Shown here one piece after another: positions 1 through 64,000 of a stretch of DNA of 64,000 nt. Origin of the DNA: Solimonas flava DSM 18980 (GTDB lineage: Bacteria > Pseudomonadota > Gammaproteobacteria > Nevskiales > Nevskiaceae); the NCBI RefSeq assembly GCF_000426685.1, contig NZ_AUFV01000019.1, positions 1-64,000 of the forward strand, given 5' to 3'. The notes below the pieces were generated by a model that ran no database searches, was not told the DNA's origin, and saw nothing but the letters and a program-made list of their open reading frames with translations. The translations under genes and the position numbers were made by a program. Each line of letters starts with the position of its first letter. Positions within the stretch are counted from its first letter, which is position 1.

Positions 1-21
1 CGCACAGACGAGAGAACACAG

Positions 22-450
22 ATGGCCATGAACGTAGGAAGCGGCAGCGGCTCCGGCGATCCGGAAGTGGTGGTGGACGTCAACACCACACCGCTGATCG
101 ACGTGATGCTGGTGCTGCTGGTGATGCTGATCATCACCATCCCGGTGCAGACGCACGCGGTGAAGCTGGACATGCCGCAGGCGACGCCGCCGATGGAGAA
201 CGTGCAGCCGCCGCCGGTGGTGGAACTGGAAATCGACTTCGACGGCACGTACATCTGGAACGGCGAAGCGATCAGCCGCGAGCTGCTGAAGTCACGCTTC
301 GTACAGGCCACGCAGCAGGATCTGCAGCCCGAGTTCCACATTCGCCCGAACCGGCTGTCCGAGTACCAGTACGTGGCCGCGGTGCTGGCCGACGCCCAGC
401 GTCTGGGCGTCACCAACATCGGCCTGGTCGGCAACGAACTGCTGATGTGA
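22..450 (+). CDS. exbD: ExbD/TolR-family biopolymer transport protein
   Basis: This 142-residue inner-membrane protein belongs to the ExbD/TolR family, which works with ExbB and TonB to pass proton-motive force to outer-membrane receptors. A short cytoplasmic N-terminus is followed by one membrane segment (about residues 22-42). The start of that segment, NTTPLIDVMLVLLVMLIIT, contains the conserved Asp needed for proton flow. A periplasmic domain with the typical RPN...Y...V..VL..A...G pattern follows. The length is normal for ExbD. The window begins 21 bases upstream, so an exbB partner is presumably just outside. Its presence beside two TonB-dependent receptors fits a dedicated energy supply, but that link is inferred. 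Confidence 0.93.
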   Translation: MAMNVGSGSGSGDPEVVVDVNTTPLIDVMLVLLVMLIITIPVQTHAVKLDMPQATPPMENVQPPPVVELEIDFDGTYIWNGEAISRELLKSRFVQATQQDLQPEFHIRPNRLSEYQYVAAVLADAQRLGVTNIGLVGNELLM

Positions 451-556
451 AGACGCCGGCAAGCGGCGCCACGTCGCACCGTCAACAAGGTTCACGTCGA
501 GCGCGAGTCCGCCGTACGGCCGGGCGCTTTTCGTCGGGTTCGAGAAGGGATTGATC

Positions 557-1792
557 ATGAGCGGTACACGCCATTGCAGATTCTCTCTGAGCGCTTCTCT
601 GGCGCTCGCCATCGGCATGATGGCGGCGCTCGGTCACGCGGCAGACAAGCCGAGTCTGCGCCCTGAAGTCAGCAAGCCCCTGCAGGAAGCGCAGACGGCT
701 CTGCAGGCCAAGGACTATGCGACGGCGCTGGCCAAGATCGACGAAGCCGGGAAGATCGCGAAACTGACGCCGTACGAGCGCTACATCATTTCCAGACTGC
801 AGGCGGTTTCCGCAACCGGCGCCGGCGATCTCGAAACGGCGCTCGCGGCTTACGAAAGCGCGCTGGCGTCGTCGCAGATGACGGATGCCGAAAAGCTGCA
901 GGCCTACGATGCCGCGGCCAAGATTGCGTACGCCGAAAAGAAGTACGAAAAGGCGAGCGAGTACATCGGCGAATACCGGCGTCTCGGCGGGACGAGCGCG
1001 CAAACGCTGGCCCTGCTGCCGCAAGCGCTCTATTTGTCGAATGACTTCGCCGGGGCCCAAAAGGAACTCGTGGCGCTGATCGCCGAGCTGGAAAAAGCAG
1101 GGCAGACGCCGACCGAGGTGCAGCTGCAACTGCTGCTCAGCTGCGCGAACAAGCTGGGTGACAGCGCCGGTTATCTGCCGGCGCTGCAGAAGCTTGCGCA
1201 GTACTACCCGAAGGAAACGTACTGGAAGGATCTGATCCTGCGTACGGCGGGAAAGCCGGGCTTTTCGGAGCAGCTGATGCTGGACGTCTACCGGCTGATG
1301 AAGGCGACCGGCGCACTCGACAAGGCCGATGACTTCATGGAGGCCGCGCAGTACGCACTGAAAGCCGGTTTCCCCGGCGAGGCCGATCAGTACGTCAAAC
1401 TCGGATACGAGCGGGGCCTGTTGGGCCAGGGGGAGGACGCCGACCGGCATCGGCAGCTACGCGACACGGTTGCCCGCAAGATCAAGGAAGACCAGAAGCA
1501 GCTCGCGGAAGGTGAAAAGGCGGCGGCCGCGCTGGCTACGGGCGATGCACTGGTCGCGACCGGGCTGAACTACGTCGGCTATCAGCAGTACGACAAAGGC
1601 ATCTCGCTGATGCGCCGGGGCATCGACAAGGGCGGCTTGAAGCGGGCCGATGATGCGAGGCTGCATCTGGGGTATGCCTTGATGCTGGCCGGCAAACCTG
1701 CCGAAGCGGGCGAGCTTTTCAAATCGGTTTCGGGCGACGATGGCAGCGCCGATCTTGCCCGGCTGTGGATGCTCGTTCGCATCCCGACCTGA
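557..1792 (+). CDS. exported tetratricopeptide-repeat protein of the TonB system
   Basis: This is a 411-residue protein with a Sec signal peptide (hydrophobic stretch about residues 12-26, ending GHAAD). The rest is helical and Ala/Leu/Tyr-rich, in TPR-like units such as ALQAKDYATALAKIDEA and IAYAEKKYEKASEYI. I chose ATG 557 because GAAGGG lies just upstream; the in-frame TTG at 551 is a poorer start. It follows exbD by about 100 bases on the same strand. TPR proteins are commonly found directly after exbBD in proteobacteria, where they are thought to be periplasmic scaffolds. No enzyme motif is visible, so the role is unknown beyond that association. Confidence 0.8.
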   Translation: MSGTRHCRFSLSASLALAIGMMAALGHAADKPSLRPEVSKPLQEAQTALQAKDYATALAKIDEAGKIAKLTPYERYIISRLQAVSATGAGDLETALAAYESALASSQMTDAEKLQAYDAAAKIAYAEKKYEKASEYIGEYRRLGGTSAQTLALLPQALYLSNDFAGAQKELVALIAELEKAGQTPTEVQLQLLLSCANKLGDSAGYLPALQKLAQYYPKETYWKDLILRTAGKPGFSEQLMLDVYRLMKATGALDKADDFMEAAQYALKAGFPGEADQYVKLGYERGLLGQGEDADRHRQLRDTVARKIKEDQKQLAEGEKAAAALATGDALVATGLNYVGYQQYDKGISLMRRGIDKGGLKRADDARLHLGYALMLAGKPAEAGELFKSVSGDDGSADLARLWMLVRIPT

Positions 1793-1802
1793 ATCGCCGC
1801 TC

Positions 1803-1831
1803 ATGCCGCGGGCCGCCCCTCGTCGCGGCAT
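1803..1831 (+). terminator. hairpin after the TPR gene
   Basis: Arms ATGCCGCG and CGCGGCAT (8 bp) enclose a 13-nt loop, beginning 11 bases after the TPR stop codon. There is no T tract, so it may only protect the 3' end or weakly stop transcription. Confidence 0.35.
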
Positions 1832-1882
1832 CGCCGAGACCGCATTCGGCTGCCGGGATAAAGTGAAAACGGAAAGTCAGCA

Positions 1883-1911
1883 TTGAAGACTTTTTGAAAA
1901 AGTCCGGATAA
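1883..1911 (+). promoter_or_regulatory. candidate sigma-70 promoter with overlapping palindrome
   Basis: TTGAAG (1883-1888) and GGATAA (1906-1911) are 17 bases apart inside an A+T-rich island. The perfect palindrome GACTTTTTGAAAAAGTC (1888-1904) fills the spacer, which is where a repressor would sit. An alternative -35 is TTGAAA at 1894. The downstream terminator at 2110-2139 means a transcript starting here would be about 220 nt with no obvious reading frame. Confidence 0.35.
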
Positions 1912-2109
1912 AAGAAAAATACCGGACGGCGATTCTCCCGGCGCGCCGCCGCCGTCACCGTTCGATGCGGACGTAGCGCGGCGCGATCATGCCTGTTCTG
2001 AAAGGTGCTGCACGGTGCATGCCGCGCTTTCGCCTGTGTCGTTTGCGCGCACAGAACCCCAGCATGCGACTCCGATCCATCAGCCTGTTCGTTACGGGTG
2101 CTCCATCGG

Positions 2110-2139
2110 GATGCGCTGCACGAGAGCAGCGCATCTTTT
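2110..2139 (+). terminator. intrinsic terminator upstream of fecI
   Basis: Perfect 10-bp stem GATGCGCTGC / GCAGCGCATC with loop ACGAGA, followed directly by TTTT. This is a canonical rho-independent terminator reading rightward. It isolates the sigma gene from the exbD-TPR operon or ends a small RNA made from 1.9 kb. Confidence 0.75.
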
Positions 2140-2151
2140 GCATTGAGAAGA

Positions 2152-2182
2152 GCGATTTCAGGGCGATTTCTGCGGATTGACG
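2152..2182 (+). promoter_or_regulatory. candidate fecI promoter region with tandem repeats
   Basis: Two GCGATTTC repeats one helical turn apart lie directly upstream of TTGACG, a near-perfect -35. The matching -10 near 2199-2205 is weak, so an activator may bind the repeats. The GGTAGGGG...CGTC element seen elsewhere is absent, so the sigma gene does not appear to be self-activated. Confidence 0.3.
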
Positions 2183-2282
2183 TGAAAATTCCCGATATCG
2201 AAACGGGCACGGAACTTGCTCTTAGTCTTCGGTCTGCAACGCAGCGGTACATCTTCCGGGTGGTTTTGCTGTGGGAGTGGTC

Positions 2283-2861
2283 ATGGACGTGATGTCCAAG
2301 GGGATGCTCGAGGTCGATGAAGATCGGCAATCCACGGGGGTGGATGCCGAGCCCTTGTCGGTCCGGACAGCGATCGAGCGCTATCACGGCGCCTTGATCC
2401 AGTTTCTGCGCCGTCGCTTGCGCTGTCCCGATGATGCCCAGGATGTGGCGCAGGAGGCCTATATGCGGATGATGCGCTACGAGGGCGCGCGCGACATCCG
2501 CTCGCCGTCGTCGATGCTGTTCCGGATCGCGACGAATGTTGCCAATGACCTGGAGCGCGCCGAGCATGCCCGGCACGTTTCTGCGCAGTGCACGCTCGAC
2601 GACGTGGAGCTGGTATCGGACCGCCCTTCGCCGGAGCGCGAACTCGTGGCGCGGCAGGATCTGGCCTTGCTCTACGAGGCGATCGTCGAACTGCCGCCGA
2701 AGTGTCAGCAGGTCTTTCTGCTGAGTCGCGTCAAACACATGACCTATCCCGAAATCGCCCGGCATTGCGGCATTTCGGTGAAGATGGTGGAGAAGCACAT
2801 CAGCCGCGCGCTGGCATTTTGTGCGAAGAAGGTAGGGGGAGACGGGAGCACTCCGTCATAG
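2283..2861 (+). CDS. FecI-type ECF RNA polymerase sigma factor
   Basis: A 192-residue ECF sigma factor of the iron-starvation/FecI type. Region 2 is visible around residues 26-90 (CPDDAQDVAQEAYMRMM, then SPSSMLFRIATNVANDLER). Region 4 lies at the C-terminus (ELPPKCQQVFLLSRVKHMTY followed by the helix-turn-helix PEIARHCGISVKMVEKHI). I chose ATG 2283 because GGGAG sits 5 bases upstream; the in-frame GTG at 2271 overlaps that site. FecR follows immediately. By analogy with E. coli FecI it would be held inactive until FecR relays a receptor signal. It is the best candidate reader of the GGTAGGGG-N15/16-CGTC promoters across the window. Confidence 0.93.
   Translation: MDVMSKGMLEVDEDRQSTGVDAEPLSVRTAIERYHGALIQFLRRRLRCPDDAQDVAQEAYMRMMRYEGARDIRSPSSMLFRIATNVANDLERAEHARHVSAQCTLDDVELVSDRPSPERELVARQDLALLYEAIVELPPKCQQVFLLSRVKHMTYPEIARHCGISVKMVEKHISRALAFCAKKVGGDGSTPS
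2831..2857 (+). promoter_or_regulatory. ECF-type promoter 1, upstream of fecR
   Basis: GGTAGGGG at 2831-2838, then 15 bases, then CGTC at 2854-2857, all inside the last codons of the sigma gene. Transcription would begin near 2864-2866, right at the first possible fecR start codon. This lets fecR and receptor 1 be induced apart from fecI. Confidence 0.6.
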
Positions 2862-2865
2862 TCTC

Positions 2866-3879
2866 ATGGTAGATGACGAAAAGAACGGAACGATGGATCG
2901 GGCTCTAGACGAGGCCGCCGGCTGGCATGCGCGCATGTCGGCAGGCGACTGCTGTGCGCAGGAAAAAAACGACTTCGAACGCTGGCTCGGGGCGAGCGAG
3001 GCGCACGCGCGCGCGTACGCGCGCGTACGCGGCGTGGCGGCTGCGCTCGACGAGCTGGGCGGCGCCGACGCGCGCCTCCAGGCGCTGGCCGAGCAAGCCT
3101 ACCGGGATGCCGGACGCGAGCCGCGCGTGCGCCACCGCCGGCGCATGTTCCTGGCCATGGCGGCGAGCGTGGTTGCGGTGGTCGGCTTGGCTGTTCTTCT
3201 CCGCCAGGAGAGGCCGCAGGACGTCGATCTCGTGCGCTACGAGGCGCCACCGTATGAACGCCGTGACATCAATCTGGCGGACGGCTCTCTGGTCAGACTG
3301 GACGCCGACAGCATCTTGACCGCCCGGCTATCGGGAGGGGAGCGGCGAATCGACATGCTGAAGGGGCGCGCCGTGTTCGACGTGTATCACGACGCTGCGC
3401 ACCCGTTCGTCGTGCATTCCGGCGGCGCGAGAGTGACGGCGCTCGGCACGATCTTCGAGGTCAGCCGCACTTCCAGCGAAATCGTGGTGACGCTGGAGCA
3501 AGGTTCGGTTCTGGTGGCCGAAGAGGAGCAGGCGACGGGTCAGGGCGAGCGTCTGGCGCCCGGCGAGCAGATCAGGATTCCGTCCGGAGCCGCACCGGTT
3601 TCGTGGACACGCCTGAATGTCGATGCCGGACAGGTGACGAACTGGTCGCGCGGCCGTCTGATCTTCCGCAACGCGCCCTTGCGCGAGGTTCTTGCGGAAC
3701 TCAACCGCTATTCGCCGAAGAAGATCAGGGTCGGCAACTCGTCGCTCGACAGCGTCCCCGTCAGCGGCAGTTTCGTGACCGGCAACAGCGACATCGTCGC
3801 ACCGGCGCTGGCGGCTGTGCTGCCCGTTGATGCGGTCGACCATGGCAACGAGTTCATCCTCATCGAACGTCGCCGCTAG
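2866..3879 (+). CDS. FecR-type anti-sigma factor / sigma regulator
   Basis: About 337 residues. The N-terminal cytoplasmic segment (EAAGWHARM, then NDFERWLGASEAHARAYARV) is typical of FecR proteins. One membrane segment lies near residues 95-110 (MFLAMAASVVAVVGLAVLL). The periplasmic FecR domain follows (INLADGSLVRLDADS, then FVVHSGGARVTALGTIFEV), and the C-terminal part resembles the STN-contacting domain (LIFRNAPLREVLAELNRYS). It begins 4 bases after the sigma gene. Neither ATG 2866 nor ATG 2893 has a strong ribosome site. If ECF promoter 1 is used, 2866 would be leaderless and 2893 (preceded by GGAA) is likelier. Its expected job is to bind the sigma factor and respond to the STN domain of the next gene. 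Confidence 0.92.
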   Translation: MVDDEKNGTMDRALDEAAGWHARMSAGDCCAQEKNDFERWLGASEAHARAYARVRGVAAALDELGGADARLQALAEQAYRDAGREPRVRHRRRMFLAMAASVVAVVGLAVLLRQERPQDVDLVRYEAPPYERRDINLADGSLVRLDADSILTARLSGGERRIDMLKGRAVFDVYHDAAHPFVVHSGGARVTALGTIFEVSRTSSEIVVTLEQGSVLVAEEEQATGQGERLAPGEQIRIPSGAAPVSWTRLNVDAGQVTNWSRGRLIFRNAPLREVLAELNRYSPKKIRVGNSSLDSVPVSGSFVTGNSDIVAPALAAVLPVDAVDHGNEFILIERRR

Positions 3880-4060
3880 TTTTCCCGCCAGTTCATCGAT
3901 ACACGCGGCGGGCGCGTGCGGGTCCGGGTCTGGACCAGGCCGCCGGGACCCGCTGCCGTCCGCGACCGATGCGGCACCTGCGTTCCGCCTTTCCCTCCGC
4001 CACTTCCGGCGCGCTTGCCGGCAGTGCGGACGAGCAGCATCTCCGGCGTACCGGCGTGGC

Positions 4061-7006
4061 GTGCGGTTCGCACGCGAGGCAGGCGTCGCGCTGGCGCTAG
4101 CCTGTGTGCTGGTCGCTGCAGCCGCGCCCGCTCGCGAAAGCGGAGCGCTGGTCGCGTTTGATATCCGGGCGCAGAAGCTGGTCGACGCGCTCAATGTCTT
4201 TGCAGAACAGAGCGGTCTTCAGGTTGTCTACGAAGACGCCCAGCTCGAGCCGCTGGTCGCGCCGGAAGTCGTTGGCTCCATGTCGCCCGAACAGGCTCTG
4301 CGACGCCTGCTTGGAGCCGCGCCGATCGAATGGCGGACGCTTGGCAGCCACACGGTCGTCGTGCGGCTGCGCGCGGCGCAGCCCGAGCCGCCGGCCACGG
4401 ACGCCGAGCGCCGCGGCAGCGGCATGGAAACCATCATCGTCCTGAGCCGGGCGGAGCGGGCCGAGGCCCGGGCGCGGTCCGACGTTGTCAGCGATTCGGC
4501 ATTCGGATTCGGCAAGACGCTGTCCGAAACGCCGCGCTCGATCTCGGTCATCGACGGCAAGACCATCGATCTGTTCCGCGTCGCGTCGGTCGAGGACATG
4601 GCCAGGCTGGTGCCCGGCACGTATACGACGACCCGCTTCGGCATCCAGGGCGGCATCGACATCCGCAATTCGCCGGCCGACACTTTCTTCCGCGGCATGA
4701 AGCGCCTGAACCTGCAGGGACATGCGCCGTCGGTGCTGTCGGCGATGGACAAGATCGAGGTCGTCCGTGGGCCACCGTCGCCGATCTACGGCATGAGCCG
4801 CATCGGCGGCTATACGAACATGGTGCCGCGCTCGGCGCGCGCGGAGCAGGGCCGCTATCTCGATCATCCGCAGCTCGTGACGCAGGCGCGCTACGGCAGC
4901 TATGAGCAGAGGCAGGCGACCCTGGGATATGGCGGGCCCGCCGCCGTCGCGGGGCGTCCCGCCGGCTACTACCTCTATGGCTTCTTCGAGGACTCGGGCA
5001 GCTACGCCGAGGACGTGCCGCTGGAGTCGCTGCTGTTGCAGGCCGCTTTCTCGATCGACCGCTTCGCCGGGCCGCTGCGCCTGGAGGCGGGCGTCACCGT
5101 GCAGCGCTCGCGCACTTCAGGGGCGATGATCAATCGCGTGACGCAACCCCTGGTCGACCACGGCCGCTATGTGCGCGGCACGCCGCTGATCGACCTCGAT
5201 CTGGATGGCAGCGGCGCGATCAGCTACCGCGAAATCCATCAGGCCTCTCCGGCCCGCGGCACGCTTGCCGCCGGCAACCAACCACTGCGGCAGTACTGGG
5301 CCTGGCCGCTCGACGCCGATGGCCGGCGCCTGCCGCTCGGCCGCGCGTTTCCGACGACCGCCGGCATTCCGCAGTCGATGTACGACTATCTGCAGCTGCA
5401 TCCCGACAAGGATCCCGGCGGCTGGCTGCGGGCGGCCGGTGCCGGCGGGCCGCGGCCGTCGTCCGGCTATGTGCCGGCCGGTCTCGTACTCGATCCGACC
5501 ACGATCGCCTACGACCAGCTCAATCTGCGCCGCGCCGCCGCCTACGAGCGCGATCTGCTGGCGCGCTTCGCGACCGTCTACGTCGACCTGATCTACGACG
5601 ACGATCCATCTCTGCGCTTCAAGAATCAGCTGTTCTTCGACGGCATGGATCAGTACAAGAGCTCGAACCAGCCGTTCGGCGATATCCAGCAGCCCTGGGT
5701 GGCGGAGGAGAAGTTCACGTTGATGCTGAAGCCGCAGCGCATGCCGTCGTGGGTCGAACTGGAAACGCTCGGGGCACTCAACTTCCGCTACACCGATTCG
5801 CTCAGCCACATCTGCGCAGGCGATTTCAGCAACTCCCGGACCGACGCGATGGCGCCGACCTGGCGCGCGGCGACCGGCGGCATGACGCCGAACACGACGT
5901 TCGTGAACTGCGTGGAGAACAGTGACATCGATGCCGGCGGCTATCCGTATACCTCGACCGGCCGCACGAAGTACTCGCAGCTCGGCGCCGGGCTGCTGTT
6001 CGACCTGCAGTTCGCCGGCGGCACGGACGTGCTGCTCGGCGCGCGCTGGGACGGCTCCACGGCGCGTAACACCGAAACCGGAGAAGCGTACAACGTCAAC
6101 ACCGGGACTTCGGCGGCGCCGGGCGCGCCGACGACGCGCATCTCGGGCAGGGGTTGGGACAGCGGCCTGTCGTGGTCGGCGAGCATTTCGCAGGATCTCG
6201 GATTCGGGATTCGCCCGTATCTGTCGTTTGCCGACGCGAGTGTCCTTCTCGACAACAACGCCAATCGCATCAGCAACAGCGTCATTGGTCGCGGACACAT
6301 TGGCAGCTCCCAGCTCCGCGAGATCGGCATCAAGTCCGGTGCTTTCGGCGGACATCTGCTTTTCTCCGCCGCGGCCTATGACCAGCGCCGCAGCGACGTC
6401 GCGCGGCCGAGCGACCCTTCGCTGTCGGCCGACGTGGCGTCGACGGTCGCGCGCGGCTGGGAAAGCGAGATCAAGTGGCAGACCGATCGCTCGATGCTGT
6501 CGTTCTATGCGACGCGCCAGACCGTCACGTTCAATCCGAATCGCGGCGGGGCGATGATGATCGACGCGCGCGCGCTCGGCTTCCAGGACGTTGTCGGCAC
6601 CGACGGCACGATCATCTATCCGGCGGAGGCTTTCCTGTACGGAGGCCAGTCGATGATCGTGCTGCCCGACGGCATGCGCGGTTATCGCTACAGACAGGGG
6701 ACTCCGGATTTCCAGATCGGCCTGAACGCGAGTCATCTCTTCAGCAGCGGGCTCGGCGTTTCCGGCGGCTTGCAGTATCTATCGGATTTCTACGCCGGGC
6801 GTCTGAAGCTGATCCGGCTGCCGTCGGCGCTCGTCATCAACGCCGGCCTGCGCTACGAGCGCGGCCCTGCGCTCTTGCGTTTCGACATCTTCAACCTTAC
6901 CGACGAGCGCTATTTCCGCGCGCGCAACACGGATTCCTATACCGACTATCCGCTGACGGCGATGCCGCGGCGAAACTTCAGTATCTCGATGCAGCTCGAT
7001 TTTTAG
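4061..7006 (+). CDS. TonB-dependent receptor with N-terminal STN signalling domain
   Basis: FecA-like transducing outer-membrane receptor. From GTG 4061 it has 981 residues and begins with a clean Sec signal peptide ending AAAAPA. An open frame extends back to TTG 3827/ATG 3830 inside fecR, but that would put about 80 odd residues ahead of the signal peptide. The STN domain follows the signal (FDIRAQKLVDALNVFAEQSG, QVVYED, PEQALRRLL). Next come the plug (GKTLSETPRSISVIDGKTI, EVVRGPPSPIYGMSRIGGYT) and a barrel ending in SMQLDF. An EF-hand-like loop, DLDGSGAISYRE, lies at 5198-5233. The STN domain is expected to signal to FecR just upstream. No haem or siderophore specificity can be read. Confidence 0.9.
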   Translation: MRFAREAGVALALACVLVAAAAPARESGALVAFDIRAQKLVDALNVFAEQSGLQVVYEDAQLEPLVAPEVVGSMSPEQALRRLLGAAPIEWRTLGSHTVVVRLRAAQPEPPATDAERRGSGMETIIVLSRAERAEARARSDVVSDSAFGFGKTLSETPRSISVIDGKTIDLFRVASVEDMARLVPGTYTTTRFGIQGGIDIRNSPADTFFRGMKRLNLQGHAPSVLSAMDKIEVVRGPPSPIYGMSRIGGYTNMVPRSARAEQGRYLDHPQLVTQARYGSYEQRQATLGYGGPAAVAGRPAGYYLYGFFEDSGSYAEDVPLESLLLQAAFSIDRFAGPLRLEAGVTVQRSRTSGAMINRVTQPLVDHGRYVRGTPLIDLDLDGSGAISYREIHQASPARGTLAAGNQPLRQYWAWPLDADGRRLPLGRAFPTTAGIPQSMYDYLQLHPDKDPGGWLRAAGAGGPRPSSGYVPAGLVLDPTTIAYDQLNLRRAAAYERDLLARFATVYVDLIYDDDPSLRFKNQLFFDGMDQYKSSNQPFGDIQQPWVAEEKFTLMLKPQRMPSWVELETLGALNFRYTDSLSHICAGDFSNSRTDAMAPTWRAATGGMTPNTTFVNCVENSDIDAGGYPYTSTGRTKYSQLGAGLLFDLQFAGGTDVLLGARWDGSTARNTETGEAYNVNTGTSAAPGAPTTRISGRGWDSGLSWSASISQDLGFGIRPYLSFADASVLLDNNANRISNSVIGRGHIGSSQLREIGIKSGAFGGHLLFSAAAYDQRRSDVARPSDPSLSADVASTVARGWESEIKWQTDRSMLSFYATRQTVTFNPNRGGAMMIDARALGFQDVVGTDGTIIYPAEAFLYGGQSMIVLPDGMRGYRYRQGTPDFQIGLNASHLFSSGLGVSGGLQYLSDFYAGRLKLIRLPSALVINAGLRYERGPALLRFDIFNLTDERYFRARNTDSYTDYPLTAMPRRNFSISMQLDF

Positions 7007-7023
7007 GGGCGCGAGGAAAGTTG

Positions 7024-7051
7024 GGTAGGGGAAGACGAAGTTTTCATCGTC
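7024..7051 (+). promoter_or_regulatory. ECF-type promoter 2, upstream of receptor 2
   Basis: GGTAGGGG at 7024-7031, 16 bases, then CGTC at 7048-7051. The predicted transcript would start about 7058, 55 nt before ATG 7114 and at the foot of the leader hairpin. Confidence 0.65.
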
Positions 7052-7054
7052 TCT

Positions 7055-7098
7055 CTGAGCGAAGGCCGTTTCAAAACTGAGTACCGACGGCCGCTCAG
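7055..7098 (+). promoter_or_regulatory. 5' leader hairpin of receptor 2
   Basis: CTGAGC and GGCCGT (with a GAA bulge between) pair with ACGGCC and GCTCAG, giving a 12-bp stem and a 17-nt loop. It ends 4 bases before the Shine-Dalgarno AGGGAG at 7103. A stem at the extreme 5' end could stabilise the message or control access to the ribosome site. No known riboswitch is recognised. Confidence 0.4.
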
Positions 7099-7113
7099 AT
7101 TTAGGGAGATGAT

Positions 7114-9915
7114 ATGCGTCGTCGATCCAAGCCTCGCGGCTCCGAGCGTCTGCTGCACGTCGCAACGTTCGGTTTGTTCTCGTCCTACGCTGCACTGGCG
7201 CCGGCCCTCGCGCTTGCCCAGGGCGCATCCGCGCCGCCGCCTGCTGCCGCGACGGTTGCGGACAGCGGCGAGATCTCGGAAGTGATCGTCAAAGGCGAGA
7301 AGCTCGCGCCGCTCGACATCTCCAGCGGTTCTTCCCTCGGCTTCGACAAATCTCTGCTGGAAACGCCGCGCACGGTGTCGTTCGTCGACTCGGAGCAGAT
7401 CAGCCTGCTCGGTATCTCCTCGGTCGACGATCTCACGCGTGCGGTGCCGGGCACCTTCACGACGACACGCTACGGCCTGCAGGGTGGCATCAATGTGCGC
7501 GGCGTGCCGGCCGACATGTATTTCCGCGGCATGAAGCGCATCAACATGCAGGGGCACGCGCGCACGAACCTGGCGGCGATGGATTCGCTCGAGGTCATCA
7601 AGGGCCCGCCGTCGCCGATCTACGGCATGGGCAAGATCGGCGGTTACACCAACATGACGCCGAAGTCGGGACGTGCCGTCAACGGCGGCTATCTCGACAA
7701 GCCGAGCGGCTTCATGCAGGCGATCGGCGGCGATTACGATCGCGCCGAGATGTCGGCCGGCGTCGGCGGCGGCTTCGATATCTTCGACCGCAAGGGCGGT
7801 TACTACGTCTACGGCCTGATGGAGAACTCCAACTCCTACGTCAAGCAGGTCGGCGTGAAGCAGAAGATCCTGCAGGGCTCGATGAGCGTCGACGATGCGC
7901 TGGGGCCTTTCCGTCTGGAGACCGGCGGCCAGTGGCAGAACTCGATCACCTCGGGCGCCTACATGAACCGCGCGACGCAGGCGCTCGTCGATCGCGGCCA
8001 GTACGTCGGCGGCATGCCGCTGGCGCAGCTCGATTTGAACCAGGACGGCGCGATCGGCTTCCGCGAAACGCATCTGGGATCGCCGATCACGTGGAAGGAT
8101 ACGGATGGCGACGGCGTCGCCGACACGCCGGCGGTGAGCAGCGGCAACCGTCCGCTATACCAGAACTACGAGTGGCCGACTTGCGACGGCGCGCCGTGCG
8201 CGGTCGGTCACTTCCCGACCGTCGCCGGTATTCCGCAGACGATGTACGACTATCTGTCGGCGAACAGCGCGGACGATCCGATCTCGCAGCTGATGCTCGC
8301 GCAAGGCGTCGGCGGTCCGCTGCCGGTCTCCGGCCAGCTGCCGGTCGGCATGGTGCTCGATCCGGGGACGTCCGGCTACAAGGATCTCGACTATCGCCGC
8401 AACGGCTCCTACGAGCGCGTGCAGGACGCCAAGCTCGGCATGCTGTATTTCGATCTCGTCTACGACCGCGATCCGGACTTCACGGTCAAGGCGCAGTTCT
8501 TCAAGGACTACCTGAACTCGTTCAAGAACTCGCAGCTGCCGTACGGCGAGAAGCAGGACATCCATCTCTGGGAAGAGAAGATCACCGCGACCTACCGCAT
8601 TCCGGACGACAAGCTGCCGAACTGGTTGCGCGTCAACAGCCTCGCGTCGATCAACTACCGCGAGACGCGCGGCGAGATCCGCAGCTCCGGCGGCGACTAC
8701 GACTGGCGCCAGGACGTGATGTACAAGGACGGCACCTACACGCCGAACACGCTGTTCTGGAACCAGCTCGACGACCAGAGCTCGGCGACCGGTGCGCCGG
8801 TGACGACCAACCGCGACAGCAAGTTCAGCGAAATGGGCGTCGGCTTCATGTTCGACATCGACCTGTTCCAGGATGACTCGAACCTGATCTTCAAGGGTAC
8901 GAACCTGCTGCTCGGCTGGCGCGTCGACGGCTCGCAGGCCAAGGGCAACGACTACAGCCGCTTCAACGAGAACGGCAGCTACGCGTACTACGACGACGAA
9001 GGCAATCTGCAGACCAAGGATGCCACCTTGGCGCCGGCGCATGCCCAGCGCTGGGACGACGGCACGTCCTGGAGCGCGAGCCTCTCGCAGCAGCTGCCCT
9101 GGGGTCTGCGTCCGTACATCACCTTCGCCAAATCGAGCGTGACGCTGGATGCGTCGAACAACATCATCCAGGTCAGCACGCTGAAGTCGCCGGGCGGCCA
9201 TATCGGCGAAGCGGAACTGCGCGAACAAGGCCTCAAGGCCGACTTCTTCGGCGGCAAGCTCGGCATCACCGTCGCTCACTACAAGCAGACGCGTACCGAC
9301 GTTTCCAGCGCCACCGATCCGACCCTGAGCGCCGAAGTTTCGAGCACCGAGACCAAGGGCTGGGAAGGCGAGGTCAAGTGGAACCCGACGCGCAAGGCCT
9401 TCATCTCGGCCTACGCGGTCTACCAGCAGCAGCGCTACCTGTTCAACTCGGCGACCACGTACCAGCTCGACGGCCGTTACCTGGGCTTCCAGGATGTCGT
9501 CGATCCGAGCACCGGCGCGGTGGTCTATCCGGCCGAGGCCTTCACCTACGGCGGCCGCACGCAGGTCACGGTGCCGACGGCGATCCTCAGCCAGTACATG
9601 AAGCCGAACGGCATCCCGGAGCACCAGTACGGCGTCAACGCCGGTTATACCTTCGACAGCGGCATCGGCTTCCTGCTCGGCGGCACGTACTGGTCGGAGG
9701 TGTACGCGGATCGCCTGGAGACGATCAAGCTGCCGTCCGCGACCGTGATGAACCTGGCGTTCACCTACGACCGTGCCGACTGGCACTTCAAGGTCAACGG
9801 CTACAACGTCACCGACGAGCGCTACTTCCGCGCGCGCAACAGCGCGACGACGCCGGGGCTGATCTCGGTGATGCCCGGCGCCCGCTGGGAAGCCACGGTC
9901 AAGCTCGACTTCTGA
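7114..9915 (+). CDS. TonB-dependent outer-membrane receptor without STN domain
   Basis: 933 residues. The Sec signal peptide ends near ALALAQG. The plug (ETPRTVSFVDSEQIS, EVIKGPPSPIYGMGKIGGYT) is followed by a beta-barrel ending TVKLDF. ATG 7114 has AGGGAG upstream. It is clearly paralogous to receptor 1: both share a GVPADMYFRGMKRINMQGHA-like stretch and the ERYFRARN motif near the end. It lacks the STN domain, so it is a pure importer. An EF-hand loop, DLNQDGAIGFRE, sits at 8032-8067 and a second acidic loop, DTDGDGVAD, at 8098-8124. It has its own ECF-type promoter and precedes the amidase operon. Confidence 0.92.
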   Translation: MRRRSKPRGSERLLHVATFGLFSSYAALAPALALAQGASAPPPAAATVADSGEISEVIVKGEKLAPLDISSGSSLGFDKSLLETPRTVSFVDSEQISLLGISSVDDLTRAVPGTFTTTRYGLQGGINVRGVPADMYFRGMKRINMQGHARTNLAAMDSLEVIKGPPSPIYGMGKIGGYTNMTPKSGRAVNGGYLDKPSGFMQAIGGDYDRAEMSAGVGGGFDIFDRKGGYYVYGLMENSNSYVKQVGVKQKILQGSMSVDDALGPFRLETGGQWQNSITSGAYMNRATQALVDRGQYVGGMPLAQLDLNQDGAIGFRETHLGSPITWKDTDGDGVADTPAVSSGNRPLYQNYEWPTCDGAPCAVGHFPTVAGIPQTMYDYLSANSADDPISQLMLAQGVGGPLPVSGQLPVGMVLDPGTSGYKDLDYRRNGSYERVQDAKLGMLYFDLVYDRDPDFTVKAQFFKDYLNSFKNSQLPYGEKQDIHLWEEKITATYRIPDDKLPNWLRVNSLASINYRETRGEIRSSGGDYDWRQDVMYKDGTYTPNTLFWNQLDDQSSATGAPVTTNRDSKFSEMGVGFMFDIDLFQDDSNLIFKGTNLLLGWRVDGSQAKGNDYSRFNENGSYAYYDDEGNLQTKDATLAPAHAQRWDDGTSWSASLSQQLPWGLRPYITFAKSSVTLDASNNIIQVSTLKSPGGHIGEAELREQGLKADFFGGKLGITVAHYKQTRTDVSSATDPTLSAEVSSTETKGWEGEVKWNPTRKAFISAYAVYQQQRYLFNSATTYQLDGRYLGFQDVVDPSTGAVVYPAEAFTYGGRTQVTVPTAILSQYMKPNGIPEHQYGVNAGYTFDSGIGFLLGGTYWSEVYADRLETIKLPSATVMNLAFTYDRADWHFKVNGYNVTDERYFRARNSATTPGLISVMPGARWEATVKLDF

Positions 9916-9926
9916 GTTCGTCACAT

Positions 9927-9986
9927 GACCGCGTTCCGCGCCCACACGATGCCGGCAGATGCCGTGTGGGCGCGGTCGTCCGTTTC
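9927..9986 (+). terminator. bulged terminator-like hairpin between receptor 2 and amidase 1
   Basis: CCCACACG (9941-9948) pairs with CGTGTGGG (9963-9970), and GACCGCG (9927-9933) with CGCGGTC (9971-9977), leaving a 7-nt bulge. The tail GTCCGTTTC is only moderately T-rich. Since no promoter is seen before amidase 1, partial read-through would set amidase levels below receptor levels. Confidence 0.5.
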
Positions 9987-10049
9987 AGGTGCGTGCGCGG
10001 CCGGCTGAAGCAGCGCCGCGACGCCCGGGATCCTGCAGGGGGAATCGCA

Positions 10050-12074
10050 ATGAGAGCTTTCACCGCCGGCCTGCGCGCCGCGGCTGCCGCCGGCATCCTG
10101 GCCTTCGGCGTGTCCGAAGCCGTCGCTGCGCCCGCCACGTCGGGCTTCCATCTGCAGGAGGCGACGATCGCCGACGTGCAGGCCCAGATCCTCGCCGGGC
10201 GCCTGAGTTCGACGCAGCTGGTGCGGCTTTATCTGCAGCGCATCAAGGCCTACAACGGCAGTTGCGTGAAGGAGCCGCAGGGCCTCCTCGGGCCGATCGA
10301 GACGATCCCGAACGCGGGCCAGATCAACGCGCTGTCGACGCTGAACCTGCGGCCGGCGGCGCGCAAGCAATGGGGCTTCGACGCGCGCAAGGCGCGCAGC
10401 CTCACCGACCCCGGGGACAGCGATCCGCAGATGCCGGATGCGCTGGAGGTCGCGGCGCAGCAGGACGCGAGTTTCCGCAAGACCGGCAAACTGGTCGGTC
10501 CGCTGCACGGCGTCGTCATGGCGATCAAGGATCAGTACGACACCTTCGACATGCGCACGACCTCGGGCGCCGACGCGTTCTACGCCAACGACCGTCCGCC
10601 GGATGACGCGAGCTTCGTACAGCGCCTGCGCGACGCGGGGGCGATCATCATCGCCAAGGCCAATCTCGGCGAGTACGCCTCGGCCGTCACGCGCAGCTCG
10701 TTCGGCGGCACGTTCTGCAATCCGTACGACACCGAGCGCAGTCCGCGCGGCTCGAGCGCCGGTTCCGGCTCCGCGGTCGGCGCCAATCTGGTGATGTGCG
10801 CGATCGCCGAGGAATCCGGCTCGTCGATCCGCGGTCCGGCCAGCGCCGCCAGCACCGTCGGTATCGCCGCGACCGAGGAACTGGTCAGCCGCGACGGCAT
10901 GGTCCAGATCGGCATCAACACCCGCGTCGGACCGATCTGCCGTACGGTCGAGGATGCCGCGAAGATTCTCGACGTGATCGCCGGCTACGATCCGAAGGAC
11001 GAGCTGACGGCGTTCGCGATGGGTCGCATGCCGGCGCAGCCGTACGCCAGCTACGCGACCGCGAAGCGCCTCGACGGCGTCCGCATCGGCGTCGTGCGCG
11101 AATACATGCACAAGCCGCTGTTCACCAAGGCCGACGAGCAGACCATCGATCTCGTCAGCCGCGGCGTCGAGGATCTGCGCAAGCTCGGCGCGACGATCGT
11201 CGATCCGGGCGAGGGCGATCTGTTCACCGCCTGCATCCATCGCTACGGCCCGCAGGACGCCAACAAGGTCTTCACCGAGAAATTCCCGGCGCTGTTTCCG
11301 GTCGCCGCGGACGGCAAGCCGGACGGCGACCACCTGACGCGCCTGCTCGATCTCAAGTTCGCGCCGGAGCGGGTGCCGGAGGCGTTCACGCTGCGCGACT
11401 TCGGCCAGGGCGATGCGCCGGGGCAGGCGCGCTACATGCTGAACCTCTACCTGCGCGAGCGCGGCGACGCCGCGATCCGCAGCAACGCCGACCTGATCAG
11501 CAAGGCGCGCTTCTTCGACGATCCGCATTTCCGCAGCCCGAAGCTCAGCCGCGAGAGCACCGAGAAGGCGCAGGAGTACGACATGTCCAAGCGCCTGCTG
11601 ACGCGCTTCGCCGTGCAGCAGGTGATCCTGCAATGCATGGCCGAGCAGAAGCTCGATGCGCTGGTCTATCCGACCGCCGGCGTGCCGCCGGCCAAGCTCG
11701 GCGCGCCGGCCGGCCCTGCGGTCAACGGCCGTCGCGGTCTGGACGGCGTCTGGAGCTTCCTCGGTGCGCAGGGTTTTCCGGTCATCACGGTGCCGGCCGG
11801 CTTCACCACCGAGGTTTACGACCTGATCCGCGATCCGTCGGCGCCGAAGGTCGAGTACCCGCCGTCGAGCGGCGGCGGTGGCGGTGCGCCGCTGCCGGGC
11901 GATGACCACATCCGCCTGGCCGGTCCGGTCGCCGCGCAGCTGCCGGTCGGCATGGACATCGTCGGCCGTCCGTTCGACGAGCCGCTGCTGCTGCGGATCG
12001 CGTCGGCCTATACCGCCGCCACGCAGCATCGTCGTCCGCCGTCCGCCTTCGGTCCGCTCAAGAACGAACCCTGA
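10050..12074 (+). CDS. exported amidase-signature hydrolase 1 (long class)
   Basis: 674 residues, longer than the usual 450-550 of amidase-signature (AS) enzymes, which hydrolyse amide bonds with a Lys-cisSer-Ser triad. K160 (MAIKDQYD), S235 (RGSSAGSG) and nucleophile S259 (GSSIRGP) are present with the spacing known from fatty-acid amide hydrolase (75 and 24 residues). A Sec signal ends near AVAA. The start is ATG 10050, with CAGGGGGAA upstream. It is the first of eight forward AS genes. Its closest relative in the window by layout is amidase 4: both share the YNG..C..PQG opening, EESG before the nucleophile and a C-terminal PP/AP..FGPL end. The substrate is unknown. Confidence 0.9.
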   Translation: MRAFTAGLRAAAAAGILAFGVSEAVAAPATSGFHLQEATIADVQAQILAGRLSSTQLVRLYLQRIKAYNGSCVKEPQGLLGPIETIPNAGQINALSTLNLRPAARKQWGFDARKARSLTDPGDSDPQMPDALEVAAQQDASFRKTGKLVGPLHGVVMAIKDQYDTFDMRTTSGADAFYANDRPPDDASFVQRLRDAGAIIIAKANLGEYASAVTRSSFGGTFCNPYDTERSPRGSSAGSGSAVGANLVMCAIAEESGSSIRGPASAASTVGIAATEELVSRDGMVQIGINTRVGPICRTVEDAAKILDVIAGYDPKDELTAFAMGRMPAQPYASYATAKRLDGVRIGVVREYMHKPLFTKADEQTIDLVSRGVEDLRKLGATIVDPGEGDLFTACIHRYGPQDANKVFTEKFPALFPVAADGKPDGDHLTRLLDLKFAPERVPEAFTLRDFGQGDAPGQARYMLNLYLRERGDAAIRSNADLISKARFFDDPHFRSPKLSRESTEKAQEYDMSKRLLTRFAVQQVILQCMAEQKLDALVYPTAGVPPAKLGAPAGPAVNGRRGLDGVWSFLGAQGFPVITVPAGFTTEVYDLIRDPSAPKVEYPPSSGGGGGAPLPGDDHIRLAGPVAAQLPVGMDIVGRPFDEPLLLRIASAYTAATQHRRPPSAFGPLKNEP

Positions 12075-12122
12075 GCCGTCCTTTCTTCCTCCGCCGTTTT
12101 TCTCTGACAAGCGAGTGCCTAC

Positions 12123-13772
12123 ATGAAACCGTTGCGCCTGCACGTTCCGCTGCTCGCGATTGCCCTGGCCTGCGCCGCTGGCGCCGCGCCGGCGGCGACG
12201 CTCGACCTCGATACGGCGACGATCGCCGACGTGCAGGCCGCCTACAAGGCCGGCCTCAGCGCCGAAGCGCTCACCCAGGCCTATCTGGCGCGCATCGCTG
12301 CGTATGACAAGAAAGGGCCGGCGATCAACGCCGTCATCACGCTCAACCCGAAGGCGCTAGCCGAGGCCAAGGCGCTCGACGCCGAACGCCGCGCCGGCAA
12401 GTTGCGCGGCCCGCTGCACGGCGTGCCGATCGTGCTCAAGGACAATTTCGATACGTACGACCTGCCGACGACGGCCGGCTCGCAGCTGCTGCACGGCTCG
12501 CTGCCGCCCGATGACGCCTTCGTCGTCAAGAAGCTGCGCGCCGCCGGCGCGGTGATCGTCGCCAAGGTCAATCTCTCCGAATTCGCCGGCAGCGGCGGCA
12601 GCGTCAGCGGCGCCAAGGACCCGGCGGTCATCAAGGCCGGTCGCGTGCCGAACGGCTTCAGCTCGGAAGGCGGGCAGACGCACAACCCGCACGACCTCAC
12701 GCGCGGACCGTCCGGTTCGAGCGGCGGCACCGGTGCAGCGATCGCGGCGGCGTTCGCGCAGTTCGGGCTCGGCACCGACACCGGCGGCTCGGTGCGCGGC
12801 CCGTCCTCGGCCAACGGCATCGCCGGCCTCAAGCCGACGCGCGGCCTGATGAGCCGCGACGGCATCGTGCCGCTGGCGCTGTCGTACGACACCGGCGGAC
12901 CGATGGCGCGCAGCGTCTACGACGTCGCCGTCGCGCTCGGCGCGATGACCGGCGTCGATGCCGCCGACGCGGCGACCGCGCCGAGCGCCGCGCATTTCAA
13001 GACCGACTACACGCCGTACCTGAAGAAGGGTTCGCTCAAGGGGGCGCGCATCGGCATCGCGCGCGACTTCATGGGCCGCGACGCCGGTACCGACGCGGTG
13101 ATGGAAAAGGCGATCGCCACGCTCAAGTCGCTCGGTGCGGTCGTCGTCGACCCGATCCAGTATCCCGAGTACATGCTGGTGTCGAAGCAGCCGAACTACA
13201 ACCTGCTGGTCGCCTCCGAGTTCAAGGCGCAGCTCACCGAATACCTGCACACGCTCAAGCCCGGTTTTCCGCGCTCGTTCGACGAGATCGTCGCCAAGGC
13301 CAATGATCCGGCGACCCGATACCGCAGCCCGGAGAAGGCCTACGCGCTGAAATACACCGCCGCGCAGGCGCTCGACCTGAGCGACCCGCAGTACCTCGCG
13401 CTGAAGAACGAGGAGATGGTGGCGATCAAGGCCGGCATCGACGCGCTGTTCAGCAAGCACAAGCTCGACGCGATCGTCTATCCGACCTCGCCGACGCCGG
13501 CGACGCCGATCGTGCCGGACCCGGACAAGCCGGCCGACCCGCGCGCCGCCAGCGGCTCGGCGACCAGCTTCGCCAACCAGACCGGCTATCCGGATCTGAT
13601 CGTGCCGGCCGGCATGAGCGCCGGGGGCCTGCCGGTGACGATCTCGTTCTTCGGTCCGGCCTGGAGCGAGCCGAAGCTGCTCGGCTACGGCTACGACTTC
13701 GAGCAGGCCACGCACGCGATCCGTCTGCCGAAGAACACGCCGGCGCTGGCCGGCGACCGCATCCACTACTGA
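12123..13772 (+). CDS. exported amidase-signature hydrolase 2
   Basis: 549 residues, in the medium class. The Sec signal MKPLRLHVPLLAIALACAAG ends near PAA. The triad is K106 (IVLKDNFD), S199 (SGSSGGTG) and S223 (GTDTGGSVRG). Its core is the canonical AS type, with LDLDTATIADVQ at the mature N-terminus. It lies 48 bases after amidase 1 in the same operon and 10 bases before amidase 3. The C-terminal YDFEQATHAI..PKNTPAL is shared with amidases 5, 7 and 8, so these look like tandem duplicates that have diverged. Confidence 0.9.
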   Translation: MKPLRLHVPLLAIALACAAGAAPAATLDLDTATIADVQAAYKAGLSAEALTQAYLARIAAYDKKGPAINAVITLNPKALAEAKALDAERRAGKLRGPLHGVPIVLKDNFDTYDLPTTAGSQLLHGSLPPDDAFVVKKLRAAGAVIVAKVNLSEFAGSGGSVSGAKDPAVIKAGRVPNGFSSEGGQTHNPHDLTRGPSGSSGGTGAAIAAAFAQFGLGTDTGGSVRGPSSANGIAGLKPTRGLMSRDGIVPLALSYDTGGPMARSVYDVAVALGAMTGVDAADAATAPSAAHFKTDYTPYLKKGSLKGARIGIARDFMGRDAGTDAVMEKAIATLKSLGAVVVDPIQYPEYMLVSKQPNYNLLVASEFKAQLTEYLHTLKPGFPRSFDEIVAKANDPATRYRSPEKAYALKYTAAQALDLSDPQYLALKNEEMVAIKAGIDALFSKHKLDAIVYPTSPTPATPIVPDPDKPADPRAASGSATSFANQTGYPDLIVPAGMSAGGLPVTISFFGPAWSEPKLLGYGYDFEQATHAIRLPKNTPALAGDRIHY

Positions 13773-13782
13773 GGCGCCGCGC

Positions 13783-15408
13783 ATGAACGCTCACCGCAAA
13801 CCGAAACCGGCGCGCAAGTCCTTCATCGGCGCGCTGGCGCTGACGGCGCTGGCGCTCGGCGCCGCGCGCAACGCGCAGGCCGCGACCTTCCAGCTCGAAA
13901 CCGCCGGCGTGCAGGAGATCCAGGCCGCCGTCGATGCCGGCGCACTGAGCTACGAAAAACTGGTGCAGCTGTATCTGGCGCGCATCGCCGCATACGACAA
14001 GAAGGGGCCGGGCCTCAACGCCGTCATCACCCTCAACGCGAAGGCGCTGGAAACGGCGCGCGCACTCGACGCCGAGCGCAAGACCAAGGGCCTGCGCTCG
14101 CCGCTGATGGGCATTCCGGTGCTGGCCAAGGACAACTACGACACCGCCGACATGCCGACCAGCGGCGGCGACTTCCTGCTCGCCGAGTCGCTGCCGTACG
14201 CCGACGCACCGACCATCAAGCAGCTGCGCGACGCCGGCGCGATCATCCTCGCCAAGGTCAACATGGACGAGTTCGCGCACGGCGGCGTCGGCTTCTCGTC
14301 GCGCCTCGGCCAGACGCGCAATCCGCACGATCCGCGCCGCATCCCGAACGGCTCCAGCGGCGGCACCGGCGCCGGCCTGGCCGCGTGGTTCGCGCCGCTC
14401 GGTCTGGGCTCGGATACCGGCGGCTCGATTCGCGGCCCCTCGTTCGCCAACGGTGTGGTCGGTATCAAGCCGACCAACGGCCTGGTCTCGCGTACCGGCA
14501 TCATGCCCTGCGTGCTGAGCTTCGACACCGGCGGGCCGATGGCGCGCACGGTCTACGACGCGGCGCTGGCGCTCGGCTTCCTGACCGGCGTCGATCCCAA
14601 GGACCCGCTGACCAGCACCAGCGCCGGGCTCTACTTCCGCGACTACACGCCGTTCCTGAAGAAGGACGCGCTCAAGGGCGCGCGCCTCGGCGTGATCCGC
14701 GACCTGTCGGGCACCGATGCGGAAGTCGACCGCGTGTTCAACGCCAGCCTCGAAGAGCTGAAGAAGCTCGGCGCGGTGATCGTCGACGATCTGCACTACC
14801 CGGAAATGGCGCTCGCGCGCACCGCGGTGTCGACGCCGATCCGCGACGAGGTCAAGGACAACTACGTCGCCTATCTCGGCACGCTGCGGCCGGGCTTTCC
14901 GAAAACCGTCACCGAGCTGGCCGATCTCGGTCTCAAGCTGACCAAGGCCCAGGGCGAGTTTCACCCGCACCCGAGCGTGTTCAAGCGCTTCAAGGCGCTC
15001 GGCGAGACGCCGCCGACCACCAGCCTGGCCTACACCTCGGCCAAGCAGTACGGCATGAAGGCGGTGCAGGGCGCCGTGCTCGGCCTGATCGAGCAGCACC
15101 AGCTCGACGCGCTCGTCTATCCGACGCGGCCGAAGCGGCCGGAGCTGATCGATCCGAAAACGCCGGAGATCGTCGATCGCCCGAAGGCGCCGTCGCTGAC
15201 CAACATCGCCAACGTCACGCAGTTCCCGGACGTGATCGTGCCGGCCGGCGTCACCAGCGACCGCCTGCCGGTGACGATCTCGTTCTTCGGGCCGGCCTAC
15301 AGCGAGCCGCGCCTGCTCGGCTACGCGTACAGCTACGAACAGGCGACGCGGCACCGCGTGTCGCCGGCGACCACGCCGGCGCTGCCGGGCGAGGTCTTCG
15401 AATACTGA
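13783..15408 (+). CDS. exported amidase-signature hydrolase 3
   Basis: 541 residues. A long basic N-region (MNAHRKPKPARKSF) precedes the Sec signal ending NAQAA. The triad is K116 (VLAKDNYD), S191 (NGSSGGTG) and S215 (GSDTGGSIRG). Compared with amidase 2 it lacks the roughly 15-residue Gly-rich insert before the cis-Ser and has MGIPV where most copies have HGIPV. It starts 10 bases after amidase 2, so translation is probably coupled. Amidase 4 follows after an internal ECF-type promoter. Confidence 0.9.
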   Translation: MNAHRKPKPARKSFIGALALTALALGAARNAQAATFQLETAGVQEIQAAVDAGALSYEKLVQLYLARIAAYDKKGPGLNAVITLNAKALETARALDAERKTKGLRSPLMGIPVLAKDNYDTADMPTSGGDFLLAESLPYADAPTIKQLRDAGAIILAKVNMDEFAHGGVGFSSRLGQTRNPHDPRRIPNGSSGGTGAGLAAWFAPLGLGSDTGGSIRGPSFANGVVGIKPTNGLVSRTGIMPCVLSFDTGGPMARTVYDAALALGFLTGVDPKDPLTSTSAGLYFRDYTPFLKKDALKGARLGVIRDLSGTDAEVDRVFNASLEELKKLGAVIVDDLHYPEMALARTAVSTPIRDEVKDNYVAYLGTLRPGFPKTVTELADLGLKLTKAQGEFHPHPSVFKRFKALGETPPTTSLAYTSAKQYGMKAVQGAVLGLIEQHQLDALVYPTRPKRPELIDPKTPEIVDRPKAPSLTNIANVTQFPDVIVPAGVTSDRLPVTISFFGPAYSEPRLLGYAYSYEQATRHRVSPATTPALPGEVFEY

Positions 15409-15423
15409 GGCCGCGCCGCGCGG

Positions 15424-15451
15424 CGTAGGGGAGCGGCCGGCGGCGGCCGTC
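15424..15451 (+). promoter_or_regulatory. ECF-type promoter 3, upstream of amidase 4
   Basis: GCGTAGGGG with its core at 15424-15431, 16 bases, then CGTC at 15448-15451. Transcription would start near 15458, about 30 nt before ATG 15491. It allows amidases 4-8 to be expressed independently of receptor 2. Confidence 0.6.
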
Positions 15452-15490
15452 TTCGCAGTGAATGCCGGCGGGCCGGCACAGGGAGTCGCA

Positions 15491-17506
15491 ATGCGCCATT
15501 CTCGTCTCGTAGCGGTCGCGCGCGCCGATCGCCGCGCCAGGGCGCTGGCCGGGTCGATGCTCGCCGTGCTGCTGCTCGCCGCGGCGCTGTGCGCGCCGCG
15601 GCCGGCCGCGGCGGGGCAGCTGCCGCGCGTCGAGGAAGCGACGATCGCCACGCTCCAGCAGGGCATCCTCGAACGCCGCTATACGGCGACCGACGTCGTG
15701 CACGCGTATCTGGCACGCATCAAGGCCTACAACGGTGCCTGCGTGCGCCAGCCGCAGGGCATTCTCGGGCCGGCGCAGACGATCGCGCAGGTCGGGCAGG
15801 TCAATGCGCTGATCACGCTCAACCTGCGCCCGGCGGCGCGTCAGCGCTGGGGCTTCGACGCGCGCAAGGCGCGCAGCCAGACCGACGCCCGCGACGACGA
15901 TCCGGCGCTGCCGGACGCGCTCGAAGCCGCCGCCGCGCTCGATCGCGCCTTCGCCGCCAGCGGCAAGCTGGTCGGGCCGCTGCACGGCATTCCGGTGTCG
16001 ATCAAGGATCAGTTCGACACTGCCGACCTGCGCACGACCTCGGGCGCCGACGCCGCCTACGCCAACGACCGCCCGCCGGCGGACGCGAGCTTCGTGAAGA
16101 AGCTGCGCGAGGCCGGCGCGATCATCCTCGCCAAGGCCAACATGGGCGAGTACGCGAGCGGCGACCGCAGCGCGTTCGGCGGCGTCAGCTGCAACCCCTA
16201 CGACACCGAGCGCAGCCCGGGCCGTTCGAGCGGCGGCTCCGGCGCCTCGGTGGCCGCCAACCTGGTGATGTGCTCGATCGGCGAGGAGTCCGGTCCGTCG
16301 GTACGCAACCCGGCGAAGAACAACAACATCGTCGGTCTGGCGCCGACGCAGGAGTTGGTCAGCCGCGCCGGCATCGTGCCGGCCTCGTTCCTCAACGACC
16401 GCGTCGGGCCGATGTGCCGCACGGTCGGCGACGTCGCGCGCGTGCTCGACGTGATCGCCGGCTACGACCCGAAGGACGAGCTGACCGCCTTCAGCGTCGG
16501 CCGCCGGCCGGCGCAGCCGTACGCGGCGAGCAGCGCGCCGCAGCGCCTCGGCGGCCTGCGCATCGGCGTGCTGCGCGAGTACATGGACAAGTCGCTGTTC
16601 ACCGTCGCCGACGCGCAGAGCATCGACATCGTCGAGCGCGGCATCGGCGAACTGAAGAAGCTCGGCGCCACCGTCGTCGATCCGGGCCCGGGCGGCGCGC
16701 TGTTCCAGTCCTGCGCGGCGCGCTACACGCCGTCGGCCTTCAACTCCGCGTTCATCCGCCAGTACCCGCAGCGGTTCCCGTTCGGCGAGGACGGCCGCCC
16801 GGCGGGCGATCACTTGCCGCTGCTGGTCGCGATGGCCGCCGACCCGACGCTGTTTCCGCACGACGCGAACGCGCCGACGATGCGCGGCATCGGCGGCGAG
16901 CGCGCGCCGGGCGAAGCGCGCTACGTGCTCGATCGCTACCTGCAGCAGCGCGGCGACGCCAACATCAAAAGCACCGCCGACCTGATCGCCCGCTCGAAGT
17001 TCTACAGCGACGTGCGCGAGGGCAGCGGTTACTCGGACAAGAAGAAGACGCTGCAAGGCAAGAACGCCGACCGCACGCTCGATCTCGCCGGGCGCATGCA
17101 GCTGCGCTTCGCGCTGCAGCAGATCGCGCTGCAGTGCATGGCGAGCCTCGAGCTCGACGCCGTGACCTATCCGACCGGCAATGTGCCGGCGCCGCGGCTC
17201 GGCGCGCCGACCGAACCGACCGTCAACGGCCGCTCGGCGCTGGCCTGGACGCTGCTCGGCGCCAACGGCTTTCCGGCGATATCGGTGCCGGCCGGCTTCA
17301 CGACCGAGGTCTACGACCGCGTCGCCGACGCCAGGGCGGAAGGCGGCACGCGCCTGGTCGGGCCGCTCGCCGCGAGCCTGCCGGTCAACATCGACTTTCT
17401 CGCGCGTCCGTTCGACGAGCCGACGCTGCTGCGTATCGCCGGCGCCTATGAAGCGGCGACACACGCGCGCCGCGCGCCGGCCGGTTTCGGACCGTTGCGC
17501 GAATAG
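15491..17506 (+). CDS. exported amidase-signature hydrolase 4 (long class)
   Basis: 671 residues. ATG 15491 was chosen over GTG 15458 because GGGAG lies 5 bases upstream, and the GTG would sit on the predicted transcription start. The Sec signal ends near AAAG. The triad is K172 (VSIKDQFD), S246 (GRSSGGSG) and S270 (SGPSVRNP). The cis-Ser motif begins R-S-S rather than G-S-S. Cys residues near the active site (LVMCSIGEESG) are shared with the other long-class enzymes and suggest an oxidising compartment. It is similar in layout to amidase 1. Confidence 0.9.
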   Translation: MRHSRLVAVARADRRARALAGSMLAVLLLAAALCAPRPAAAGQLPRVEEATIATLQQGILERRYTATDVVHAYLARIKAYNGACVRQPQGILGPAQTIAQVGQVNALITLNLRPAARQRWGFDARKARSQTDARDDDPALPDALEAAAALDRAFAASGKLVGPLHGIPVSIKDQFDTADLRTTSGADAAYANDRPPADASFVKKLREAGAIILAKANMGEYASGDRSAFGGVSCNPYDTERSPGRSSGGSGASVAANLVMCSIGEESGPSVRNPAKNNNIVGLAPTQELVSRAGIVPASFLNDRVGPMCRTVGDVARVLDVIAGYDPKDELTAFSVGRRPAQPYAASSAPQRLGGLRIGVLREYMDKSLFTVADAQSIDIVERGIGELKKLGATVVDPGPGGALFQSCAARYTPSAFNSAFIRQYPQRFPFGEDGRPAGDHLPLLVAMAADPTLFPHDANAPTMRGIGGERAPGEARYVLDRYLQQRGDANIKSTADLIARSKFYSDVREGSGYSDKKKTLQGKNADRTLDLAGRMQLRFALQQIALQCMASLELDAVTYPTGNVPAPRLGAPTEPTVNGRSALAWTLLGANGFPAISVPAGFTTEVYDRVADARAEGGTRLVGPLAASLPVNIDFLARPFDEPTLLRIAGAYEAATHARRAPAGFGPLRE

Positions 17507-17539
17507 CGTCTTTCTTTACTCCTGCCCGGATCTTTGTCG

Positions 17540-19162
17540 ATGAATGCTGCCTCGCCGCTGTCCCGTTTCGCGCCGATCGCCTCGCTGCTCGGCAGCGCCG
17601 TGCTCGGTCTCGCCGCGGTTCTGCCGCTGCCGGTCTGGGGGCTCGACATCACGCGCGCGACGATCGCCGAAGTCGGCGCGGCGATGCGCGAGGACGCGCT
17701 GAGTTCGGAAGCGCTCACGCAGGCCTATCTGGCGCGCATCCAGGCCTACGACAAGCAGGGTCCGAACATCAACGCCGTCATCACGCTCAATCCGAAGGCG
17801 CTCGAACAGGCACGCGCGCTCGATGCCGAACGCCGCGCCGGCAAGCTGCGCGGTCCGCTGCACGGCATTCCGATTCTGCTCAAGGACAATTTCGACACCC
17901 GCGACCTGCCGACGTCCGGCGGCTCGCAGATGCTGAAGGACTCGCTGCCGTATGACGACGCCTTCGTGGTGAAGAAGCTGCGCGAGGCCGGCGTGGTGAT
18001 CGTCGCCAAGGTCAATCTGCACGAGTTCGCCTACGGCGGCGGTGCACCGAACGGCTACAGCTCGCTCGGCGGGCAGACCCACAACCCGCACGACATCGCG
18101 CGCGGGCCGTCCGGTTCGAGCGGCGGCACCGGCGCCGGCATCGCCGCGGCTTTCGCGCAGTTCGGGCTCGGCAGCGACACCGCCGGTTCGATCCGCAATC
18201 CCTCGTCGGCCAACGGCATCGTCGGCATCAAGCCGACGCGCGGCCTGCTCAGCCGCGACGGCATCATTCCGCTGGCGCTGTCGTTCGACACCGGCGGCCC
18301 GATGTGCCGCAGCGTCGCCGACTGCGCGCTTGCGCTCGGCGCGATGACCGGCGTCGACAAGGCCGATCCGGCGACGGCGGCGAGCGCCGGCCGCTTCGAA
18401 ACCGATTACACGAAGTTCCTCAAGCCGGGCGCGCTCAAGGGCGCGCGCATCGGCGTGATGCGCGACTTCTTCGGGCAGAGCGCGAAGACCGATTTCGTGA
18501 TGGAACAGGCCATCGTCAAGCTGCAGGCGCTCGGTGCGACGATCGTCGACCCGGTCAGGCTGCCGGACTTCCTCGTCGCCGGCATCGGGCCGATGCATCG
18601 CATGATGATCGACATCGAGTTCAAGGCGCAGATCGCCGATTACCTGAAGACGCTGCGCCCCGGTTTTCCGCGCACGCTCGACGAGCTGGTGGCGAAGGCC
18701 CGCGATCCCAGGCTCGGCTACAGCAGCCCGTGGAAGCGCGACAGCATGGCCAAGATGGACAAGGCGGCGCCGATCGACGATCCGATCTATCTCGCCGCCA
18801 AGAACCAGGGCCTGGCGCTGACGACGGCGGTGATCGACGGCCTGTTCGCCGAGCACAAGCTCGACGCGATGATCTACCCGAGCGTGACGCGTCCGGCCGC
18901 CGAGATCGGCGAGGACCGCGCCGCCGGCGGCGGCCGCGGCGGCATGGGGCCGGCCGCGCTCGCCAACGAGACCGGCTATCCGGACGTGATCGTGCCGGCC
19001 GGCATGACGCCGGACGGTCTGCCGGTGACGCTGTCGTTCTTCGGCCGCGCCTGGCGCGAGGGCCAGCTGCTCGGCTACGCCTACGACTTCGAGCAGGCCA
19101 CGCACGCCATCGCGCTGCCGAAGTACACGCCGTCGCTGCCGACGGACGTGGTCGGACACTGA
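17540..19162 (+). CDS. exported amidase-signature hydrolase 5
   Basis: 540 residues from ATG 17540; TTG 17534 in the same frame is less likely. The signal peptide ends near VWGLD. The triad is K115 (ILLKDNFD), S193 (SGSSGGTG) and S217 (GSDTAGSIRNP). A short Gly/Arg loop, AAGGGRGGMG, near residue 465 replaces the Pro-rich loop of amidases 7 and 8. It is 33 bases downstream of amidase 4 and 8 bases upstream of amidase 6, in one transcription unit. Confidence 0.9.
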   Translation: MNAASPLSRFAPIASLLGSAVLGLAAVLPLPVWGLDITRATIAEVGAAMREDALSSEALTQAYLARIQAYDKQGPNINAVITLNPKALEQARALDAERRAGKLRGPLHGIPILLKDNFDTRDLPTSGGSQMLKDSLPYDDAFVVKKLREAGVVIVAKVNLHEFAYGGGAPNGYSSLGGQTHNPHDIARGPSGSSGGTGAGIAAAFAQFGLGSDTAGSIRNPSSANGIVGIKPTRGLLSRDGIIPLALSFDTGGPMCRSVADCALALGAMTGVDKADPATAASAGRFETDYTKFLKPGALKGARIGVMRDFFGQSAKTDFVMEQAIVKLQALGATIVDPVRLPDFLVAGIGPMHRMMIDIEFKAQIADYLKTLRPGFPRTLDELVAKARDPRLGYSSPWKRDSMAKMDKAAPIDDPIYLAAKNQGLALTTAVIDGLFAEHKLDAMIYPSVTRPAAEIGEDRAAGGGRGGMGPAALANETGYPDVIVPAGMTPDGLPVTLSFFGRAWREGQLLGYAYDFEQATHAIALPKYTPSLPTDVVGH

Positions 19163-19170
19163 GCGTGACG

Positions 19171-20919
19171 ATGGACGCGCCGCTCGCCGATTCGCGACGC
19201 CGTTTCCTCGCGGCCTGCGCGGCGGCGGGTCTGTCCGGCACGCTGCTGCCCGGCGTGCTGTGGGCGCAGATCGCCGCGCAGGGCACGGCGCAGGTCGACG
19301 CGGCGATGATCCGCGCCGCCGCGCAGCTCGCCGGCCTGTCGTTCGGCGACGACGAGATCGAGGCACTGCTCGCGCCGGTGAACCGCAGCCTGGCGCAGAT
19401 GCGCCGCATCCGCGCCGCCAAGATCCCGAACGACGTCGCGCCGCCGTTCTACTTCAGTCCGCTGACGCCGGGCATGGCGGTCGATCGCCGTGCGCTCGCG
19501 CCGCGCTTCAGTGCGCCCGGCCGCGTCGAGCGCCCGGCCGATCTGGAGACGCTCGCGTACTGGCCGCTGCTGCGTCTGGCGGCGCTGCTCCGCAGCCGCC
19601 AGGTCACCTCGCTGGAACTGACGCAGATGTATCTGGCGCGCCTGCGCCGCCACAACGAGCGGCTCAATTGCGTGGTGACGATGCTCGACGAGCTGGCGCT
19701 CGCGCAGGCGCGCCAGGCCGACGCCGAGATCGCCACCGGCCGCGACCGCGGACCGCTGCACGGCGTGCCCTGGGGCTGCAAGGACATCATCGCGGTGCGC
19801 GGCATCCGCACGACCTGGGGCTCGGGCGCGTACAAGGACCAGGTGTTCGACTACGACGCTTCCGTCGTCGAGATCCTGCGCGAGGCCGGCGCCGTGCTGC
19901 TCGCCAAGCTCAGCACCGGCGAGCTGGCCGGCGGCGACCAGTGGTGGGGCGGGCAGACCCGCAACCCGTGGAAGCTCGACGAGGGCGCGAGCGGCTCGTC
20001 GGCCGGCCCCGGCGCCGCGACCGCGGCCGGCTGCGTGCCGTTCGCGATCGGCACCGAAACCAGCGGCTCGATCCTGAGCCCGTCGGCGCGCTGCGGCGTC
20101 ACCGGCCTGCGGCCGACCTTCGGCCGCGTCAGCCGCTACGGGGTAATGGCGCTGAGCTGGACCCAGGACCGCCTCGGGCCGATGTGCCGCAGCGCCGAGG
20201 ACTGCGCCGTCGTGCTGCACGCGATCGCCGTCCAGGACGGCCGCGACCTGTCGGTCGGCGACATTCCGTTCAACTGGGACGCGGGCTCCGACTGGCGTGA
20301 GCTGAAGGTCGGCTATCTGCCGCAGGCCTTCGCCGACGCCGATCGCGATGCCGACTGGAAGCGCAACGAGCAGGCCACGCTCGCGCAGCTGCGCGCGATG
20401 GGCGTGAAGCTGGTGCCGCTGCGGCTGCCGGACTTCGACACCGAAACCCTGCAGCTCAGCGTCGAGGCCGCGGTGTTCTTCGACGAGCTGCTGCGCTCCG
20501 GCCGCTACCGGCAGATGACCAGCACGGCGCGCGCCGAGCGCTTCCGCGCCAGCCGGCTGATTCCCGCCGTCGACTATCTGCAGTCGCAGCGCCTGCGCGC
20601 GATGATGATGCGCGAGCTGGCCGCCGCCACCGCCGGCGTCGATGTCTATCTGGCGCCTTCCACGCTCGGCGCCCCGCGTCCGTCCGGCAGCGCCGCTGCC
20701 GCGCCGCCGTCCGCCAGCCAGCGCCATTCGCAGATGGCGAACCTGGCGTGCTATCCGGGCCTCGCGCTGCCGAACGGCTGGGCCGCCAGCGGCGCGCCGA
20801 CCAGCGTGCTGTTCATGGCGCCGCCGTATGCCGAGGCGCGCCTGCTGGCGCTGGCCAAGGCCTATCAGGACGCCACCGGTTTCCATCTCCGCCAGCCGCC
20901 GGCATTCGCCGTCGCCTGA
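19171..20919 (+). CDS. Tat-exported amidase-signature hydrolase 6
   Basis: 582 residues with a twin-arginine signal, DSRRRFLAACAAAGLSG, ending near LWAQ. This implies it is exported folded. A helical stretch at about residues 45-125 precedes the AS core and is not found in the Sec-type copies. The triad is K204 (WGCKDIIA), S276 (SGSSAGPG) and S300 (GTETSGSILSP). The nucleophile is followed by I-L-S-P instead of V/I-R-G-P, so its binding pocket probably differs from its neighbours. ATG 19171 follows amidase 5 by 8 bases; GTG 19165 is a possible earlier start. Confidence 0.88.
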   Translation: MDAPLADSRRRFLAACAAAGLSGTLLPGVLWAQIAAQGTAQVDAAMIRAAAQLAGLSFGDDEIEALLAPVNRSLAQMRRIRAAKIPNDVAPPFYFSPLTPGMAVDRRALAPRFSAPGRVERPADLETLAYWPLLRLAALLRSRQVTSLELTQMYLARLRRHNERLNCVVTMLDELALAQARQADAEIATGRDRGPLHGVPWGCKDIIAVRGIRTTWGSGAYKDQVFDYDASVVEILREAGAVLLAKLSTGELAGGDQWWGGQTRNPWKLDEGASGSSAGPGAATAAGCVPFAIGTETSGSILSPSARCGVTGLRPTFGRVSRYGVMALSWTQDRLGPMCRSAEDCAVVLHAIAVQDGRDLSVGDIPFNWDAGSDWRELKVGYLPQAFADADRDADWKRNEQATLAQLRAMGVKLVPLRLPDFDTETLQLSVEAAVFFDELLRSGRYRQMTSTARAERFRASRLIPAVDYLQSQRLRAMMMRELAAATAGVDVYLAPSTLGAPRPSGSAAAAPPSASQRHSQMANLACYPGLALPNGWAASGAPTSVLFMAPPYAEARLLALAKAYQDATGFHLRQPPAFAVA

Positions 20920-20951
20920 GTTTCACGACCTCACTTCCGGATCGCGCCGTC

Positions 20952-22607
20952 ATGACTGTCACGCGTTTGCGTCTGCCGCTGGCCCGCCTGCTGTTCGTCC
21001 TGCTGCTGCTGCCGCTGCCGCTGCCGGCGGCGTACGCGGCGCCGCTGAACATCGAAACGGCGACCGTCGCCGAACTCGAAGCGGCGATGGCCAAAGGCTC
21101 GATCACGTCGGAGCAACTGGTGCGCGCGTATCAGGCGCGCATCGCGGCCTACGACCAGCAGGGGCCGACGATCAACACCGTCATCAGCGCCAACTCGCGT
21201 GCGCTCGACGAAGCCCGCCAGCTCGATCGCGAGCGCCGCGTCGGCACGGTGCGCGGTCCGCTGCACGGCATCCCGATCGTGCTCAAGGACAATTTCGACA
21301 CTTTCGATCTGCCGACCACGGCCGGCTCCTCGCTGCTCGCCGGCAGCCTGCCGCCGGACGACGCGTTCGTGGTCAGGAAGCTGCGCGCGGCCGGCGCGAT
21401 CATCCTCGCCAAGGTCAACCTGTCCGAGTTCGCGGCCGGCGGCGGCAGCGTCGGCGGCGCCAGGGACCCGGCCGTGCTCAAGGCCGGACGGGTGCCGAAC
21501 GGCTACAGCTCGATGGGCGGGCAGACGCGCAATCCGCATGCGCTCGACTACGGTCCGTCCGGATCGAGTGGCGGCACCGGCGCCGCGATCGCCGCGGCCT
21601 TCGCGCAGTTCGGCCTGGGCAGCGACACGCGCAGCTCGGTGCGCGGGCCTTCGTCGGTCAACGGTATCGTCGGTCTGAAGCCGAGCAACGGCCTGCTGTC
21701 GCGCGACGGCATCGTGCCGCTGGCGCTGTCGCTCGACACCGCCGGGCCGATGGCGCGCAGCGTCGCCGACATCGCCGTGGCGCTGAACGTGATGGCCGGC
21801 GTCGATCCGGCCGACGCCATGACGCAGCGCGCCGAGGGCCACGTCGAGAAGGATTACCGCGCGTTTCTGAAGCGGGGCGCGCTGCGTGGCGCGCGCATCG
21901 GCATCGCGCGCGACTTCGGCGGCCAGGACGCGGCGGTCGACGCGGTCTTCGAGCGGGCCGTCGCCAGCCTCAAGGCGCTGGGCGCGACGACGCTGGACTT
22001 CCGCTATCCGAGCTTCCTGCTGGCGGCCAAGGACGACATCTACTTCACGATCACGCAGTCCGAATTCAAGGCGCAGATCGCCGATTACCTGAAGACCACG
22101 GCGCCGCAGTATCCGAAGACGCTCGACGATCTGGTGCGCCTCGCCAACGATCCGAAGACCGGCTACCCGAGCCCGGAGAAGGCTTACGGCTTCAAGTACA
22201 CCGCCGCGGTCGCGCTCGATCTCGACGACCCGGTCTATCTCACCGCGCGCGATCAGGGCATGGCGCTGGTGAAAGCGACCGTCGATGCGATGCTGCAGAA
22301 GTACGGCCTCGACGCGATCGTCTACCTCAGCGTCGCCACCGCGGCCACGCCGATCGCACCGCCGGCCGATCCGCAGCCGGGCAAGCCGGGCGCGTCGGCT
22401 TTCGATATCTCCAATCTGTCCGGCTATCCGGATCTGGTCGTGCCGGCCGGCATGACGCCGGCGGGTCTGCCGGTGTCGATCTCGATCCTCGGCCCGGCGT
22501 TCAGCGAAGGCCGGCTGCTCGGCTACGGCTACGACTTCGAGCAGGCCACGCACGCGCGGCGTCTGCCGAAGTACACGCCGGCGCTGGCGACGGACACGCT
22601 GCGGTGA
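20952..22607 (+). CDS. exported amidase-signature hydrolase 7
   Basis: 551 residues. A strongly hydrophobic Sec signal (LLFVLLLLPLPLPAAYA) is followed by APLNIETATVAELEAAM. The triad is K112 (IVLKDNFD), S205 (SGSSGGTG) and S229 (GSDTRSSVRG). The residues before the nucleophile are R-S rather than G-G, a change in the oxyanion loop shared in spirit with amidase 8 (T-S). The stop overlaps the start of amidase 8 (GTGA). A 129-base stretch is identical to amidase 8. Confidence 0.9.
   Translation: MTVTRLRLPLARLLFVLLLLPLPLPAAYAAPLNIETATVAELEAAMAKGSITSEQLVRAYQARIAAYDQQGPTINTVISANSRALDEARQLDRERRVGTVRGPLHGIPIVLKDNFDTFDLPTTAGSSLLAGSLPPDDAFVVRKLRAAGAIILAKVNLSEFAAGGGSVGGARDPAVLKAGRVPNGYSSMGGQTRNPHALDYGPSGSSGGTGAAIAAAFAQFGLGSDTRSSVRGPSSVNGIVGLKPSNGLLSRDGIVPLALSLDTAGPMARSVADIAVALNVMAGVDPADAMTQRAEGHVEKDYRAFLKRGALRGARIGIARDFGGQDAAVDAVFERAVASLKALGATTLDFRYPSFLLAAKDDIYFTITQSEFKAQIADYLKTTAPQYPKTLDDLVRLANDPKTGYPSPEKAYGFKYTAAVALDLDDPVYLTARDQGMALVKATVDAMLQKYGLDAIVYLSVATAATPIAPPADPQPGKPGASAFDISNLSGYPDLVVPAGMTPAGLPVSISILGPAFSEGRLLGYGYDFEQATHARRLPKYTPALATDTLR
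21678..21806 (+). repeat. 129-bp exact repeat, copy 1 (in amidase 7)
   Basis: Identical base for base to 23309-23437 in amidase 8, although the flanking sequence differs. It encodes the segment from KPSNGLLSRDG to NVMAGVD. Recent gene conversion or strong purifying pressure could explain it; full synonymous identity favours conversion. Confidence 0.85.
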
Positions 22608-24241
22608 ATGTGCGCCACACGCGGCGACGCATCGCGCTCGGCGTCGCGGCGCTGTGGTCGGCCGGCGCCTGGGCCGCGCTCGATCTCGACACGGCGACGG
22701 TCGCCGAGGTCGAGGCCGCGTTCGCCGACGGCTCGCTGACGTCCGAGCAGCTGCTGCGCGCGTACCTGGCGCGCATCGACGCCTACGACCAGCGCGGGCC
22801 GACGATCAACGCCGTCATCGCCCTCAATCCGAAGGCGCTCGACGAAGCGCGCCAGCGCGACGCCGAACGCCACGCCGGCCAGATCCGCGGTCCGCTGCAC
22901 GGCATTCCGATCGTGCTCAAGGACAACTTCGACACCTTCGATCTGCCAACCACGGCCGGTTCGCAGCTGTTGGCCGGCAGCGTGCCGCCGGACGATGCCT
23001 TCGTCGTGAAGAAGCTGCGCGACGCCGGCGCGATCATCGTCGCCAAGCTCAATCTGCACGAATTCGCGGCCGGCGGCGGCGTCGGCGGTTCGGTCGATCC
23101 GGCCGACTACCGGGCGGCGGCGATCCCCAACGGCTACAGCTCGATGGGCGGGCAGACGCGCAACCCGCACGAGCTGAACCACGGCCCGGCCGGTTCCAGC
23201 ACCGGCACGGCGGCGGCGATCGCCGCCGGTTTTGCGCAGTTCGGCCTCGGCAGCGACACGACGAGCTCGGTGCGCGGCCCGGCCTCGGCGACCGGCATCG
23301 TCGGCTTCAAGCCGAGCAACGGCCTGCTGTCGCGCGACGGCATCGTGCCGCTGGCGCTGTCGCTCGACACCGCCGGGCCGATGGCGCGCAGCGTCGCCGA
23401 CATCGCCGTGGCGCTGAACGTGATGGCCGGCGTCGATGCGGCGGACCCGATGACGCGCCGCGCCGAAGGTCGCATCGAGCGCGACTACACGGCCTTCCTC
23501 CAGCGCGGCGCGCTGCGCGGCAAGCGCATCGGCATCGCCCGCGACTTCGGCGGCGTCAACGCCGGCGTCGACCGCGTCTTCGAGCAGGCCGTCGCCACGC
23601 TGCGCGCGCTCGGCGCGACGACCGTCGACTTCCGTTACCCCGCGTACCTCGTCGATCTGCACAACGAGCTGGCCTCGACTATCTGCGCCGCCGAGTTCAA
23701 GGCGCAGATCGCCGACTACCTGCAGAGCACCGCGCCGCAGTATCCGAAGACGCTCGCCGAACTCGCACGCCGCGCCAAGGATCCGGCCACGCATTACCGC
23801 AGCCCGCAGAAGGCCTACGGACTGCAGTACACCGAAACGCACGCGCCGGCGATCGACGATCCGGCGTATCGGGCCGCGAAGAACGAGGGCATGGCACTGG
23901 TGCGCGGCGCGGTCGATGCGGTGCTGAACCACAACCGGCTCGACGCCATCGTCTACCTCAGTTCGCCGAACGCCGCGCCGCCGATCGCGCCGCCGGCGCA
24001 GCCGGGTCCGCCGCGTCCGACCGCGTCGGCGTACAACATCGCCAACCTGGCCGGCTACCCCGATCTGGTCGTGCCGGCCGGCATGACGCCGGACGGCCTG
24101 CCGGTGACGGTCTCCTTCCTCGGTCCCGCATTCAGCGACGGCGCGCTGCTCGGCTACGGCTACGACTTCGAGCAGGCCACGCACGCGCGGCGTCTGCCGA
24201 AGCACACGCCGGCGCTGGCCAGCGATCGCGTCGGCCGCTGA
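22604..24241 (+). CDS. exported amidase-signature hydrolase 8
   Basis: 545 residues from GTG 22604, which overlaps the amidase 7 stop in a GTGA junction, suggesting coupled translation. GTG 22610 is an alternative. The short N-region MNVRHTRRR precedes a Sec signal ending AWAALD. The triad is K106 (IVLKDNFD), S198 (AGSSTGTA) and S222 (GSDTTSSVRG). It is the closest paralogue of amidase 7 and is last in the forward run. No intrinsic terminator is obvious after it, and the next gene is convergent. Confidence 0.9.
   Translation: MNVRHTRRRIALGVAALWSAGAWAALDLDTATVAEVEAAFADGSLTSEQLLRAYLARIDAYDQRGPTINAVIALNPKALDEARQRDAERHAGQIRGPLHGIPIVLKDNFDTFDLPTTAGSQLLAGSVPPDDAFVVKKLRDAGAIIVAKLNLHEFAAGGGVGGSVDPADYRAAAIPNGYSSMGGQTRNPHELNHGPAGSSTGTAAAIAAGFAQFGLGSDTTSSVRGPASATGIVGFKPSNGLLSRDGIVPLALSLDTAGPMARSVADIAVALNVMAGVDAADPMTRRAEGRIERDYTAFLQRGALRGKRIGIARDFGGVNAGVDRVFEQAVATLRALGATTVDFRYPAYLVDLHNELASTICAAEFKAQIADYLQSTAPQYPKTLAELARRAKDPATHYRSPQKAYGLQYTETHAPAIDDPAYRAAKNEGMALVRGAVDAVLNHNRLDAIVYLSSPNAAPPIAPPAQPGPPRPTASAYNIANLAGYPDLVVPAGMTPDGLPVTVSFLGPAFSDGALLGYGYDFEQATHARRLPKHTPALASDRVGR
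23309..23437 (+). repeat. 129-bp exact repeat, copy 2 (in amidase 8)
   Basis: Second copy of the identical segment, 1,631 bases downstream of the first. Homologous recombination between the two would delete one amidase-length unit and leave a fused gene. Confidence 0.85.
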
Positions 24242-24541
24242 GCGCGCGCCGCCGCCGAGCCCGCGTCTTGGGCGCGGCGCGGCCGCCGGTCGCCGGCGAT
24301 GCCGCTCGCGGCCTTGCGCTCACCGCGCGGCCGAGGCGGCCGACGTGCTTCAAGACGGATGCGAACCGGCAGGCCGCGCTGGCGCGGCGCCCGCACCGTC
24401 GCGCCGGAAGCGGCACGGTGCGGCGCGTCAGCAAAGCTCTGCGTAAGCGCGCCCATCGTCATCGCGAGGCGTCGCCGGCGGCGTCCCTGATTCGCCACGA
24501 CCGCCGCGCGGCCTCGCGACGACGGCTTTTTCAGACCGGCC
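24242..24541. other. convergent intergenic region, no gene seen
   Basis: 300 very GC-rich bases between the 3' ends of amidases 8 and 9. The frames crossing it are extensions of shadow frames. A lone TTTTT at about 24530 has no clean stem before it, so termination for either side is not evident. Confidence 0.5.
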
Positions 24542-26848
24542 TCAACGCAGCGGCCCGAAGGCCGGCGGCGGCGCGCGGTGGTGCGTCGCCGTTTCGTAGG
24601 CGGTGCCGATCTTGATCAGCGTCGGTTCCTCGCCCTGACCGGCGAAGAACGTGATGGCGATCGGCATCGGGTGCGCGAGCCGGGTTTTCGGGGTGTTCGG
24701 CGCGAGCACCGGCACGTAATCGGTCGCGTCCGGGTTGAGCGCGTACTGCGGCTCGTAGATGACGTCGGTGAAGCCGGCCGGCACCACCACGCGCGGAATC
24801 TGGAAGAACGGCGTGATGCCGTCGAGGCTGATGGCACCGACGTTGGGGCCGAGGATCTTCGGCGTCGGCACGGTGTTCTCGGGGTGCACGAAGGCGTCGA
24901 TGCCGTTCTCGTGCATGACCTTGAGCAGCGCCAGGCGGGCGATGTAGCTGCGCGCCAGGCGCTCGGCCTTGCCGGCCTGCTCGTGGTCCTTGAAGGCGAT
25001 CCAGTTCTCGGCGCCGGCGCGCGACTTGTCCTCGCGGAACTTGGCGTGGGCGACCCAGTCGGCCCAGGTCTTGATGCGCGCGTCGCCGCGCGCGGCGAGG
25101 TAGCGGTTGATGTCGAACGCGAAGTCGGCGCACAGCGTCGAGACGCAGGGCGTGGCGGCGAAGCCGGCGAAGTTGGTGATGTCGACGGCGGCGGTCAGCG
25201 GCGCCTCGTGGCGGCTGAGCTTGAGCAGGTAGTCGGCCGAGGTGACGTCCCAGCCGGGCACCGCGAAGTAGAGCTTTCCGCTCGGGTCGCGGCGCGAGAA
25301 CAGTTCCGGCATCAGGTTCGGCAGCAGCTCGGCGAGCGCGTCGGAGAAGCTGTAGCGCAGGTTGGCGACGTCCGGATCGTCCGGATAGCCCGGCGGCGTC
25401 GTCTCGACCAGTTCGGCGCCGAGGCGGTCGCGCAGCACGGTCTTGATCTCGCTGTCGATCTGCGCGGAGATCGCCTCGTGGTTGCGCGTCTTTTTCACCA
25501 TGTGCTCGCGCAGGATGGCGATGCGCAGGCCGGCCAGCGGCCTGCCGCTCTTTTTCAGCGCGGCGGCGTCGACGATGAAGCTGGCGTAGGGCTGCGCCGG
25601 GATCAGCGCGGCGGGCACGGCGGCGAAGGGATCGCGGATGTCGTCGTAGCGGCCGGTCTGCGGGTCCTTGAGCGCATCGAGCACGTGTGCGGCGTCGGCC
25701 AGCGTGCGCGCGTGGATGCCGGCGCGGTCGTTGAACCACTGGTAGCCGATGCCGCCGTTGTCCGGAATGATGCCCTTGGTCGTCAGCAGCATGGCGATGC
25801 CGCTGCGCGAAGCCGGTCCCTGGCACGAGGCGCCGGACTGTTCGCAGATGCCGATCATCGCCAGATTGGCGGAGATCGCCGGGCCGGAGCCGCTGCTGCT
25901 GCCGCGCGGCACGCGCGTGGTGTCGTAGGGGTTGCACGGCTGGCCGGCCCAGGCGCCCATGCCCTGGCCACCGGCCACGAGATTGGTCTTCGCTTTGGCC
26001 GCGCCGCCGGCCGGGTTGCCGGGGCCGCCGTTGAATTCGTGCGCGACCGACTTGGCGTAGATGATCGCGCCCTGCGCGCGCAGGCGCGCGACCAGCGTCG
26101 CGTCGCCGGGCGGCGCGTCCATCGCGAAGGCCACGTCGTTGTTCGCCGTGGTGCGCATGTCCCTGGTGTCGTACGGGTCCTTGATCGCGGTGACGACGCA
26201 GTACATCGGCAGCGCCGCGAGGTCCGGCTTGCGGCCGTACTGGGCGTCGAGCGCGGCGGCGGTTTCGAGCGCGTCCGGTTGCTGGCGGAAGTGCTCGCAG
26301 ACCGCCGGCGCGCCGGCCGGCAGCGGCGTGCCGGGCGGCGCGTCGAAGGCGCCCTTGCAGGTCACGGAGCGCTCGCCGCGGATGTTGAGCGTCTCCAGCG
26401 CGTTGATCTGTCCGGCGTCGGGCAGACCGATGCGCATGCCCATCTGCGCCATGACCGACGGATCGGAAACGGTCGCCTCCATGCGCCCGTAGTCGAGCGG
26501 CAGGCCGCGGTAGCGTTCGAGATCCGGCAGCACCGTCGAGGCTTTCACGGTGCGGGTCGGAAACACCAGCGGCTTGCCGGCGCGCACGTAGCCCCGGGCC
26601 GGGGCGATGTCGCGGCCGTCCGCGGTGACGAGCGCGGTGCAGACGCCGTTGTAGGCGCGGGCGCGGTCGATATAGGCCTGCACGACTTCGCGGCAGGTGG
26701 TCGCGCCCGACTGGATCGCGGCGTGCACGCTGTCGACGGTCGCTTCCTCGATGTGGAATTTTTCCGCCGCGCCGGCCGGCGCGGCGAGGGCGGCGGCGAG
26801 CAGCGCGCCGCAGCGAAGACGATGCACAAGGGGCAGGCGGTCGATCAC
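24542..26848 (-). CDS. exported amidase-signature hydrolase 9 (extra-long class)
   Basis: 768 residues from GTG 26848 (GTG 26827 also possible). The signal peptide ends near PAGAAEKF. A region of about 140 residues, rich in paired Cys, is inserted between the N-terminal helix and the catalytic Lys (YNGVC, then SVTCKGAFDAPPGTPL). The triad is K223 (TAIKDPYD), S317 (RGSSSGSG) and S341 (SGASCQGP). Like amidases 10 and 12, the segment between Lys and cis-Ser is long and carries a loop rich in Gly and Ala. It follows amidase 10 by 131 bases on the same strand and is probably co-transcribed with it. Confidence 0.88.
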   Translation of the reverse strand: MIDRLPLVHRLRCGALLAAALAAPAGAAEKFHIEEATVDSVHAAIQSGATTCREVVQAYIDRARAYNGVCTALVTADGRDIAPARGYVRAGKPLVFPTRTVKASTVLPDLERYRGLPLDYGRMEATVSDPSVMAQMGMRIGLPDAGQINALETLNIRGERSVTCKGAFDAPPGTPLPAGAPAVCEHFRQQPDALETAAALDAQYGRKPDLAALPMYCVVTAIKDPYDTRDMRTTANNDVAFAMDAPPGDATLVARLRAQGAIIYAKSVAHEFNGGPGNPAGGAAKAKTNLVAGGQGMGAWAGQPCNPYDTTRVPRGSSSGSGPAISANLAMIGICEQSGASCQGPASRSGIAMLLTTKGIIPDNGGIGYQWFNDRAGIHARTLADAAHVLDALKDPQTGRYDDIRDPFAAVPAALIPAQPYASFIVDAAALKKSGRPLAGLRIAILREHMVKKTRNHEAISAQIDSEIKTVLRDRLGAELVETTPPGYPDDPDVANLRYSFSDALAELLPNLMPELFSRRDPSGKLYFAVPGWDVTSADYLLKLSRHEAPLTAAVDITNFAGFAATPCVSTLCADFAFDINRYLAARGDARIKTWADWVAHAKFREDKSRAGAENWIAFKDHEQAGKAERLARSYIARLALLKVMHENGIDAFVHPENTVPTPKILGPNVGAISLDGITPFFQIPRVVVPAGFTDVIYEPQYALNPDATDYVPVLAPNTPKTRLAHPMPIAITFFAGQGEEPTLIKIGTAYETATHHRAPPPAFGPLR

Positions 26849-26935
26849 GGCAGTCTCGCAAGCTCGCGCGGTGGCGATGAGGAATAGAAGGGAAAGGCGG
26901 TGTCGGGTGAAAACGTGCGTTCGTGCACGGCGCGC

Positions 26936-26968
26936 GGCCCCGCGCCGTCGGTGCGGCGGCGCGGGGCC
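26936..26968 (-). terminator. strong hairpin between reverse amidases 10 and 9
   Basis: Perfect 12-bp stem GGCCCCGCGCCG / CGGCGCGGGGCC with a 9-nt loop, beginning 11 bases past the amidase 10 stop. No T tract follows within 20 bases on the minus strand. It may be a partial stop or an mRNA 3' stabiliser within the operon. Confidence 0.45.
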
Positions 26969-26979
26969 TGCGGCGGCGC

Positions 26980-29265
26980 TTACGGCTCGCCCTTGAGCGG
27001 ACCGAAGTCCGGCGGCGGCCGGCGATGGCGGGTGGCCGCCTCGTACGCGGAGGCGACCTTGATGACGGTGGCCTCGTCGCCCGGCGCGGCCCAGAAGCCG
27101 ACGTTGAACGGCAGCGGACTGCCCGGCTTCGCGGGCGCGCTGCCGAACGCGGTGTCGTACTTCCTGCCGTCCTTGCCGAGCACGAACCTGGGGTCGTAGA
27201 CCGTGTCGATGAAGCCGCCCGGCACGAACACTTCGGGCAGGCCGAGCGTCGCGCCGTAGCCGAACGAGCGGCGCTCCGGCTCGCCCGGGCCGCCGAGCTG
27301 CTGGGCGATCACCGTCGACGAGGGATTGACGAAGACGTCGATCCGGTTCTGCTCCATCACCTTCATCACCGCCATGCGCACCGTGTCGCGGCGCTTCATC
27401 GTGTAGGTGATGGCGTCGGTGCGGATGTCGATCGCCTTGTTCTCCCAGTTCTTCGCCGCCGCGCGCTTGGCGTCGCTGAAGTACTTGGCGTTGGCGTTGA
27501 GCGTCTGCCAGTCGTGAACCCTGGCGTCGCCGCGCGCGAGCAGGTACTGCGCGAACTGGAACGAGAAGGTGTAGCCGCTGACCGCGTCCGGATGCTCCGG
27601 CGGGTTGCCGATGATGCGCAGAAGATTGAGGTTCGCCGGCCACGGCGCCTTGTGCAGCGAGGCGGCGACGAGGTATTCGCGGCTCGTCACGTCCCAGCCC
27701 GGCACCGCGAACTCCGGCGTGCCGTCGGCTTTCTTCCACGACAGCACTTCGGGCATGTGGAAGGGAATCACCTCGGCCAGCGCGTCCTCGAAGCCGAAGG
27801 CCATGTTCGGCAGCGACGGATCGTCCGGGTATTCGGGGTCGACGGCCTCGATCAGCTCGGCGCCGAGCGCCTGCAGCACCTTCAGCTGGGCGTTGACGCC
27901 GTCGCTGACCGGCGCCGCGCTCGGCGTCTTCTTGCGCATGAATTCGCGGACCACGCCGATGCGCACGCCGGCGAGCGGCTTGCCGCTGCCCGGCCGGCTC
28001 AGCGCGCCGACGTAGGGCGTGTCCGCGGCCGTCATGTGCGTGATCGCGGTGTACGGATCGGCGGGATCGAAGTAGCGGCCGGTTTTCTGGTCGCGGAAGG
28101 CGTCGAGGATGGTCACTGCGTCCTTGACCGTGCGGCAGAGGATGCCCGGGCGGTCCTGGTACGGATTGGCGCCGATGCCGCCGGCGTAGGAGATCGTGCC
28201 CTTGGTCGGCACCAGGTTGACGACGCCGTTGAGGTTGGCCGGGTTGCGGCAGGAGCCGCCGGTCGTCTCGCAGATCGAGCAGACCACGAGATTGGCGGCG
28301 ACCGAGGCGCCCGAGCCGCCGCTGGAGCCGCCGGTCTCGCGCGTGGTGTCGTACGGATTGCAGACCGTGCCACCCCAGGTCTCGCGCGCGCCGCCGGTGC
28401 CGATATACGGCCGCTCGACCTTGGCGTCGCCGCCCGGATCGCCGCTGCCGCCGTTGTACTCGGAGTTGTGCGCCTGCGCGTAGATGATCGCGCCGGCGGC
28501 GCGCATGCGCGCGGTCAGCGTCGAGTCGGCCGGCGCCGCGTCCATCGCGTAGGCGACGTCGCCGCCGCCGGTCGAGCGCATGTCCTTGGCGTTGTAGACG
28601 GCCTTGAACGACATCGGCACGCAGTACAGCGGCATGGCCTGGAGATCCGGATTGCGGCCGTACTGGGCGTCGAGCGCGGCGGCGGTTTCGAGCGCGTCCG
28701 GCTGCTGGCGGAAGTCCTCGCAGACGGACGGGGCGCCGGCCGGCAGCGGCTTGCCCGGCGGCGCGTCGAACTTGCCCTTGCAGGTCACCGAGCGCTCACC
28801 GCGCAGGTTCAGCGTTTCCAGCGCGTTGACCTGGCGCGCGTGCGGGATGCCGACGACCATGCCGTACTGCTGGTAGACGCCGGGGTCGGACTGCGTGGGC
28901 TCCATGCGCCCGTAGTCGGGCGTCGCGCCGCTGTACTGGCCGAAGTCCGGCAGCAGTTCCCGGATCGAAACGGTTTGCGTCGGGAACTTCAGCGGCAGGC
29001 CGGCGCGGGTCGTGCCTTTCACCGCCGGCGCCTTCCTGCCGTCCGGCGTCACCAGCGCCGTGCACATGCCGTTGTAGGCGCGGGCGCGGGCCACGTAGGC
29101 CTCGACGATCTGCCGGCAGCTCACCGCGCCGGACTGAATGCCGCGGTGGATGTCCGCGATCGTGGTTTCTTCCAGATGGAAAGGCTCGGCGGCCTGTGCG
29201 GCCGAGCCCAGCACGCCCAGCGCGACGGCCAGCATCAGCCGGCGCCCCCTGTTCTGCATCGACAT
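26980..29265 (-). CDS. exported amidase-signature hydrolase 10 (extra-long class)
   Basis: 761 residues. ATG 29265 is preceded by GGGGAGAC. The Sec signal (LMLAVALGVLG) ends near AQAAEPF. The triad is K221, S314 (GGSSGGSG) and S338 (TGGSCRNP). The catalytic Lys lies in SFKAVYN, so the nearly universal K-D pair is K-A here, the only such change among the 17. Cys at VVCSICETTGGSC flank the nucleophile. An ECF-type promoter and a hairpin lie in the 149-base upstream gap. Its closest relatives in the window are amidases 9 and 12. Confidence 0.88.
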   Translation of the reverse strand: MSMQNRGRRLMLAVALGVLGSAAQAAEPFHLEETTIADIHRGIQSGAVSCRQIVEAYVARARAYNGMCTALVTPDGRKAPAVKGTTRAGLPLKFPTQTVSIRELLPDFGQYSGATPDYGRMEPTQSDPGVYQQYGMVVGIPHARQVNALETLNLRGERSVTCKGKFDAPPGKPLPAGAPSVCEDFRQQPDALETAAALDAQYGRNPDLQAMPLYCVPMSFKAVYNAKDMRSTGGGDVAYAMDAAPADSTLTARMRAAGAIIYAQAHNSEYNGGSGDPGGDAKVERPYIGTGGARETWGGTVCNPYDTTRETGGSSGGSGASVAANLVVCSICETTGGSCRNPANLNGVVNLVPTKGTISYAGGIGANPYQDRPGILCRTVKDAVTILDAFRDQKTGRYFDPADPYTAITHMTAADTPYVGALSRPGSGKPLAGVRIGVVREFMRKKTPSAAPVSDGVNAQLKVLQALGAELIEAVDPEYPDDPSLPNMAFGFEDALAEVIPFHMPEVLSWKKADGTPEFAVPGWDVTSREYLVAASLHKAPWPANLNLLRIIGNPPEHPDAVSGYTFSFQFAQYLLARGDARVHDWQTLNANAKYFSDAKRAAAKNWENKAIDIRTDAITYTMKRRDTVRMAVMKVMEQNRIDVFVNPSSTVIAQQLGGPGEPERRSFGYGATLGLPEVFVPGGFIDTVYDPRFVLGKDGRKYDTAFGSAPAKPGSPLPFNVGFWAAPGDEATVIKVASAYEAATRHRRPPPDFGPLKGEP

Positions 29266-29314
29266 GTTCCGTCTCCCCGACGATGGCCCGAAGCGGGCGG
29301 TTTGCGGGCGAGGG

Positions 29315-29347
29315 GCAGGGCCGCGCCGAGAGTGCCGGCGGCCCTGC
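29315..29347 (-). promoter_or_regulatory. 5' leader hairpin of amidase 10
   Basis: GCAGGGCCGC (29315-29324) pairs with GCGGCCCTGC (29338-29347), 10 bp with a 13-nt loop, inside the predicted 100-nt leader. Like receptor 2, this ECF-driven transcript has a stem ahead of its ribosome site. Confidence 0.35.
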
Positions 29348-29373
29348 GTTTCTTCGCCTGCGTCGAGCATTGA

Positions 29374-29400
29374 GACGGCGCCGCTCCGCCGGCCCCTACC
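29374..29400 (-). promoter_or_regulatory. ECF-type promoter 4, upstream of amidase 10
   Basis: On the minus strand GGTAGGGG (29400-29393), 15 bases, then CGTC (29377-29374). The start of transcription would be near 29366, about 100 nt before ATG 29265. The -35 lies in the loop of the hairpin that follows amidase 11. Confidence 0.6.
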
Positions 29401-29413
29401 GGCGGCGCGGCGC
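29378..29413 (-). terminator. hairpin directly after amidase 11, overlapping promoter 4
   Basis: GCGCCGC and CCGCCGG (one mismatch between) pair with CCGGCGG and GCGGCGC around a 6-nt loop, 1 base beyond the amidase 11 stop codon. It lacks a T tract. Transcripts from upstream would fold across the promoter 4 sequence. Confidence 0.4.
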
Positions 29414-29414
29414 T

Positions 29415-31049
29415 TCAGGGCATGCGGATCGCCGGCGTCAGCCGCGGCGGCCGGCGCTGCTGCGAGGCCTGCTCGTAGGCGTAGGCGTAGCCGAGCAGCG
29501 CGCCTTCCTCGTACGGACGGCCGAGAAAGCCGATGCCGGTCGGCAGGCCGGCGCGGCCGAAGCCCATCGGCACGACGATCGACGGAAGCCCGACCGCGCC
29601 GTAGCCGGCCAGCGTCGCCGGTTCCGGTTTGCCGGCGGCGACGAAATCCGGATCGTCGATCCGATAGACCGGATTGCGGATCGGCGGCGCGAAGCTGGCG
29701 TGGTAGGGGAACACCAGCGCGTCGACGCCGTAGCGCGCGAACAGCGCGAGCTTGTCGGCGCTCGCCTGCGGCAGGGTCTTGTCGATCAGCTGCCGGTACG
29801 CCGGATCGTCGGTCGAGGTTTTCAGCGAGTCCTTGAGCAGGCGCATCACGCTCGCCTCGACCGGCAGCGGCGATCGGGCGACGACCGTCTCGTAGCGTTC
29901 GACGAAGGCGGCGACGGTCTTCGGCACCTGCGGGCCGAGCGTTGCCAGGTAGCGTTCCCAGTCGGCCCGGAAGCGGTAGTCGGCGACGCGGCGGATCGCG
30001 CGGTTGCCGTCGCCGACATAGGCGGCGACGAAGGCCGGATCGAGGTGGATGTCGACCGTCTGCGCGCCGAGCTTGCGCATCTGCGCGAGCGCCGCCTCGG
30101 CGAGGCGGTCGATCTCGGCATCGCTGCCGAAGAAGTCGCGGACCACGCCGAGCTTCTTGCCTTTCAGCGCCTGAGTGTCGAGGAAAGCGCTGTAGTCGAC
30201 GCGACCGTCTTTCACCGCGTAGCGCCGGTCGACTTCGTCCCAGACCGGCGCGCTGGCCGGGTCGGCCGCGTCGCGGAACGCCAGCGTGCCGAGCATCACG
30301 GCGACGTCGCGCACCGTGCGCGCCATCGGCCCGGCGGTATCGAAATCGAGGTTCTTCGGCGCGATGCCGTCGCGGCTGATCAGGCCGGTGGTCGGACGCA
30401 GGCCGACCACGCCGTTGTACGCGGCCGGGCCGCGCACCGAGGTGCTGGTGTCGGTGCCGACGGCGAGCATCGCGAAGTTCGCCGCCAGCGCCGCGCCCGA
30501 GCCGCTGCTCGAACCGCCGGTATGGCGCCGCGCGTTGTACGGGTTCACCGCCTGGCCGGACACCGAGTTGTAGCTGCCGCCGGCGAATTCGCCCATCGCC
30601 GCCTTGCCGAGGATCACCGCGCCGGCCGCGCGCAGCGCGGCGGCGATGTGCGCATCGTCGGGCGGGATCGAATCCTTGAGGATCGCCGAGCCGTTGCTGG
30701 TCGGCAGGTCGCCGGTGTCGATGTTGTCCTTGAGCAGCACCGGAATGCCGTGCAGCGGCCCGCGCGAGCGGCCGGCGCGGCGCTCGGCGTCGAGCGCGGC
30801 GGCCTGATCGCGCGCCTTCGGGTTGACGGTGATGATCGCGTGCAGGCGGCCGTCATAGGCGGCGATGCGCGCCAGATACGCATCGACGAGCTGCTGCGAG
30901 CCGAGCGTGCCGGCGGCGAACGCGCGCTGCACGTCGGCGAGCGTGGCTTCTTCGAGCACGAACGCCGCGTCGCGCGGCGCCGACTCGGCGGCGGCCGGCA
31001 GCGGCGCGGCCAGCGCCAGTACGGCGGCCAGACGCAGGGCGGCGCGCAC
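29415..31049 (-). CDS. exported amidase-signature hydrolase 11
   Basis: 544 residues from GTG 31049, only 2 bases after the stop of amidase 12, so coupled translation is likely. The signal peptide (LRLAAVLALAAPLPAAA) is followed by ESAPRDAAFVLEEATLADVQ. The triad is K107 (VLLKDNID), S180 (GGSSSGSG) and S204 (GTDTSTSVRG). The oxyanion loop S-T replaces the usual G-G. The C-terminal half is only loosely similar to amidases 2-8, so it is an older branch of the medium class. Confidence 0.9.
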   Translation of the reverse strand: MRAALRLAAVLALAAPLPAAAESAPRDAAFVLEEATLADVQRAFAAGTLGSQQLVDAYLARIAAYDGRLHAIITVNPKARDQAAALDAERRAGRSRGPLHGIPVLLKDNIDTGDLPTSNGSAILKDSIPPDDAHIAAALRAAGAVILGKAAMGEFAGGSYNSVSGQAVNPYNARRHTGGSSSGSGAALAANFAMLAVGTDTSTSVRGPAAYNGVVGLRPTTGLISRDGIAPKNLDFDTAGPMARTVRDVAVMLGTLAFRDAADPASAPVWDEVDRRYAVKDGRVDYSAFLDTQALKGKKLGVVRDFFGSDAEIDRLAEAALAQMRKLGAQTVDIHLDPAFVAAYVGDGNRAIRRVADYRFRADWERYLATLGPQVPKTVAAFVERYETVVARSPLPVEASVMRLLKDSLKTSTDDPAYRQLIDKTLPQASADKLALFARYGVDALVFPYHASFAPPIRNPVYRIDDPDFVAAGKPEPATLAGYGAVGLPSIVVPMGFGRAGLPTGIGFLGRPYEEGALLGYAYAYEQASQQRRPPRLTPAIRMP

Positions 31050-31051
31050 GC

Positions 31052-33340
31052 TCAGCGCTCCGCCGGTACGGGGCCGAACTCGGCCGGCGCGCGGCGGTGC
31101 CGCGTCGCCGCTTCGTAGGCCGCGGCGACCTTCAGCACCGCCGGCTCCTCGCCGGGGCCGGCCCAGAACGAGATGCCGATCGGCATCGGCATTTCCATCT
31201 GCGTCTTCTGCGTTTCGTTGGCGCGCGCTTCGTATTTGTCCTTGGCGTCGTTGAGCGCGTAGCGCGGCTCGTAGACGACGCGGTTGAAGCCGGCCGGCAC
31301 GGTGATCTCCGGAATGCCGAGGTTGGCGCTGGTCGGGAAGCGTCCGACCGGCCGGTCGTTGAGCTGCGGCTGGCTGGCGTAGCCGATCAGCGCCGGCGGG
31401 ATCGTCGTCGTCGGATTGACGAGGACGTCGAGGCGGTTCTGCTGCATGACCTTGAGCACGACCATGCGCATCACCTCGCGCATCTTGACGTTCTGCGTCG
31501 CGCCTTCGGAGAGGATGTCGACGGCCTTCTCCCAGTTCTTCATCGCCACGGTGCGGGCTTCGACGTAGTAGCTGGCGTTGGCGTTGAGGCTGGCCCAGTC
31601 GCGCACCTTGGCGTCGCCGCGCCGCATCAGGTAGCGGTAGAGGTCGAAGCCGAACGCGCGCGCCGGCGGGCCGACGTTGATGCTGCGCAGATTGAGCTTG
31701 TCGGACAGCGGCGCCTTGCCCTCGCCGGCGGCGACCATGTAGTCGCGCTTGCCGATGTCGTAGCCGGGCACGTCGAACAGGTAGTGGCCGTCCTTGTCCT
31801 TCTTCTGCAGGAACTCCGGCATGTGCAGCGGCAGGATCTCGGCGAGCGCCTGGGCGAAGCCGTAACGGAGATCGGCAATGCCCGGATCGTCGGGGTACAG
31901 CGGATCGCGCGACTCGAGCAGCTCGGCGCCGAGCCGGTCGCGCAGCACGGTCTTGATCTGCGCGTCGACCAGATCGCTCATCGCCACGTCGTTGGCGCTG
32001 TGCCGGACCATGTACTCGCGGACCACGCCGATGCGCAGGCCGGCCAGCGGCCTGCCGCCCGGCGCGGGATCGGCGGCGGCATAGCTCGCGTACGGGGTCT
32101 TCGAGATCAGGCCCGGCGGCAGCGCGGTGTAGAGGTCGCGCGGATCGAAGTAGCCGCGCTCGGGGTCCTTCAGCGCGTCGAGCACCAGCGCCGCGTCGCG
32201 CACGCTGCGGCACTGGATGCCGGCACGGTCGAGATAGGGGTCGGCGCCGATCGCGCCGCCGTACGGCATCAGACCCTTGGTGGTGACGAAGCCGACCACG
32301 CCGTTGCGCCAGGCCGGCTGGCGGCACGAGCCGCCGGTTTCCTCGCAGATCGAGCAGACGACCAGATTGGCGCCGACCGAGGCGGCCGAACCGGAGCTCG
32401 ATCCGCCGGTCTCGCGCGCGGTGTCGTACGGGTTGCACGACGGGCCGCCCCAGGTGCTGCGCGCGCCGGCGCCGTACTGCGCCGAGCGGACCTTGGCCTC
32501 GCCGCCGGGATTGCCGGCGCCGGCGTTGTATTCGGCGAGATTGGCCTTGGCGTAGATGATCGCGCCCTTGGCGCGCAGTTCGGCGACGATCGTCGCGTCT
32601 TCCGGCGGCGCGTCCATCGCGTAGGCGACGTCGGCGCCGCCGGTGCTGCGCATGTCGCGCGTGTCGAAGACGTCCTTGAACGAAAACGGCACGCAGTACA
32701 TCGGCATCTGCTGCAGGTCCGGATGGCGGCCGTACTTGGCGTCGAGCGCGGCGGCGGCTTCGAGCGCATCCGGCTGCTGACGGAACGCCTCGCAGGCCGG
32801 CGGCGCATCGGCCGGCAGCGGCGTGCCGGGCGCCGCGTCGAACGCGCCTTTGCAGGTGACGGAGCGTTCGCCGCGCAGATTCAGCGTCGACAGCGCGTTG
32901 ACCTGACGCGCGTGCGCGATGCCGACCACCATGCCGTACTGCTGCACGACCGACGGATCGGACACCGTCGCCTGCAGGCGTCCGTATTCGATCGGCAGGC
33001 CCTTGTACTGCGAGAAGTCCGGCAGGACCTGTCCGACCGCGACGGTCCGGGTCGGGAACTGCAGCGGCAGGCCGGCGCGCACGGTGCCGGGCGCCGCCTC
33101 GACCGGCTGGCCGTCGGCCGTCACCAGACGCGTGCACATGCCGTTGTAGGCGCGCGCGCGGTCGACGTAGGCCTGCACGACGTCGTGGCAGCTCGTGGCG
33201 CCGTCGCGGATCGCCTGCTGGATGTCGGCGATCGACGCTTCCTCGACACGGAATCCGCCGGCCGTCGCCAGCGCCGGCAGCAGCGCGAAGGTCCAGGCCA
33301 GAAGACCGCGATGCCGTGCCCGCCGGTAGATGCCGCTCAT
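31052..33340 (-). CDS. exported amidase-signature hydrolase 12 (extra-long class)
   Basis: 762 residues. The N-terminus MSGIYRRARHRGLLAWTFAL leads into a Sec signal ending LATAGG. The triad is K222 (FSFKDVFD), S314 (GGSSSGSA) and S338 (TGGSCRQP). It shares the Cys-containing insert and the ARETGGSS and CSICEETGGSC segments with amidase 10, but keeps the normal K-D pair. It is the first gene of a two-gene reverse operon with amidase 11. It is divergent from the membrane protein gene at 33562, and each side has its own ECF-type promoter. Confidence 0.89.
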   Translation of the reverse strand: MSGIYRRARHRGLLAWTFALLPALATAGGFRVEEASIADIQQAIRDGATSCHDVVQAYVDRARAYNGMCTRLVTADGQPVEAAPGTVRAGLPLQFPTRTVAVGQVLPDFSQYKGLPIEYGRLQATVSDPSVVQQYGMVVGIAHARQVNALSTLNLRGERSVTCKGAFDAAPGTPLPADAPPACEAFRQQPDALEAAAALDAKYGRHPDLQQMPMYCVPFSFKDVFDTRDMRSTGGADVAYAMDAPPEDATIVAELRAKGAIIYAKANLAEYNAGAGNPGGEAKVRSAQYGAGARSTWGGPSCNPYDTARETGGSSSGSAASVGANLVVCSICEETGGSCRQPAWRNGVVGFVTTKGLMPYGGAIGADPYLDRAGIQCRSVRDAALVLDALKDPERGYFDPRDLYTALPPGLISKTPYASYAAADPAPGGRPLAGLRIGVVREYMVRHSANDVAMSDLVDAQIKTVLRDRLGAELLESRDPLYPDDPGIADLRYGFAQALAEILPLHMPEFLQKKDKDGHYLFDVPGYDIGKRDYMVAAGEGKAPLSDKLNLRSINVGPPARAFGFDLYRYLMRRGDAKVRDWASLNANASYYVEARTVAMKNWEKAVDILSEGATQNVKMREVMRMVVLKVMQQNRLDVLVNPTTTIPPALIGYASQPQLNDRPVGRFPTSANLGIPEITVPAGFNRVVYEPRYALNDAKDKYEARANETQKTQMEMPMPIGISFWAGPGEEPAVLKVAAAYEAATRHRRAPAEFGPVPAER

Positions 33341-33422
33341 CCGTTTGCTCCCGAGTCGTCGATCCAGAACCGCCGCCGCGCAGGCAGAGGCCGGCCCGCC
33401 GCACGACGGGCCTGTGCGTTCC

Positions 33423-33449
33423 GACGGCGCGCGCCGGCGATCCCCCACC
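33423..33449 (-). promoter_or_regulatory. ECF-type promoter 5, upstream of amidase 12
   Basis: Minus strand GGTGGGGG ending at 33442, 15 bases, then CGTC (33426-33423). Transcription would start near 33416, about 75 nt before ATG 33340. GGGTGGGGGATCGC is shared exactly with promoter 7 at 43.7 kb. Confidence 0.6.
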
Positions 33450-33500
33450 CGGGGCCTGAACCGGCCGCGGCGGCGCAGCGCTGGTGCAGGTTTCGTGCCG

Positions 33501-33527
33501 GGTAGGGCGCCGGCCGTGCGCACCGTC
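33501..33527 (+). promoter_or_regulatory. ECF-type promoter 6, upstream of the membrane protein
   Basis: GGTAGGGC at 33501-33508, 15 bases, then CGTC at 33524-33527. The predicted start near 33534 lies 28 nt before ATG 33562. It is back-to-back with promoter 5, the two -35 elements being 53 bases apart. Confidence 0.55.
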
Positions 33528-33561
33528 CTTCAAATGCAGAGAGCCCCAGGGAGATCGCCGC

Positions 33562-35289
33562 ATGAACAGTCCGGGCTATGCCGCTTCGCTGCCCGGCGCC
33601 AGCGCCGCTGCCGCCGCCGTGCCGGCGCATGCCGGCGCGCAGGCGAGCTGGATCCTCGGGCCGCGCCGCGATCTGCTGTTCATCGTCGCCGCCCCGCTGC
33701 TGGTCCTGGTGCTGGCGCTGGCGCTGTTCGGCTGGCGCGGCGCGGCGACGGCGACCTCGGTGATCCTGCTGACGCACGTGGTGATGACGGTCGCCCACCA
33801 TCTGCCGACCTTCATTCGCGTCTATGGCGACGTCGAGCTGTTCCGCCGCCACAAATGGACCTTCGTGCTCGCGCCGCTGCTGCCGTTCGGCTTCGCGATG
33901 GCGGTGCTCACGTACATCAACCTCAAGGGCTACCCGGTCGAGAACATCCTGTACCTGTTCATCGTCCTGGCGCTCTGGGATCCGTGGCATTTCCTGATGC
34001 AGCACTACGGCTTCACGCGCATCTATGACCGCCACAGCGGTGCGCCGCCGCAGCTGGCGGCGCGCATGGATCTGCTGCTTTCGGCCTGCTGCTTCATCGC
34101 CATCATGCTGCTGTGCGGCGACTGGCTGCCGTCGATCCTCGAGGATCTCTACGTCACCGCCGACCTGCCGCTGCTGATGCTGATGCCGGCCGGGATGATC
34201 GCGACGATGGAGCATCTGGCGGTGGTCGCCGCCATCGCCGCCGGCGGCGCCTATGCGTTCTATCTGCTGCACGGCCTGCGTCGCGGCTGGCGCATCAGCG
34301 GCATCAAGCTGGCGCTGTACGCGAGCTTCTTCGCCGTGATGTACCTGGCCTACACGCCGAACGCGTGGATGCAGTCCTGGGCGCCGGGCTGGAGCTTCAA
34401 GGTCGGCTTCGCCGTGGTCGGCATCGTGCACATGACGCAGTACCTGGCGATCGTCTGGCACTACAACCGCAACCTCGCGCGGCACGAGGGCCGGGCGCGG
34501 CCGGGCCTGTTCGCGCGCCTGCATGCGCGCGGCGGCTGGTGGATCGGCGCCGCGTACGTCGCGCTGTGCCTGGCCTACGGCGCGCTGCTGTCCGGCCAGC
34601 ACGACGCGCGCTGGCCGATGTCGGTGCTGCTGGCGCTGGGCTTCACGTCGACGCTGCTGCACTACTACTTCGATGGCTTCATCTGGAAGGTCCGCCATCA
34701 GCAGAACCGCGAGAACCTCGACATGCCGCAGGCGGCGAGCGGCGGCGAAGCCTCGTGGTGGTGCCACGGCAAGCCGCGCACGCCGTCGGCGGTGCTGCTG
34801 CGGCAGGCACTGTATTTCGGCGTGCCGATGCTGGTGCTGACGGTCGGCGCGATCGGCGTCTGGCAGCGGCCGAACGCCGGCTACGTAGGGTACATGCTGC
34901 AGGCGCACGTCCTGAACGAAGAGGGCCGCGTCGACGAGGCGGCTCGCCTCGCCGAGCAGGCGCTGGCGACGATGACGCGGCAGCTGCCGCTCGCCGAGCG
35001 TCTGGCGGAGCTGCAGCCGAGCGCCTCGCGCGACGCCGAGCTGGCGTTCCTGGTCCACGACCACGCGCGCTACGAGCGTCTGCTGCTGCCGACGCTCAGA
35101 GGGCAGGCGGTGAGTGTGGACGCGCGCCGGCAGTACCGCCTGGAGATCGAACGGGCGATCACCTGGCTGGAGCGTGCGCTGGCGCGGCCGGGCACGCCGG
35201 CGCATCCGGGCCGCGAGACGCTGAGCGCCGACGACGTGCGCCACGTGATCGAGGTGTGGCGTCGCGAGGCGGCGGCGATCGACAGCTGA
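33562..35289 (+). CDS. multi-pass membrane protein, unrecognised, histidine-rich
   Basis: 575 residues, start ATG 33562 with AGGGAGA upstream. I see about 10-11 membrane segments over residues 20-440. His residues cluster at their ends: TVAHHLPTF, WDPWHFLMQHYGF, VGIVHMTQY, WHYNRN and LHYYFDGFIWKVRHQ. Such placement resembles membrane enzymes that hold metal ions with His, but I do not recognise the family. The last 120 residues are soluble and helical (VDEAARLAEQALATM), like a short TPR tail. It heads the operon with the asparaginase-like and acetamidase genes and has its own ECF-type promoter, so it belongs to the same response. It could be an enzyme or a permease. Confidence 0.75.
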   Translation: MNSPGYAASLPGASAAAAAVPAHAGAQASWILGPRRDLLFIVAAPLLVLVLALALFGWRGAATATSVILLTHVVMTVAHHLPTFIRVYGDVELFRRHKWTFVLAPLLPFGFAMAVLTYINLKGYPVENILYLFIVLALWDPWHFLMQHYGFTRIYDRHSGAPPQLAARMDLLLSACCFIAIMLLCGDWLPSILEDLYVTADLPLLMLMPAGMIATMEHLAVVAAIAAGGAYAFYLLHGLRRGWRISGIKLALYASFFAVMYLAYTPNAWMQSWAPGWSFKVGFAVVGIVHMTQYLAIVWHYNRNLARHEGRARPGLFARLHARGGWWIGAAYVALCLAYGALLSGQHDARWPMSVLLALGFTSTLLHYYFDGFIWKVRHQQNRENLDMPQAASGGEASWWCHGKPRTPSAVLLRQALYFGVPMLVLTVGAIGVWQRPNAGYVGYMLQAHVLNEEGRVDEAARLAEQALATMTRQLPLAERLAELQPSASRDAELAFLVHDHARYERLLLPTLRGQAVSVDARRQYRLEIERAITWLERALARPGTPAHPGRETLSADDVRHVIEVWRREAAAIDS

Positions 35290-35319
35290 GCCGAGGGGCA
35301 CGGCGCCTGGCCGTGCGAC

Positions 35320-36381
35320 ATGAACGACATTGCGAACGACATGAAGATCCGTCTTGCGGTACTGCTGATCCTGATCGCGCCGGGCCTCGCCGTCGGCACT
35401 GCCGCCGCGGCCGCCGAGCCGCTGCCGCAGGTGCGCCTGTTCACGACCGGCGGCACGATCCAGAGCCGCGGCGCCGACCGCCAGACGCTGATGGAATACA
35501 ACGCCGGCAAGGTCACGCCGCAGGAGCTGATCGACGATCTGCCGGAGCTCAAGGGCGTCGCCGATCTCAGCTACACCGAGATCGCCAACGTCGGCTCGCC
35601 GTCGATGAAGACACCGCTGCTGCTCAAGCTGGCCAGCGAGGTCAACGCCTGGCTGGCGCGGCCGGAGGCGGCCGGCGCGGTCGTCACGCACGGCACCGCG
35701 ACGCTGGAGGAAACCGCGTACTTCCTCAATCTGGTCGTGCACTCCGACAAGCCGGTGGTGATGGTCGGTGCGATGCGGCCGTTCACCGCGGTCTCGCGCG
35801 ACGGCCCGTTCAATCTCTACAACGCCGTGCGCGTCGCGGCGACGCCGGCGTCGAAGGGCAAGGGCGTGCTCATCATGCTCAACGACGAGATCAATGCCGC
35901 GCGCGACACGACCAAGAGCAACACCTATCGCGTCGAGACCTTCGTCGCGCGCGACCTCGGGCCGATGGGCTTCGCCGATTCCGACCGCGTCGTCTACTAC
36001 CGCAAGCCGCTGTATCGGCACACCGCCCGCTCCGAGTTCGATGTCTCCGCGCTGAGCGATCTGCCGCGCGTCGACATCAGCTATACCTACCAGGACGCCG
36101 ACGGCGTCGAGGTCGACGCGTTCACCGCCGCCGGCGCCAAGGGCATCGTGCTGACCGGCGGCGCCGGCGATGCGCTGAAGCGCGCGCAGGACCAGGGCGT
36201 GGTCATCGTCATGAGCGACCGCAAGGGCGCCGGCCGCGTGATGACGAGTGCGCGCGTCGCCGCGCGCGGCATCGTCACCGCCGACAACCTGCCGCCGCAC
36301 AAGGCCCGCATCCTCCTGCGCCTGGCGCTGACCAGGACCACGGATCCGGCCGAGATCCAGCGCATGTTCAACGAATACTGA
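35320..36381 (+). CDS. asparaginase/glutaminase-family amidohydrolase A (altered pocket)
   Basis: 353 residues with a signal peptide ending near AAAAA, typical of periplasmic type II L-asparaginase. Catalytic residues are conserved: T46 in TTGGTIQS, T126 in THGTATLEE and K199 in ARDTTKS, with Y60 as well. However, the Asp that follows the second Thr (HGTD in E. coli AnsB, Asp90) is Ala127 here, and Gln59 of the AnsB GSQ motif is Pro94. Both normally hold the alpha-amino group of asparagine. The C-terminus keeps the family pattern (ARILLRLALTRT, ending NEY). It is probably an active amidase on a different primary amide. It lies 30 bases after the membrane protein. Confidence 0.88.
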   Translation: MNDIANDMKIRLAVLLILIAPGLAVGTAAAAAEPLPQVRLFTTGGTIQSRGADRQTLMEYNAGKVTPQELIDDLPELKGVADLSYTEIANVGSPSMKTPLLLKLASEVNAWLARPEAAGAVVTHGTATLEETAYFLNLVVHSDKPVVMVGAMRPFTAVSRDGPFNLYNAVRVAATPASKGKGVLIMLNDEINAARDTTKSNTYRVETFVARDLGPMGFADSDRVVYYRKPLYRHTARSEFDVSALSDLPRVDISYTYQDADGVEVDAFTAAGAKGIVLTGGAGDALKRAQDQGVVIVMSDRKGAGRVMTSARVAARGIVTADNLPPHKARILLRLALTRTTDPAEIQRMFNEY

Positions 36382-36400
36382 GAAGGCGGACGAGAGCCCC

Positions 36401-37516
36401 ATGACCCTACGCAAGAGCGTGCTGTGCCTGCTGCTCGCGGTGCCGCTGTGCGGCGCTGCGCAGGCCCAGGAAATTCCCCGGTACGCGCCGCCGCCGCCGC
36501 TGCCGGCCGACACCGCGGCGCTGCCGACGGTGGTGCTGATGTCGTACGGCGGCACCATCGCCAGCCGCGGCCAGCCGCGGCTCAACATCACCAACTACGG
36601 CGGCAAGGAGAACAAGCGCGTCGATCCGCAGGACTGGCTCGACGATCTGCCGGAGCTGCGCGGCATCGCCAACATCGTGCTCGACGACGCGCGCGGTCCG
36701 GCCGACGCGCCGTCGGCGGTCTACGCCGATCAGGTGCGCATCGCCAGGCGCATGAACGAGCTGGTCCAAGACCCGAAGGTGCAGGGCATCGTGCTGACGC
36801 ACGGCACCAACTCGATGGCCGAGACGGCGTACTACCTGAACCTCGTCGTCAAGACCGACAAGCCGATCGTGCTGGTCGGCTCGCAGCGGCCGTGGACCGG
36901 CCTGTCCGGCGACGGCCCGCGCAATCTCTACGACGCGGTCCGCGTCGCGGCCTCGAAGCAGGCCTGGGGCAAGGGCGTGCTGCACTGCATGGACCAGTTC
37001 ATCAACACGGCGCGCGACGTCACCAAGACCAAGGCGTATCGCGTGCAGACCTTCCAGGGCATCGACGTCGGCGCGATCGGCTTCGCCGATCCGGACCAGG
37101 TCGTGTTCTACCGCGAGCCGGTGCGCCGCCACACGAGCGCGTCCGAGTTCGCCGGCCGCGACTATCCGGCGCTGCCGCCGGTCGAGATCGCGTACTCGTA
37201 CCGCGATGCGCCGGGCTATCCGATCGACGCGATGGTCAAGCGCGGCGTCAAGGGCATCGTCGTCGACGGCACCGGCGCCGGTTCGCCGACCGCCGAGCAG
37301 ACCGCCGCGATCAAGCGCGCGCAGGCCAAGGGCGTGGTCGTCGTCGCCACCGCGCGTACGCGCGGCGGTCGCGTGCAGGACACGCCGCGGCGCCGCGACG
37401 CGCACATCGTGCCCGGCGACAACCTGCCGCCGGAGAAGGCCCGCATCCTCCTGCAGCTCGCGCTGACCAGGACCCGCGATGTCCAGGACGTACAGAGAAT
37501 CTTCGATGAATACTGA
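36401..37516 (+). CDS. asparaginase/glutaminase-family amidohydrolase B (altered pocket)
   Basis: 371 residues. The signal peptide ends AQAQ and is followed by a Pro-rich linker (YAPPPPLPADTAALP). Catalytic T52 (SYGGTIAS), T136 (THGTNSMAE) and K209 (ARDVTKT) are kept. The substrate alpha-amino-binding Asp is Asn137, the following Thr is Ser, and the GSQ loop is replaced by a longer Pro/Asp-rich segment (DDARGPADAP). It is paralogous to the preceding gene, 19 bases away, but well diverged. The likely substrate is an amide without a free alpha-amino group or a larger molecule. That is inferred from the missing contacts. Confidence 0.87.
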   Translation: MTLRKSVLCLLLAVPLCGAAQAQEIPRYAPPPPLPADTAALPTVVLMSYGGTIASRGQPRLNITNYGGKENKRVDPQDWLDDLPELRGIANIVLDDARGPADAPSAVYADQVRIARRMNELVQDPKVQGIVLTHGTNSMAETAYYLNLVVKTDKPIVLVGSQRPWTGLSGDGPRNLYDAVRVAASKQAWGKGVLHCMDQFINTARDVTKTKAYRVQTFQGIDVGAIGFADPDQVVFYREPVRRHTSASEFAGRDYPALPPVEIAYSYRDAPGYPIDAMVKRGVKGIVVDGTGAGSPTAEQTAAIKRAQAKGVVVVATARTRGGRVQDTPRRRDAHIVPGDNLPPEKARILLQLALTRTRDVQDVQRIFDEY

Positions 37517-38639
37517 AATGCGGCAGACGCCGCGCCGCCGCGCGGCCTGGCTTGCGGCGCTGTGCGCGGTGCTGGCAGCGCCGCTCGCGCCACCGCTTGC
37601 CCAGGCGGCCGCAGGCTACGACCACCACGTGCGGCAGACGCCGGCCAATGCGGTGATCGGCAACTTTCCGGCGCAGAAGCAGCCGATCCTGACGGTCAAG
37701 AGCGGCGAGACCGTGCGTATCGACGGCGGCGGCGGCAACCGCTGGGGCGACGAGGACCCGCAGACCTGGCTCAAGGACAACGGCCTGTATCTGAACGCCG
37801 AGCAGCGCACCGCGATCGAGGAGATCGCGCGCGTGGTCAAGCAGACGCCGCGCCAGCCGGGCATTCCCGGCGGACACCTGCTGGTCGGGCCGATCGCGAT
37901 CGAGGGTGCGATGCCCGGCGACACGCTGGAAGTGCAGATTCTTTCCGTCGAACCGCGCATCCCGTACGGCGTGGTCAGCATGCGGCCCGGCCGCGGCGGT
38001 ATTCCGGACGAGGTGCCGGCGCCGTACGCCAAGCTCATTCCGCTCGATCTGAAGCGCAAGCTCGGTCGGTTCGATCCGGGCATCGAGGTGCCGCTCGGCC
38101 CGTTCAACGGCGTGATGGGCGTGCTGCCGGCGGCGTCCGAAGGCAGCAATCGTCGCAGCGGCCCGCCGGGCTTGTTCGGCGGCAACCTCGACTGCAAGGA
38201 ACTGGTCGCCGGCACCCGGCTGTTCCTGCCGGTATTCCGCCGCGGCGCGCTGTTCTTCACCGGCGACTCGCATGCCGCGCAGGGCGACGGCGAGGTGACG
38301 GTGACCGCGATCGAGACGGCCAACACCGTGGTGTTCCGCTTCGTGCTGCACAAGGGTATGCGGCTGAGTGCGCCGCGCGCCGAAACGCCGACGCACTGGA
38401 TCACCTTCGGGCTCGATCCGGATCTCGACAAGGCCATGCAGATGGCGATTCGCGAGACCAACGCCTTCCTCAAGGAGAAGAAGGGGCTGGAGTTCGAGCG
38501 CGCGTTCGCGCTGTCGAGCATCGGCATCGATTTTCGCGTCACGCAGGTCGTCGACGACGTCAAGGGCGTGCACGCGATGATCCCGAAGGCGCTGTTCGTC
38601 GACGACAAGCCCAGGCCCATCCGCAGCGGACGGCCGTAG
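37506..38639 (+). CDS. exported acetamidase/formamidase-family protein
   Basis: 377 residues from ATG 37506, which overlaps the previous stop by 11 bases; ATG 37518 is an alternative that avoids overlap. A signal peptide (AAWLAALCAVLAAPLAPPLAQA) precedes the domain. FmdA/AmdA-family hallmarks are visible: DHHV near the N-terminus, GHLLVGPIAIEGAMPGDTLE, and GDSHAAQGDGEV with its conserved Asp/His/Glu cluster. Known members are usually cytoplasmic and cleave formamide or acetamide, so an exported form is unusual. It would fit as a last step releasing ammonia from small amides. Confidence 0.88.
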   Translation: MNTEMRQTPRRRAAWLAALCAVLAAPLAPPLAQAAAGYDHHVRQTPANAVIGNFPAQKQPILTVKSGETVRIDGGGGNRWGDEDPQTWLKDNGLYLNAEQRTAIEEIARVVKQTPRQPGIPGGHLLVGPIAIEGAMPGDTLEVQILSVEPRIPYGVVSMRPGRGGIPDEVPAPYAKLIPLDLKRKLGRFDPGIEVPLGPFNGVMGVLPAASEGSNRRSGPPGLFGGNLDCKELVAGTRLFLPVFRRGALFFTGDSHAAQGDGEVTVTAIETANTVVFRFVLHKGMRLSAPRAETPTHWITFGLDPDLDKAMQMAIRETNAFLKEKKGLEFERAFALSSIGIDFRVTQVVDDVKGVHAMIPKALFVDDKPRPIRSGRP

Positions 38640-38694
38640 GAAGACACGCGCGGCTGCCGCGCAAACCGCTGCATCGTTCCAAAGGGGGAATACG

Positions 38695-40254
38695 ATGTTC
38701 GATACGCAAGCGACGGCGTCCGTGACGGACGCCGGAGAACCGTCCGCGGCGTCGGCGCGTCTGTCGCGCCGCCGCTTCATCGGCGCGACGGCCGGCGCTG
38801 CCGGCGGCCTGGCGCTGCTGCGCTTCGCGCCGTCCGCGTTTGCCGCGCCGGCCGACGAGCTGCTGCAGAAGTCGGTCGTCGAGATCGCGGCGCTGCTCAA
38901 GGCCGGCAAGGTCAGCGCGGTCGAGCTCGTGCAGCGCTGCTATGCGCGCATCGACGCGGTGAATCCGCAGATCAACGCCGTGGTCGCGACCTGCCGCGAG
39001 CGTGCGTACGCCGAGGCCGCAGAAGCCGATGCGCTGCTCGCCGCCGGCAAGACCAGGGGGCCGCTGCACGGCGTGCCGTTCACAGTCAAGGATTCGTTCG
39101 ACACGGCCGGGCTGGTCAGCACCGGCGGCACGCTCGGCCGCAAGGATTTCGTGCCGGGCAAGGACGCGACCGTGGTCGCGCGTGCGCGCGCCGCCGGCGC
39201 GATCCTGCTCGGCAAGACCAACACGCCGGAGTTCACGCTCGGCGGCGGCGGCAAGGGCACGGTCAATCTGGTCTACGGCCTGACCCGGAATCCGTACAAC
39301 ACCGCCTACCAGCCGAGCGGTTCGTCGGGCGGCGCCGGCGCGATCGTCGCCGCCTGCGGCGCGTACTTCGACATCGGCTCCGACTACGGCGGCTCGATCC
39401 GCGGCCCGGCTTTCGCCAACGGCATCGCCGGCATCAAGCCGACCTACGGACGCGTGCCGCGCACCGGACACATCGTCGGCTACGGCGGTCCGTTCGACAA
39501 TTTCCAGGAGACCGGCCCGCTTGCGCGCGAGGTCGGCGATCTGGCGCTGCTGCTGCCGATCCTGGCCGGCCCCGACGGCCGGGACGCGGCGATGGCGCCG
39601 GTGCCGCTCGGCGATCCGGCCAAGGTCGCGCTCGGCCAGCTGCGCATCGCCTGGTACGTCAGCAACGGCCAGATGCCGGCCAGCGAGGAAATGCAGACCC
39701 TGGTCCGGCAGTGCGTCGGTTATTTCGAGAAGCTCGGCTGCACGATCCGGCAGGACGCACCGCCGAAGATGAAGGAACTGGCCGCCGCGCGCAGCACCTT
39801 CAGCGGCGCCGACGGCCGCGCCTACATGCGCCGCCTGCTCGCCCAGCACGGCACCAGGCAAGCCTCGCCGGGGCTGCGACTCGACGGCGCGGTGATCAGT
39901 GCGGCCGAGTTCACCGCCGCCTGCGAGCAGATGGACGCGATCAAGAGCGAGCAGCTGGCGTGGCTGGCGCAGTACGACCTGATCGTCTGTCCGGCGAGCC
40001 AGCGCGCGCCGATCCCGCTCGACTGGATGCCGCCGGGCGGCCGCGAGGCGCGCAGCGGCATGAGTTACACGAGCCAGTACAACACCACCGGCTGGCCGGC
40101 CGGCGTCGTGCGCGCCGGCACCTCGGCCAAGGACGCGCCGGGCCTGCCGATCGGCATCCAGATCGTCGGCCAGCCGTGGCGCGACGACGTCGTGCTCGCC
40201 GCGCTCGCGCACATCGAAAAGCAAACGGGCGGCTGGATCGCCCCGTCGATCTGA
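38695..40254 (+). CDS. Tat-exported amidase-signature hydrolase 13
   Basis: 519 residues. A twin-arginine signal, LSRRRFIGATAGAAGG, ends near AFAAPA. The triad is K132 (FTVKDSFD), S210 (SGSSGGAG) and S234 (GSDYGGSIRG). It belongs to a separate short subgroup with amidases 14, 16 and 17. This subgroup shares LLGKTNTPEFTLGG, GRVPRTGHIV and the C-terminal QPWRDD..LAA pattern. An AAGGGGGAA site lies before ATG 38695. It follows the acetamidase gene by 55 bases. CCGTAGGAAGAC at 38635 resembles part of the ECF -35, but no CGTC follows at the right distance. Confidence 0.9.
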   Translation: MFDTQATASVTDAGEPSAASARLSRRRFIGATAGAAGGLALLRFAPSAFAAPADELLQKSVVEIAALLKAGKVSAVELVQRCYARIDAVNPQINAVVATCRERAYAEAAEADALLAAGKTRGPLHGVPFTVKDSFDTAGLVSTGGTLGRKDFVPGKDATVVARARAAGAILLGKTNTPEFTLGGGGKGTVNLVYGLTRNPYNTAYQPSGSSGGAGAIVAACGAYFDIGSDYGGSIRGPAFANGIAGIKPTYGRVPRTGHIVGYGGPFDNFQETGPLAREVGDLALLLPILAGPDGRDAAMAPVPLGDPAKVALGQLRIAWYVSNGQMPASEEMQTLVRQCVGYFEKLGCTIRQDAPPKMKELAAARSTFSGADGRAYMRRLLAQHGTRQASPGLRLDGAVISAAEFTAACEQMDAIKSEQLAWLAQYDLIVCPASQRAPIPLDWMPPGGREARSGMSYTSQYNTTGWPAGVVRAGTSAKDAPGLPIGIQIVGQPWRDDVVLAALAHIEKQTGGWIAPSI

Positions 40255-40268
40255 AGCGGAGGCAGGCG

Positions 40269-41942
40269 ATGAAAGAAATGGACACGATGCACGATGCCCG
40301 GGCGGTCGACGCGGCTGACGTGGCGAAGCTCACGGATGTGGCGCCGGCGCTGCCGTCGCGGCGCAGCCTGCTCGGCCTGAAGCCGGCGCTGACGGTCGCG
40401 GCCGGTTCGGCGGCGCTGGCCGCCTGCGGTCCGCAACCGGCCGGCGCGCCGAAGCTGGAGACCGGCCGCAGCGGCGCCGCCGCGCCGGCGGCGAGCAGCG
40501 ACGCCAGCGACGAACTCATCTACATGTCGGCGACCAAGCTCGCCGGCCTGATCCGCGCCGGCAAGGTCACGGCGAGCGAGGCGGTCGAGGCGTATATCGC
40601 GCGGCAGCTCGCGGTCAACGACAGGCTCAACGCCGTGGTGATGAACTGCTACGAGCGGGCGCGCGCCGAAGCCAAGGCGTTGGACGCGCGCGCCGCGCGC
40701 GGCGAGTGGGCCGGCCCGCTGCACGGCGTGCCGATGACGATCAAGGATTCGCTCGACACCGAAGGCGTGATCTCGACCGGCGCGACCTACGGACGCCAGC
40801 AGTACGTGCCCGGCCAGGACGCGACGGTGGTGGCGCGCCTGCGCGCCGCCGGCGCGATCCTGCTCGGCAAGACCAACACGCCGGAGTTCACGCTCGGCGG
40901 CCTCGCCGGCATCAGCACGGCGAGCAATCTGCTCTACGGCTCTTCGCACAATCCCTACGATCTGACGCGCAGCACCTCCGGCTCGTCCGGCGGCGCCGGC
41001 GCGATCGTCGCCGCCGGCGGCGCGGCCTTCGACATCGGCTCCGACTGGGGCGGCTCGATCCGCGGGCCTTCGCACAACAACGGCATCGCCGGCATCAAGC
41101 CGACCTCGGTGCGCGTGCCGCGCACCGGCCATATCGTCGACTACGGCGGCATCTTCGATCTCTGGCAGCAGCTCGGCCCGATGACGCGCCGCGTCGAGGA
41201 CCTGGCGCTGATCACGCCGATCATCGCCGGCCCGGATTTCCACGACGTGTCGTGCGCGCCGGTGCCGTGGGCCGATCCGGCCAAGGTCGAGCTCAAGCCG
41301 CTGAAGGTGGCGTACTGCATCGACAACGGCGCCGTCGGCCGCAGCGCCACCGACGAGGACACCAGGAAGACCGTGCGCCAGGCCGCGCAGTGGCTGCAGG
41401 CGGCGGTCGCCGAGGTGCGCGAGGACGTGCCGCAGGCGACGCTGATGAAGCTCGCCGAGGCGCGCCGCCGCTTGACCACCGGCGACGGCTGGGCCTTCTA
41501 CCAGCGCCTCGCCGACAAGTGGGACACGCACAACATTTCGCCGTCGCGCAAGGCGGCGATGGACAAGGCCAAGCCGGCGAGTTCGGCCGAGCTGATCGAG
41601 GCCTGGCAGCAGCACGACGAGGCCAAGTCCGAAATGCTCGACTGGATGCAGGGCTACGACGTCTTCCTCTGTCCGGTCGCCGGCCAGCCGGCGCAGCCGA
41701 TCGATCAGGAAGCCGATCCGATGGCCGCCGGCAGCAGCGGCGCCGTCAACGGCTGGCCGTACACCGGCGCGTTCAACAGCACCGGCTGGCCGGTCGTCGT
41801 CGTGCGCTGCGGCAGTTCGGCGGATGGCAAGCTGCCGATCGGCGTGCAGGTGATCGCCGCGCCGTGGCGCGAGGACCTCTGCCTCGCGGTCGCGGCCTAT
41901 CTCGAAAGCAAGAGCGGCGGCTGGCGCAAGCCGCCGATCTGA
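40269..41942 (+). CDS. lipoprotein amidase-signature hydrolase 14
   Basis: 557 residues. A long N-region and a twin-Arg-like SRRSLLGLKP lead into a hydrophobic stretch ending in lipobox ALAAC (Cys53), so the mature enzyme is probably a Tat-exported lipoprotein. The linker GPQPAGAPKLETGRSG is flexible. The triad is K159 (MTIKDSLD), S239 (SGSSGGAG) and S263 (GSDWGGSIRG). It starts 14 bases after amidase 13 and is followed by a textbook terminator. It is closest to amidase 17, which has the same lipobox arrangement. Confidence 0.9.
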   Translation: MKEMDTMHDARAVDAADVAKLTDVAPALPSRRSLLGLKPALTVAAGSAALAACGPQPAGAPKLETGRSGAAAPAASSDASDELIYMSATKLAGLIRAGKVTASEAVEAYIARQLAVNDRLNAVVMNCYERARAEAKALDARAARGEWAGPLHGVPMTIKDSLDTEGVISTGATYGRQQYVPGQDATVVARLRAAGAILLGKTNTPEFTLGGLAGISTASNLLYGSSHNPYDLTRSTSGSSGGAGAIVAAGGAAFDIGSDWGGSIRGPSHNNGIAGIKPTSVRVPRTGHIVDYGGIFDLWQQLGPMTRRVEDLALITPIIAGPDFHDVSCAPVPWADPAKVELKPLKVAYCIDNGAVGRSATDEDTRKTVRQAAQWLQAAVAEVREDVPQATLMKLAEARRRLTTGDGWAFYQRLADKWDTHNISPSRKAAMDKAKPASSAELIEAWQQHDEAKSEMLDWMQGYDVFLCPVAGQPAQPIDQEADPMAAGSSGAVNGWPYTGAFNSTGWPVVVVRCGSSADGKLPIGVQVIAAPWREDLCLAVAAYLESKSGGWRKPPI

Positions 41943-41966
41943 GCCGTTTTGGAAGGTGGTGGGCCT

Positions 41967-41995
41967 GGGCGCCGCATGCGGCGCCCGATTTTTTT
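41967..41995 (+). terminator. intrinsic terminator after amidase 14
   Basis: GGGCGCCGCATGCGGCGCCC is a perfect 20-base palindrome (9-bp stem), followed by GA and seven T. It ends the 33.5-41.9 kb forward operon. Amidase 15 converges from the other side. Confidence 0.9.
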
Positions 41996-42052
41996 GCGTG
42001 CGCATCCGGCGGTTTGCGTGCGCGACCGCGCGCCGCCGCTTCAGTTCTGTCT

Positions 42053-43651
42053 TCAGTCCTGCGTGGCGACCGACAGCGGCGGCGTGCTCGCCGGCGGCCG
42101 GCGGTAGCGCGTGGCCTGCTCGTAGGCGTAGGCGTAGCCGATGAGGCGCGACTCGTCCCAGGCGCGGCCGAGGATCTGCAGGCCGACCGGCAGGCCGGGG
42201 CCGAGATAGCCGCTGGGCACCGACAGCGCCGGCCACTGCAGCGTGCTGCCGACGAAGGTCAGGCTGCTCGACAGGCCGGTGACGCCGCCTTTCGGGTTCG
42301 CTTCGTCGCTCATGATCTGCGTGTTGCGGTCGCCGTTGACGACCGGCAGCTGCGCCCAGGTCGGAAAGATCACGGCGTCGATGCGGCCGGCGTCCATCGC
42401 CTCGGTGAACGCGTCGCGATAGGCCTGCTCGGTCTGCAGGCCCTTGCGCGTCGCCTCGTCGCTGGCGACCGGGCCGGCTGCGGCGACCTCGTTCCAGCGC
42501 GCCTGATGCAGCGGATGCACGAGATGCGAATCGGCGATCGCCTGCGGACTCGCGTAGGGAATGCCGGGGTGCGCGGCGAGGAAGCGGATCATGTCGTCCT
42601 TCATCCGCGCCGGCGTCTGCGGCGCGCGCGGCAGCGTATCGAGCGCCGGCACGCCGAACGGGTCGACGATCTCGGCGCCGGCCGCCTTCAGCTCGGCGAG
42701 TGTGCGTTCGAAGTTGGCGATGATGCGCGGATCGGTGACGTTCGGCCGGAACACCTGGCGCAGCACGCCGAGCCGCGCGCCCTTCAGCGCGTCCTTGCGC
42801 AGCGCCGCGGTATAGGTCCGGGCGATGTGGCCCTGCGCGCGCGCCGTCGCCGGATCGCGCGCATCGACGCCGGCGAGGACGTCGAGCAGCACGGCGAGGT
42901 CGGCGACGCTGCGCGTCATCGGCCCGGCGGTGTCGCGGACGCTGTTGTTCGGCTGGATGCCGTCGCGCGAGACCAGCCCGACCGTCGGGCGCAGGCCGGC
43001 GAGCGCGTTGTGCGCCGCCGGCATGCGCACCGAGCCGCCGGTGTCGGTGCCGATGCCGACCGTCGCCAGGTTGGCGGCGATGGCCGCGCCGGTGCCGCCG
43101 GACGAGCCGCCGGTCGCGTAGGCGGTGTTGTACGGATTGCGCGCGTAGCCGGGCAGCACCGAGTTGATGTTGTCGCCGCCGCCGTTGGTGAACTCGGACA
43201 GCGAGGCCTTGCCGAGCACGATGCCGCCGGCGGCGCGGATCTTCGCGACCAGTGTCGCGTCGCGCGCCGGCACCCAGTGCTTCCAGCCCTGGAAGCCGGA
43301 GGTCATCGGCATGCCGGCGGCATCGATGCAGTCTTTCACCAGCACCGGAATGCCGTGCAGCGGGCCGCTGAGCTTGCCGCTCGCGCGGTAGGCGGCGTCG
43401 AGGCGTTCGGCTTCCTCGAGCGCTTTCGGATTGAGGTTGATGATCGAGTTCAGATACGGGCCTTGCTGGTCGTAGGCCTCGATGCGCGCCAGATACGCGG
43501 CGACGACCTGGCGCGCGCTCAGTTCGCCGCTGCGGTACGCGGCCTGCAGATCGGCGATGCCGGCTTCCTCGACGGCCAGCGCGTGGGCGGCGCCGCTGCA
43601 CAGCAGGGCGGCGGCGAGCGCGATGCGGCGCAGGCGGATGGCGGCGTTCAT
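42053..43651 (-). CDS. exported amidase-signature hydrolase 15
   Basis: 532 residues. The Sec signal (RLRRIALAAALLCSGAAHALA) is followed by VEEAGIADLQAAYRSGEL. The triad is K106 (VLVKDCID), S183 (GGSSGGTG) and S207 (GTDTGGSVRMP). The R-M-P after the nucleophile differs from R-G-P in most copies. It is a single-gene unit, convergent with amidase 14 and divergent from amidase 16. GAGGA lies upstream of ATG 43651. A weaker copy of the ECF-type promoter precedes it. Confidence 0.9.
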   Translation of the reverse strand: MNAAIRLRRIALAAALLCSGAAHALAVEEAGIADLQAAYRSGELSARQVVAAYLARIEAYDQQGPYLNSIINLNPKALEEAERLDAAYRASGKLSGPLHGIPVLVKDCIDAAGMPMTSGFQGWKHWVPARDATLVAKIRAAGGIVLGKASLSEFTNGGGDNINSVLPGYARNPYNTAYATGGSSGGTGAAIAANLATVGIGTDTGGSVRMPAAHNALAGLRPTVGLVSRDGIQPNNSVRDTAGPMTRSVADLAVLLDVLAGVDARDPATARAQGHIARTYTAALRKDALKGARLGVLRQVFRPNVTDPRIIANFERTLAELKAAGAEIVDPFGVPALDTLPRAPQTPARMKDDMIRFLAAHPGIPYASPQAIADSHLVHPLHQARWNEVAAAGPVASDEATRKGLQTEQAYRDAFTEAMDAGRIDAVIFPTWAQLPVVNGDRNTQIMSDEANPKGGVTGLSSSLTFVGSTLQWPALSVPSGYLGPGLPVGLQILGRAWDESRLIGYAYAYEQATRYRRPPASTPPLSVATQD

Positions 43652-43691
43652 GCGGGCGTGTCCTCGGCGGTTTTTGACTGTCCACTGGAAG

Positions 43692-43718
43692 GACGCGCGC
43701 CGCAGGCGATGCCCGACG
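43692..43718 (-). promoter_or_regulatory. degenerate ECF-type promoter 8, upstream of amidase 15
   Basis: Minus strand GTCGGGC (43717-43711), 15 bases, then CGTC (43695-43692) followed by CTTCC, much like CGTCCTTC of promoter 6. One base of the -35 core differs (C for A/G). The predicted start is near 43685, 34 nt from ATG. Confidence 0.35.
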
Positions 43719-43729
43719 TGCGCCGCCGG

Positions 43730-43756
43730 GGTGGGGGATCGCGCTCCGGCGCCGTC
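43730..43756 (+). promoter_or_regulatory. ECF-type promoter 7, upstream of amidase 16
   Basis: GGTGGGGG at 43730-43737, 15 bases, then CGTC at 43753-43756. Transcription would start near 43763, about 70 nt before ATG 43832. The divergent promoter 8 has its -35 only 13 bases away, so both sides may compete for polymerase. Confidence 0.6.
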
Positions 43757-43831
43757 GTAATCGAAGACCAAGGCATCGTCGCGTCACGCGGCGGATGTCA
43801 TTGCCATCCCGTCACGACCCGTCCGTCCGCC

Positions 43832-45355
43832 ATGGATACGCTGCTCAGGATTCCCCGTTCACGCCGTCGCTTCCTCGTCGAACTCGCGGCAGCCGGTGCG
43901 GCGTCGGCGGGATTCGCGGCGAGCCTGCGCGCCGAGGCGCAAGTCGCCGCCGCACGCATCCCGGACGAACTGAACTTCACCTCCGCCAAGCGCATCGCCG
44001 CGCTGATCGCCGGCAAGCGCCTGTCGGCGGTCGAGGCGGTGCAGGCGTATCTGAAGCGCATCGACGCGGTCAACCCGAAGCTCAACGCCGTCGTCTATCC
44101 GATCCCGGAACGCGCGCTGCAGGAAGCGCGGCAGGCCGACGCGCTGCTGGCGCGCGGGCAGAGCCTCGGTCCGCTGCACGGCGTGCCGTGCACGATCAAG
44201 GATTCGCTGGCCACCGCCGGCGTGCGCACGACCGGCGGCACGCTCGGCCATCGCCGCTACGTGCCGAAGCAGGACGCGACCGCGGTGGCGCGCGTGCGCG
44301 CCGCCGGCGCGATCGTCATGGGCAAGACCAACACGCCGGAGCTGACGCTGTCCGGCATGACCACCAATCTGATCTACGGCAAGACGCACAACCCCTACAA
44401 ATACGGCTATCAGCCCGGCGGTTCGACCGGCGGCGGCGCATCGATCATCGCCGCCGGCGGTTCGGCCTTCGACATCGGCACCGATTTCGGCGGCTCGATT
44501 CGCGGGCCGGCGCACTTCTGCGGCATCACCGGGCTCAAGCCGGCAAGCGGCCGCGTGCCGCGCACCGGCCACATCGTCGATTACGGCGGCTACTTCGATC
44601 CGTTCCAGGTGGTCGGCCCGCTGGCGCGCTGGACCGAGGATCTGGAGCTGATCGCCGCGGTGATCGCCGGCCCGGACTACATCGACGCGGCGATCGTGCC
44701 GGCGCCGTGGCTGTCGCCGGCGCAGGTCGATCTCAAGGCGATGCGCATCGCCTATTTCGTCAACAACGGCAGCGCCAGAGCGCCGACGGCGGAGACCGAG
44801 GCGGCGGTGCGCAGCGTGGCCGCGCAGTTCGCGGATCTCGGCGTCGAGGTCGTCGAAGACTGCCCGACGGCGCTGATCCGCGAATCGAACGACATCCGCC
44901 AGGCGCTAAGCACCGCCGACGGCCGCGCCTGGGTCAAGCGCCTGCTGAAGAAATACGGCACGACCCAGGTCTCGCCGGTCATCAATCTGCTGCCGGCGCC
45001 GCAGGCCAAGACGCCGGAATTCACGCGGCTCGCCGAGGCGATGGACGCCAATCGCTCGAAGTTCCTGCAGTGGTTCTCGTCGTACGACCTGATCGTCTGT
45101 CCGGTCGACCGTGCCCCGGCGCAGCCGTGGCCGGCCGAGCCGAAGGCGAAGGCGCCGGAGCCCGGCAACTACGGCTACACGCCGGTATTCAACAACACCG
45201 GCTGGCCGGGCGCCGTGGTGCGCGCCGGCACGTCGCCGGACGGTTTGCCGATCGGCGTGCAGTTCATTGCCAAGCCGATGCGCGAGGATGTGGCGCTGGC
45301 GGCCGCGGCGTTCATCGAGGCGACGCTCGGCGGCTACCGGAAGCCGACGCTATGA
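43832..45355 (+). CDS. Tat-exported amidase-signature hydrolase 16
   Basis: 507 residues, the shortest AS enzyme here. A twin-arginine signal (PRSRRRFLVELAAAGAASAG) ends near AEAQ. The triad is K123 (CTIKDSLA), S198 (GGSTGGGA) and S222 (GTDFGGSIRG). The cis-Ser is followed by Thr instead of Ser, as in amidase 17. The stop overlaps the next start (ATGA), so the pair is translationally coupled. The related GKTNTPE, GRVPRTGHIVDYGG and NNTGWPGAVVRAGTSPDGLP segments tie it to amidases 13, 14 and 17. Confidence 0.9.
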   Translation: MDTLLRIPRSRRRFLVELAAAGAASAGFAASLRAEAQVAAARIPDELNFTSAKRIAALIAGKRLSAVEAVQAYLKRIDAVNPKLNAVVYPIPERALQEARQADALLARGQSLGPLHGVPCTIKDSLATAGVRTTGGTLGHRRYVPKQDATAVARVRAAGAIVMGKTNTPELTLSGMTTNLIYGKTHNPYKYGYQPGGSTGGGASIIAAGGSAFDIGTDFGGSIRGPAHFCGITGLKPASGRVPRTGHIVDYGGYFDPFQVVGPLARWTEDLELIAAVIAGPDYIDAAIVPAPWLSPAQVDLKAMRIAYFVNNGSARAPTAETEAAVRSVAAQFADLGVEVVEDCPTALIRESNDIRQALSTADGRAWVKRLLKKYGTTQVSPVINLLPAPQAKTPEFTRLAEAMDANRSKFLQWFSSYDLIVCPVDRAPAQPWPAEPKAKAPEPGNYGYTPVFNNTGWPGAVVRAGTSPDGLPIGVQFIAKPMREDVALAAAAFIEATLGGYRKPTL

Positions 45356-46944
45356 GTACCCGGCGCATGCGGGAGGAAGAGACGGTGACGAACGTCGAGA
45401 CGGACGGCGGCGCCGAGCCGCGCTCGCTGGCGCGGCGCGCGCTGCTCGGTGGCGCGGCGCTGTCGCTGGCGGCCTGCGCGGCCACGCCTAAACCCGAAGC
45501 GACGGCGCGGGCGGCGCGGACGCAGGAGGCGGGCGAGAAGCTGGCGGACGACGAACTGCTGTTCATGTCGGCGACGCGGCTGGCGGCGCTGATCCGCAGC
45601 GGCCGGGTGTCGGCGACCGAAGCCGTGACGGCTTACTACCGGCGCATCGATGCGGTCAATCCGCGTCTCAACGCCGTCGTGCAGTTCTGCCGCGAGCGCG
45701 CCTATGCGGAAGCCGCCGCGTGCGACGCGATGGCGGCCAAGGGCCAGTTCAAGGGCGCGCTGCACGGCGTGCCGATGACGATCAAGGATTCGTTCGACAC
45801 CGAGGGTGTGATCTCGACCGGCGGCACGCAGGGCCGCGCCTTCTTCGTACCGCCGAAGGACGCGACGGCGGTCGCGCGGCTGCGCGCACAGGGCGCGATC
45901 CTGCTCGGCAAGACCAACACGCCGGAGTTCACGCTCGGCGGCATCAGCGGACTCGGCACCACCGCCAACATTCTCTACGGCATGTCGCGCAATCCCTACG
46001 ATCCGACACGCTCGACGTCCGGCTCGACCGGCGGCGGCGGCGCGATCGTCGCGGCCGGTGGCGCGGCCTTCGATTTCGGCTCCGACTTCGGCGGCTCGAT
46101 CCGCGGACCGGCGCACGCCAACGGCATCGCCGGCATCAAGCCGACGACCGGCCGCGTGCCGCGCACCGGGCACATCGTCGACTACGGCGGCGTGTTCGAC
46201 AGCTACCAGCAGGTCGGTCCGCTGGCGCGCCGCGTCGAGGATCTGATCACGATCGTGCCGCTGGTGGCCGGCCCCGACTTCATCGACGCGGCGATCCAGC
46301 CGATGATCTGGCCGGACCCGCGCAGGGTCGAGCTGTCACGGCTGCGCGTCGCGTACTACTTCGATCTCGCCGACGACGCGGCGCAGCCGACGCCAGAGAT
46401 GCGCGCGACGGTGCAGTCCTGCGTCGATTACCTGGCGCGGCTCGGCTGTCCGGTGCGCCGGTCGCGTCCGCCCGATGCCGTCGCCATCCAGGCGCTGTCG
46501 ACGCGCCTGCGCGAGGGCGACGGCAACGCCTGGCAGAAGCGCCTCGTCGAGAAGTACCACACGACGGTGCCGGGCCCGAACCGCCGCTTCGACTATCCGC
46601 TGATCGAGACCGCCGAGTTCACGCGCCTGCTCGAAGCGCGCGACGCCTGGCGCTCGCGGATGATGGCCTGGGTCAAGGATTTCGATCTGATCGTCTGCCC
46701 GGCGGCGCTCGGGCCCGCGCCCAAGATCGGCGACCGTTCGGCCGAGGGCCTGCGTGGCGCCTCGTTCACCTCGACCTACAACATTGCCGGCTATCCGAGC
46801 GGCGTGGTGCGTGCCGGCACCTCGCCGGAAGGCATGCCGCTCGGCGTGATGCTGACCGCGCAGCCGTGGCGCGAGGATCTCGTGCTCGCCGCGATGCTTT
46901 CGATCGAAGCCGAATTCGGCGGCTGGCAGCCGCCGCCTTCATGA
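45352..46944 (+). CDS. lipoprotein amidase-signature hydrolase 17
   Basis: 530 residues from ATG 45352, overlapping the previous stop by 4 bases; GTG 45385 is an alternative start. SLARRALLGGAALSLAAC forms a Tat-like signal with lipobox Cys42. The triad is K145 (MTIKDSFD), S225 (SGSTGGGG) and S249 (GSDFGGSIRG). Its domain order and linker match amidase 14, suggesting a membrane-anchored subclass of two. It is the last AS gene of the island; the RND pump genes follow after 142 bases. Confidence 0.9.
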   Translation: MSTRRMREEETVTNVETDGGAEPRSLARRALLGGAALSLAACAATPKPEATARAARTQEAGEKLADDELLFMSATRLAALIRSGRVSATEAVTAYYRRIDAVNPRLNAVVQFCRERAYAEAAACDAMAAKGQFKGALHGVPMTIKDSFDTEGVISTGGTQGRAFFVPPKDATAVARLRAQGAILLGKTNTPEFTLGGISGLGTTANILYGMSRNPYDPTRSTSGSTGGGGAIVAAGGAAFDFGSDFGGSIRGPAHANGIAGIKPTTGRVPRTGHIVDYGGVFDSYQQVGPLARRVEDLITIVPLVAGPDFIDAAIQPMIWPDPRRVELSRLRVAYYFDLADDAAQPTPEMRATVQSCVDYLARLGCPVRRSRPPDAVAIQALSTRLREGDGNAWQKRLVEKYHTTVPGPNRRFDYPLIETAEFTRLLEARDAWRSRMMAWVKDFDLIVCPAALGPAPKIGDRSAEGLRGASFTSTYNIAGYPSGVVRAGTSPEGMPLGVMLTAQPWREDLVLAAMLSIEAEFGGWQPPPS

Positions 46945-46986
46945 CCTTCCGTTTCCCGGTTCCCCGCCGCCGTACTCCCCTCCCAA

Positions 46987-47028
46987 GTGGATTCATGTTT
47001 CGTCCATCCCCCCAAACGTGGACGCATG
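46987..47028. promoter_or_regulatory. repeated GTGGANNCATG sites upstream of the RND genes
   Basis: GTGGATTCATG (46987-46997) and GTGGACGCATG (47018-47028) are 31 bases apart, three helical turns. CGTCCA at 47001-47006 forms an inverted pair with TGGACG at 47019-47024. This could be an operator for the efflux genes; no regulator gene is adjacent. Confidence 0.3.
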
Positions 47029-47086
47029 ACGGCGGCGGGTTTTTGGGGAACCCCGGCCTACTTCCTGCGCGGCTTTCTTCATCGTC

Positions 47087-48196
47087 GTGACTCGAACACT
47101 GCGTTACCTCGTTCCGGCGGCGGTCATCGTGATGGCCGCCGCCTTCTTTCTGCACGGGCACACGCCGGCCAAGCGCACGGGCGAGCCGATCGCGTCGCGG
47201 CCGGCGGCCGCGCCGCGGCCGCCGCTGCAGGTTTCCGTGCTGACGGTACGCACGCGCCGCTTCGCCGATCGGATCGTCGCGACCGGCAGCCTGCGCGCCG
47301 ACGAAAGCGTCGACCTCAAGCCGGAAATGGACGGCCGCGTCGTCGGCCTCTATTTCGACGAAGGGCAGAACGTCCGTCGCGGCCAGAAGCTGGTGCAGCT
47401 CAACGACGCCGAACTGCAGGCGTCGTTGCAGCGCGCACGCTACGAGCTGGACCAGGCCGGGATCGAGGCGCGCCGCGCCGAGCAGCTGCTGGCGATCGGC
47501 GCGGTCGCGAACGCGACCTACGAGACCGTCATGAGCACGCTGCAGATCCGCCGCGCCGAGTTGCGTCTGATCGAGGCGCAGCTCGAGAAGACGCAGGTGC
47601 GCGCGCCGTTCGACGGCACGATCGGTTTGCGCGCGGTCAGCATCGGCGCCTACGTCAACTCGGCGACGACACTGGTTTCGCTGCAGCGGATCGACCGCCT
47701 GAAGCTCGACTTCGCGGTGCCCGAGCGCTACGTCCCGTATCTGCAGGTCGGCGCCGGGATCAGCTTCCGCGTCGCCGGCGACGGCGAGCCGCATCCCTGT
47801 ACGGTCTACGCGTACGATCCGCGCATCGATGCGGCGACGCGAACCGCCCTGCTGCGCGCACGCTGTCCGAATCCGGGCGGCCGGCTGCTGCCCGGCGCGT
47901 ATGCGACGGTCGAAATGCCGCTGGCCGCGATCGACGATGCGATCTTCGTGCCGGCCAATGCCGTCGTGCCGGGGCTCGACGAGCATGGCGTCTACGTGCT
48001 CAGCGATGGCAAGGCACACTACCGCGTGGTGCGGGCCGGCCTGCGCACGGCCGCTGAAGTGCAGATCCTCGGCGGTCTGGCCGCCGGCGAGACGATCGTC
48101 ACCTCCGGGCTGCAGCAGCTGCGCGACGGCCAGCGCGTCGAAGCCGACGCCGCCGGCAGCGCCGCGGTGCCCGGCGCCGGCAGTCCGCGCGGATGA
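47087..48196 (+). CDS. RND efflux periplasmic adaptor (membrane-fusion protein)
   Basis: 369 residues from GTG 47087. An N-terminal membrane anchor (RYLVPAAVIVMAAAFFLHGH) has no lipobox Cys. The lipoyl-like barrel-sandwich motif is visible (VDLKPEMDGRVVGLYFDEGQ), then an alpha-helical hairpin (residues about 100-150), QVRAPFDGTIGLR, and a membrane-proximal C-terminal domain (GLAAGETIVTSGLQQLRDGQ). It overlaps the pump gene by 4 bases (ATGA), so the two form one unit. The outer-membrane channel is not in this window. It belongs to the HAE1-type drug/amphiphile exporters. Confidence 0.93.
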   Translation: MTRTLRYLVPAAVIVMAAAFFLHGHTPAKRTGEPIASRPAAAPRPPLQVSVLTVRTRRFADRIVATGSLRADESVDLKPEMDGRVVGLYFDEGQNVRRGQKLVQLNDAELQASLQRARYELDQAGIEARRAEQLLAIGAVANATYETVMSTLQIRRAELRLIEAQLEKTQVRAPFDGTIGLRAVSIGAYVNSATTLVSLQRIDRLKLDFAVPERYVPYLQVGAGISFRVAGDGEPHPCTVYAYDPRIDAATRTALLRARCPNPGGRLLPGAYATVEMPLAAIDDAIFVPANAVVPGLDEHGVYVLSDGKAHYRVVRAGLRTAAEVQILGGLAAGETIVTSGLQQLRDGQRVEADAAGSAAVPGAGSPRG

Positions 48197-51100
48197 AGGA
48201 TCTCGCCGAGCTGAGCGTGCGGCGGCCGGTACTGACGGTCGTCGTCTCGCTGTTGATCCTGCTGTTCGGCTTCCTCGGCGCGCTGCGCCTGCCGGTGCGC
48301 GAGTACCCGGCCGTCGATCCGCCGACGATCTCGATCACGACCAGCTATCCGGGTGCGGCGTCCGAAGTCGTGCAGGCGCAGATCACGGAGCCGATCGAGG
48401 AGGCTGTCAATTCGGTTGCCGGCATCGTTGCGCTGACCTCGACGAGCCGCGAGGGCGCCAGCCAGATCACCGCCGAATTCTCGCTGGACACTGATCTCGA
48501 CACGGCGGCCAGCGACGTGCGCGACCAGCTGTCGCGGGCCACGCGCAATCTGCCGGCCGACGCGAATCCGCCGGTGCTGAACAAGGCCAATGCCGATTCG
48601 TCGCCGATCTTCGGTCTGGCCCTCAGCAGCCGCCAGCGCAGCCAGCTCGAACTCGGTGCCTATGCCGACAAGCTGCGCGAGCGCCTGCAGACGGTGCCCG
48701 GCATCGCCAGCGTCGACCAGCCGGCCGAGAAGCGCTACGCGATGCGCCTGTGGATGGATCCGCTGCGTCTGGCCGCGTACGGCATCTCGCCGCTCGACGT
48801 GGCGAGCGCGCTGTCGCGCGAGAACGTCGAGCTGCCGTCCGGGCGCATCGAAGGCGGAACGGTCGAGCTGCCGGTGAAGACCCTGTCGCGGCTGAATACC
48901 GAGCAGGACTTCAACGACATGCTGGCCAAGCACGACGGCGACCGCATCGTGCGCTTCTCCGACATCGGCTATGCCGAACTCGGCGCGCAGAACGAGCGCG
49001 GTGCGCTGAAGATCGGCGACACGCCGATCGCCGGCCTGTACTTCCGCCAGCAGCCGGGCGCCAACCAGATCAGCATCGTCGACGAGCTGCGCCGGCGCCT
49101 CGACCAGATCCGCGCCGAGGTGCCGAAGGACATCGACGTGCAGATCGCCTACGACAACACCTCGTACGTGCGGCGCTCGCTGCTCGAAGTCAGCGAGACG
49201 ATCTTCATCGCTTTTGCGCTGGTGGTGCTGGTGGTGTTCGCGTTCCTGCGCGAATGGCGCTCGACGCTGATTCCGGTGCTGGCAATCCCGGTGTCGATCG
49301 TCGGCACGTTCGGCGTCATGGCGGTCGCCGGCTTTTCGATCAACACGCTGACGCTGCTCGGCATCGTGCTGGCGATCGGCCTGGTCGTCGACGATGCCAT
49401 CGTCGTGCTCGAAAACGTCTACGCCAAGATCGAGGCCGGCATGGCGCCGCGGCGTGCCGCGATCGAGGGTACGCGCGAGATTTTCGTCGCGGTGATCTCG
49501 ACGACGATCACACTGGCCGTCGTGTTCATGCCGCTGCTGTTCATGGGCGGGCTGTCGGGCCGCCTGTTCCGCGAGTTCGGCGTGACGATCGCCGGTGCGG
49601 TGCTGATCTCGGCGCTCGTCGCGCTGAGCCTGACGCCGATGCTGGCGTCGCGGCTGCTGCGTCCGCATCAGGCGCACGGCTGGCTGTTCGAGCGCACCGA
49701 GCCGCTGTTCTCGGCGCTGGAGCGCGGTTACGCGACGAGTCTGCGCGGCTTCCTGCGCCGGCGCTGGCTGGCGTTCGGCGTGCTCGGGCTGGCCGGACTG
49801 GCGATCGTCGCCCTGCTGCAGGTCCTGCCGCGCGAGCTGTCGCCGCTCGAGGATCGCGGCCGCGTCTGGCTGCGCGCGACGGCGCCGGAAGGCACCGGCT
49901 ACGAAAGCATGCAGGACTTCATGGACGAGCTGGCGCACGCCGCGGCGGTGCGCGTGCCCGAGGCCGGGTTGATGATGACGCAGGTGCCGGGCTCCGGAAA
50001 CGTCGCCGGCGCGCAGGGCGCCGTCAACAACGGCTTCGTTCGCATCTTCCTCAAGGAACGCGATCAGCGCACGCGCTCGCAGCAGCAGATCGCCGCCGAC
50101 CTGCAGAAGATGGTGCGCGGCTTCAGCGCGGCGCGCGTCAACGTCACCCAGGAAGCCAGCATCGGCGAGCGCCGTTCGACGTCGAGCGGGGTGCAGTTCG
50201 TGCTGCAGGCGCCAGGCTTCGATGCCCTGCGCGAGCGCCTGCCGGGCTTCGTCGAGCAGGCCCGGCAGAGCCCGGTGTTCAGCTTCGTCGACAGCGATCT
50301 GAAGTTCAATAAGCCGGAAGTGCGGGTAACGATCGACCGTGCCAAGGCGCTGACGCTGGGCCTCAGCACCGAGCAGATTACGCGCACGCTGCAGGCCAGC
50401 CTGAGCGGTAGCCGCATGGGCTATTTCATCAAGAACGGCAAGCAGTACGACGTCATCGGCCAGCTGACGCGCGACTTCCGCTCGCGGCCGTCGGACCTGC
50501 GCAACATTCCGATCGTCGGGCTCGACCCGATGCGCCCGGTGACGCTCGACAACGTGGTATCGCTGCATGAGGACAGCGCGCCGCCCGAGCTGTACCGCTA
50601 CAACCGCTACAACGCGGCGACGGTGTCCGGCACGCTCGCCGACGGCTACACGATCGCCGATGGCATCGCTGCGTTCCGCGCCGTCGCCGGCAGCACGCTC
50701 GACGAGCGCTTCACGACGGAGCTGACCGGCGCGGCGCGCGACTTCGAGCAAAGCGCGTCGTCGCTGGCCTACGTCTTCGTGCTCGCGCTGGTGCTGATCT
50801 ATCTGGTGCTGGCCGCGCAGTTCGAGAGCTTCGGCGGTCCGTTCGTGATCCTGCTGACGGTGCCGCTCGCGCTGGCCGGCGCGCTCGCGGCGCTGTGGGC
50901 GTGCGGCCAGACGCTGAACATTTTTTCGCAGATCGGCCTGATCATGCTGATCGGACTCGTCACCAAGAACGGCATCCTGATCGTCGAGTTCGCCAATCAG
51001 CGGCGCGCCGACGGCGCGCTGTCCGCCCTCGAAGCGGCGCAGGAAGCGGCGAACGCGCGCCTGCGGCCGATCCTGATGACGAGCCTGGCGACGGTGCTCG

Positions 51101-51273
51101 GCATCCTGCCGATCGCGCTCGCGCTCGGCGCCGGCTCCGAGAGCCGGGTGTCGATGGGCATCGCCGTGATCGGCGGCCTGCTCTGCGGCTGCGCGCTGAC
51201 GCTGTACGTGATTCCGGCGATGTACGCGATGCTGCTGGGCCGTCGCGGCGCCGCCGCGACGGCCCGGCCCTGA
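48193..51273 (+). CDS. RND-type multidrug efflux transporter (AcrB/MexB-like)
   Basis: 1026 residues, full length for the HAE1 family. N-terminal MKDLAELSVRRPVLTVVVSL gives the first membrane segment, and there are two large periplasmic loops. The proton-relay residues are present: the Asp pair in GLVVDDAIVVLENVYA (TM4) and Lys in LIGLVTKNGILIVEFANQ (TM10). It exports amphiphilic compounds using proton-motive force. No ECF-type promoter precedes this operon, so it may be regulated separately from the amidases despite adjacency. It may protect against the same compound or its fragments; this is speculation. Confidence 0.95.
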   Translation: MKDLAELSVRRPVLTVVVSLLILLFGFLGALRLPVREYPAVDPPTISITTSYPGAASEVVQAQITEPIEEAVNSVAGIVALTSTSREGASQITAEFSLDTDLDTAASDVRDQLSRATRNLPADANPPVLNKANADSSPIFGLALSSRQRSQLELGAYADKLRERLQTVPGIASVDQPAEKRYAMRLWMDPLRLAAYGISPLDVASALSRENVELPSGRIEGGTVELPVKTLSRLNTEQDFNDMLAKHDGDRIVRFSDIGYAELGAQNERGALKIGDTPIAGLYFRQQPGANQISIVDELRRRLDQIRAEVPKDIDVQIAYDNTSYVRRSLLEVSETIFIAFALVVLVVFAFLREWRSTLIPVLAIPVSIVGTFGVMAVAGFSINTLTLLGIVLAIGLVVDDAIVVLENVYAKIEAGMAPRRAAIEGTREIFVAVISTTITLAVVFMPLLFMGGLSGRLFREFGVTIAGAVLISALVALSLTPMLASRLLRPHQAHGWLFERTEPLFSALERGYATSLRGFLRRRWLAFGVLGLAGLAIVALLQVLPRELSPLEDRGRVWLRATAPEGTGYESMQDFMDELAHAAAVRVPEAGLMMTQVPGSGNVAGAQGAVNNGFVRIFLKERDQRTRSQQQIAADLQKMVRGFSAARVNVTQEASIGERRSTSSGVQFVLQAPGFDALRERLPGFVEQARQSPVFSFVDSDLKFNKPEVRVTIDRAKALTLGLSTEQITRTLQASLSGSRMGYFIKNGKQYDVIGQLTRDFRSRPSDLRNIPIVGLDPMRPVTLDNVVSLHEDSAPPELYRYNRYNAATVSGTLADGYTIADGIAAFRAVAGSTLDERFTTELTGAARDFEQSASSLAYVFVLALVLIYLVLAAQFESFGGPFVILLTVPLALAGALAALWACGQTLNIFSQIGLIMLIGLVTKNGILIVEFANQRRADGALSALEAAQEAANARLRPILMTSLATVLGILPIALALGAGSESRVSMGIAVIGGLLCGCALTLYVIPAMYAMLLGRRGAAATARP

Positions 51274-51289
51274 GCGCCGCGCGGGCGCG

Positions 51290-53377
51290 TTACCAGATCG
51301 CGATCCGGCGCTCGCCGCTGCGGACCATTGCGTCGCCCGGCTTGCAGTCGAAGGCGGCGGCGAAGGCCGGCATGTTCGACGGCGCGCCGATCGCGCGGAA
51401 GCGGTCCGGCGCATGCGGGTCGGAGGCGATCACCAGCTTTTCCATCTGCGGCGTGAAGCGGCTGCGCCAGGCAGTCGCGTAACCGAAGAAGAAGCGCTGG
51501 TCGCGCGTCAGGCCGTCGATCTTCGGATCGGGCTGGCCGGCGTCGGCCATCTGCAGGGCGTCGTAGGCGATGTTGATGCCGCCGAGATCGGCGATGTTCT
51601 CGCCGAGCGAGATGCGGCCGTTGACCTTGGTGCCGTCGGCCGTGGCGTAGCCGTTGAACTGCGCGATCAGCTTCTGGCTCAGCGCCTCGAAACGCTTCTG
51701 GTCGGCGTGCGTCCACCAGTTCTCGAAGTTGCCGCTCGGGCCGAAGCGCGCGCCCTGGTCGTCGTAGCCGTGCGTCATTTCGTGGCCGATCACCGAGCCG
51801 ATCGCACCGTAGACGAGCGCGTCGTCGGCCTTGGGGTCGAAGAACGGCGGCTGCAGGATCGCGGCCGGGAACACGATCTCGTTCTGCAGCGGGTTGTAGT
51901 AGGCGTTGACGGTCTGCGGCGTCATCGTCCATTCGCTGCGGTCGACCGGCTGGCCGATCTTGCCGAGCTGCCAGCGGTAGTTGAAGGCCTCGGCGGCGAG
52001 CGCGTTGCCGAGGTAGTCGTCCGGCTTCGTCGCCAGGCCGCTCCAGTCGCGCCATTTGTCCGGGTAGCCGATCTTGGGCATGAAGGTCTGCCACTTGGCG
52101 AGGGCCTTCTGCTTGGTCTCGTCGCTCATCCAGCTGAGCTTTTCGATGCGCGCCTTCAGCGCCGTGCCGAGATTGGCGACGAGCTGCTGCATGCGCGTCT
52201 TCGACTCGGGCGGGAAGGCGAGCTTGACGTAGAGCTGGCCCATCGCCTCGCCGGCGCCGGTGTTGATCGCGCCGAGCACGCGCTTCCAGCGTGCGCGCTG
52301 TTCCTTCTGGCCGCCGAGCGTCTTGTTGTGGAATTCGAAGTGCTCGGTGACGAACGCGCTGCTCAGATACGGCGAGGCGCCGTCGACGAGGTGGTAGCGC
52401 AGATAGCTCTGCCACTGCGCGGCCGGCACGTCGGCCAGCATCTTGCTCACTTCGGCGTGGAACTCGGGCATCGACAGCGAGAACATCGCCGGCAGCGCGA
52501 CGCCCTGTGCGGCGAAGAACGCCGTCCACGGGAAGTTCGGCGTGAGCTGGTCGGCCTCGGCCGGCGTCACCGGGTGGTAGTAGAGGGCGACGTCGCGCGA
52601 CAGGTCTTCCTGCGATTTCGAAACCTTGGCCAGACGCGTTTCGAAGGCCATGACGGTCTTGGCCTGCGCCGCGGCGGCGTCGGCCGGCACGCCGGCGAGT
52701 TCCAGCACCTTGGCGATGTGCGCGACGTAGGCGGCGCGGATGTCCTGCTTGTCGGCGGCGAAGTAGTAGGTCTTGTCGGGCAGACCGAGGCCGCCCTGCG
52801 AGGCGTAGGCGATGTTCTGCGCCGAGTTTTTGAAGTCGGCTTCAGGCGCGAAATCGAACAGCGGGTTCTGGCCTTCGGCGGCGATCTTGCGCAGGTAAGC
52901 GGCGATCGCCGCGCCGTCGGCGAGCGCGTCGATCGCGGCGAGGCGCTCCTTCAGCGGCGCGATGCCGACTTGCTCGACCTTCTGTTCGTCCATGCCGGAG
53001 GTCCAGAAGTCGGCAATGATCTTGTCGATGCCGGTGTTCGTGGCCTGGCCGGCGAGGTGCTCGGCGATCTGATGCTGCACGTCGAGCGAGCGTTCGCGCA
53101 GCGCCGCGAACGGCCCCCACCAGACCTGATCGGCCGGAATCGGGTTGGCGTCGAGCCACTTGTCGTTGCTGTAGGCGGCGAAGTCGTCGCAGGCCTTCTT
53201 GCTGGTATCGAGGTCGGCGGTCGAGAAGCCGATCACCGGCGTCAGCTTGCTCTCGTCGAGCGTCCAGGCGGCGGCCGGCGCGGCGGCGGCCCGGGTCTGG
53301 CTGTCGTCGGCGGCGCGCTTGCACGCCGACAGGCTCGCGGCGCAGGCCAGCGCCAGCAGGACGGTTTTGCCTTGCAT
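51290..53377 (-). CDS. M13 family (neprilysin/PepO-like) zinc metallopeptidase, lipoprotein
   Basis: 695 residues, the expected size for M13. The signal ends in lipobox LSAC (Cys19). Zinc-site residues are H532, E533 and H536 in GHEMTHGYDDQGARF, with the third ligand Glu in ENIADLGGINIAYDAL. The NAYYNP substrate-binding motif (with ELVFPAAILQPPFF) is also present. The N-terminal CDDFAAYSNDKWL matches the family. It would cleave short peptides in the periplasm. It ends 17 bases from the convergent RND gene. Its start codon directly follows a strong hairpin with a T tract, which may limit read-through from the upstream gene. Confidence 0.93.
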   Translation of the reverse strand: MQGKTVLLALACAASLSACKRAADDSQTRAAAAPAAAWTLDESKLTPVIGFSTADLDTSKKACDDFAAYSNDKWLDANPIPADQVWWGPFAALRERSLDVQHQIAEHLAGQATNTGIDKIIADFWTSGMDEQKVEQVGIAPLKERLAAIDALADGAAIAAYLRKIAAEGQNPLFDFAPEADFKNSAQNIAYASQGGLGLPDKTYYFAADKQDIRAAYVAHIAKVLELAGVPADAAAAQAKTVMAFETRLAKVSKSQEDLSRDVALYYHPVTPAEADQLTPNFPWTAFFAAQGVALPAMFSLSMPEFHAEVSKMLADVPAAQWQSYLRYHLVDGASPYLSSAFVTEHFEFHNKTLGGQKEQRARWKRVLGAINTGAGEAMGQLYVKLAFPPESKTRMQQLVANLGTALKARIEKLSWMSDETKQKALAKWQTFMPKIGYPDKWRDWSGLATKPDDYLGNALAAEAFNYRWQLGKIGQPVDRSEWTMTPQTVNAYYNPLQNEIVFPAAILQPPFFDPKADDALVYGAIGSVIGHEMTHGYDDQGARFGPSGNFENWWTHADQKRFEALSQKLIAQFNGYATADGTKVNGRISLGENIADLGGINIAYDALQMADAGQPDPKIDGLTRDQRFFFGYATAWRSRFTPQMEKLVIASDPHAPDRFRAIGAPSNMPAFAAAFDCKPGDAMVRSGERRIAIW

Positions 53378-53412
53378 GAAAAATCCCCCGGGGTTCGATG
53401 GTGCCCGGGGGA
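53378..53412 (-). terminator. terminator/attenuator abutting the M13 start codon
   Basis: On the minus strand a 9-bp stem (TCCCCCGGG / CCCGGGGGA, 11-nt loop) is followed by TTTTTC and then the ATG at 53377. It is a classic intrinsic terminator placed with no room for a ribosome site after it. Confidence 0.7.
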
Positions 53413-53422
53413 CTGTACGGTG

Positions 53423-53463
53423 CGTCGCACCCGGGCGATAGAGTGATCGCCCGGGGTGCGACG
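53423..53463 (-). terminator. long hairpin after the enoyl-CoA hydratase gene
   Basis: A 17-bp stem with a single-base bulge: CGTCGCACCC plus GGGCGAT pairs with ATCGCCC plus GGGGTGCGACG around loop AGAGTG. It begins 8 bases after the stop at 53471. Together with the next hairpin it gives two stops in tandem. Confidence 0.7.
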
Positions 53464-53470
53464 TGGCGAC

Positions 53471-54244
53471 TCAGTTGAACTTCGAGAAGTCCGGCTTGCG
53501 CTTCTGCATGAACGCGGTCAGCGCCTCGAGCGCTTCCGGCTGCTTGAGCATCGGCACGAAGTGGTTGACCTCGACGCCGATCACTTCCTTGACCTGCTCG
53601 CGCGTCCAGCGCTTGAGCAGCGCCTTGGCGGTGCGCATCGCGTTCGGCGGCTGCGCGGCGAGCTTGAGCGCCTGGACGCGGGCGTGGGCCTGCACCTCGG
53701 CGTCGGGCAGCACTTCGTTGACCAGGCCGTATTCGCGCGCCTTGGCGGCGGAGAACATCTCGCCGAGCAGGATCAGCTCGGCGGCGCGGGCGTGGCCCAT
53801 GATCGCCGGCGCGATCAGGCTCGAGGCGAACTCGGGGCAGATGCCGATGTTGACGAACGGCATCTGGAAGCGCGTCTTCTCGCCGGCATAGACCAGGTCG
53901 CAGTGCAGCAGCGCGGTGGTGCCGATGCCGATCGCCGGCCCGGCGACGGCGGCGACGATCGGCTTGGTGGCGTCGACCATCGCCTGCATGAACTGGGCGA
54001 TGACGTTGCCGCCGGCGTTCTCCGGCGTGTTGAGGAAATCGGCGAGGTCGTTGCCGCTGCTGAAGCAGTCCGGCGTGCCGGTGAACAGGATCGCGCGCAC
54101 CTCCGGATTGTGGTTGGCGGCGCTGAAGGCTTCGCCCATCGCCTTGTACATCGCGCCGCTGATGGCGTTCTTCTTGTCGGGGCGGTTGAGGCGGATCGTC
54201 AGCACGCGGTCCTGCAGTTCGGTGACGATGTGGTCGGTGCTCAT
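53471..54244 (-). CDS. enoyl-CoA hydratase/isomerase family protein
   Basis: 257 residues of the crotonase fold. The oxyanion-hole motifs (TGTPDCFSSGNDLADF and AAVAGPAIGIGTT) are visible. The active-site segment reads GICPEFASSLIAP: the PE(x)xSS pattern is closer to delta3,delta2-enoyl-CoA isomerases than to classical hydratases, which keep two Glu in different places. It probably acts in fatty-acid or acyl-CoA breakdown. It is a single gene, with its start 124 bases from the DUF4442-type gene and two hairpins after it. Confidence 0.88.
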   Translation of the reverse strand: MSTDHIVTELQDRVLTIRLNRPDKKNAISGAMYKAMGEAFSAANHNPEVRAILFTGTPDCFSSGNDLADFLNTPENAGGNVIAQFMQAMVDATKPIVAAVAGPAIGIGTTALLHCDLVYAGEKTRFQMPFVNIGICPEFASSLIAPAIMGHARAAELILLGEMFSAAKAREYGLVNEVLPDAEVQAHARVQALKLAAQPPNAMRTAKALLKRWTREQVKEVIGVEVNHFVPMLKQPEALEALTAFMQKRKPDFSKFN

Positions 54245-54367
54245 GCGCGTTCCTGGCGGGTTCTAAAGTGGAACCGCTAGTGTAGCGGCAGCGCCACCGG
54301 CATCGACCTCGTTCGGGTGGACGACGCGAGGCGACGGTAATCGCGAATGCCGCGGCGGCTCGGGCCG

Positions 54368-54832
54368 TTACGCGGTGCGCCGCGGCGAGACGTACATGGT
54401 GATGTCGGCTTCCATCACCGCTTCTCCGGCGCGGTTGGTGACGCGTACCGGCACGATGACGTCGCCGTGCAGCGTCGCCTCGAACGGCGGCGCTTCGGCG
54501 CGCGCGAGCAGGGCGCCCTCCGCCTTCTTCAGATAGCGCACGCTCATGCCGCGCGGAATCCAGCGCAGCGAGGTCGGCAGCGAGGCCTCGACCATGGTGC
54601 CGGCGGCGAGTTCGCACATCGCGCACAGGGCGATCGCGTTGACGGTGCCGAGGTGGTTGTGGACGGCGCGGCGGTCGCGGATCGCGACTTCGCACAGGCC
54701 GCTGCGCAGCTCGCGGATGTGCGGCGAGATCGACGCGAAGTAGGGCGCGCGCCAGGTCACGGCGCGGGAGAACAGGCGCGTGCCGAGCGGATAGCGGCGC
54801 ACGCGGGCGTACAGGGAGGCGAGGCGATTCAT
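54368..54832 (-). CDS. DUF4442-type hotdog-fold protein (putative thioesterase)
   Basis: 154 residues. MNRLASLYARVRRYPLGTRLFSRAV leads into a hotdog-like domain with VHNHLGTVNAIALCAMCELAAG, the segment that corresponds to the active-site helix in this group, and C-terminal strands VIVPVRVTNRAGEAVMEADITMYV. The family is often annotated as acyl-CoA thioesterase-like, but activity is not proven from sequence. It follows the alpha/beta hydrolase gene by 11 bases, so the two are co-transcribed. Confidence 0.78.
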   Translation of the reverse strand: MNRLASLYARVRRYPLGTRLFSRAVTWRAPYFASISPHIRELRSGLCEVAIRDRRAVHNHLGTVNAIALCAMCELAAGTMVEASLPTSLRWIPRGMSVRYLKKAEGALLARAEAPPFEATLHGDVIVPVRVTNRAGEAVMEADITMYVSPRRTA

Positions 54833-54843
54833 GCGGGTGTTCC

Positions 54844-55719
54844 TCAGGCGGCCATGGCGAGCTTGGGGGCCAGCGCGTCGTGCAGCCAGCCGAGGGTGGC
54901 TGGCCACAGCGCCTGCGACGCCGGCCGGAAGAAGCCGAAATGGCCGACGCGGCGCAGGCCGTAGGCGCGGCCGTCGAGCACGCGCACGTCGCGTTCGGCG
55001 TTGCGGTAGAAGTCGGCCAGCGCCTGCACGGCGGACAGCGGCGCATAGAACGGGTCGTCGGCGATCGCGTAGAAGCGCATGCGGCCGCGGAACGCGTCGA
55101 AGTGTTCGCGCAGCGGCTGGCCGCGCTCGTCGCTGATGTAGTGCGGGCTGCGGCACCAGCGCGCCCATTCGTGCGCCACGCCGCCGGGCAGCTCGTGGCC
55201 GATCAGTGCGGCCGGCACGCGGCCGGCGGTGTGCGCGGCGATCGGCAGCACGCCGTACCAGAGCGCGGCCATTGCCGGCTGCAGGCGGGCCGGCCACAGC
55301 CGCCAGTAGCCGCTTTGCGAGGCGACCGCGAGCGCCGCATCGACGAGCCGGTTGTTCGGCGCCAGGCCCAGCAGCTGGCCGCCGGCCGAGTGGCCGATCG
55401 CCGCGATCGGCAGCCGCGGGTAGCGTTGCGCGAGCGTCTGCAGCATCGCCGCCAGATCGCGTTCGCCCCACCAGCGCATGCGCAGCTGCGACGGCCGGGC
55501 GGCATGCCAGCGGCTGTCGCCGATGCCGCGATAGTCGTAGCTGAGCACCGCGTAGCCGTGCTCGGCGAGGTACCGGGCGTAGGCACGGTAGTAGCGGCGC
55601 GGCACGCCAGTCGCCGGATTGATCAGCGCCGCCGCGCGTGGCGCGCGCCCGGGCTCGAACAGCGTGGCGGCGAGCGGATGGTCGTCGCTTGCCAGAACGG
55701 TCAGCTGGATTTCGCGCAT
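54844..55719 (-). CDS. alpha/beta hydrolase
   Basis: 291 residues from ATG 55719 (MREIQLTVLASDDHPLAATL). The frame is open to 55779, but the extra 20 residues look non-native and GGAG lies before 55719. The nucleophile elbow is GHSAGG. The oxyanion strand NPATGVPRRYYRAYARYLAE and YDYRGIGDSRW are characteristic of a serine hydrolase/esterase-like subgroup. The candidate catalytic His is in VGHFGFF near the C-terminus, with Asp in IADDPFY. The substrate is unknown; the pairing with a hotdog thioesterase suggests acyl-ester metabolism. Confidence 0.85.
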   Translation of the reverse strand: MREIQLTVLASDDHPLAATLFEPGRAPRAAALINPATGVPRRYYRAYARYLAEHGYAVLSYDYRGIGDSRWHAARPSQLRMRWWGERDLAAMLQTLAQRYPRLPIAAIGHSAGGQLLGLAPNNRLVDAALAVASQSGYWRLWPARLQPAMAALWYGVLPIAAHTAGRVPAALIGHELPGGVAHEWARWCRSPHYISDERGQPLREHFDAFRGRMRFYAIADDPFYAPLSAVQALADFYRNAERDVRVLDGRAYGLRRVGHFGFFRPASQALWPATLGWLHDALAPKLAMAA

Positions 55720-55838
55720 GTCGCGCTCCACAAAAGAGGGTGCCGGCGCAGTGTCGGCGCGCGCGTGCCTCGCCGACAAACGAAAACGAGCGCCCCTTCG
55801 CGTGAAACGCCTTCATCCGGGCGGGTGCCCGCACGGCC

Positions 55839-56738
55839 TCACGCGAGCAATGCGGGCAGCTCCGCCTGCAGCCAGTCGCGGAAGGCGCGGACCTCGTGGC
55901 GGTCGTCGTCGTGCTCGCGGTACAGCAGGTAGTAGCGCTGCGGGATCTCGGTGTGCAGCTTCGGCCAGGGCTGCGCGAGCTTGCGGCGATGCAGCCAGGG
56001 ATTGACCATCGGCACCAGGCCCAGCGTCAGGCCGAGGCCCTGCTCGGCGGCGCGCAGGATCGCCAGATAGCTGTCGAGCCAGAGGTCGTTTTTCGGCGGC
56101 CCGAAGTCGATGCCGGCGAGCCGCGCCCAGTCCGCCCACGCATTCGGCATCGGGCTGGAGTGGATCAGCGTGACGCCGTCGAGATTGCCGGGGCCGCGGC
56201 GGCGCAGCTCGCGCGCCAGCGCCGGCGCGCACACCGGCACCGCCGACATGCTCAGCAAGGGCACGCAGCCGAGTTTCGGCCAGCGCCCGTCGCCGAAGCG
56301 CAGCGCGATGTCGAGGTCCTCGTGCAGCAGGTCGACCGGCCGCAGCGTGGTCTCGATGTGCACGTCGATGTCCGGGTGCTGGGCGCGGAACGCGCTCAGC
56401 GCCGGCAGGATCACCTCGCTGCCGATGAACGGACCCATGCTGATCTTCAGCCGCGCGCGGCCGTGGCGCTGGGCGACGCGGTGGCTGCCGTCGCGCAGCC
56501 GCTGCAGTGTGTCGCGGACGACGGCGAGGTAGTCGCGGCCGCCGTCGCTGAGTTCGAGCGAGCGGTTGCCGCGCCGGAACAGCGCGAAGCCGAGGAAGCC
56601 TTCGAGCGCCTTGATCTGATGGCTGATCGCCGAGGCCGTCAGATGCAGCTCCTCGGCGGCGACCTTGAACGACAGCGTGCGCGCCGCGGCCTCGAAGGCC
56701 TGCAAGGTGTGCAGCGGCGGCAGACGGCGGAATTTCAC
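55839..56738 (-). CDS. LysR-type transcriptional regulator (GcvA-like)
   Basis: 299 residues from GTG 56738. The N-terminal helix-turn-helix RRLPPLHTLQAFEAAARTLS, with VAAEELHLTASAISHQIKALE, is the GcvA/AmpR subgroup type. A periplasmic-binding-like effector domain follows (SMGPFIGSEVILPALSAFRA, DIDVHIETTLRPVDL, ILRAAEQGLGLTLGLVPMV). Typical members autoregulate and control a divergent gene. Here no clear divergent gene lies upstream, and the start overlaps the end of a doubtful small frame by 4 bases. Confidence 0.92.
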   Translation of the reverse strand: MKFRRLPPLHTLQAFEAAARTLSFKVAAEELHLTASAISHQIKALEGFLGFALFRRGNRSLELSDGGRDYLAVVRDTLQRLRDGSHRVAQRHGRARLKISMGPFIGSEVILPALSAFRAQHPDIDVHIETTLRPVDLLHEDLDIALRFGDGRWPKLGCVPLLSMSAVPVCAPALARELRRRGPGNLDGVTLIHSSPMPNAWADWARLAGIDFGPPKNDLWLDSYLAILRAAEQGLGLTLGLVPMVNPWLHRRKLAQPWPKLHTEIPQRYYLLYREHDDDRHEVRAFRDWLQAELPALLA

Positions 56739-57265
56739 GGGCGCAGGGCCGGCGTGAAGCGCTGCTCACGCCGCCGCTCGCCCCGTTGTGTGCCGTCGTG
56801 TTCCTCGGCCAGCGCGCAGCCGGCACGCGCGCAGAGCCGCCGCACCGCGTCGAGGCCGGAAAAGGTCCATGACGCGACCGAGCGCTCGCCTCGCTGGTGA
56901 CAGCACGCGAGCGCGGTGTCGGGCGGCGGCGCGCCGGCCGTGCTGCCGCGCAGCGCGTCGCCGGCGATGAACCGGCGTGGGTGCGCGGCGCGCGCTTCGG
57001 CATGCAGACCGCCGCTCGCGATTGCGCCTGCGATCCGTCCGTCACACGGCGCGGTCCACCGCCCATCGCGGCCGTCGTCGTGGCGATTCATGAATTCGCC
57101 GGGGGCGCGGGCGACGCGTGCTGCCAAGAACGCGCCAAGGCGCCGGCGCCGGGCGTGGTTCAGGCCATGCCGTTCGGCGCTGCGGCCGATCGTGCGCGGT
57201 GCGTCGTCGCGATGGAGCGTGATCGCTTGCATGCGCGGATTGTCGCCCGGGCGCCGCGCGCGACG
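56739..57265. other. 527-base gap with only a doubtful small frame
   Basis: No recognised gene. The longest minus-strand frame runs 57232-56735 and ends in a 4-base overlap with the LysR start. A 118-codon version from ATG 57091 is rich in Arg, His and Cys and shows no domain, so I consider it probably non-coding. This would normally hold the LysR target promoter. Confidence 0.4.
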
Positions 57266-57772
57266 CTACGCGGCGGCGCGGGTCTGCTCGATCGGGAAGA
57301 TCAGGCAGGTGGTGACGGCGTGCGCGAGCAGCTTGCCGTCCTCGCCGAACACGCGACCTTCGGCGGTCGCCAGCTGGCGGCCGCGGTTGATGACGGTGCC
57401 GACGCCGCGCACGCGCATGCCGGGCAGGATCGTGCGCGTCAGGTTCACCTTCAGCTCGACGGTCGTGTAGCCCTCGCCGACGGCGAGCGTCGAATGCACG
57501 GCGCAGCCCATCACCGAGTCGAGCAGGGTGCAGGCATAGCCGCCGTGCACGCTGCCGAGCGGATTCAGGTGCTGGCCTTGCGGCGCACCGTGCATCACGA
57601 CTTCACCGGCGGCGGCGCTGCCCATCGTGATCGCCATGATCTCGGTGATCGGCGGCGCCGGCAGGCGGCCATCGACGATGGCCTGCAGGAACTGCAGGCC
57701 GCTCATGCTGCCGCGCTCGGCCGGCGGCACGACGCCGTAGCGCAGGGTGGGGGAGGCGGGGCTGTCGGCCAT
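57266..57772 (-). CDS. PaaI-type hotdog thioesterase
   Basis: 168 residues. The hotdog motif LNPLGSVHGGYACTLLDSVMGCAV includes the catalytic HGG with downstream Asp. YTTVELKVNLTRTILPGMRV and GRQLATAEGRVFGEDGKLLAHAVTTCLIF complete the fold. Members hydrolyse aryl- or acyl-CoA thioesters, for example in phenylacetate breakdown. It is divergent from the HxlR regulator with 64 bases between start codons. Two GGCTT-N9-AAGCC inverted repeats in that gap suggest control by HxlR. Confidence 0.9.
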   Translation of the reverse strand: MADSPASPTLRYGVVPPAERGSMSGLQFLQAIVDGRLPAPPITEIMAITMGSAAAGEVVMHGAPQGQHLNPLGSVHGGYACTLLDSVMGCAVHSTLAVGEGYTTVELKVNLTRTILPGMRVRGVGTVINRGRQLATAEGRVFGEDGKLLAHAVTTCLIFPIEQTRAAA

Positions 57773-57786
57773 GGCGGTTCGGATCT

Positions 57787-57805
57787 GGCTTTGGATTTGG
57801 AAGCC
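57787..57805. promoter_or_regulatory. HxlR operator candidate, site 1
   Basis: GGCTT-N9-AAGCC (19 bases), 15 bases upstream of the thioesterase start. It matches site 2 exactly in half-site sequence and spacing, the two sites being 40 bases apart (about four helical turns). Confidence 0.55.
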
Positions 57806-57826
57806 TGAGTCTGGCCGCGCTATGCT
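57797..57826 (+). promoter_or_regulatory. candidate promoter of the HxlR regulator
   Basis: TTGGAA (57797-57802) and TATGCT (57821-57826) are separated by 18 bases. The -35 lies within operator site 1 and the -10 abuts site 2. The transcript would begin near or at ATG 57837. Confidence 0.45.
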
Positions 57827-57845
57827 GGCTTTGTCAATGAAAGCC
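57827..57845. promoter_or_regulatory. HxlR operator candidate, site 2
   Basis: Second GGCTT-N9-AAGCC repeat, covering the regulator's own start codon at 57837. A protein bound here would block its own gene, which fits an autorepressor. Confidence 0.55.
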
Positions 57846-58355
57846 AGAACCGGGAAGAGCCGCAAAGTCGAAGCGCCCGAGCCGATCGCGCCCGAGCAGC
57901 GCCTGCGCTTCGGCGCGGCGTGCTCGGTCTCCGCCGCGGTCGAGTTCATCGGCGATCGCTGGAGCCTGCTGCTGCTGCGCGAGCTGTTCCAGGGGGTGCG
58001 CCGCTACGACGATTTCGCCCGGCACACCGGCTGCTCGAGCGCGGTGCTGTCGACGCGCCTTCGCAAGCTGGTCGACGCCGGCATCGTCTGCCGCCAGGTC
58101 TACCGCGACGACGGCGCGCGCGCGCGCTACGAGTACCGCCTGACCCGCAAAGGCGTCGATCTGCTGCCGGTGATCGTCGGCCTGATGCAATGGGGCGACC
58201 GCCACGCCGCCGGTCCGGGTGGCGGTCCGCTGCTGCTGCGCGACCGGCGCAGCGGTGAGCGCCTGCGCGTCGCGCTGGTCAACGAAAGCGGCCGGCTCGT
58301 CGAGCCGCGCGATTCGGTGCCGACGCTGAATCCCGACTTCGTGCCGCCGCGCTGA
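57837..58355 (+). CDS. HxlR-family transcriptional regulator
   Basis: 172 residues from ATG 57837 (ATG 57822 in frame is possible). The winged helix has the family signature: a Cys near the start (AACSVSAAVEFIGDRWSLLL), LRELFQGVRRYDDFARHTGC, STRLRKLVDAGIV and YRLTRKGVDLLPVIVGLMQW. HxlR proteins often sense electrophiles or aldehydes through that Cys. It is divergent from the PaaI-type thioesterase, its likely target. The extra C-terminal 50 residues (PLLLRDRRSGERLRVALV) are common in the family and may bind ligand. Confidence 0.92.
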   Translation: MKARTGKSRKVEAPEPIAPEQRLRFGAACSVSAAVEFIGDRWSLLLLRELFQGVRRYDDFARHTGCSSAVLSTRLRKLVDAGIVCRQVYRDDGARARYEYRLTRKGVDLLPVIVGLMQWGDRHAAGPGGGPLLLRDRRSGERLRVALVNESGRLVEPRDSVPTLNPDFVPPR

Positions 58356-58364
58356 GGCGCGACC

Positions 58365-59654
58365 TCAGGTCAGCACGCGGTAGCCGTTGCGGCCGCGGCG
58401 CTTGGCCTGGTAGAGGCATTCGTCGGCGCGCCGGTAGGCATCGGACAGCGGTTCGCCGGCGCGAACGACGACGGCGCCGACGCTGCAGCTCATGATGCCG
58501 AGCGGGCTGCCCTTGTGTTCGATGCCCAGACCGCCGATCGCGGCGACGATGGCTTCGGCGCGCGGCGCCGCGGCTTCGGGGGCGCAATCGTAGAGGAGCA
58601 GGACGAACTCCTCGCCGCCGATGCGCGCCGCCATGTCGAACGCGCGGCGGGCGAGCCCCGACAGCGCCAGCCCGCTCTCGGCCAGCGCGCCGTCGCCGTA
58701 GTCGTGGCCGTAGTGGTCGTTGAGCGCCTTGAAATGGTCGAGATCGACCAGTGCGAACAGCATCGTGCGCTCGGGATCGCGCTCCAGCGCCAGACTCAGC
58801 GTTTCGTAATGCTCCTCGAACGCGCGCCGATTCGGCAGGCCGGTCAGCGCGTCGCGATAGGCGAGGATTTCGAGCAGCACGTTCGCCGCCCACTGCCGGC
58901 GCAGCGACAGGCGCGTCCAGACCACCGACAGGAACACCATGCCGATCAGGATCACTTCCATCAGCCAGGCGGTCGGGCTGCGATGGGCGATGCTGTCGGG
59001 CCACAGCCGCGTCGCGGCGCTGGTACAGACGACGTAGGCGCCGACCAGGATCAGGCAGCGGCTCAGCGGCAGGCGCGCCAGCGCCAGCACCGAGACCGGC
59101 ACGGCGACCGCGAGCGAGGGCTCGATCTCGAACCCGGCGCGTCCGCTGAGATAGCGGATCGACTCGATGGTGACGATCTCGATGATGAACGCGAGGATCA
59201 TCAGCCATTCGACGAACGGCGCGTCCGGGCGTTGCGCGATCGCCGCCGTGAGCGCGGCGAACAGCGGTGCCATCAGGCCGAGCGAGATGATCGTGATCAG
59301 CCGGAACGTCTCCGGCGGCGCCATGAAGGCGAGCGGCGTCCAGATCGGCGCGGTCGCGAACACGAGGCAGGTCAGCAGCGCGACGCTGATGCGCGCGGTG
59401 CGCGCCGACAGGCGGGTGTACTGCTGGAACTCGTGTTCGAGCGGCTGCGGAAAACGGAAGCGATGCGTCTGTGCCTGCGCGATCGCTTCGAGCTGCTGGA
59501 TGTCGGCGGCGCCGAGTTCGTCAGTGCGGCGGCGGTCGGGCCGCGACAGCTGGAAACGCGTCAGGCTCGCGCCCGACCGCTGCCAGCGCTGTGCGCCGGC
59601 GGCGGACGGGGTGGAACTCGCTGCGGTCTCGGGCGCGTCGCTCGCCGGCGGCAT
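58365..59654 (-). CDS. membrane-bound diguanylate cyclase (GGDEF)
   Basis: 429 residues. A cytoplasmic N-terminus of about 85 residues is followed by roughly six membrane segments (residues 88-245). The GGDEF domain starts at RDALTGLPNRRAFEEHYE. The active-site signature is GGEEF (ARIGGEEFVLLLYD), which is active in known enzymes, and DLDHFKALNDHYGHDYGD carries the metal- and GTP-binding residues. I see no RxxD inhibitory site directly before it. It makes cyclic di-GMP. It ends 6 bases before the ilv large-subunit stop region and converges with the HxlR gene. Confidence 0.92.
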   Translation of the reverse strand: MPPASDAPETAASSTPSAAGAQRWQRSGASLTRFQLSRPDRRRTDELGAADIQQLEAIAQAQTHRFRFPQPLEHEFQQYTRLSARTARISVALLTCLVFATAPIWTPLAFMAPPETFRLITIISLGLMAPLFAALTAAIAQRPDAPFVEWLMILAFIIEIVTIESIRYLSGRAGFEIEPSLAVAVPVSVLALARLPLSRCLILVGAYVVCTSAATRLWPDSIAHRSPTAWLMEVILIGMVFLSVVWTRLSLRRQWAANVLLEILAYRDALTGLPNRRAFEEHYETLSLALERDPERTMLFALVDLDHFKALNDHYGHDYGDGALAESGLALSGLARRAFDMAARIGGEEFVLLLYDCAPEAAAPRAEAIVAAIGGLGIEHKGSPLGIMSCSVGAVVVRAGEPLSDAYRRADECLYQAKRRGRNGYRVLT

Positions 59655-59660
59655 CAGGCC

Positions 59661-61505
59661 TCAGAACATCTGGGTCGATTGCGCATCGACCTTTTCGGGT
59701 TTGGCTGCGCCGCGCGCCGGGATCCACTCGCCGGTGATCATCTGATCGTAGCCCTGACCCGGGCCGACCATCGGGTATACCGACGCCATCGGATCGATCA
59801 CGACTTCGAGCAGCGCCGGCCCCGGGAAGGCGATGAACTCGCGCACCACGCGCGGCAGGTCGGCCTTGTGCTCGACGCGCACCGCGAACTTGTAGCCGTC
59901 GGCTTCGGCCGCCTTGATGAAGTCCTTGGTGTGCAGGCTTTTCTCGGAGCCGGCGTAGCGCGACTCGAAGAACAGGCGCTGCCACTGCTTCACCATGCCG
60001 TCGCCGTAGTTGTTGAGGACCACGATCTTGACCGGGATGTTGTAGGTCGTCGCCGTTTCGAGCTCGCCGAAGTTCATGCGGATCGAGGCGTCGCCATCGA
60101 TGTCGATGACGATCTTGCCGGGCTGTGCGTAGGCGGCACCGAGCGCGGCCGGCAGGCCGAAGCCCATCGTGCCCATCGAGCCGGAGGTCAGCCACAGGCG
60201 CGGCGCCTTGAAGTCGAAGTACTGCGAGGCCCACATCTGGTGCTGGCCGACGCCGGTGGCGACGATCGCCTCGCCCTGCGTCAGCTGGTTGATTTCCTCG
60301 ATGACGGCGTGCGGCTGGATCAGCTCGCCGCCGCGCTCGTAGTTCATCGCGTAGGTCTTCTTCAGATCGGCGATGTGCGCGTGCCACTCCGCGTAGTCGG
60401 GCTTGAAGCCCTGGCCGCCGAGGTATTCGCGCAGGCCGTCGAGCGCGCGGTTCAGCTCGCCGACGTGGTGCCAGTGCACGCGCTTGACCTTGTTGATCTC
60501 GGACGGATCGATGTCGAAGTGCGCGATCGCGCGCGCCGACGGCGCGAACTTGGCCGGATTGCCGGCGACGCGGTCATCGAAGCGGGCGCCGACGGCGATC
60601 AGGAAATCGCAGTCGTCGACCGCGTAGTTCGCGAACGCGGTGCCGTGCATGCCCAGCATCTGCAGGCACAGCGGCTCGGTGGTGTCGACTGCGCCGATGC
60701 CCATCAGCGTCGTCGTCACCGGAATGCCGAAGGCGCCGGCGAACGCGCGCAGGCTCTGCGCCGCCTCGCCGTGAATCACGCCGCCGCCGGCGTAGATCAG
60801 CGGCCGCTTGGCCGCGCGCAGCAGTTCATGGAACGCGGCGGCCTGTTCCGGCTTGATGGTGTTCTCGTAGACCGCCTTCAGGCGTGCGCGGTAACCGGGC
60901 AGCGGCAGGCGGCCCTCGCCCTTGAACGGGCCGGACCAGTTCTGCACGTCCTTCGGGATGTCGACGACGACCGGGCCGGGCCGGCCGGTGCGGGCGATCT
61001 CGAAGGCCGTGCGCACCGTCGCTTCGAGCTTGGTCGGGTCGGTGACGAGGAACACATGCTTGGCGGCGGCGCCCATGATCGAGCTGATCGGCGCCTCCTG
61101 AAAAGCGTCGGTGCCGACCGCGGCGGTCGGCACCTGGCCGCAGATGACGACCATGGGGATCGAGTCGGCCATGCAGTCGCGCACCGGCGTGACGGTATTG
61201 GTCGCGCCCGGGCCGGAGGTCACCATGCAGACGCCGACCTTGCCGGAGGCGCGCGAGTAGCCGGCTGCCATGAAGCCGGCCGACTGCTCGTTGGCCGGCA
61301 CGATCAGCGGCATCGGCTCGGCCGCGCCCGGCTTGGCGTGGCGGGCATTGAAGCGGAAGATCGCGTCGTAGCTCGGCAGGATGGCGCCGCCGCTGTAACC
61401 GAATACGACATCCACGCCCTCGTCGGCCAGGATCTGGACGAGGATGTCCGCGCCGGTCATCGTCTGGCCAGCAAGCGGATGCGGGGTCTTCAGCACAGCG
61501 TTCAT
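59661..61505 (-). CDS. ilvB: acetolactate synthase, large (catalytic) subunit
   Basis: 614 residues. It is a thiamine-diphosphate enzyme that condenses two pyruvates, or pyruvate with 2-ketobutyrate, in valine/leucine and isoleucine synthesis. Visible motifs are GYSGGAILPSYDAIF (N-terminal Glu region; S replaces the usual P), TSGPGATNTVTPVRDCMADS, GQVPTAAVGTDAFQE and the ThDP/Mg motif GDASIRMN...NNYGDGMVKQWQ. The long C-terminus ends VDAQSTQMF. It is transcribed away from ilvN, 150 bases apart, whereas most proteobacteria have large and small subunits in one operon. Confidence 0.95.
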   Translation of the reverse strand: MNAVLKTPHPLAGQTMTGADILVQILADEGVDVVFGYSGGAILPSYDAIFRFNARHAKPGAAEPMPLIVPANEQSAGFMAAGYSRASGKVGVCMVTSGPGATNTVTPVRDCMADSIPMVVICGQVPTAAVGTDAFQEAPISSIMGAAAKHVFLVTDPTKLEATVRTAFEIARTGRPGPVVVDIPKDVQNWSGPFKGEGRLPLPGYRARLKAVYENTIKPEQAAAFHELLRAAKRPLIYAGGGVIHGEAAQSLRAFAGAFGIPVTTTLMGIGAVDTTEPLCLQMLGMHGTAFANYAVDDCDFLIAVGARFDDRVAGNPAKFAPSARAIAHFDIDPSEINKVKRVHWHHVGELNRALDGLREYLGGQGFKPDYAEWHAHIADLKKTYAMNYERGGELIQPHAVIEEINQLTQGEAIVATGVGQHQMWASQYFDFKAPRLWLTSGSMGTMGFGLPAALGAAYAQPGKIVIDIDGDASIRMNFGELETATTYNIPVKIVVLNNYGDGMVKQWQRLFFESRYAGSEKSLHTKDFIKAAEADGYKFAVRVEHKADLPRVVREFIAFPGPALLEVVIDPMASVYPMVGPGQGYDQMITGEWIPARGAAKPEKVDAQSTQMF

Positions 61506-61544
61506 GGAATGTGGGTTCGCGACGGTGGGGCGGACGGGGGCGCG

Positions 61545-61574
61545 AGTTTAGCGCCATTTGGGGGGCTGCCCCAA
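61545..61574 (-). promoter_or_regulatory. candidate promoter of ilvB
   Basis: Minus strand TTGGGG (61574-61569) and TAAACT (61550-61545) are 18 bases apart, with a start near 61538, 33 nt before the ATG. A 6-bp stem (TTGGGG / CCCCAA) overlaps the -35. Confidence 0.4.
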
Positions 61575-61656
61575 TAGTCCGCAGGTCGCGTTCGTGCTAG
61601 TCAGTTGGCATTTTCTTGGTGATTTTAGGGGCGCGAGCCACTAAGATGCGCGCCCT

Positions 61657-62160
61657 ATGCGTCATATCATCTCGATCCTGCTGCAGAATGAGGCAGGCGC
61701 GCTCGCCCGCGTCGCCGGCATGTTTTCGTCGCGCGGCTACAACATCGATTCGCTGTCGGTCGCGCCGACGCACGATCCGCTGGTGTCGCGCCTGACGCTC
61801 GCCACGACCGGCTCGGACGCGGTCATCGAGCAGATCATCAAGCAGACGCGCAAGCTGGTCGACGTCGTCGAGATCACCGATCTGTCGAGCGCCGATCACC
61901 TCGAGTGCGAGCTGGTCATGCTGAAGATCGACGTCGCCGGCGTGAACACCCGGCAGGTGATCGACTGCATCCGCAGCCGCCGCGGCGTGATCCTCGACGA
62001 GACCGAGAACACGCGCATCGTGCAGCTGGCCGGCACCGGCGCCGAGATCGACGCCTTCGTGCAGGAGGTCGCCAAGCTGGCGACCGTGCTCGAACTGGTA
62101 CGCTCCGGCCTCGCGGCCATGCAGCGCGGCCTGCAGTCGATGGCGATCCCGTCGGCATAG
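61657..62160 (+). CDS. ilvN: acetolactate synthase, small (regulatory) subunit
   Basis: 167 residues. It begins MRHIISILLQNEAGALARVA with the ACT domain pattern (GMFSSRGYNIDSLSVAPTHD) that binds valine for feedback control. The C-terminal half (LVMLKIDVAGVNTRQVIDCI, ILDETENTRIVQLAGTGAEI) completes the usual length. It lies 78 bases before ilvC on the same strand and divergent from ilvB. No leader peptide rich in branched amino acids is seen upstream. Confidence 0.95.
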   Translation: MRHIISILLQNEAGALARVAGMFSSRGYNIDSLSVAPTHDPLVSRLTLATTGSDAVIEQIIKQTRKLVDVVEITDLSSADHLECELVMLKIDVAGVNTRQVIDCIRSRRGVILDETENTRIVQLAGTGAEIDAFVQEVAKLATVLELVRSGLAAMQRGLQSMAIPSA

Positions 62161-63261
<1,101 letters not shown>

Positions 63262-63303
63262 GAGCGGGCGGCGCGAGGGGCGCCGCACGTTCGCAAGTAC
63301 GAA

Positions 63304-63335
63304 GAGGGGCGCCGCGAGGCGCCCCTCTTTCGTTT
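63304..63335 (+). terminator. intrinsic terminator after ilvC
   Basis: Perfect 10-bp stem GAGGGGCGCC / GGCGCCCCTC with loop GCGA, then TTTCGTTT. Its tail touches the last base of the convergent chromate transporter gene. Confidence 0.88.
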
Positions 63336-64000
63336 CAGCGCAAGCCGCCGAGCCCTGCGGCCGCGACGCAGCCGGCGACGACCCCGAGCGCGCCGCGGCC
63401 GGCGGCCAGCCAGGCCAGGGCCGCGAGCGCGATCAGCAGATCGACCGGCGCGAGCAGCGCCGAGCGGCAGACCGGGTCGTAGAACGCCGCCGCCAGCAGC
63501 CCGACGAGCGCGGCATTGACTCCGGCCAGTGCCGCCGCGGCGCGCGGCAGCCGCGCCAGTGCCTGCCAGTACGGCAGCGCGCCGCCGACCAGCAGCAGGC
63601 CGGGCAGGAAGATCGCAAGCACGCCGAGCAGCGCGCCCGGCAGCGGCGGCAGGCCGGGCAGGCTGGCGCCGAGGAAGGCGGCGATCGTGAACATCGGCCC
63701 GGGCACCGCCTGCGCGGCACCGTAGCCGGCGAGGAAGCGGTCGGCGTCGACCAGTCCCGGCTCGACCAGCAACTGCTGCAGCAGCGGCAGCACCACGTGC
63801 CCGCCGCCGAACACCAGCGCGCCGGCGCGGTAGAACGCCGCCGCCGCGCGCAGCGGCAGCGGCGCGTCGGGCGGACACAGCAGCGCGAGCAGCAGCAGGC
63901 CGGCGAACAGGAGCAGCAGACGCAGGCCGGTGCGTCGGGACGGCGTCCAGCCGGCATGGTCGGCCGGCAGTGGCAGGGCGTCGCGACAGGCGAGCAGGCC
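63335..64000 (-). CDS. chrA: chromate transporter (ChrA family), C-terminal part only
   Basis: 221 codons are visible; the frame stays open to the window edge, so the N-terminal part is missing. The motif FGGGHVVLPLLQQLLVEPGL followed by AAQAVPGPMFTIAAFLGA is the conserved signature of the second CHR domain. The remaining hydrophobic segments (GALLGVLAIFLPGLLLVGGAL, AALAGVNAALVGLLAAAFY) match a multi-pass transporter. It is likely a two-domain ChrA because a further membrane segment (LLLLFAGLLLLALLC) precedes this domain. The role is chromate efflux by family. Confidence 0.85.
   Translation of the reverse strand, partial: GLLACRDALPLPADHAGWTPSRRTGLRLLLLFAGLLLLALLCPPDAPLPLRAAAAFYRAGALVFGGGHVVLPLLQQLLVEPGLVDADRFLAGYGAAQAVPGPMFTIAAFLGASLPGLPPLPGALLGVLAIFLPGLLLVGGALPYWQALARLPRAAAALAGVNAALVGLLAAAFYDPVCRSALLAPVDLLIALAALAWLAAGRGALGVVAGCVAAAGLGGLR

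Follow-up and report, generated by a model that had tools for sequence, protein, structure and literature searches.

The closest described systems are built around cell-surface signalling to an ECF sigma factor. In the E. coli FecA-FecR-FecI system, as set out in the relevant part of PMC9249621, an ECF sigma factor, FecR and a receptor with an STN domain are combined with an ECF-type promoter before the receptor gene. The same part of that source describes fecIR as transcribed by sigma-70 without autoregulation and names the iron operon fecABCDE as the target. In the Serratia heme system HasI-HasS-HasR, the anti-sigma gene is under the control of its own sigma factor, and the locus carries a receptor-specific TonB paralogue, HasB (PMC9249621, in the part dealing with this system). 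In Bacteroides, ECF-sigma/anti-sigma systems regulate degrading enzymes together with TonB-dependent transporters for glycan utilisation (PMC10766802, in the part dealing with these loci).

The window, the whole 64-kb stretch of Solimonas flava DNA that we analysed, shares with the Fec system the sigma factor, FecR and the STN receptor, and has a predicted ECF-type promoter before a receptor. It differs from Fec in that the motif also stands before fecR, and in three relatives before fecI, and in that the predicted targets are amide hydrolases. The motif before the sigma-regulator gene fecR and a TonB paralogue in the predicted regulon are likenesses to Has; however, the Has target is heme, and the TonB gene here lies on another contig than the cluster. 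We know of no array of catabolic enzymes in the Has system. The Bacteroides loci belong to Bacteroidetes, are directed at glycans and use SusC/D, whereas this locus is proteobacterial and appears amide-directed, and no SusD was seen among the approximately 30 window ORFs scanned for domains. In Bacteroides, degradative enzymes and TonB transporters are already known to be under ECF control, and a FecI-type amide-hydrolase regulon may be new; none was recognised in the open-licence literature searched.

The host is a bacterium of soil and water. Its cluster encodes a FecI-like ECF sigma factor (2271..2861, plus strand) with PF04542 and PF08281 above cut-off. Among the best 25 of 78 matching NCBIfam models, TIGR02937 (ECF superfamily) alone was above cut-off for this protein, and the ferric citrate FecI equivalog NF041727 was missed, with 77.2 bits against a cut-off of 260 bits. 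The adjacent gene on the plus strand (2866..3879, start at 2866 or 2893) encodes a FecR-like sigma regulator with PF04773 and PF16220/DUF4880 above cut-off. TBDR1, a TonB-dependent receptor with an N-terminal STN signalling domain, is encoded in a plus-strand ORF at 3827..7006 whose exact start is not fixed. It has a Plug match, and an STN match below cut-off at 21 bits against 28.4 bits; three of the four related receptors scanned were above this STN cut-off, and the fourth reached 28.1 bits. TBDR2 (7114..9915, plus strand) is a TonB-dependent receptor with a Plug match and no detected STN. Judged from its domains, this FecI/FecR/STN-receptor anatomy matches cell-surface signalling, and the receptor promoter region carries a conserved ECF-like motif.

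The cluster also contains 17 genes with PF01425 above cut-off, here called a01 to a17. On the plus strand lie a01-a03 (10050..15408), a04-a08 (15491..24241), a13 and a14 (38695..41942), and a16 and a17 (43832..46944). The minus strand carries a09 and a10 (24542..29265, a10 read first), a11 and a12 (29415..33340, a12 read first) and a15 (42053..43651), whose promoter is putative. A conserved membrane protein of unassigned family (33562..35289, plus strand) has homologues in the relatives' clusters and gave zero Pfam or NCBIfam matches up to E 0.01. It is followed on the same strand by two type II-like asparaginases and an FmdA/AmdA-like protein (35320..38639; PF00710, PF17763 and PF03069). The first asparaginase was above the TIGR00520 cut-off and the second just under it, and the FmdA/AmdA-like protein missed the formamidase equivalog cut-off. 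One Lys and two Ser columns are invariant in all 17 amidases, including a01-a03, and we take these residues to be the catalytic triad of the amidase signature family. Signal peptides of Sec or Tat type were recognised by eye on most amidases, those of a13 and a14 being of the Tat type.

Peptide amidase (PDB 1m21, 5ac3) was the best solved relative of a02 (E 1.4e-100) and a15 (E 8.6e-82), and a10 matched 5ac3 weakly (E 2.8e-23). The nearest solved relatives were an amidase, GatA and a urethanase for a13, and GatA and peptide amidase for a06. The array differs from peptide amidase itself in that its 17 amidases have diverged, some of them carrying long additional segments, and are gathered in a predicted sigma regulon. 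Because relatives of peptide amidase occur together with asparaginases and a formamidase-like protein, our guess for the substrate class is amide nitrogen, probably from peptides. The same genes could be read as an iron or siderophore system, in which the amidases would dismantle an iron carrier, peptide or hydroxamate, taken up by the receptors. FecI, FecR and STN receptors are classically those of iron-carrier systems (PMC9249621, in the part on such systems), and most of the closest solved receptors, which match in the plug region, are siderophore receptors. Both receptors, however, scored far under the cut-off of the siderophore receptor model TIGR01783 (68.8 and 74.4 bits against 223.5 bits), the targets are about 20 amide hydrolases, and no siderophore genes were seen among the approximately 30 scanned ORFs, which reach 54.2 kb. 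An iron-carrier function is unlikely on this evidence.

Both strands of the window were searched for GGTRGGGS followed by 15-16 nt and CGTC. An earlier note on this DNA had proposed seven sites of a shared ECF-type promoter, and the search recovered all seven at the same positions, six of them exact and one with one mismatch. The first (2831..2857, plus strand, exact consensus, spacer 15) lies inside the 3' end of fecI and would serve fecR and TBDR1. The second (7024..7051, plus strand, exact consensus, spacer 16) stands before TBDR2 and probably also serves a01-a03. The third (15424..15451, plus strand, spacer 16) reads CGTAGGGG, with one mismatch, and is the weakest of the seven; it precedes a04, probably also serving a05-a08, and its S. 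soli counterpart, GGTAGGGA, precedes the same gene. The fourth (29374..29400, minus strand, exact, spacer 15), with the extended -10 CGTCTCA, is assigned to a10 and probably also a09. The fifth (33423..33449, minus strand) would serve a12 and probably also a11, and the seventh (43730..43756, plus strand) a16 and probably also a17; both are of the GGTG type and exact with spacer 15, and both have an exact counterpart in S. soli. The sixth (33501..33527, plus strand, exact, spacer 15) precedes the membrane protein gene and would also serve the asparaginases, the FmdA-like protein, a13 and a14. In four relatives (G003, G010, G012 and G025), the homologous membrane-protein gene has the exact motif in front. 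The units headed by the seven sites, delimited by strand and spacing as a putative operon structure, take in all cluster genes except fecI itself and a15. No consensus site preceded fecI in the matrix scan of the window.

The distance from site to gene had been given as 28-100 nt. Counted from CGTC to the likely start codon, this range held for TBDR2 (62 nt), a04 (39 nt), the membrane protein (34 nt), a16 (75 nt) and a12 (82 nt, to the visible ATG), but not for a10, at 108 nt. For fecR the distance is 8 or 35 nt from its two candidate starts (2866 or 2893). The Solimonas and Hydrocarboniphaga loci, and several more, likewise have a site at the fecI-fecR junction or close to it. Protein-level constraint is an unlikely cause of the site in the fecI 3' end, because the codons used there include the rare GTA (23/1134 Val) and GGG (112/1537 Gly) and because the site lies past the end of the FecI match in loci L121, L122 and L128.

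Chance G-rich matches have to be considered in a genome of 69% GC. The estimate of about one chance match in the window had been too cautious: 60 dinucleotide shuffles gave on average 0.07 exact sites and never more than 1, so the six observed are an excess of about 90-fold. None of 399 column-permuted control motifs reached six sites in the window (mean 0.09, maximum 4). Half-site pairs over spacers of 5-30 in the window numbered five at spacer 15, one at 16, one at 10 and zero otherwise, so spacer 15 alone stands out there. The 4.46-Mb genome contains seven exact spacer-15 sites, five of them in the window, and two exact spacer-16 sites, one of them in the window. With one mismatch allowed, the genome-wide counts were 92 for spacer 15 against 82 for the reversed pattern, no clear excess, and 128 for spacer 16 against 257, no excess. 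The signal is therefore carried by near-perfect sites only. The strict pattern GGTAGGGG-N15-CGTCTNA had a single match in 11 genomes of the genus, the a10 site of the window, and is thus too strict for use.

A matrix built from 58 sites of relatives, 52 with spacer 15 and six with spacer 16, and from zero sites of the window's genome ranked the seven window sites 1-6 and 8. Rank 7 was 34884+, inside the membrane-protein gene, which outscored the 15424 site (11.0) and is probably a chance match. The training sites, with near-duplicates among them, were chosen by consensus, so the matrix core is circular and only the flanking TNA signal and the window ranking are new. At the positions of the extended -10 CGTCTNA not used for site choice, T occurred in 40/58 and A in 40/58 sites. 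In 116 kb of other DNA from the same genome, which includes the surroundings of three motif sites, only these three scored above 8.2 (21.9, 20.0 and 19.3).

Relatives of the cluster were collected in two ways. The receptor 2 search found them in six of 61 genomes, own genome included, and alignment of five receptors to named genomes gave 17 loci. The 17 loci are not fully independent, since S. soli (G003), H. daqingensis (G018) and S. aquatica (G010) are common to both sets and several loci are near-duplicates; G003 and G010 are of the same genus as the window's genome. The motif was found upstream of a TBDR gene in 17/17 loci. In 14 of them, counting L128 from its TBDR1 start, the 400 nt that precede the receptor match contain GGTRGGG-N16/17-CGTC, which appeared zero times in 300 shuffles of each. 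In L118 and L120, the motif is farther upstream of a long receptor ORF; L118 has a second copy directly before its second receptor, and L128 has the motif before TBDR2. The GC content of L123, L124 and L127 is merely 47-50%, which makes a G-rich chance match very unlikely in these loci; a consensus site before fecR is absent from all three. In G010, G018 and H. effusa the motif stands before fecI itself. S. soli has counterparts of six of the seven window sites at the same genes; four of these are exact, in the other two the eighth base is T or A, and no consensus site was seen in front of its a10. The occurrence of the motif before orthologous receptors in other genera and orders supports a shared ECF-type promoter tied to this FecI, as the earlier note had proposed.

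FecI orthologues, 68-80% identical, were present in five relatives (6/61 genomes with the own genome), and the next best match was 43% identical. The motif occurred within 1.5 kb at 6/6 orthologue loci against 0/24 other FecI-like loci, these 30 loci being taken from 53 matches in all. That the motif accompanies the FecI orthologue but none of the other FecI-like genes examined adds further support. Exact spacer-15 sites numbered 41 against 18 for the reversed pattern in the six orthologue genomes, and 106 against 154 in the other 55. In a split made after the site listing was seen, GGTA-type sites numbered 26 in the six orthologue genomes and 12 in the other 55 (binomial p 5e-18). GGTG-type sites numbered 15 against 94, with little bias, so this variant, found at two of the seven window sites, is mostly background elsewhere. 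In the three other FecI/FecR regions of the own genome that were scanned, no matrix score exceeded 8.0; this result and the 0/24 count speak against use of the motif by the other FecI systems examined. A chance origin could appeal to the flat one-mismatch counts and to exact sites not above control in the 55 genomes. It is rejected by the shuffles, the recurrence before orthologous receptors in the low-GC loci, the matrix ranking and the FecI comparison, and its probability is close to nil.

The sites might instead be promoters or operators for another regulator, be it an ECF factor other than this one or some DNA-binding protein, with the FecI gene only physically linked to the cluster. The tie between FecI and motif comes from sequence comparison, and genomes with the FecI orthologue also hold FecR, receptor and amidase homologues, so co-occurrence by itself cannot single out FecI. 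CGTC is a typical -10 element of ECF sigma promoters. The two-block motif, with this -10 and a nearly fixed spacer, is ECF-like. It is present at all six loci of this FecI clade and at none of the 24 others examined, it stands before fecI itself in three relatives, and in the window it precedes almost all units of the cluster that contains FecI. We regard this alternative as quite improbable. The sites very probably belong to a cell-surface-signalling sigma regulon for amide use that is read by this FecI.

The predicted regulon is larger than the earlier note had seen. In the six genomes, 37 of the 41 exact spacer-15 sites were examined, leaving G003:C1:140720, G010:C7:147559, G010:C28:5354 and G012:C5:1213430, all of the GGTG type. 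Among these 37, 31 stood before fecI, fecR, TBDR, amidase, asparaginase, membrane-protein or JmjC genes, two of the 31 on weak matches: an asparaginase-like protein of G012 (26% identity) and a receptor start at a contig end in G025 (25 residues). On contigs C8 and C10 of G012, amidase genes in mid-contig, away from the cluster, carry the motif. Contig C38 of G025 carries four of the sites and may be a broken-off remainder of that genome's cluster. The six misfits were at a TolC-like gene (a label read from the translation), an AstE-like gene (C7:77269), a nuoA-like region and three places without a suitable gene. With names again taken from translations, the site C16:50328 falls inside a speA-like gene but on its other strand, and it precedes a speE-like gene.

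In the own genome, the site C2:508444 precedes a JmjC_2 gene, and C2:509680 (AGTAGGGG, one mismatch) precedes a TonB gene that is truncated where the contig ends. Both were doubtful at first and are supported by their conservation in S. soli, where the JmjC and tonB genes are both present, each with a one-mismatch site, and where the complete gene encodes TonB (PF03544). One of the tonB copies checked per genome (own and S. soli) has the motif; it was absent at ten further loci where tonB is present whole or in fragments, nine of them informative (L144 shows the 3' part only). The motif at the unlinked amidase genes of relatives and at the JmjC-tonB pair gives a third line of support for the shared promoter. 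A second FecI-receptor-amidase cluster in the own genome, G000:C14, is without this motif.

What we observed are the sites, how they compare with chance, how widely they are conserved and which genes the cluster holds; that this sigma factor binds them, which way the signal runs, which genes share an operon and what class of substrate is used are inferred as follows. TBDR1, with its STN domain, would bind an extracellular amide-rich ligand and signal through FecR, which, following the FecA/FecR/FecI paradigm, would release or activate the FecI-like sigma factor. FecI with RNA polymerase would then recognise promoters that consist of GGTAGGGG, a spacer of 15 (16) nt and CGTCTNA. Seven of these would head fecR-TBDR1, TBDR2-amidase, a04-a08, a10-a09, a12-a11, membrane protein-asparaginase-FmdA-a13-a14 and a16-a17. 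These seven units hold 16 of the 17 amidases, the two asparaginases and the formamidase-like protein, and a15 alone is without a convincing promoter. Import of the ligand would fall to TBDR2, and in the periplasm the enzymes would cleave amide bonds or set ammonia free. Since the same promoter stands, outside the window, before the genes for JmjC_2 and the TonB paralogue, the receptors probably have their energy supply induced along with them. Through the motif before fecR the system would feed back on itself, positively or negatively according to the role of FecR as anti-sigma or pro-sigma factor.

We lean slightly towards viewing this locus as doing for amides in Gammaproteobacteria what the glycan loci do in Bacteroides. 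Its sigma factor, a member of a FecI clade that has its own -35 (GGTAGGGG), would act on sensing of an extracellular amide-rich polymer or peptide and co-induce the receptors, a dedicated TonB and about 20 periplasmic amidases, asparaginases and a formamidase-like protein for nitrogen. G000:C14 would be a parallel system with a different promoter and ligand specificity. At the level of sequence, a signalling system known mainly for iron here appears to govern a broad set of catabolic enzymes, and its promoter code is conserved in several lineages of the Gammaproteobacteria. This code is sharp enough to find unlinked members, making the regulon, the ligand and the sigma specificity directly testable, and it offers a handle on the purpose of the 17-amidase array.

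For a15, a weaker eighth site had been proposed at 43718 on the minus strand. It is off consensus and absent from the 25 best matrix hits in the window, and it is ruled out as a consensus site; pattern and matrix scans of the window found no other consensus site in front of a15. As a separate observation, S. soli has a one-mismatch site (346143+) at the place corresponding to 43718-.

The membrane protein encoded at 33562-35289 of the window matched no family in Pfam or NCBIfam, and inspection by eye revealed segments rich in histidine. Homologues of this protein occur in the relatives' clusters, with the exact motif (GGTRGGGS-N15/16-CGTC) immediately 5' of four of them. An RND efflux adaptor and permease (47087-51273) immediately follow a17, the last of the cluster's amidases. 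Within the cluster of the relative G012, a TolC-like gene, identified by inspection, has the motif upstream. The adjacency of the RND genes to a17, together with this TolC-like gene's motif, raises the prospect that efflux may be part of the amidase/FecI system.

Beyond the window, at the end of contig C2 of the same genome, a JmjC_2 gene and a TonB gene (G000:C2:508444-509928) each carry the motif. Because other tonB copies also lie at contig ends, this location suggests that the assembly was broken at repeated tonB genes. An exact motif was also found at G000:C7:77269, 17 nt 5' of an AstE/AspA-like gene; farther 3' lies a nuoA-like gene (identified by inspection). In the relative G018, a nuoA-like gene likewise has an exact site upstream. 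The C7 site may be an additional target or a coincidence.

Another cluster of the FecI-FecR-receptor kind is present in the genome, and five amidase genes come after it (G000:C14:27852-39697). The window's motif is absent from this region, and its FecI shares 33% identity with that of the window. Upstream of its receptor stands GTACGTCATAG, which is possibly an ECF promoter of a different type.
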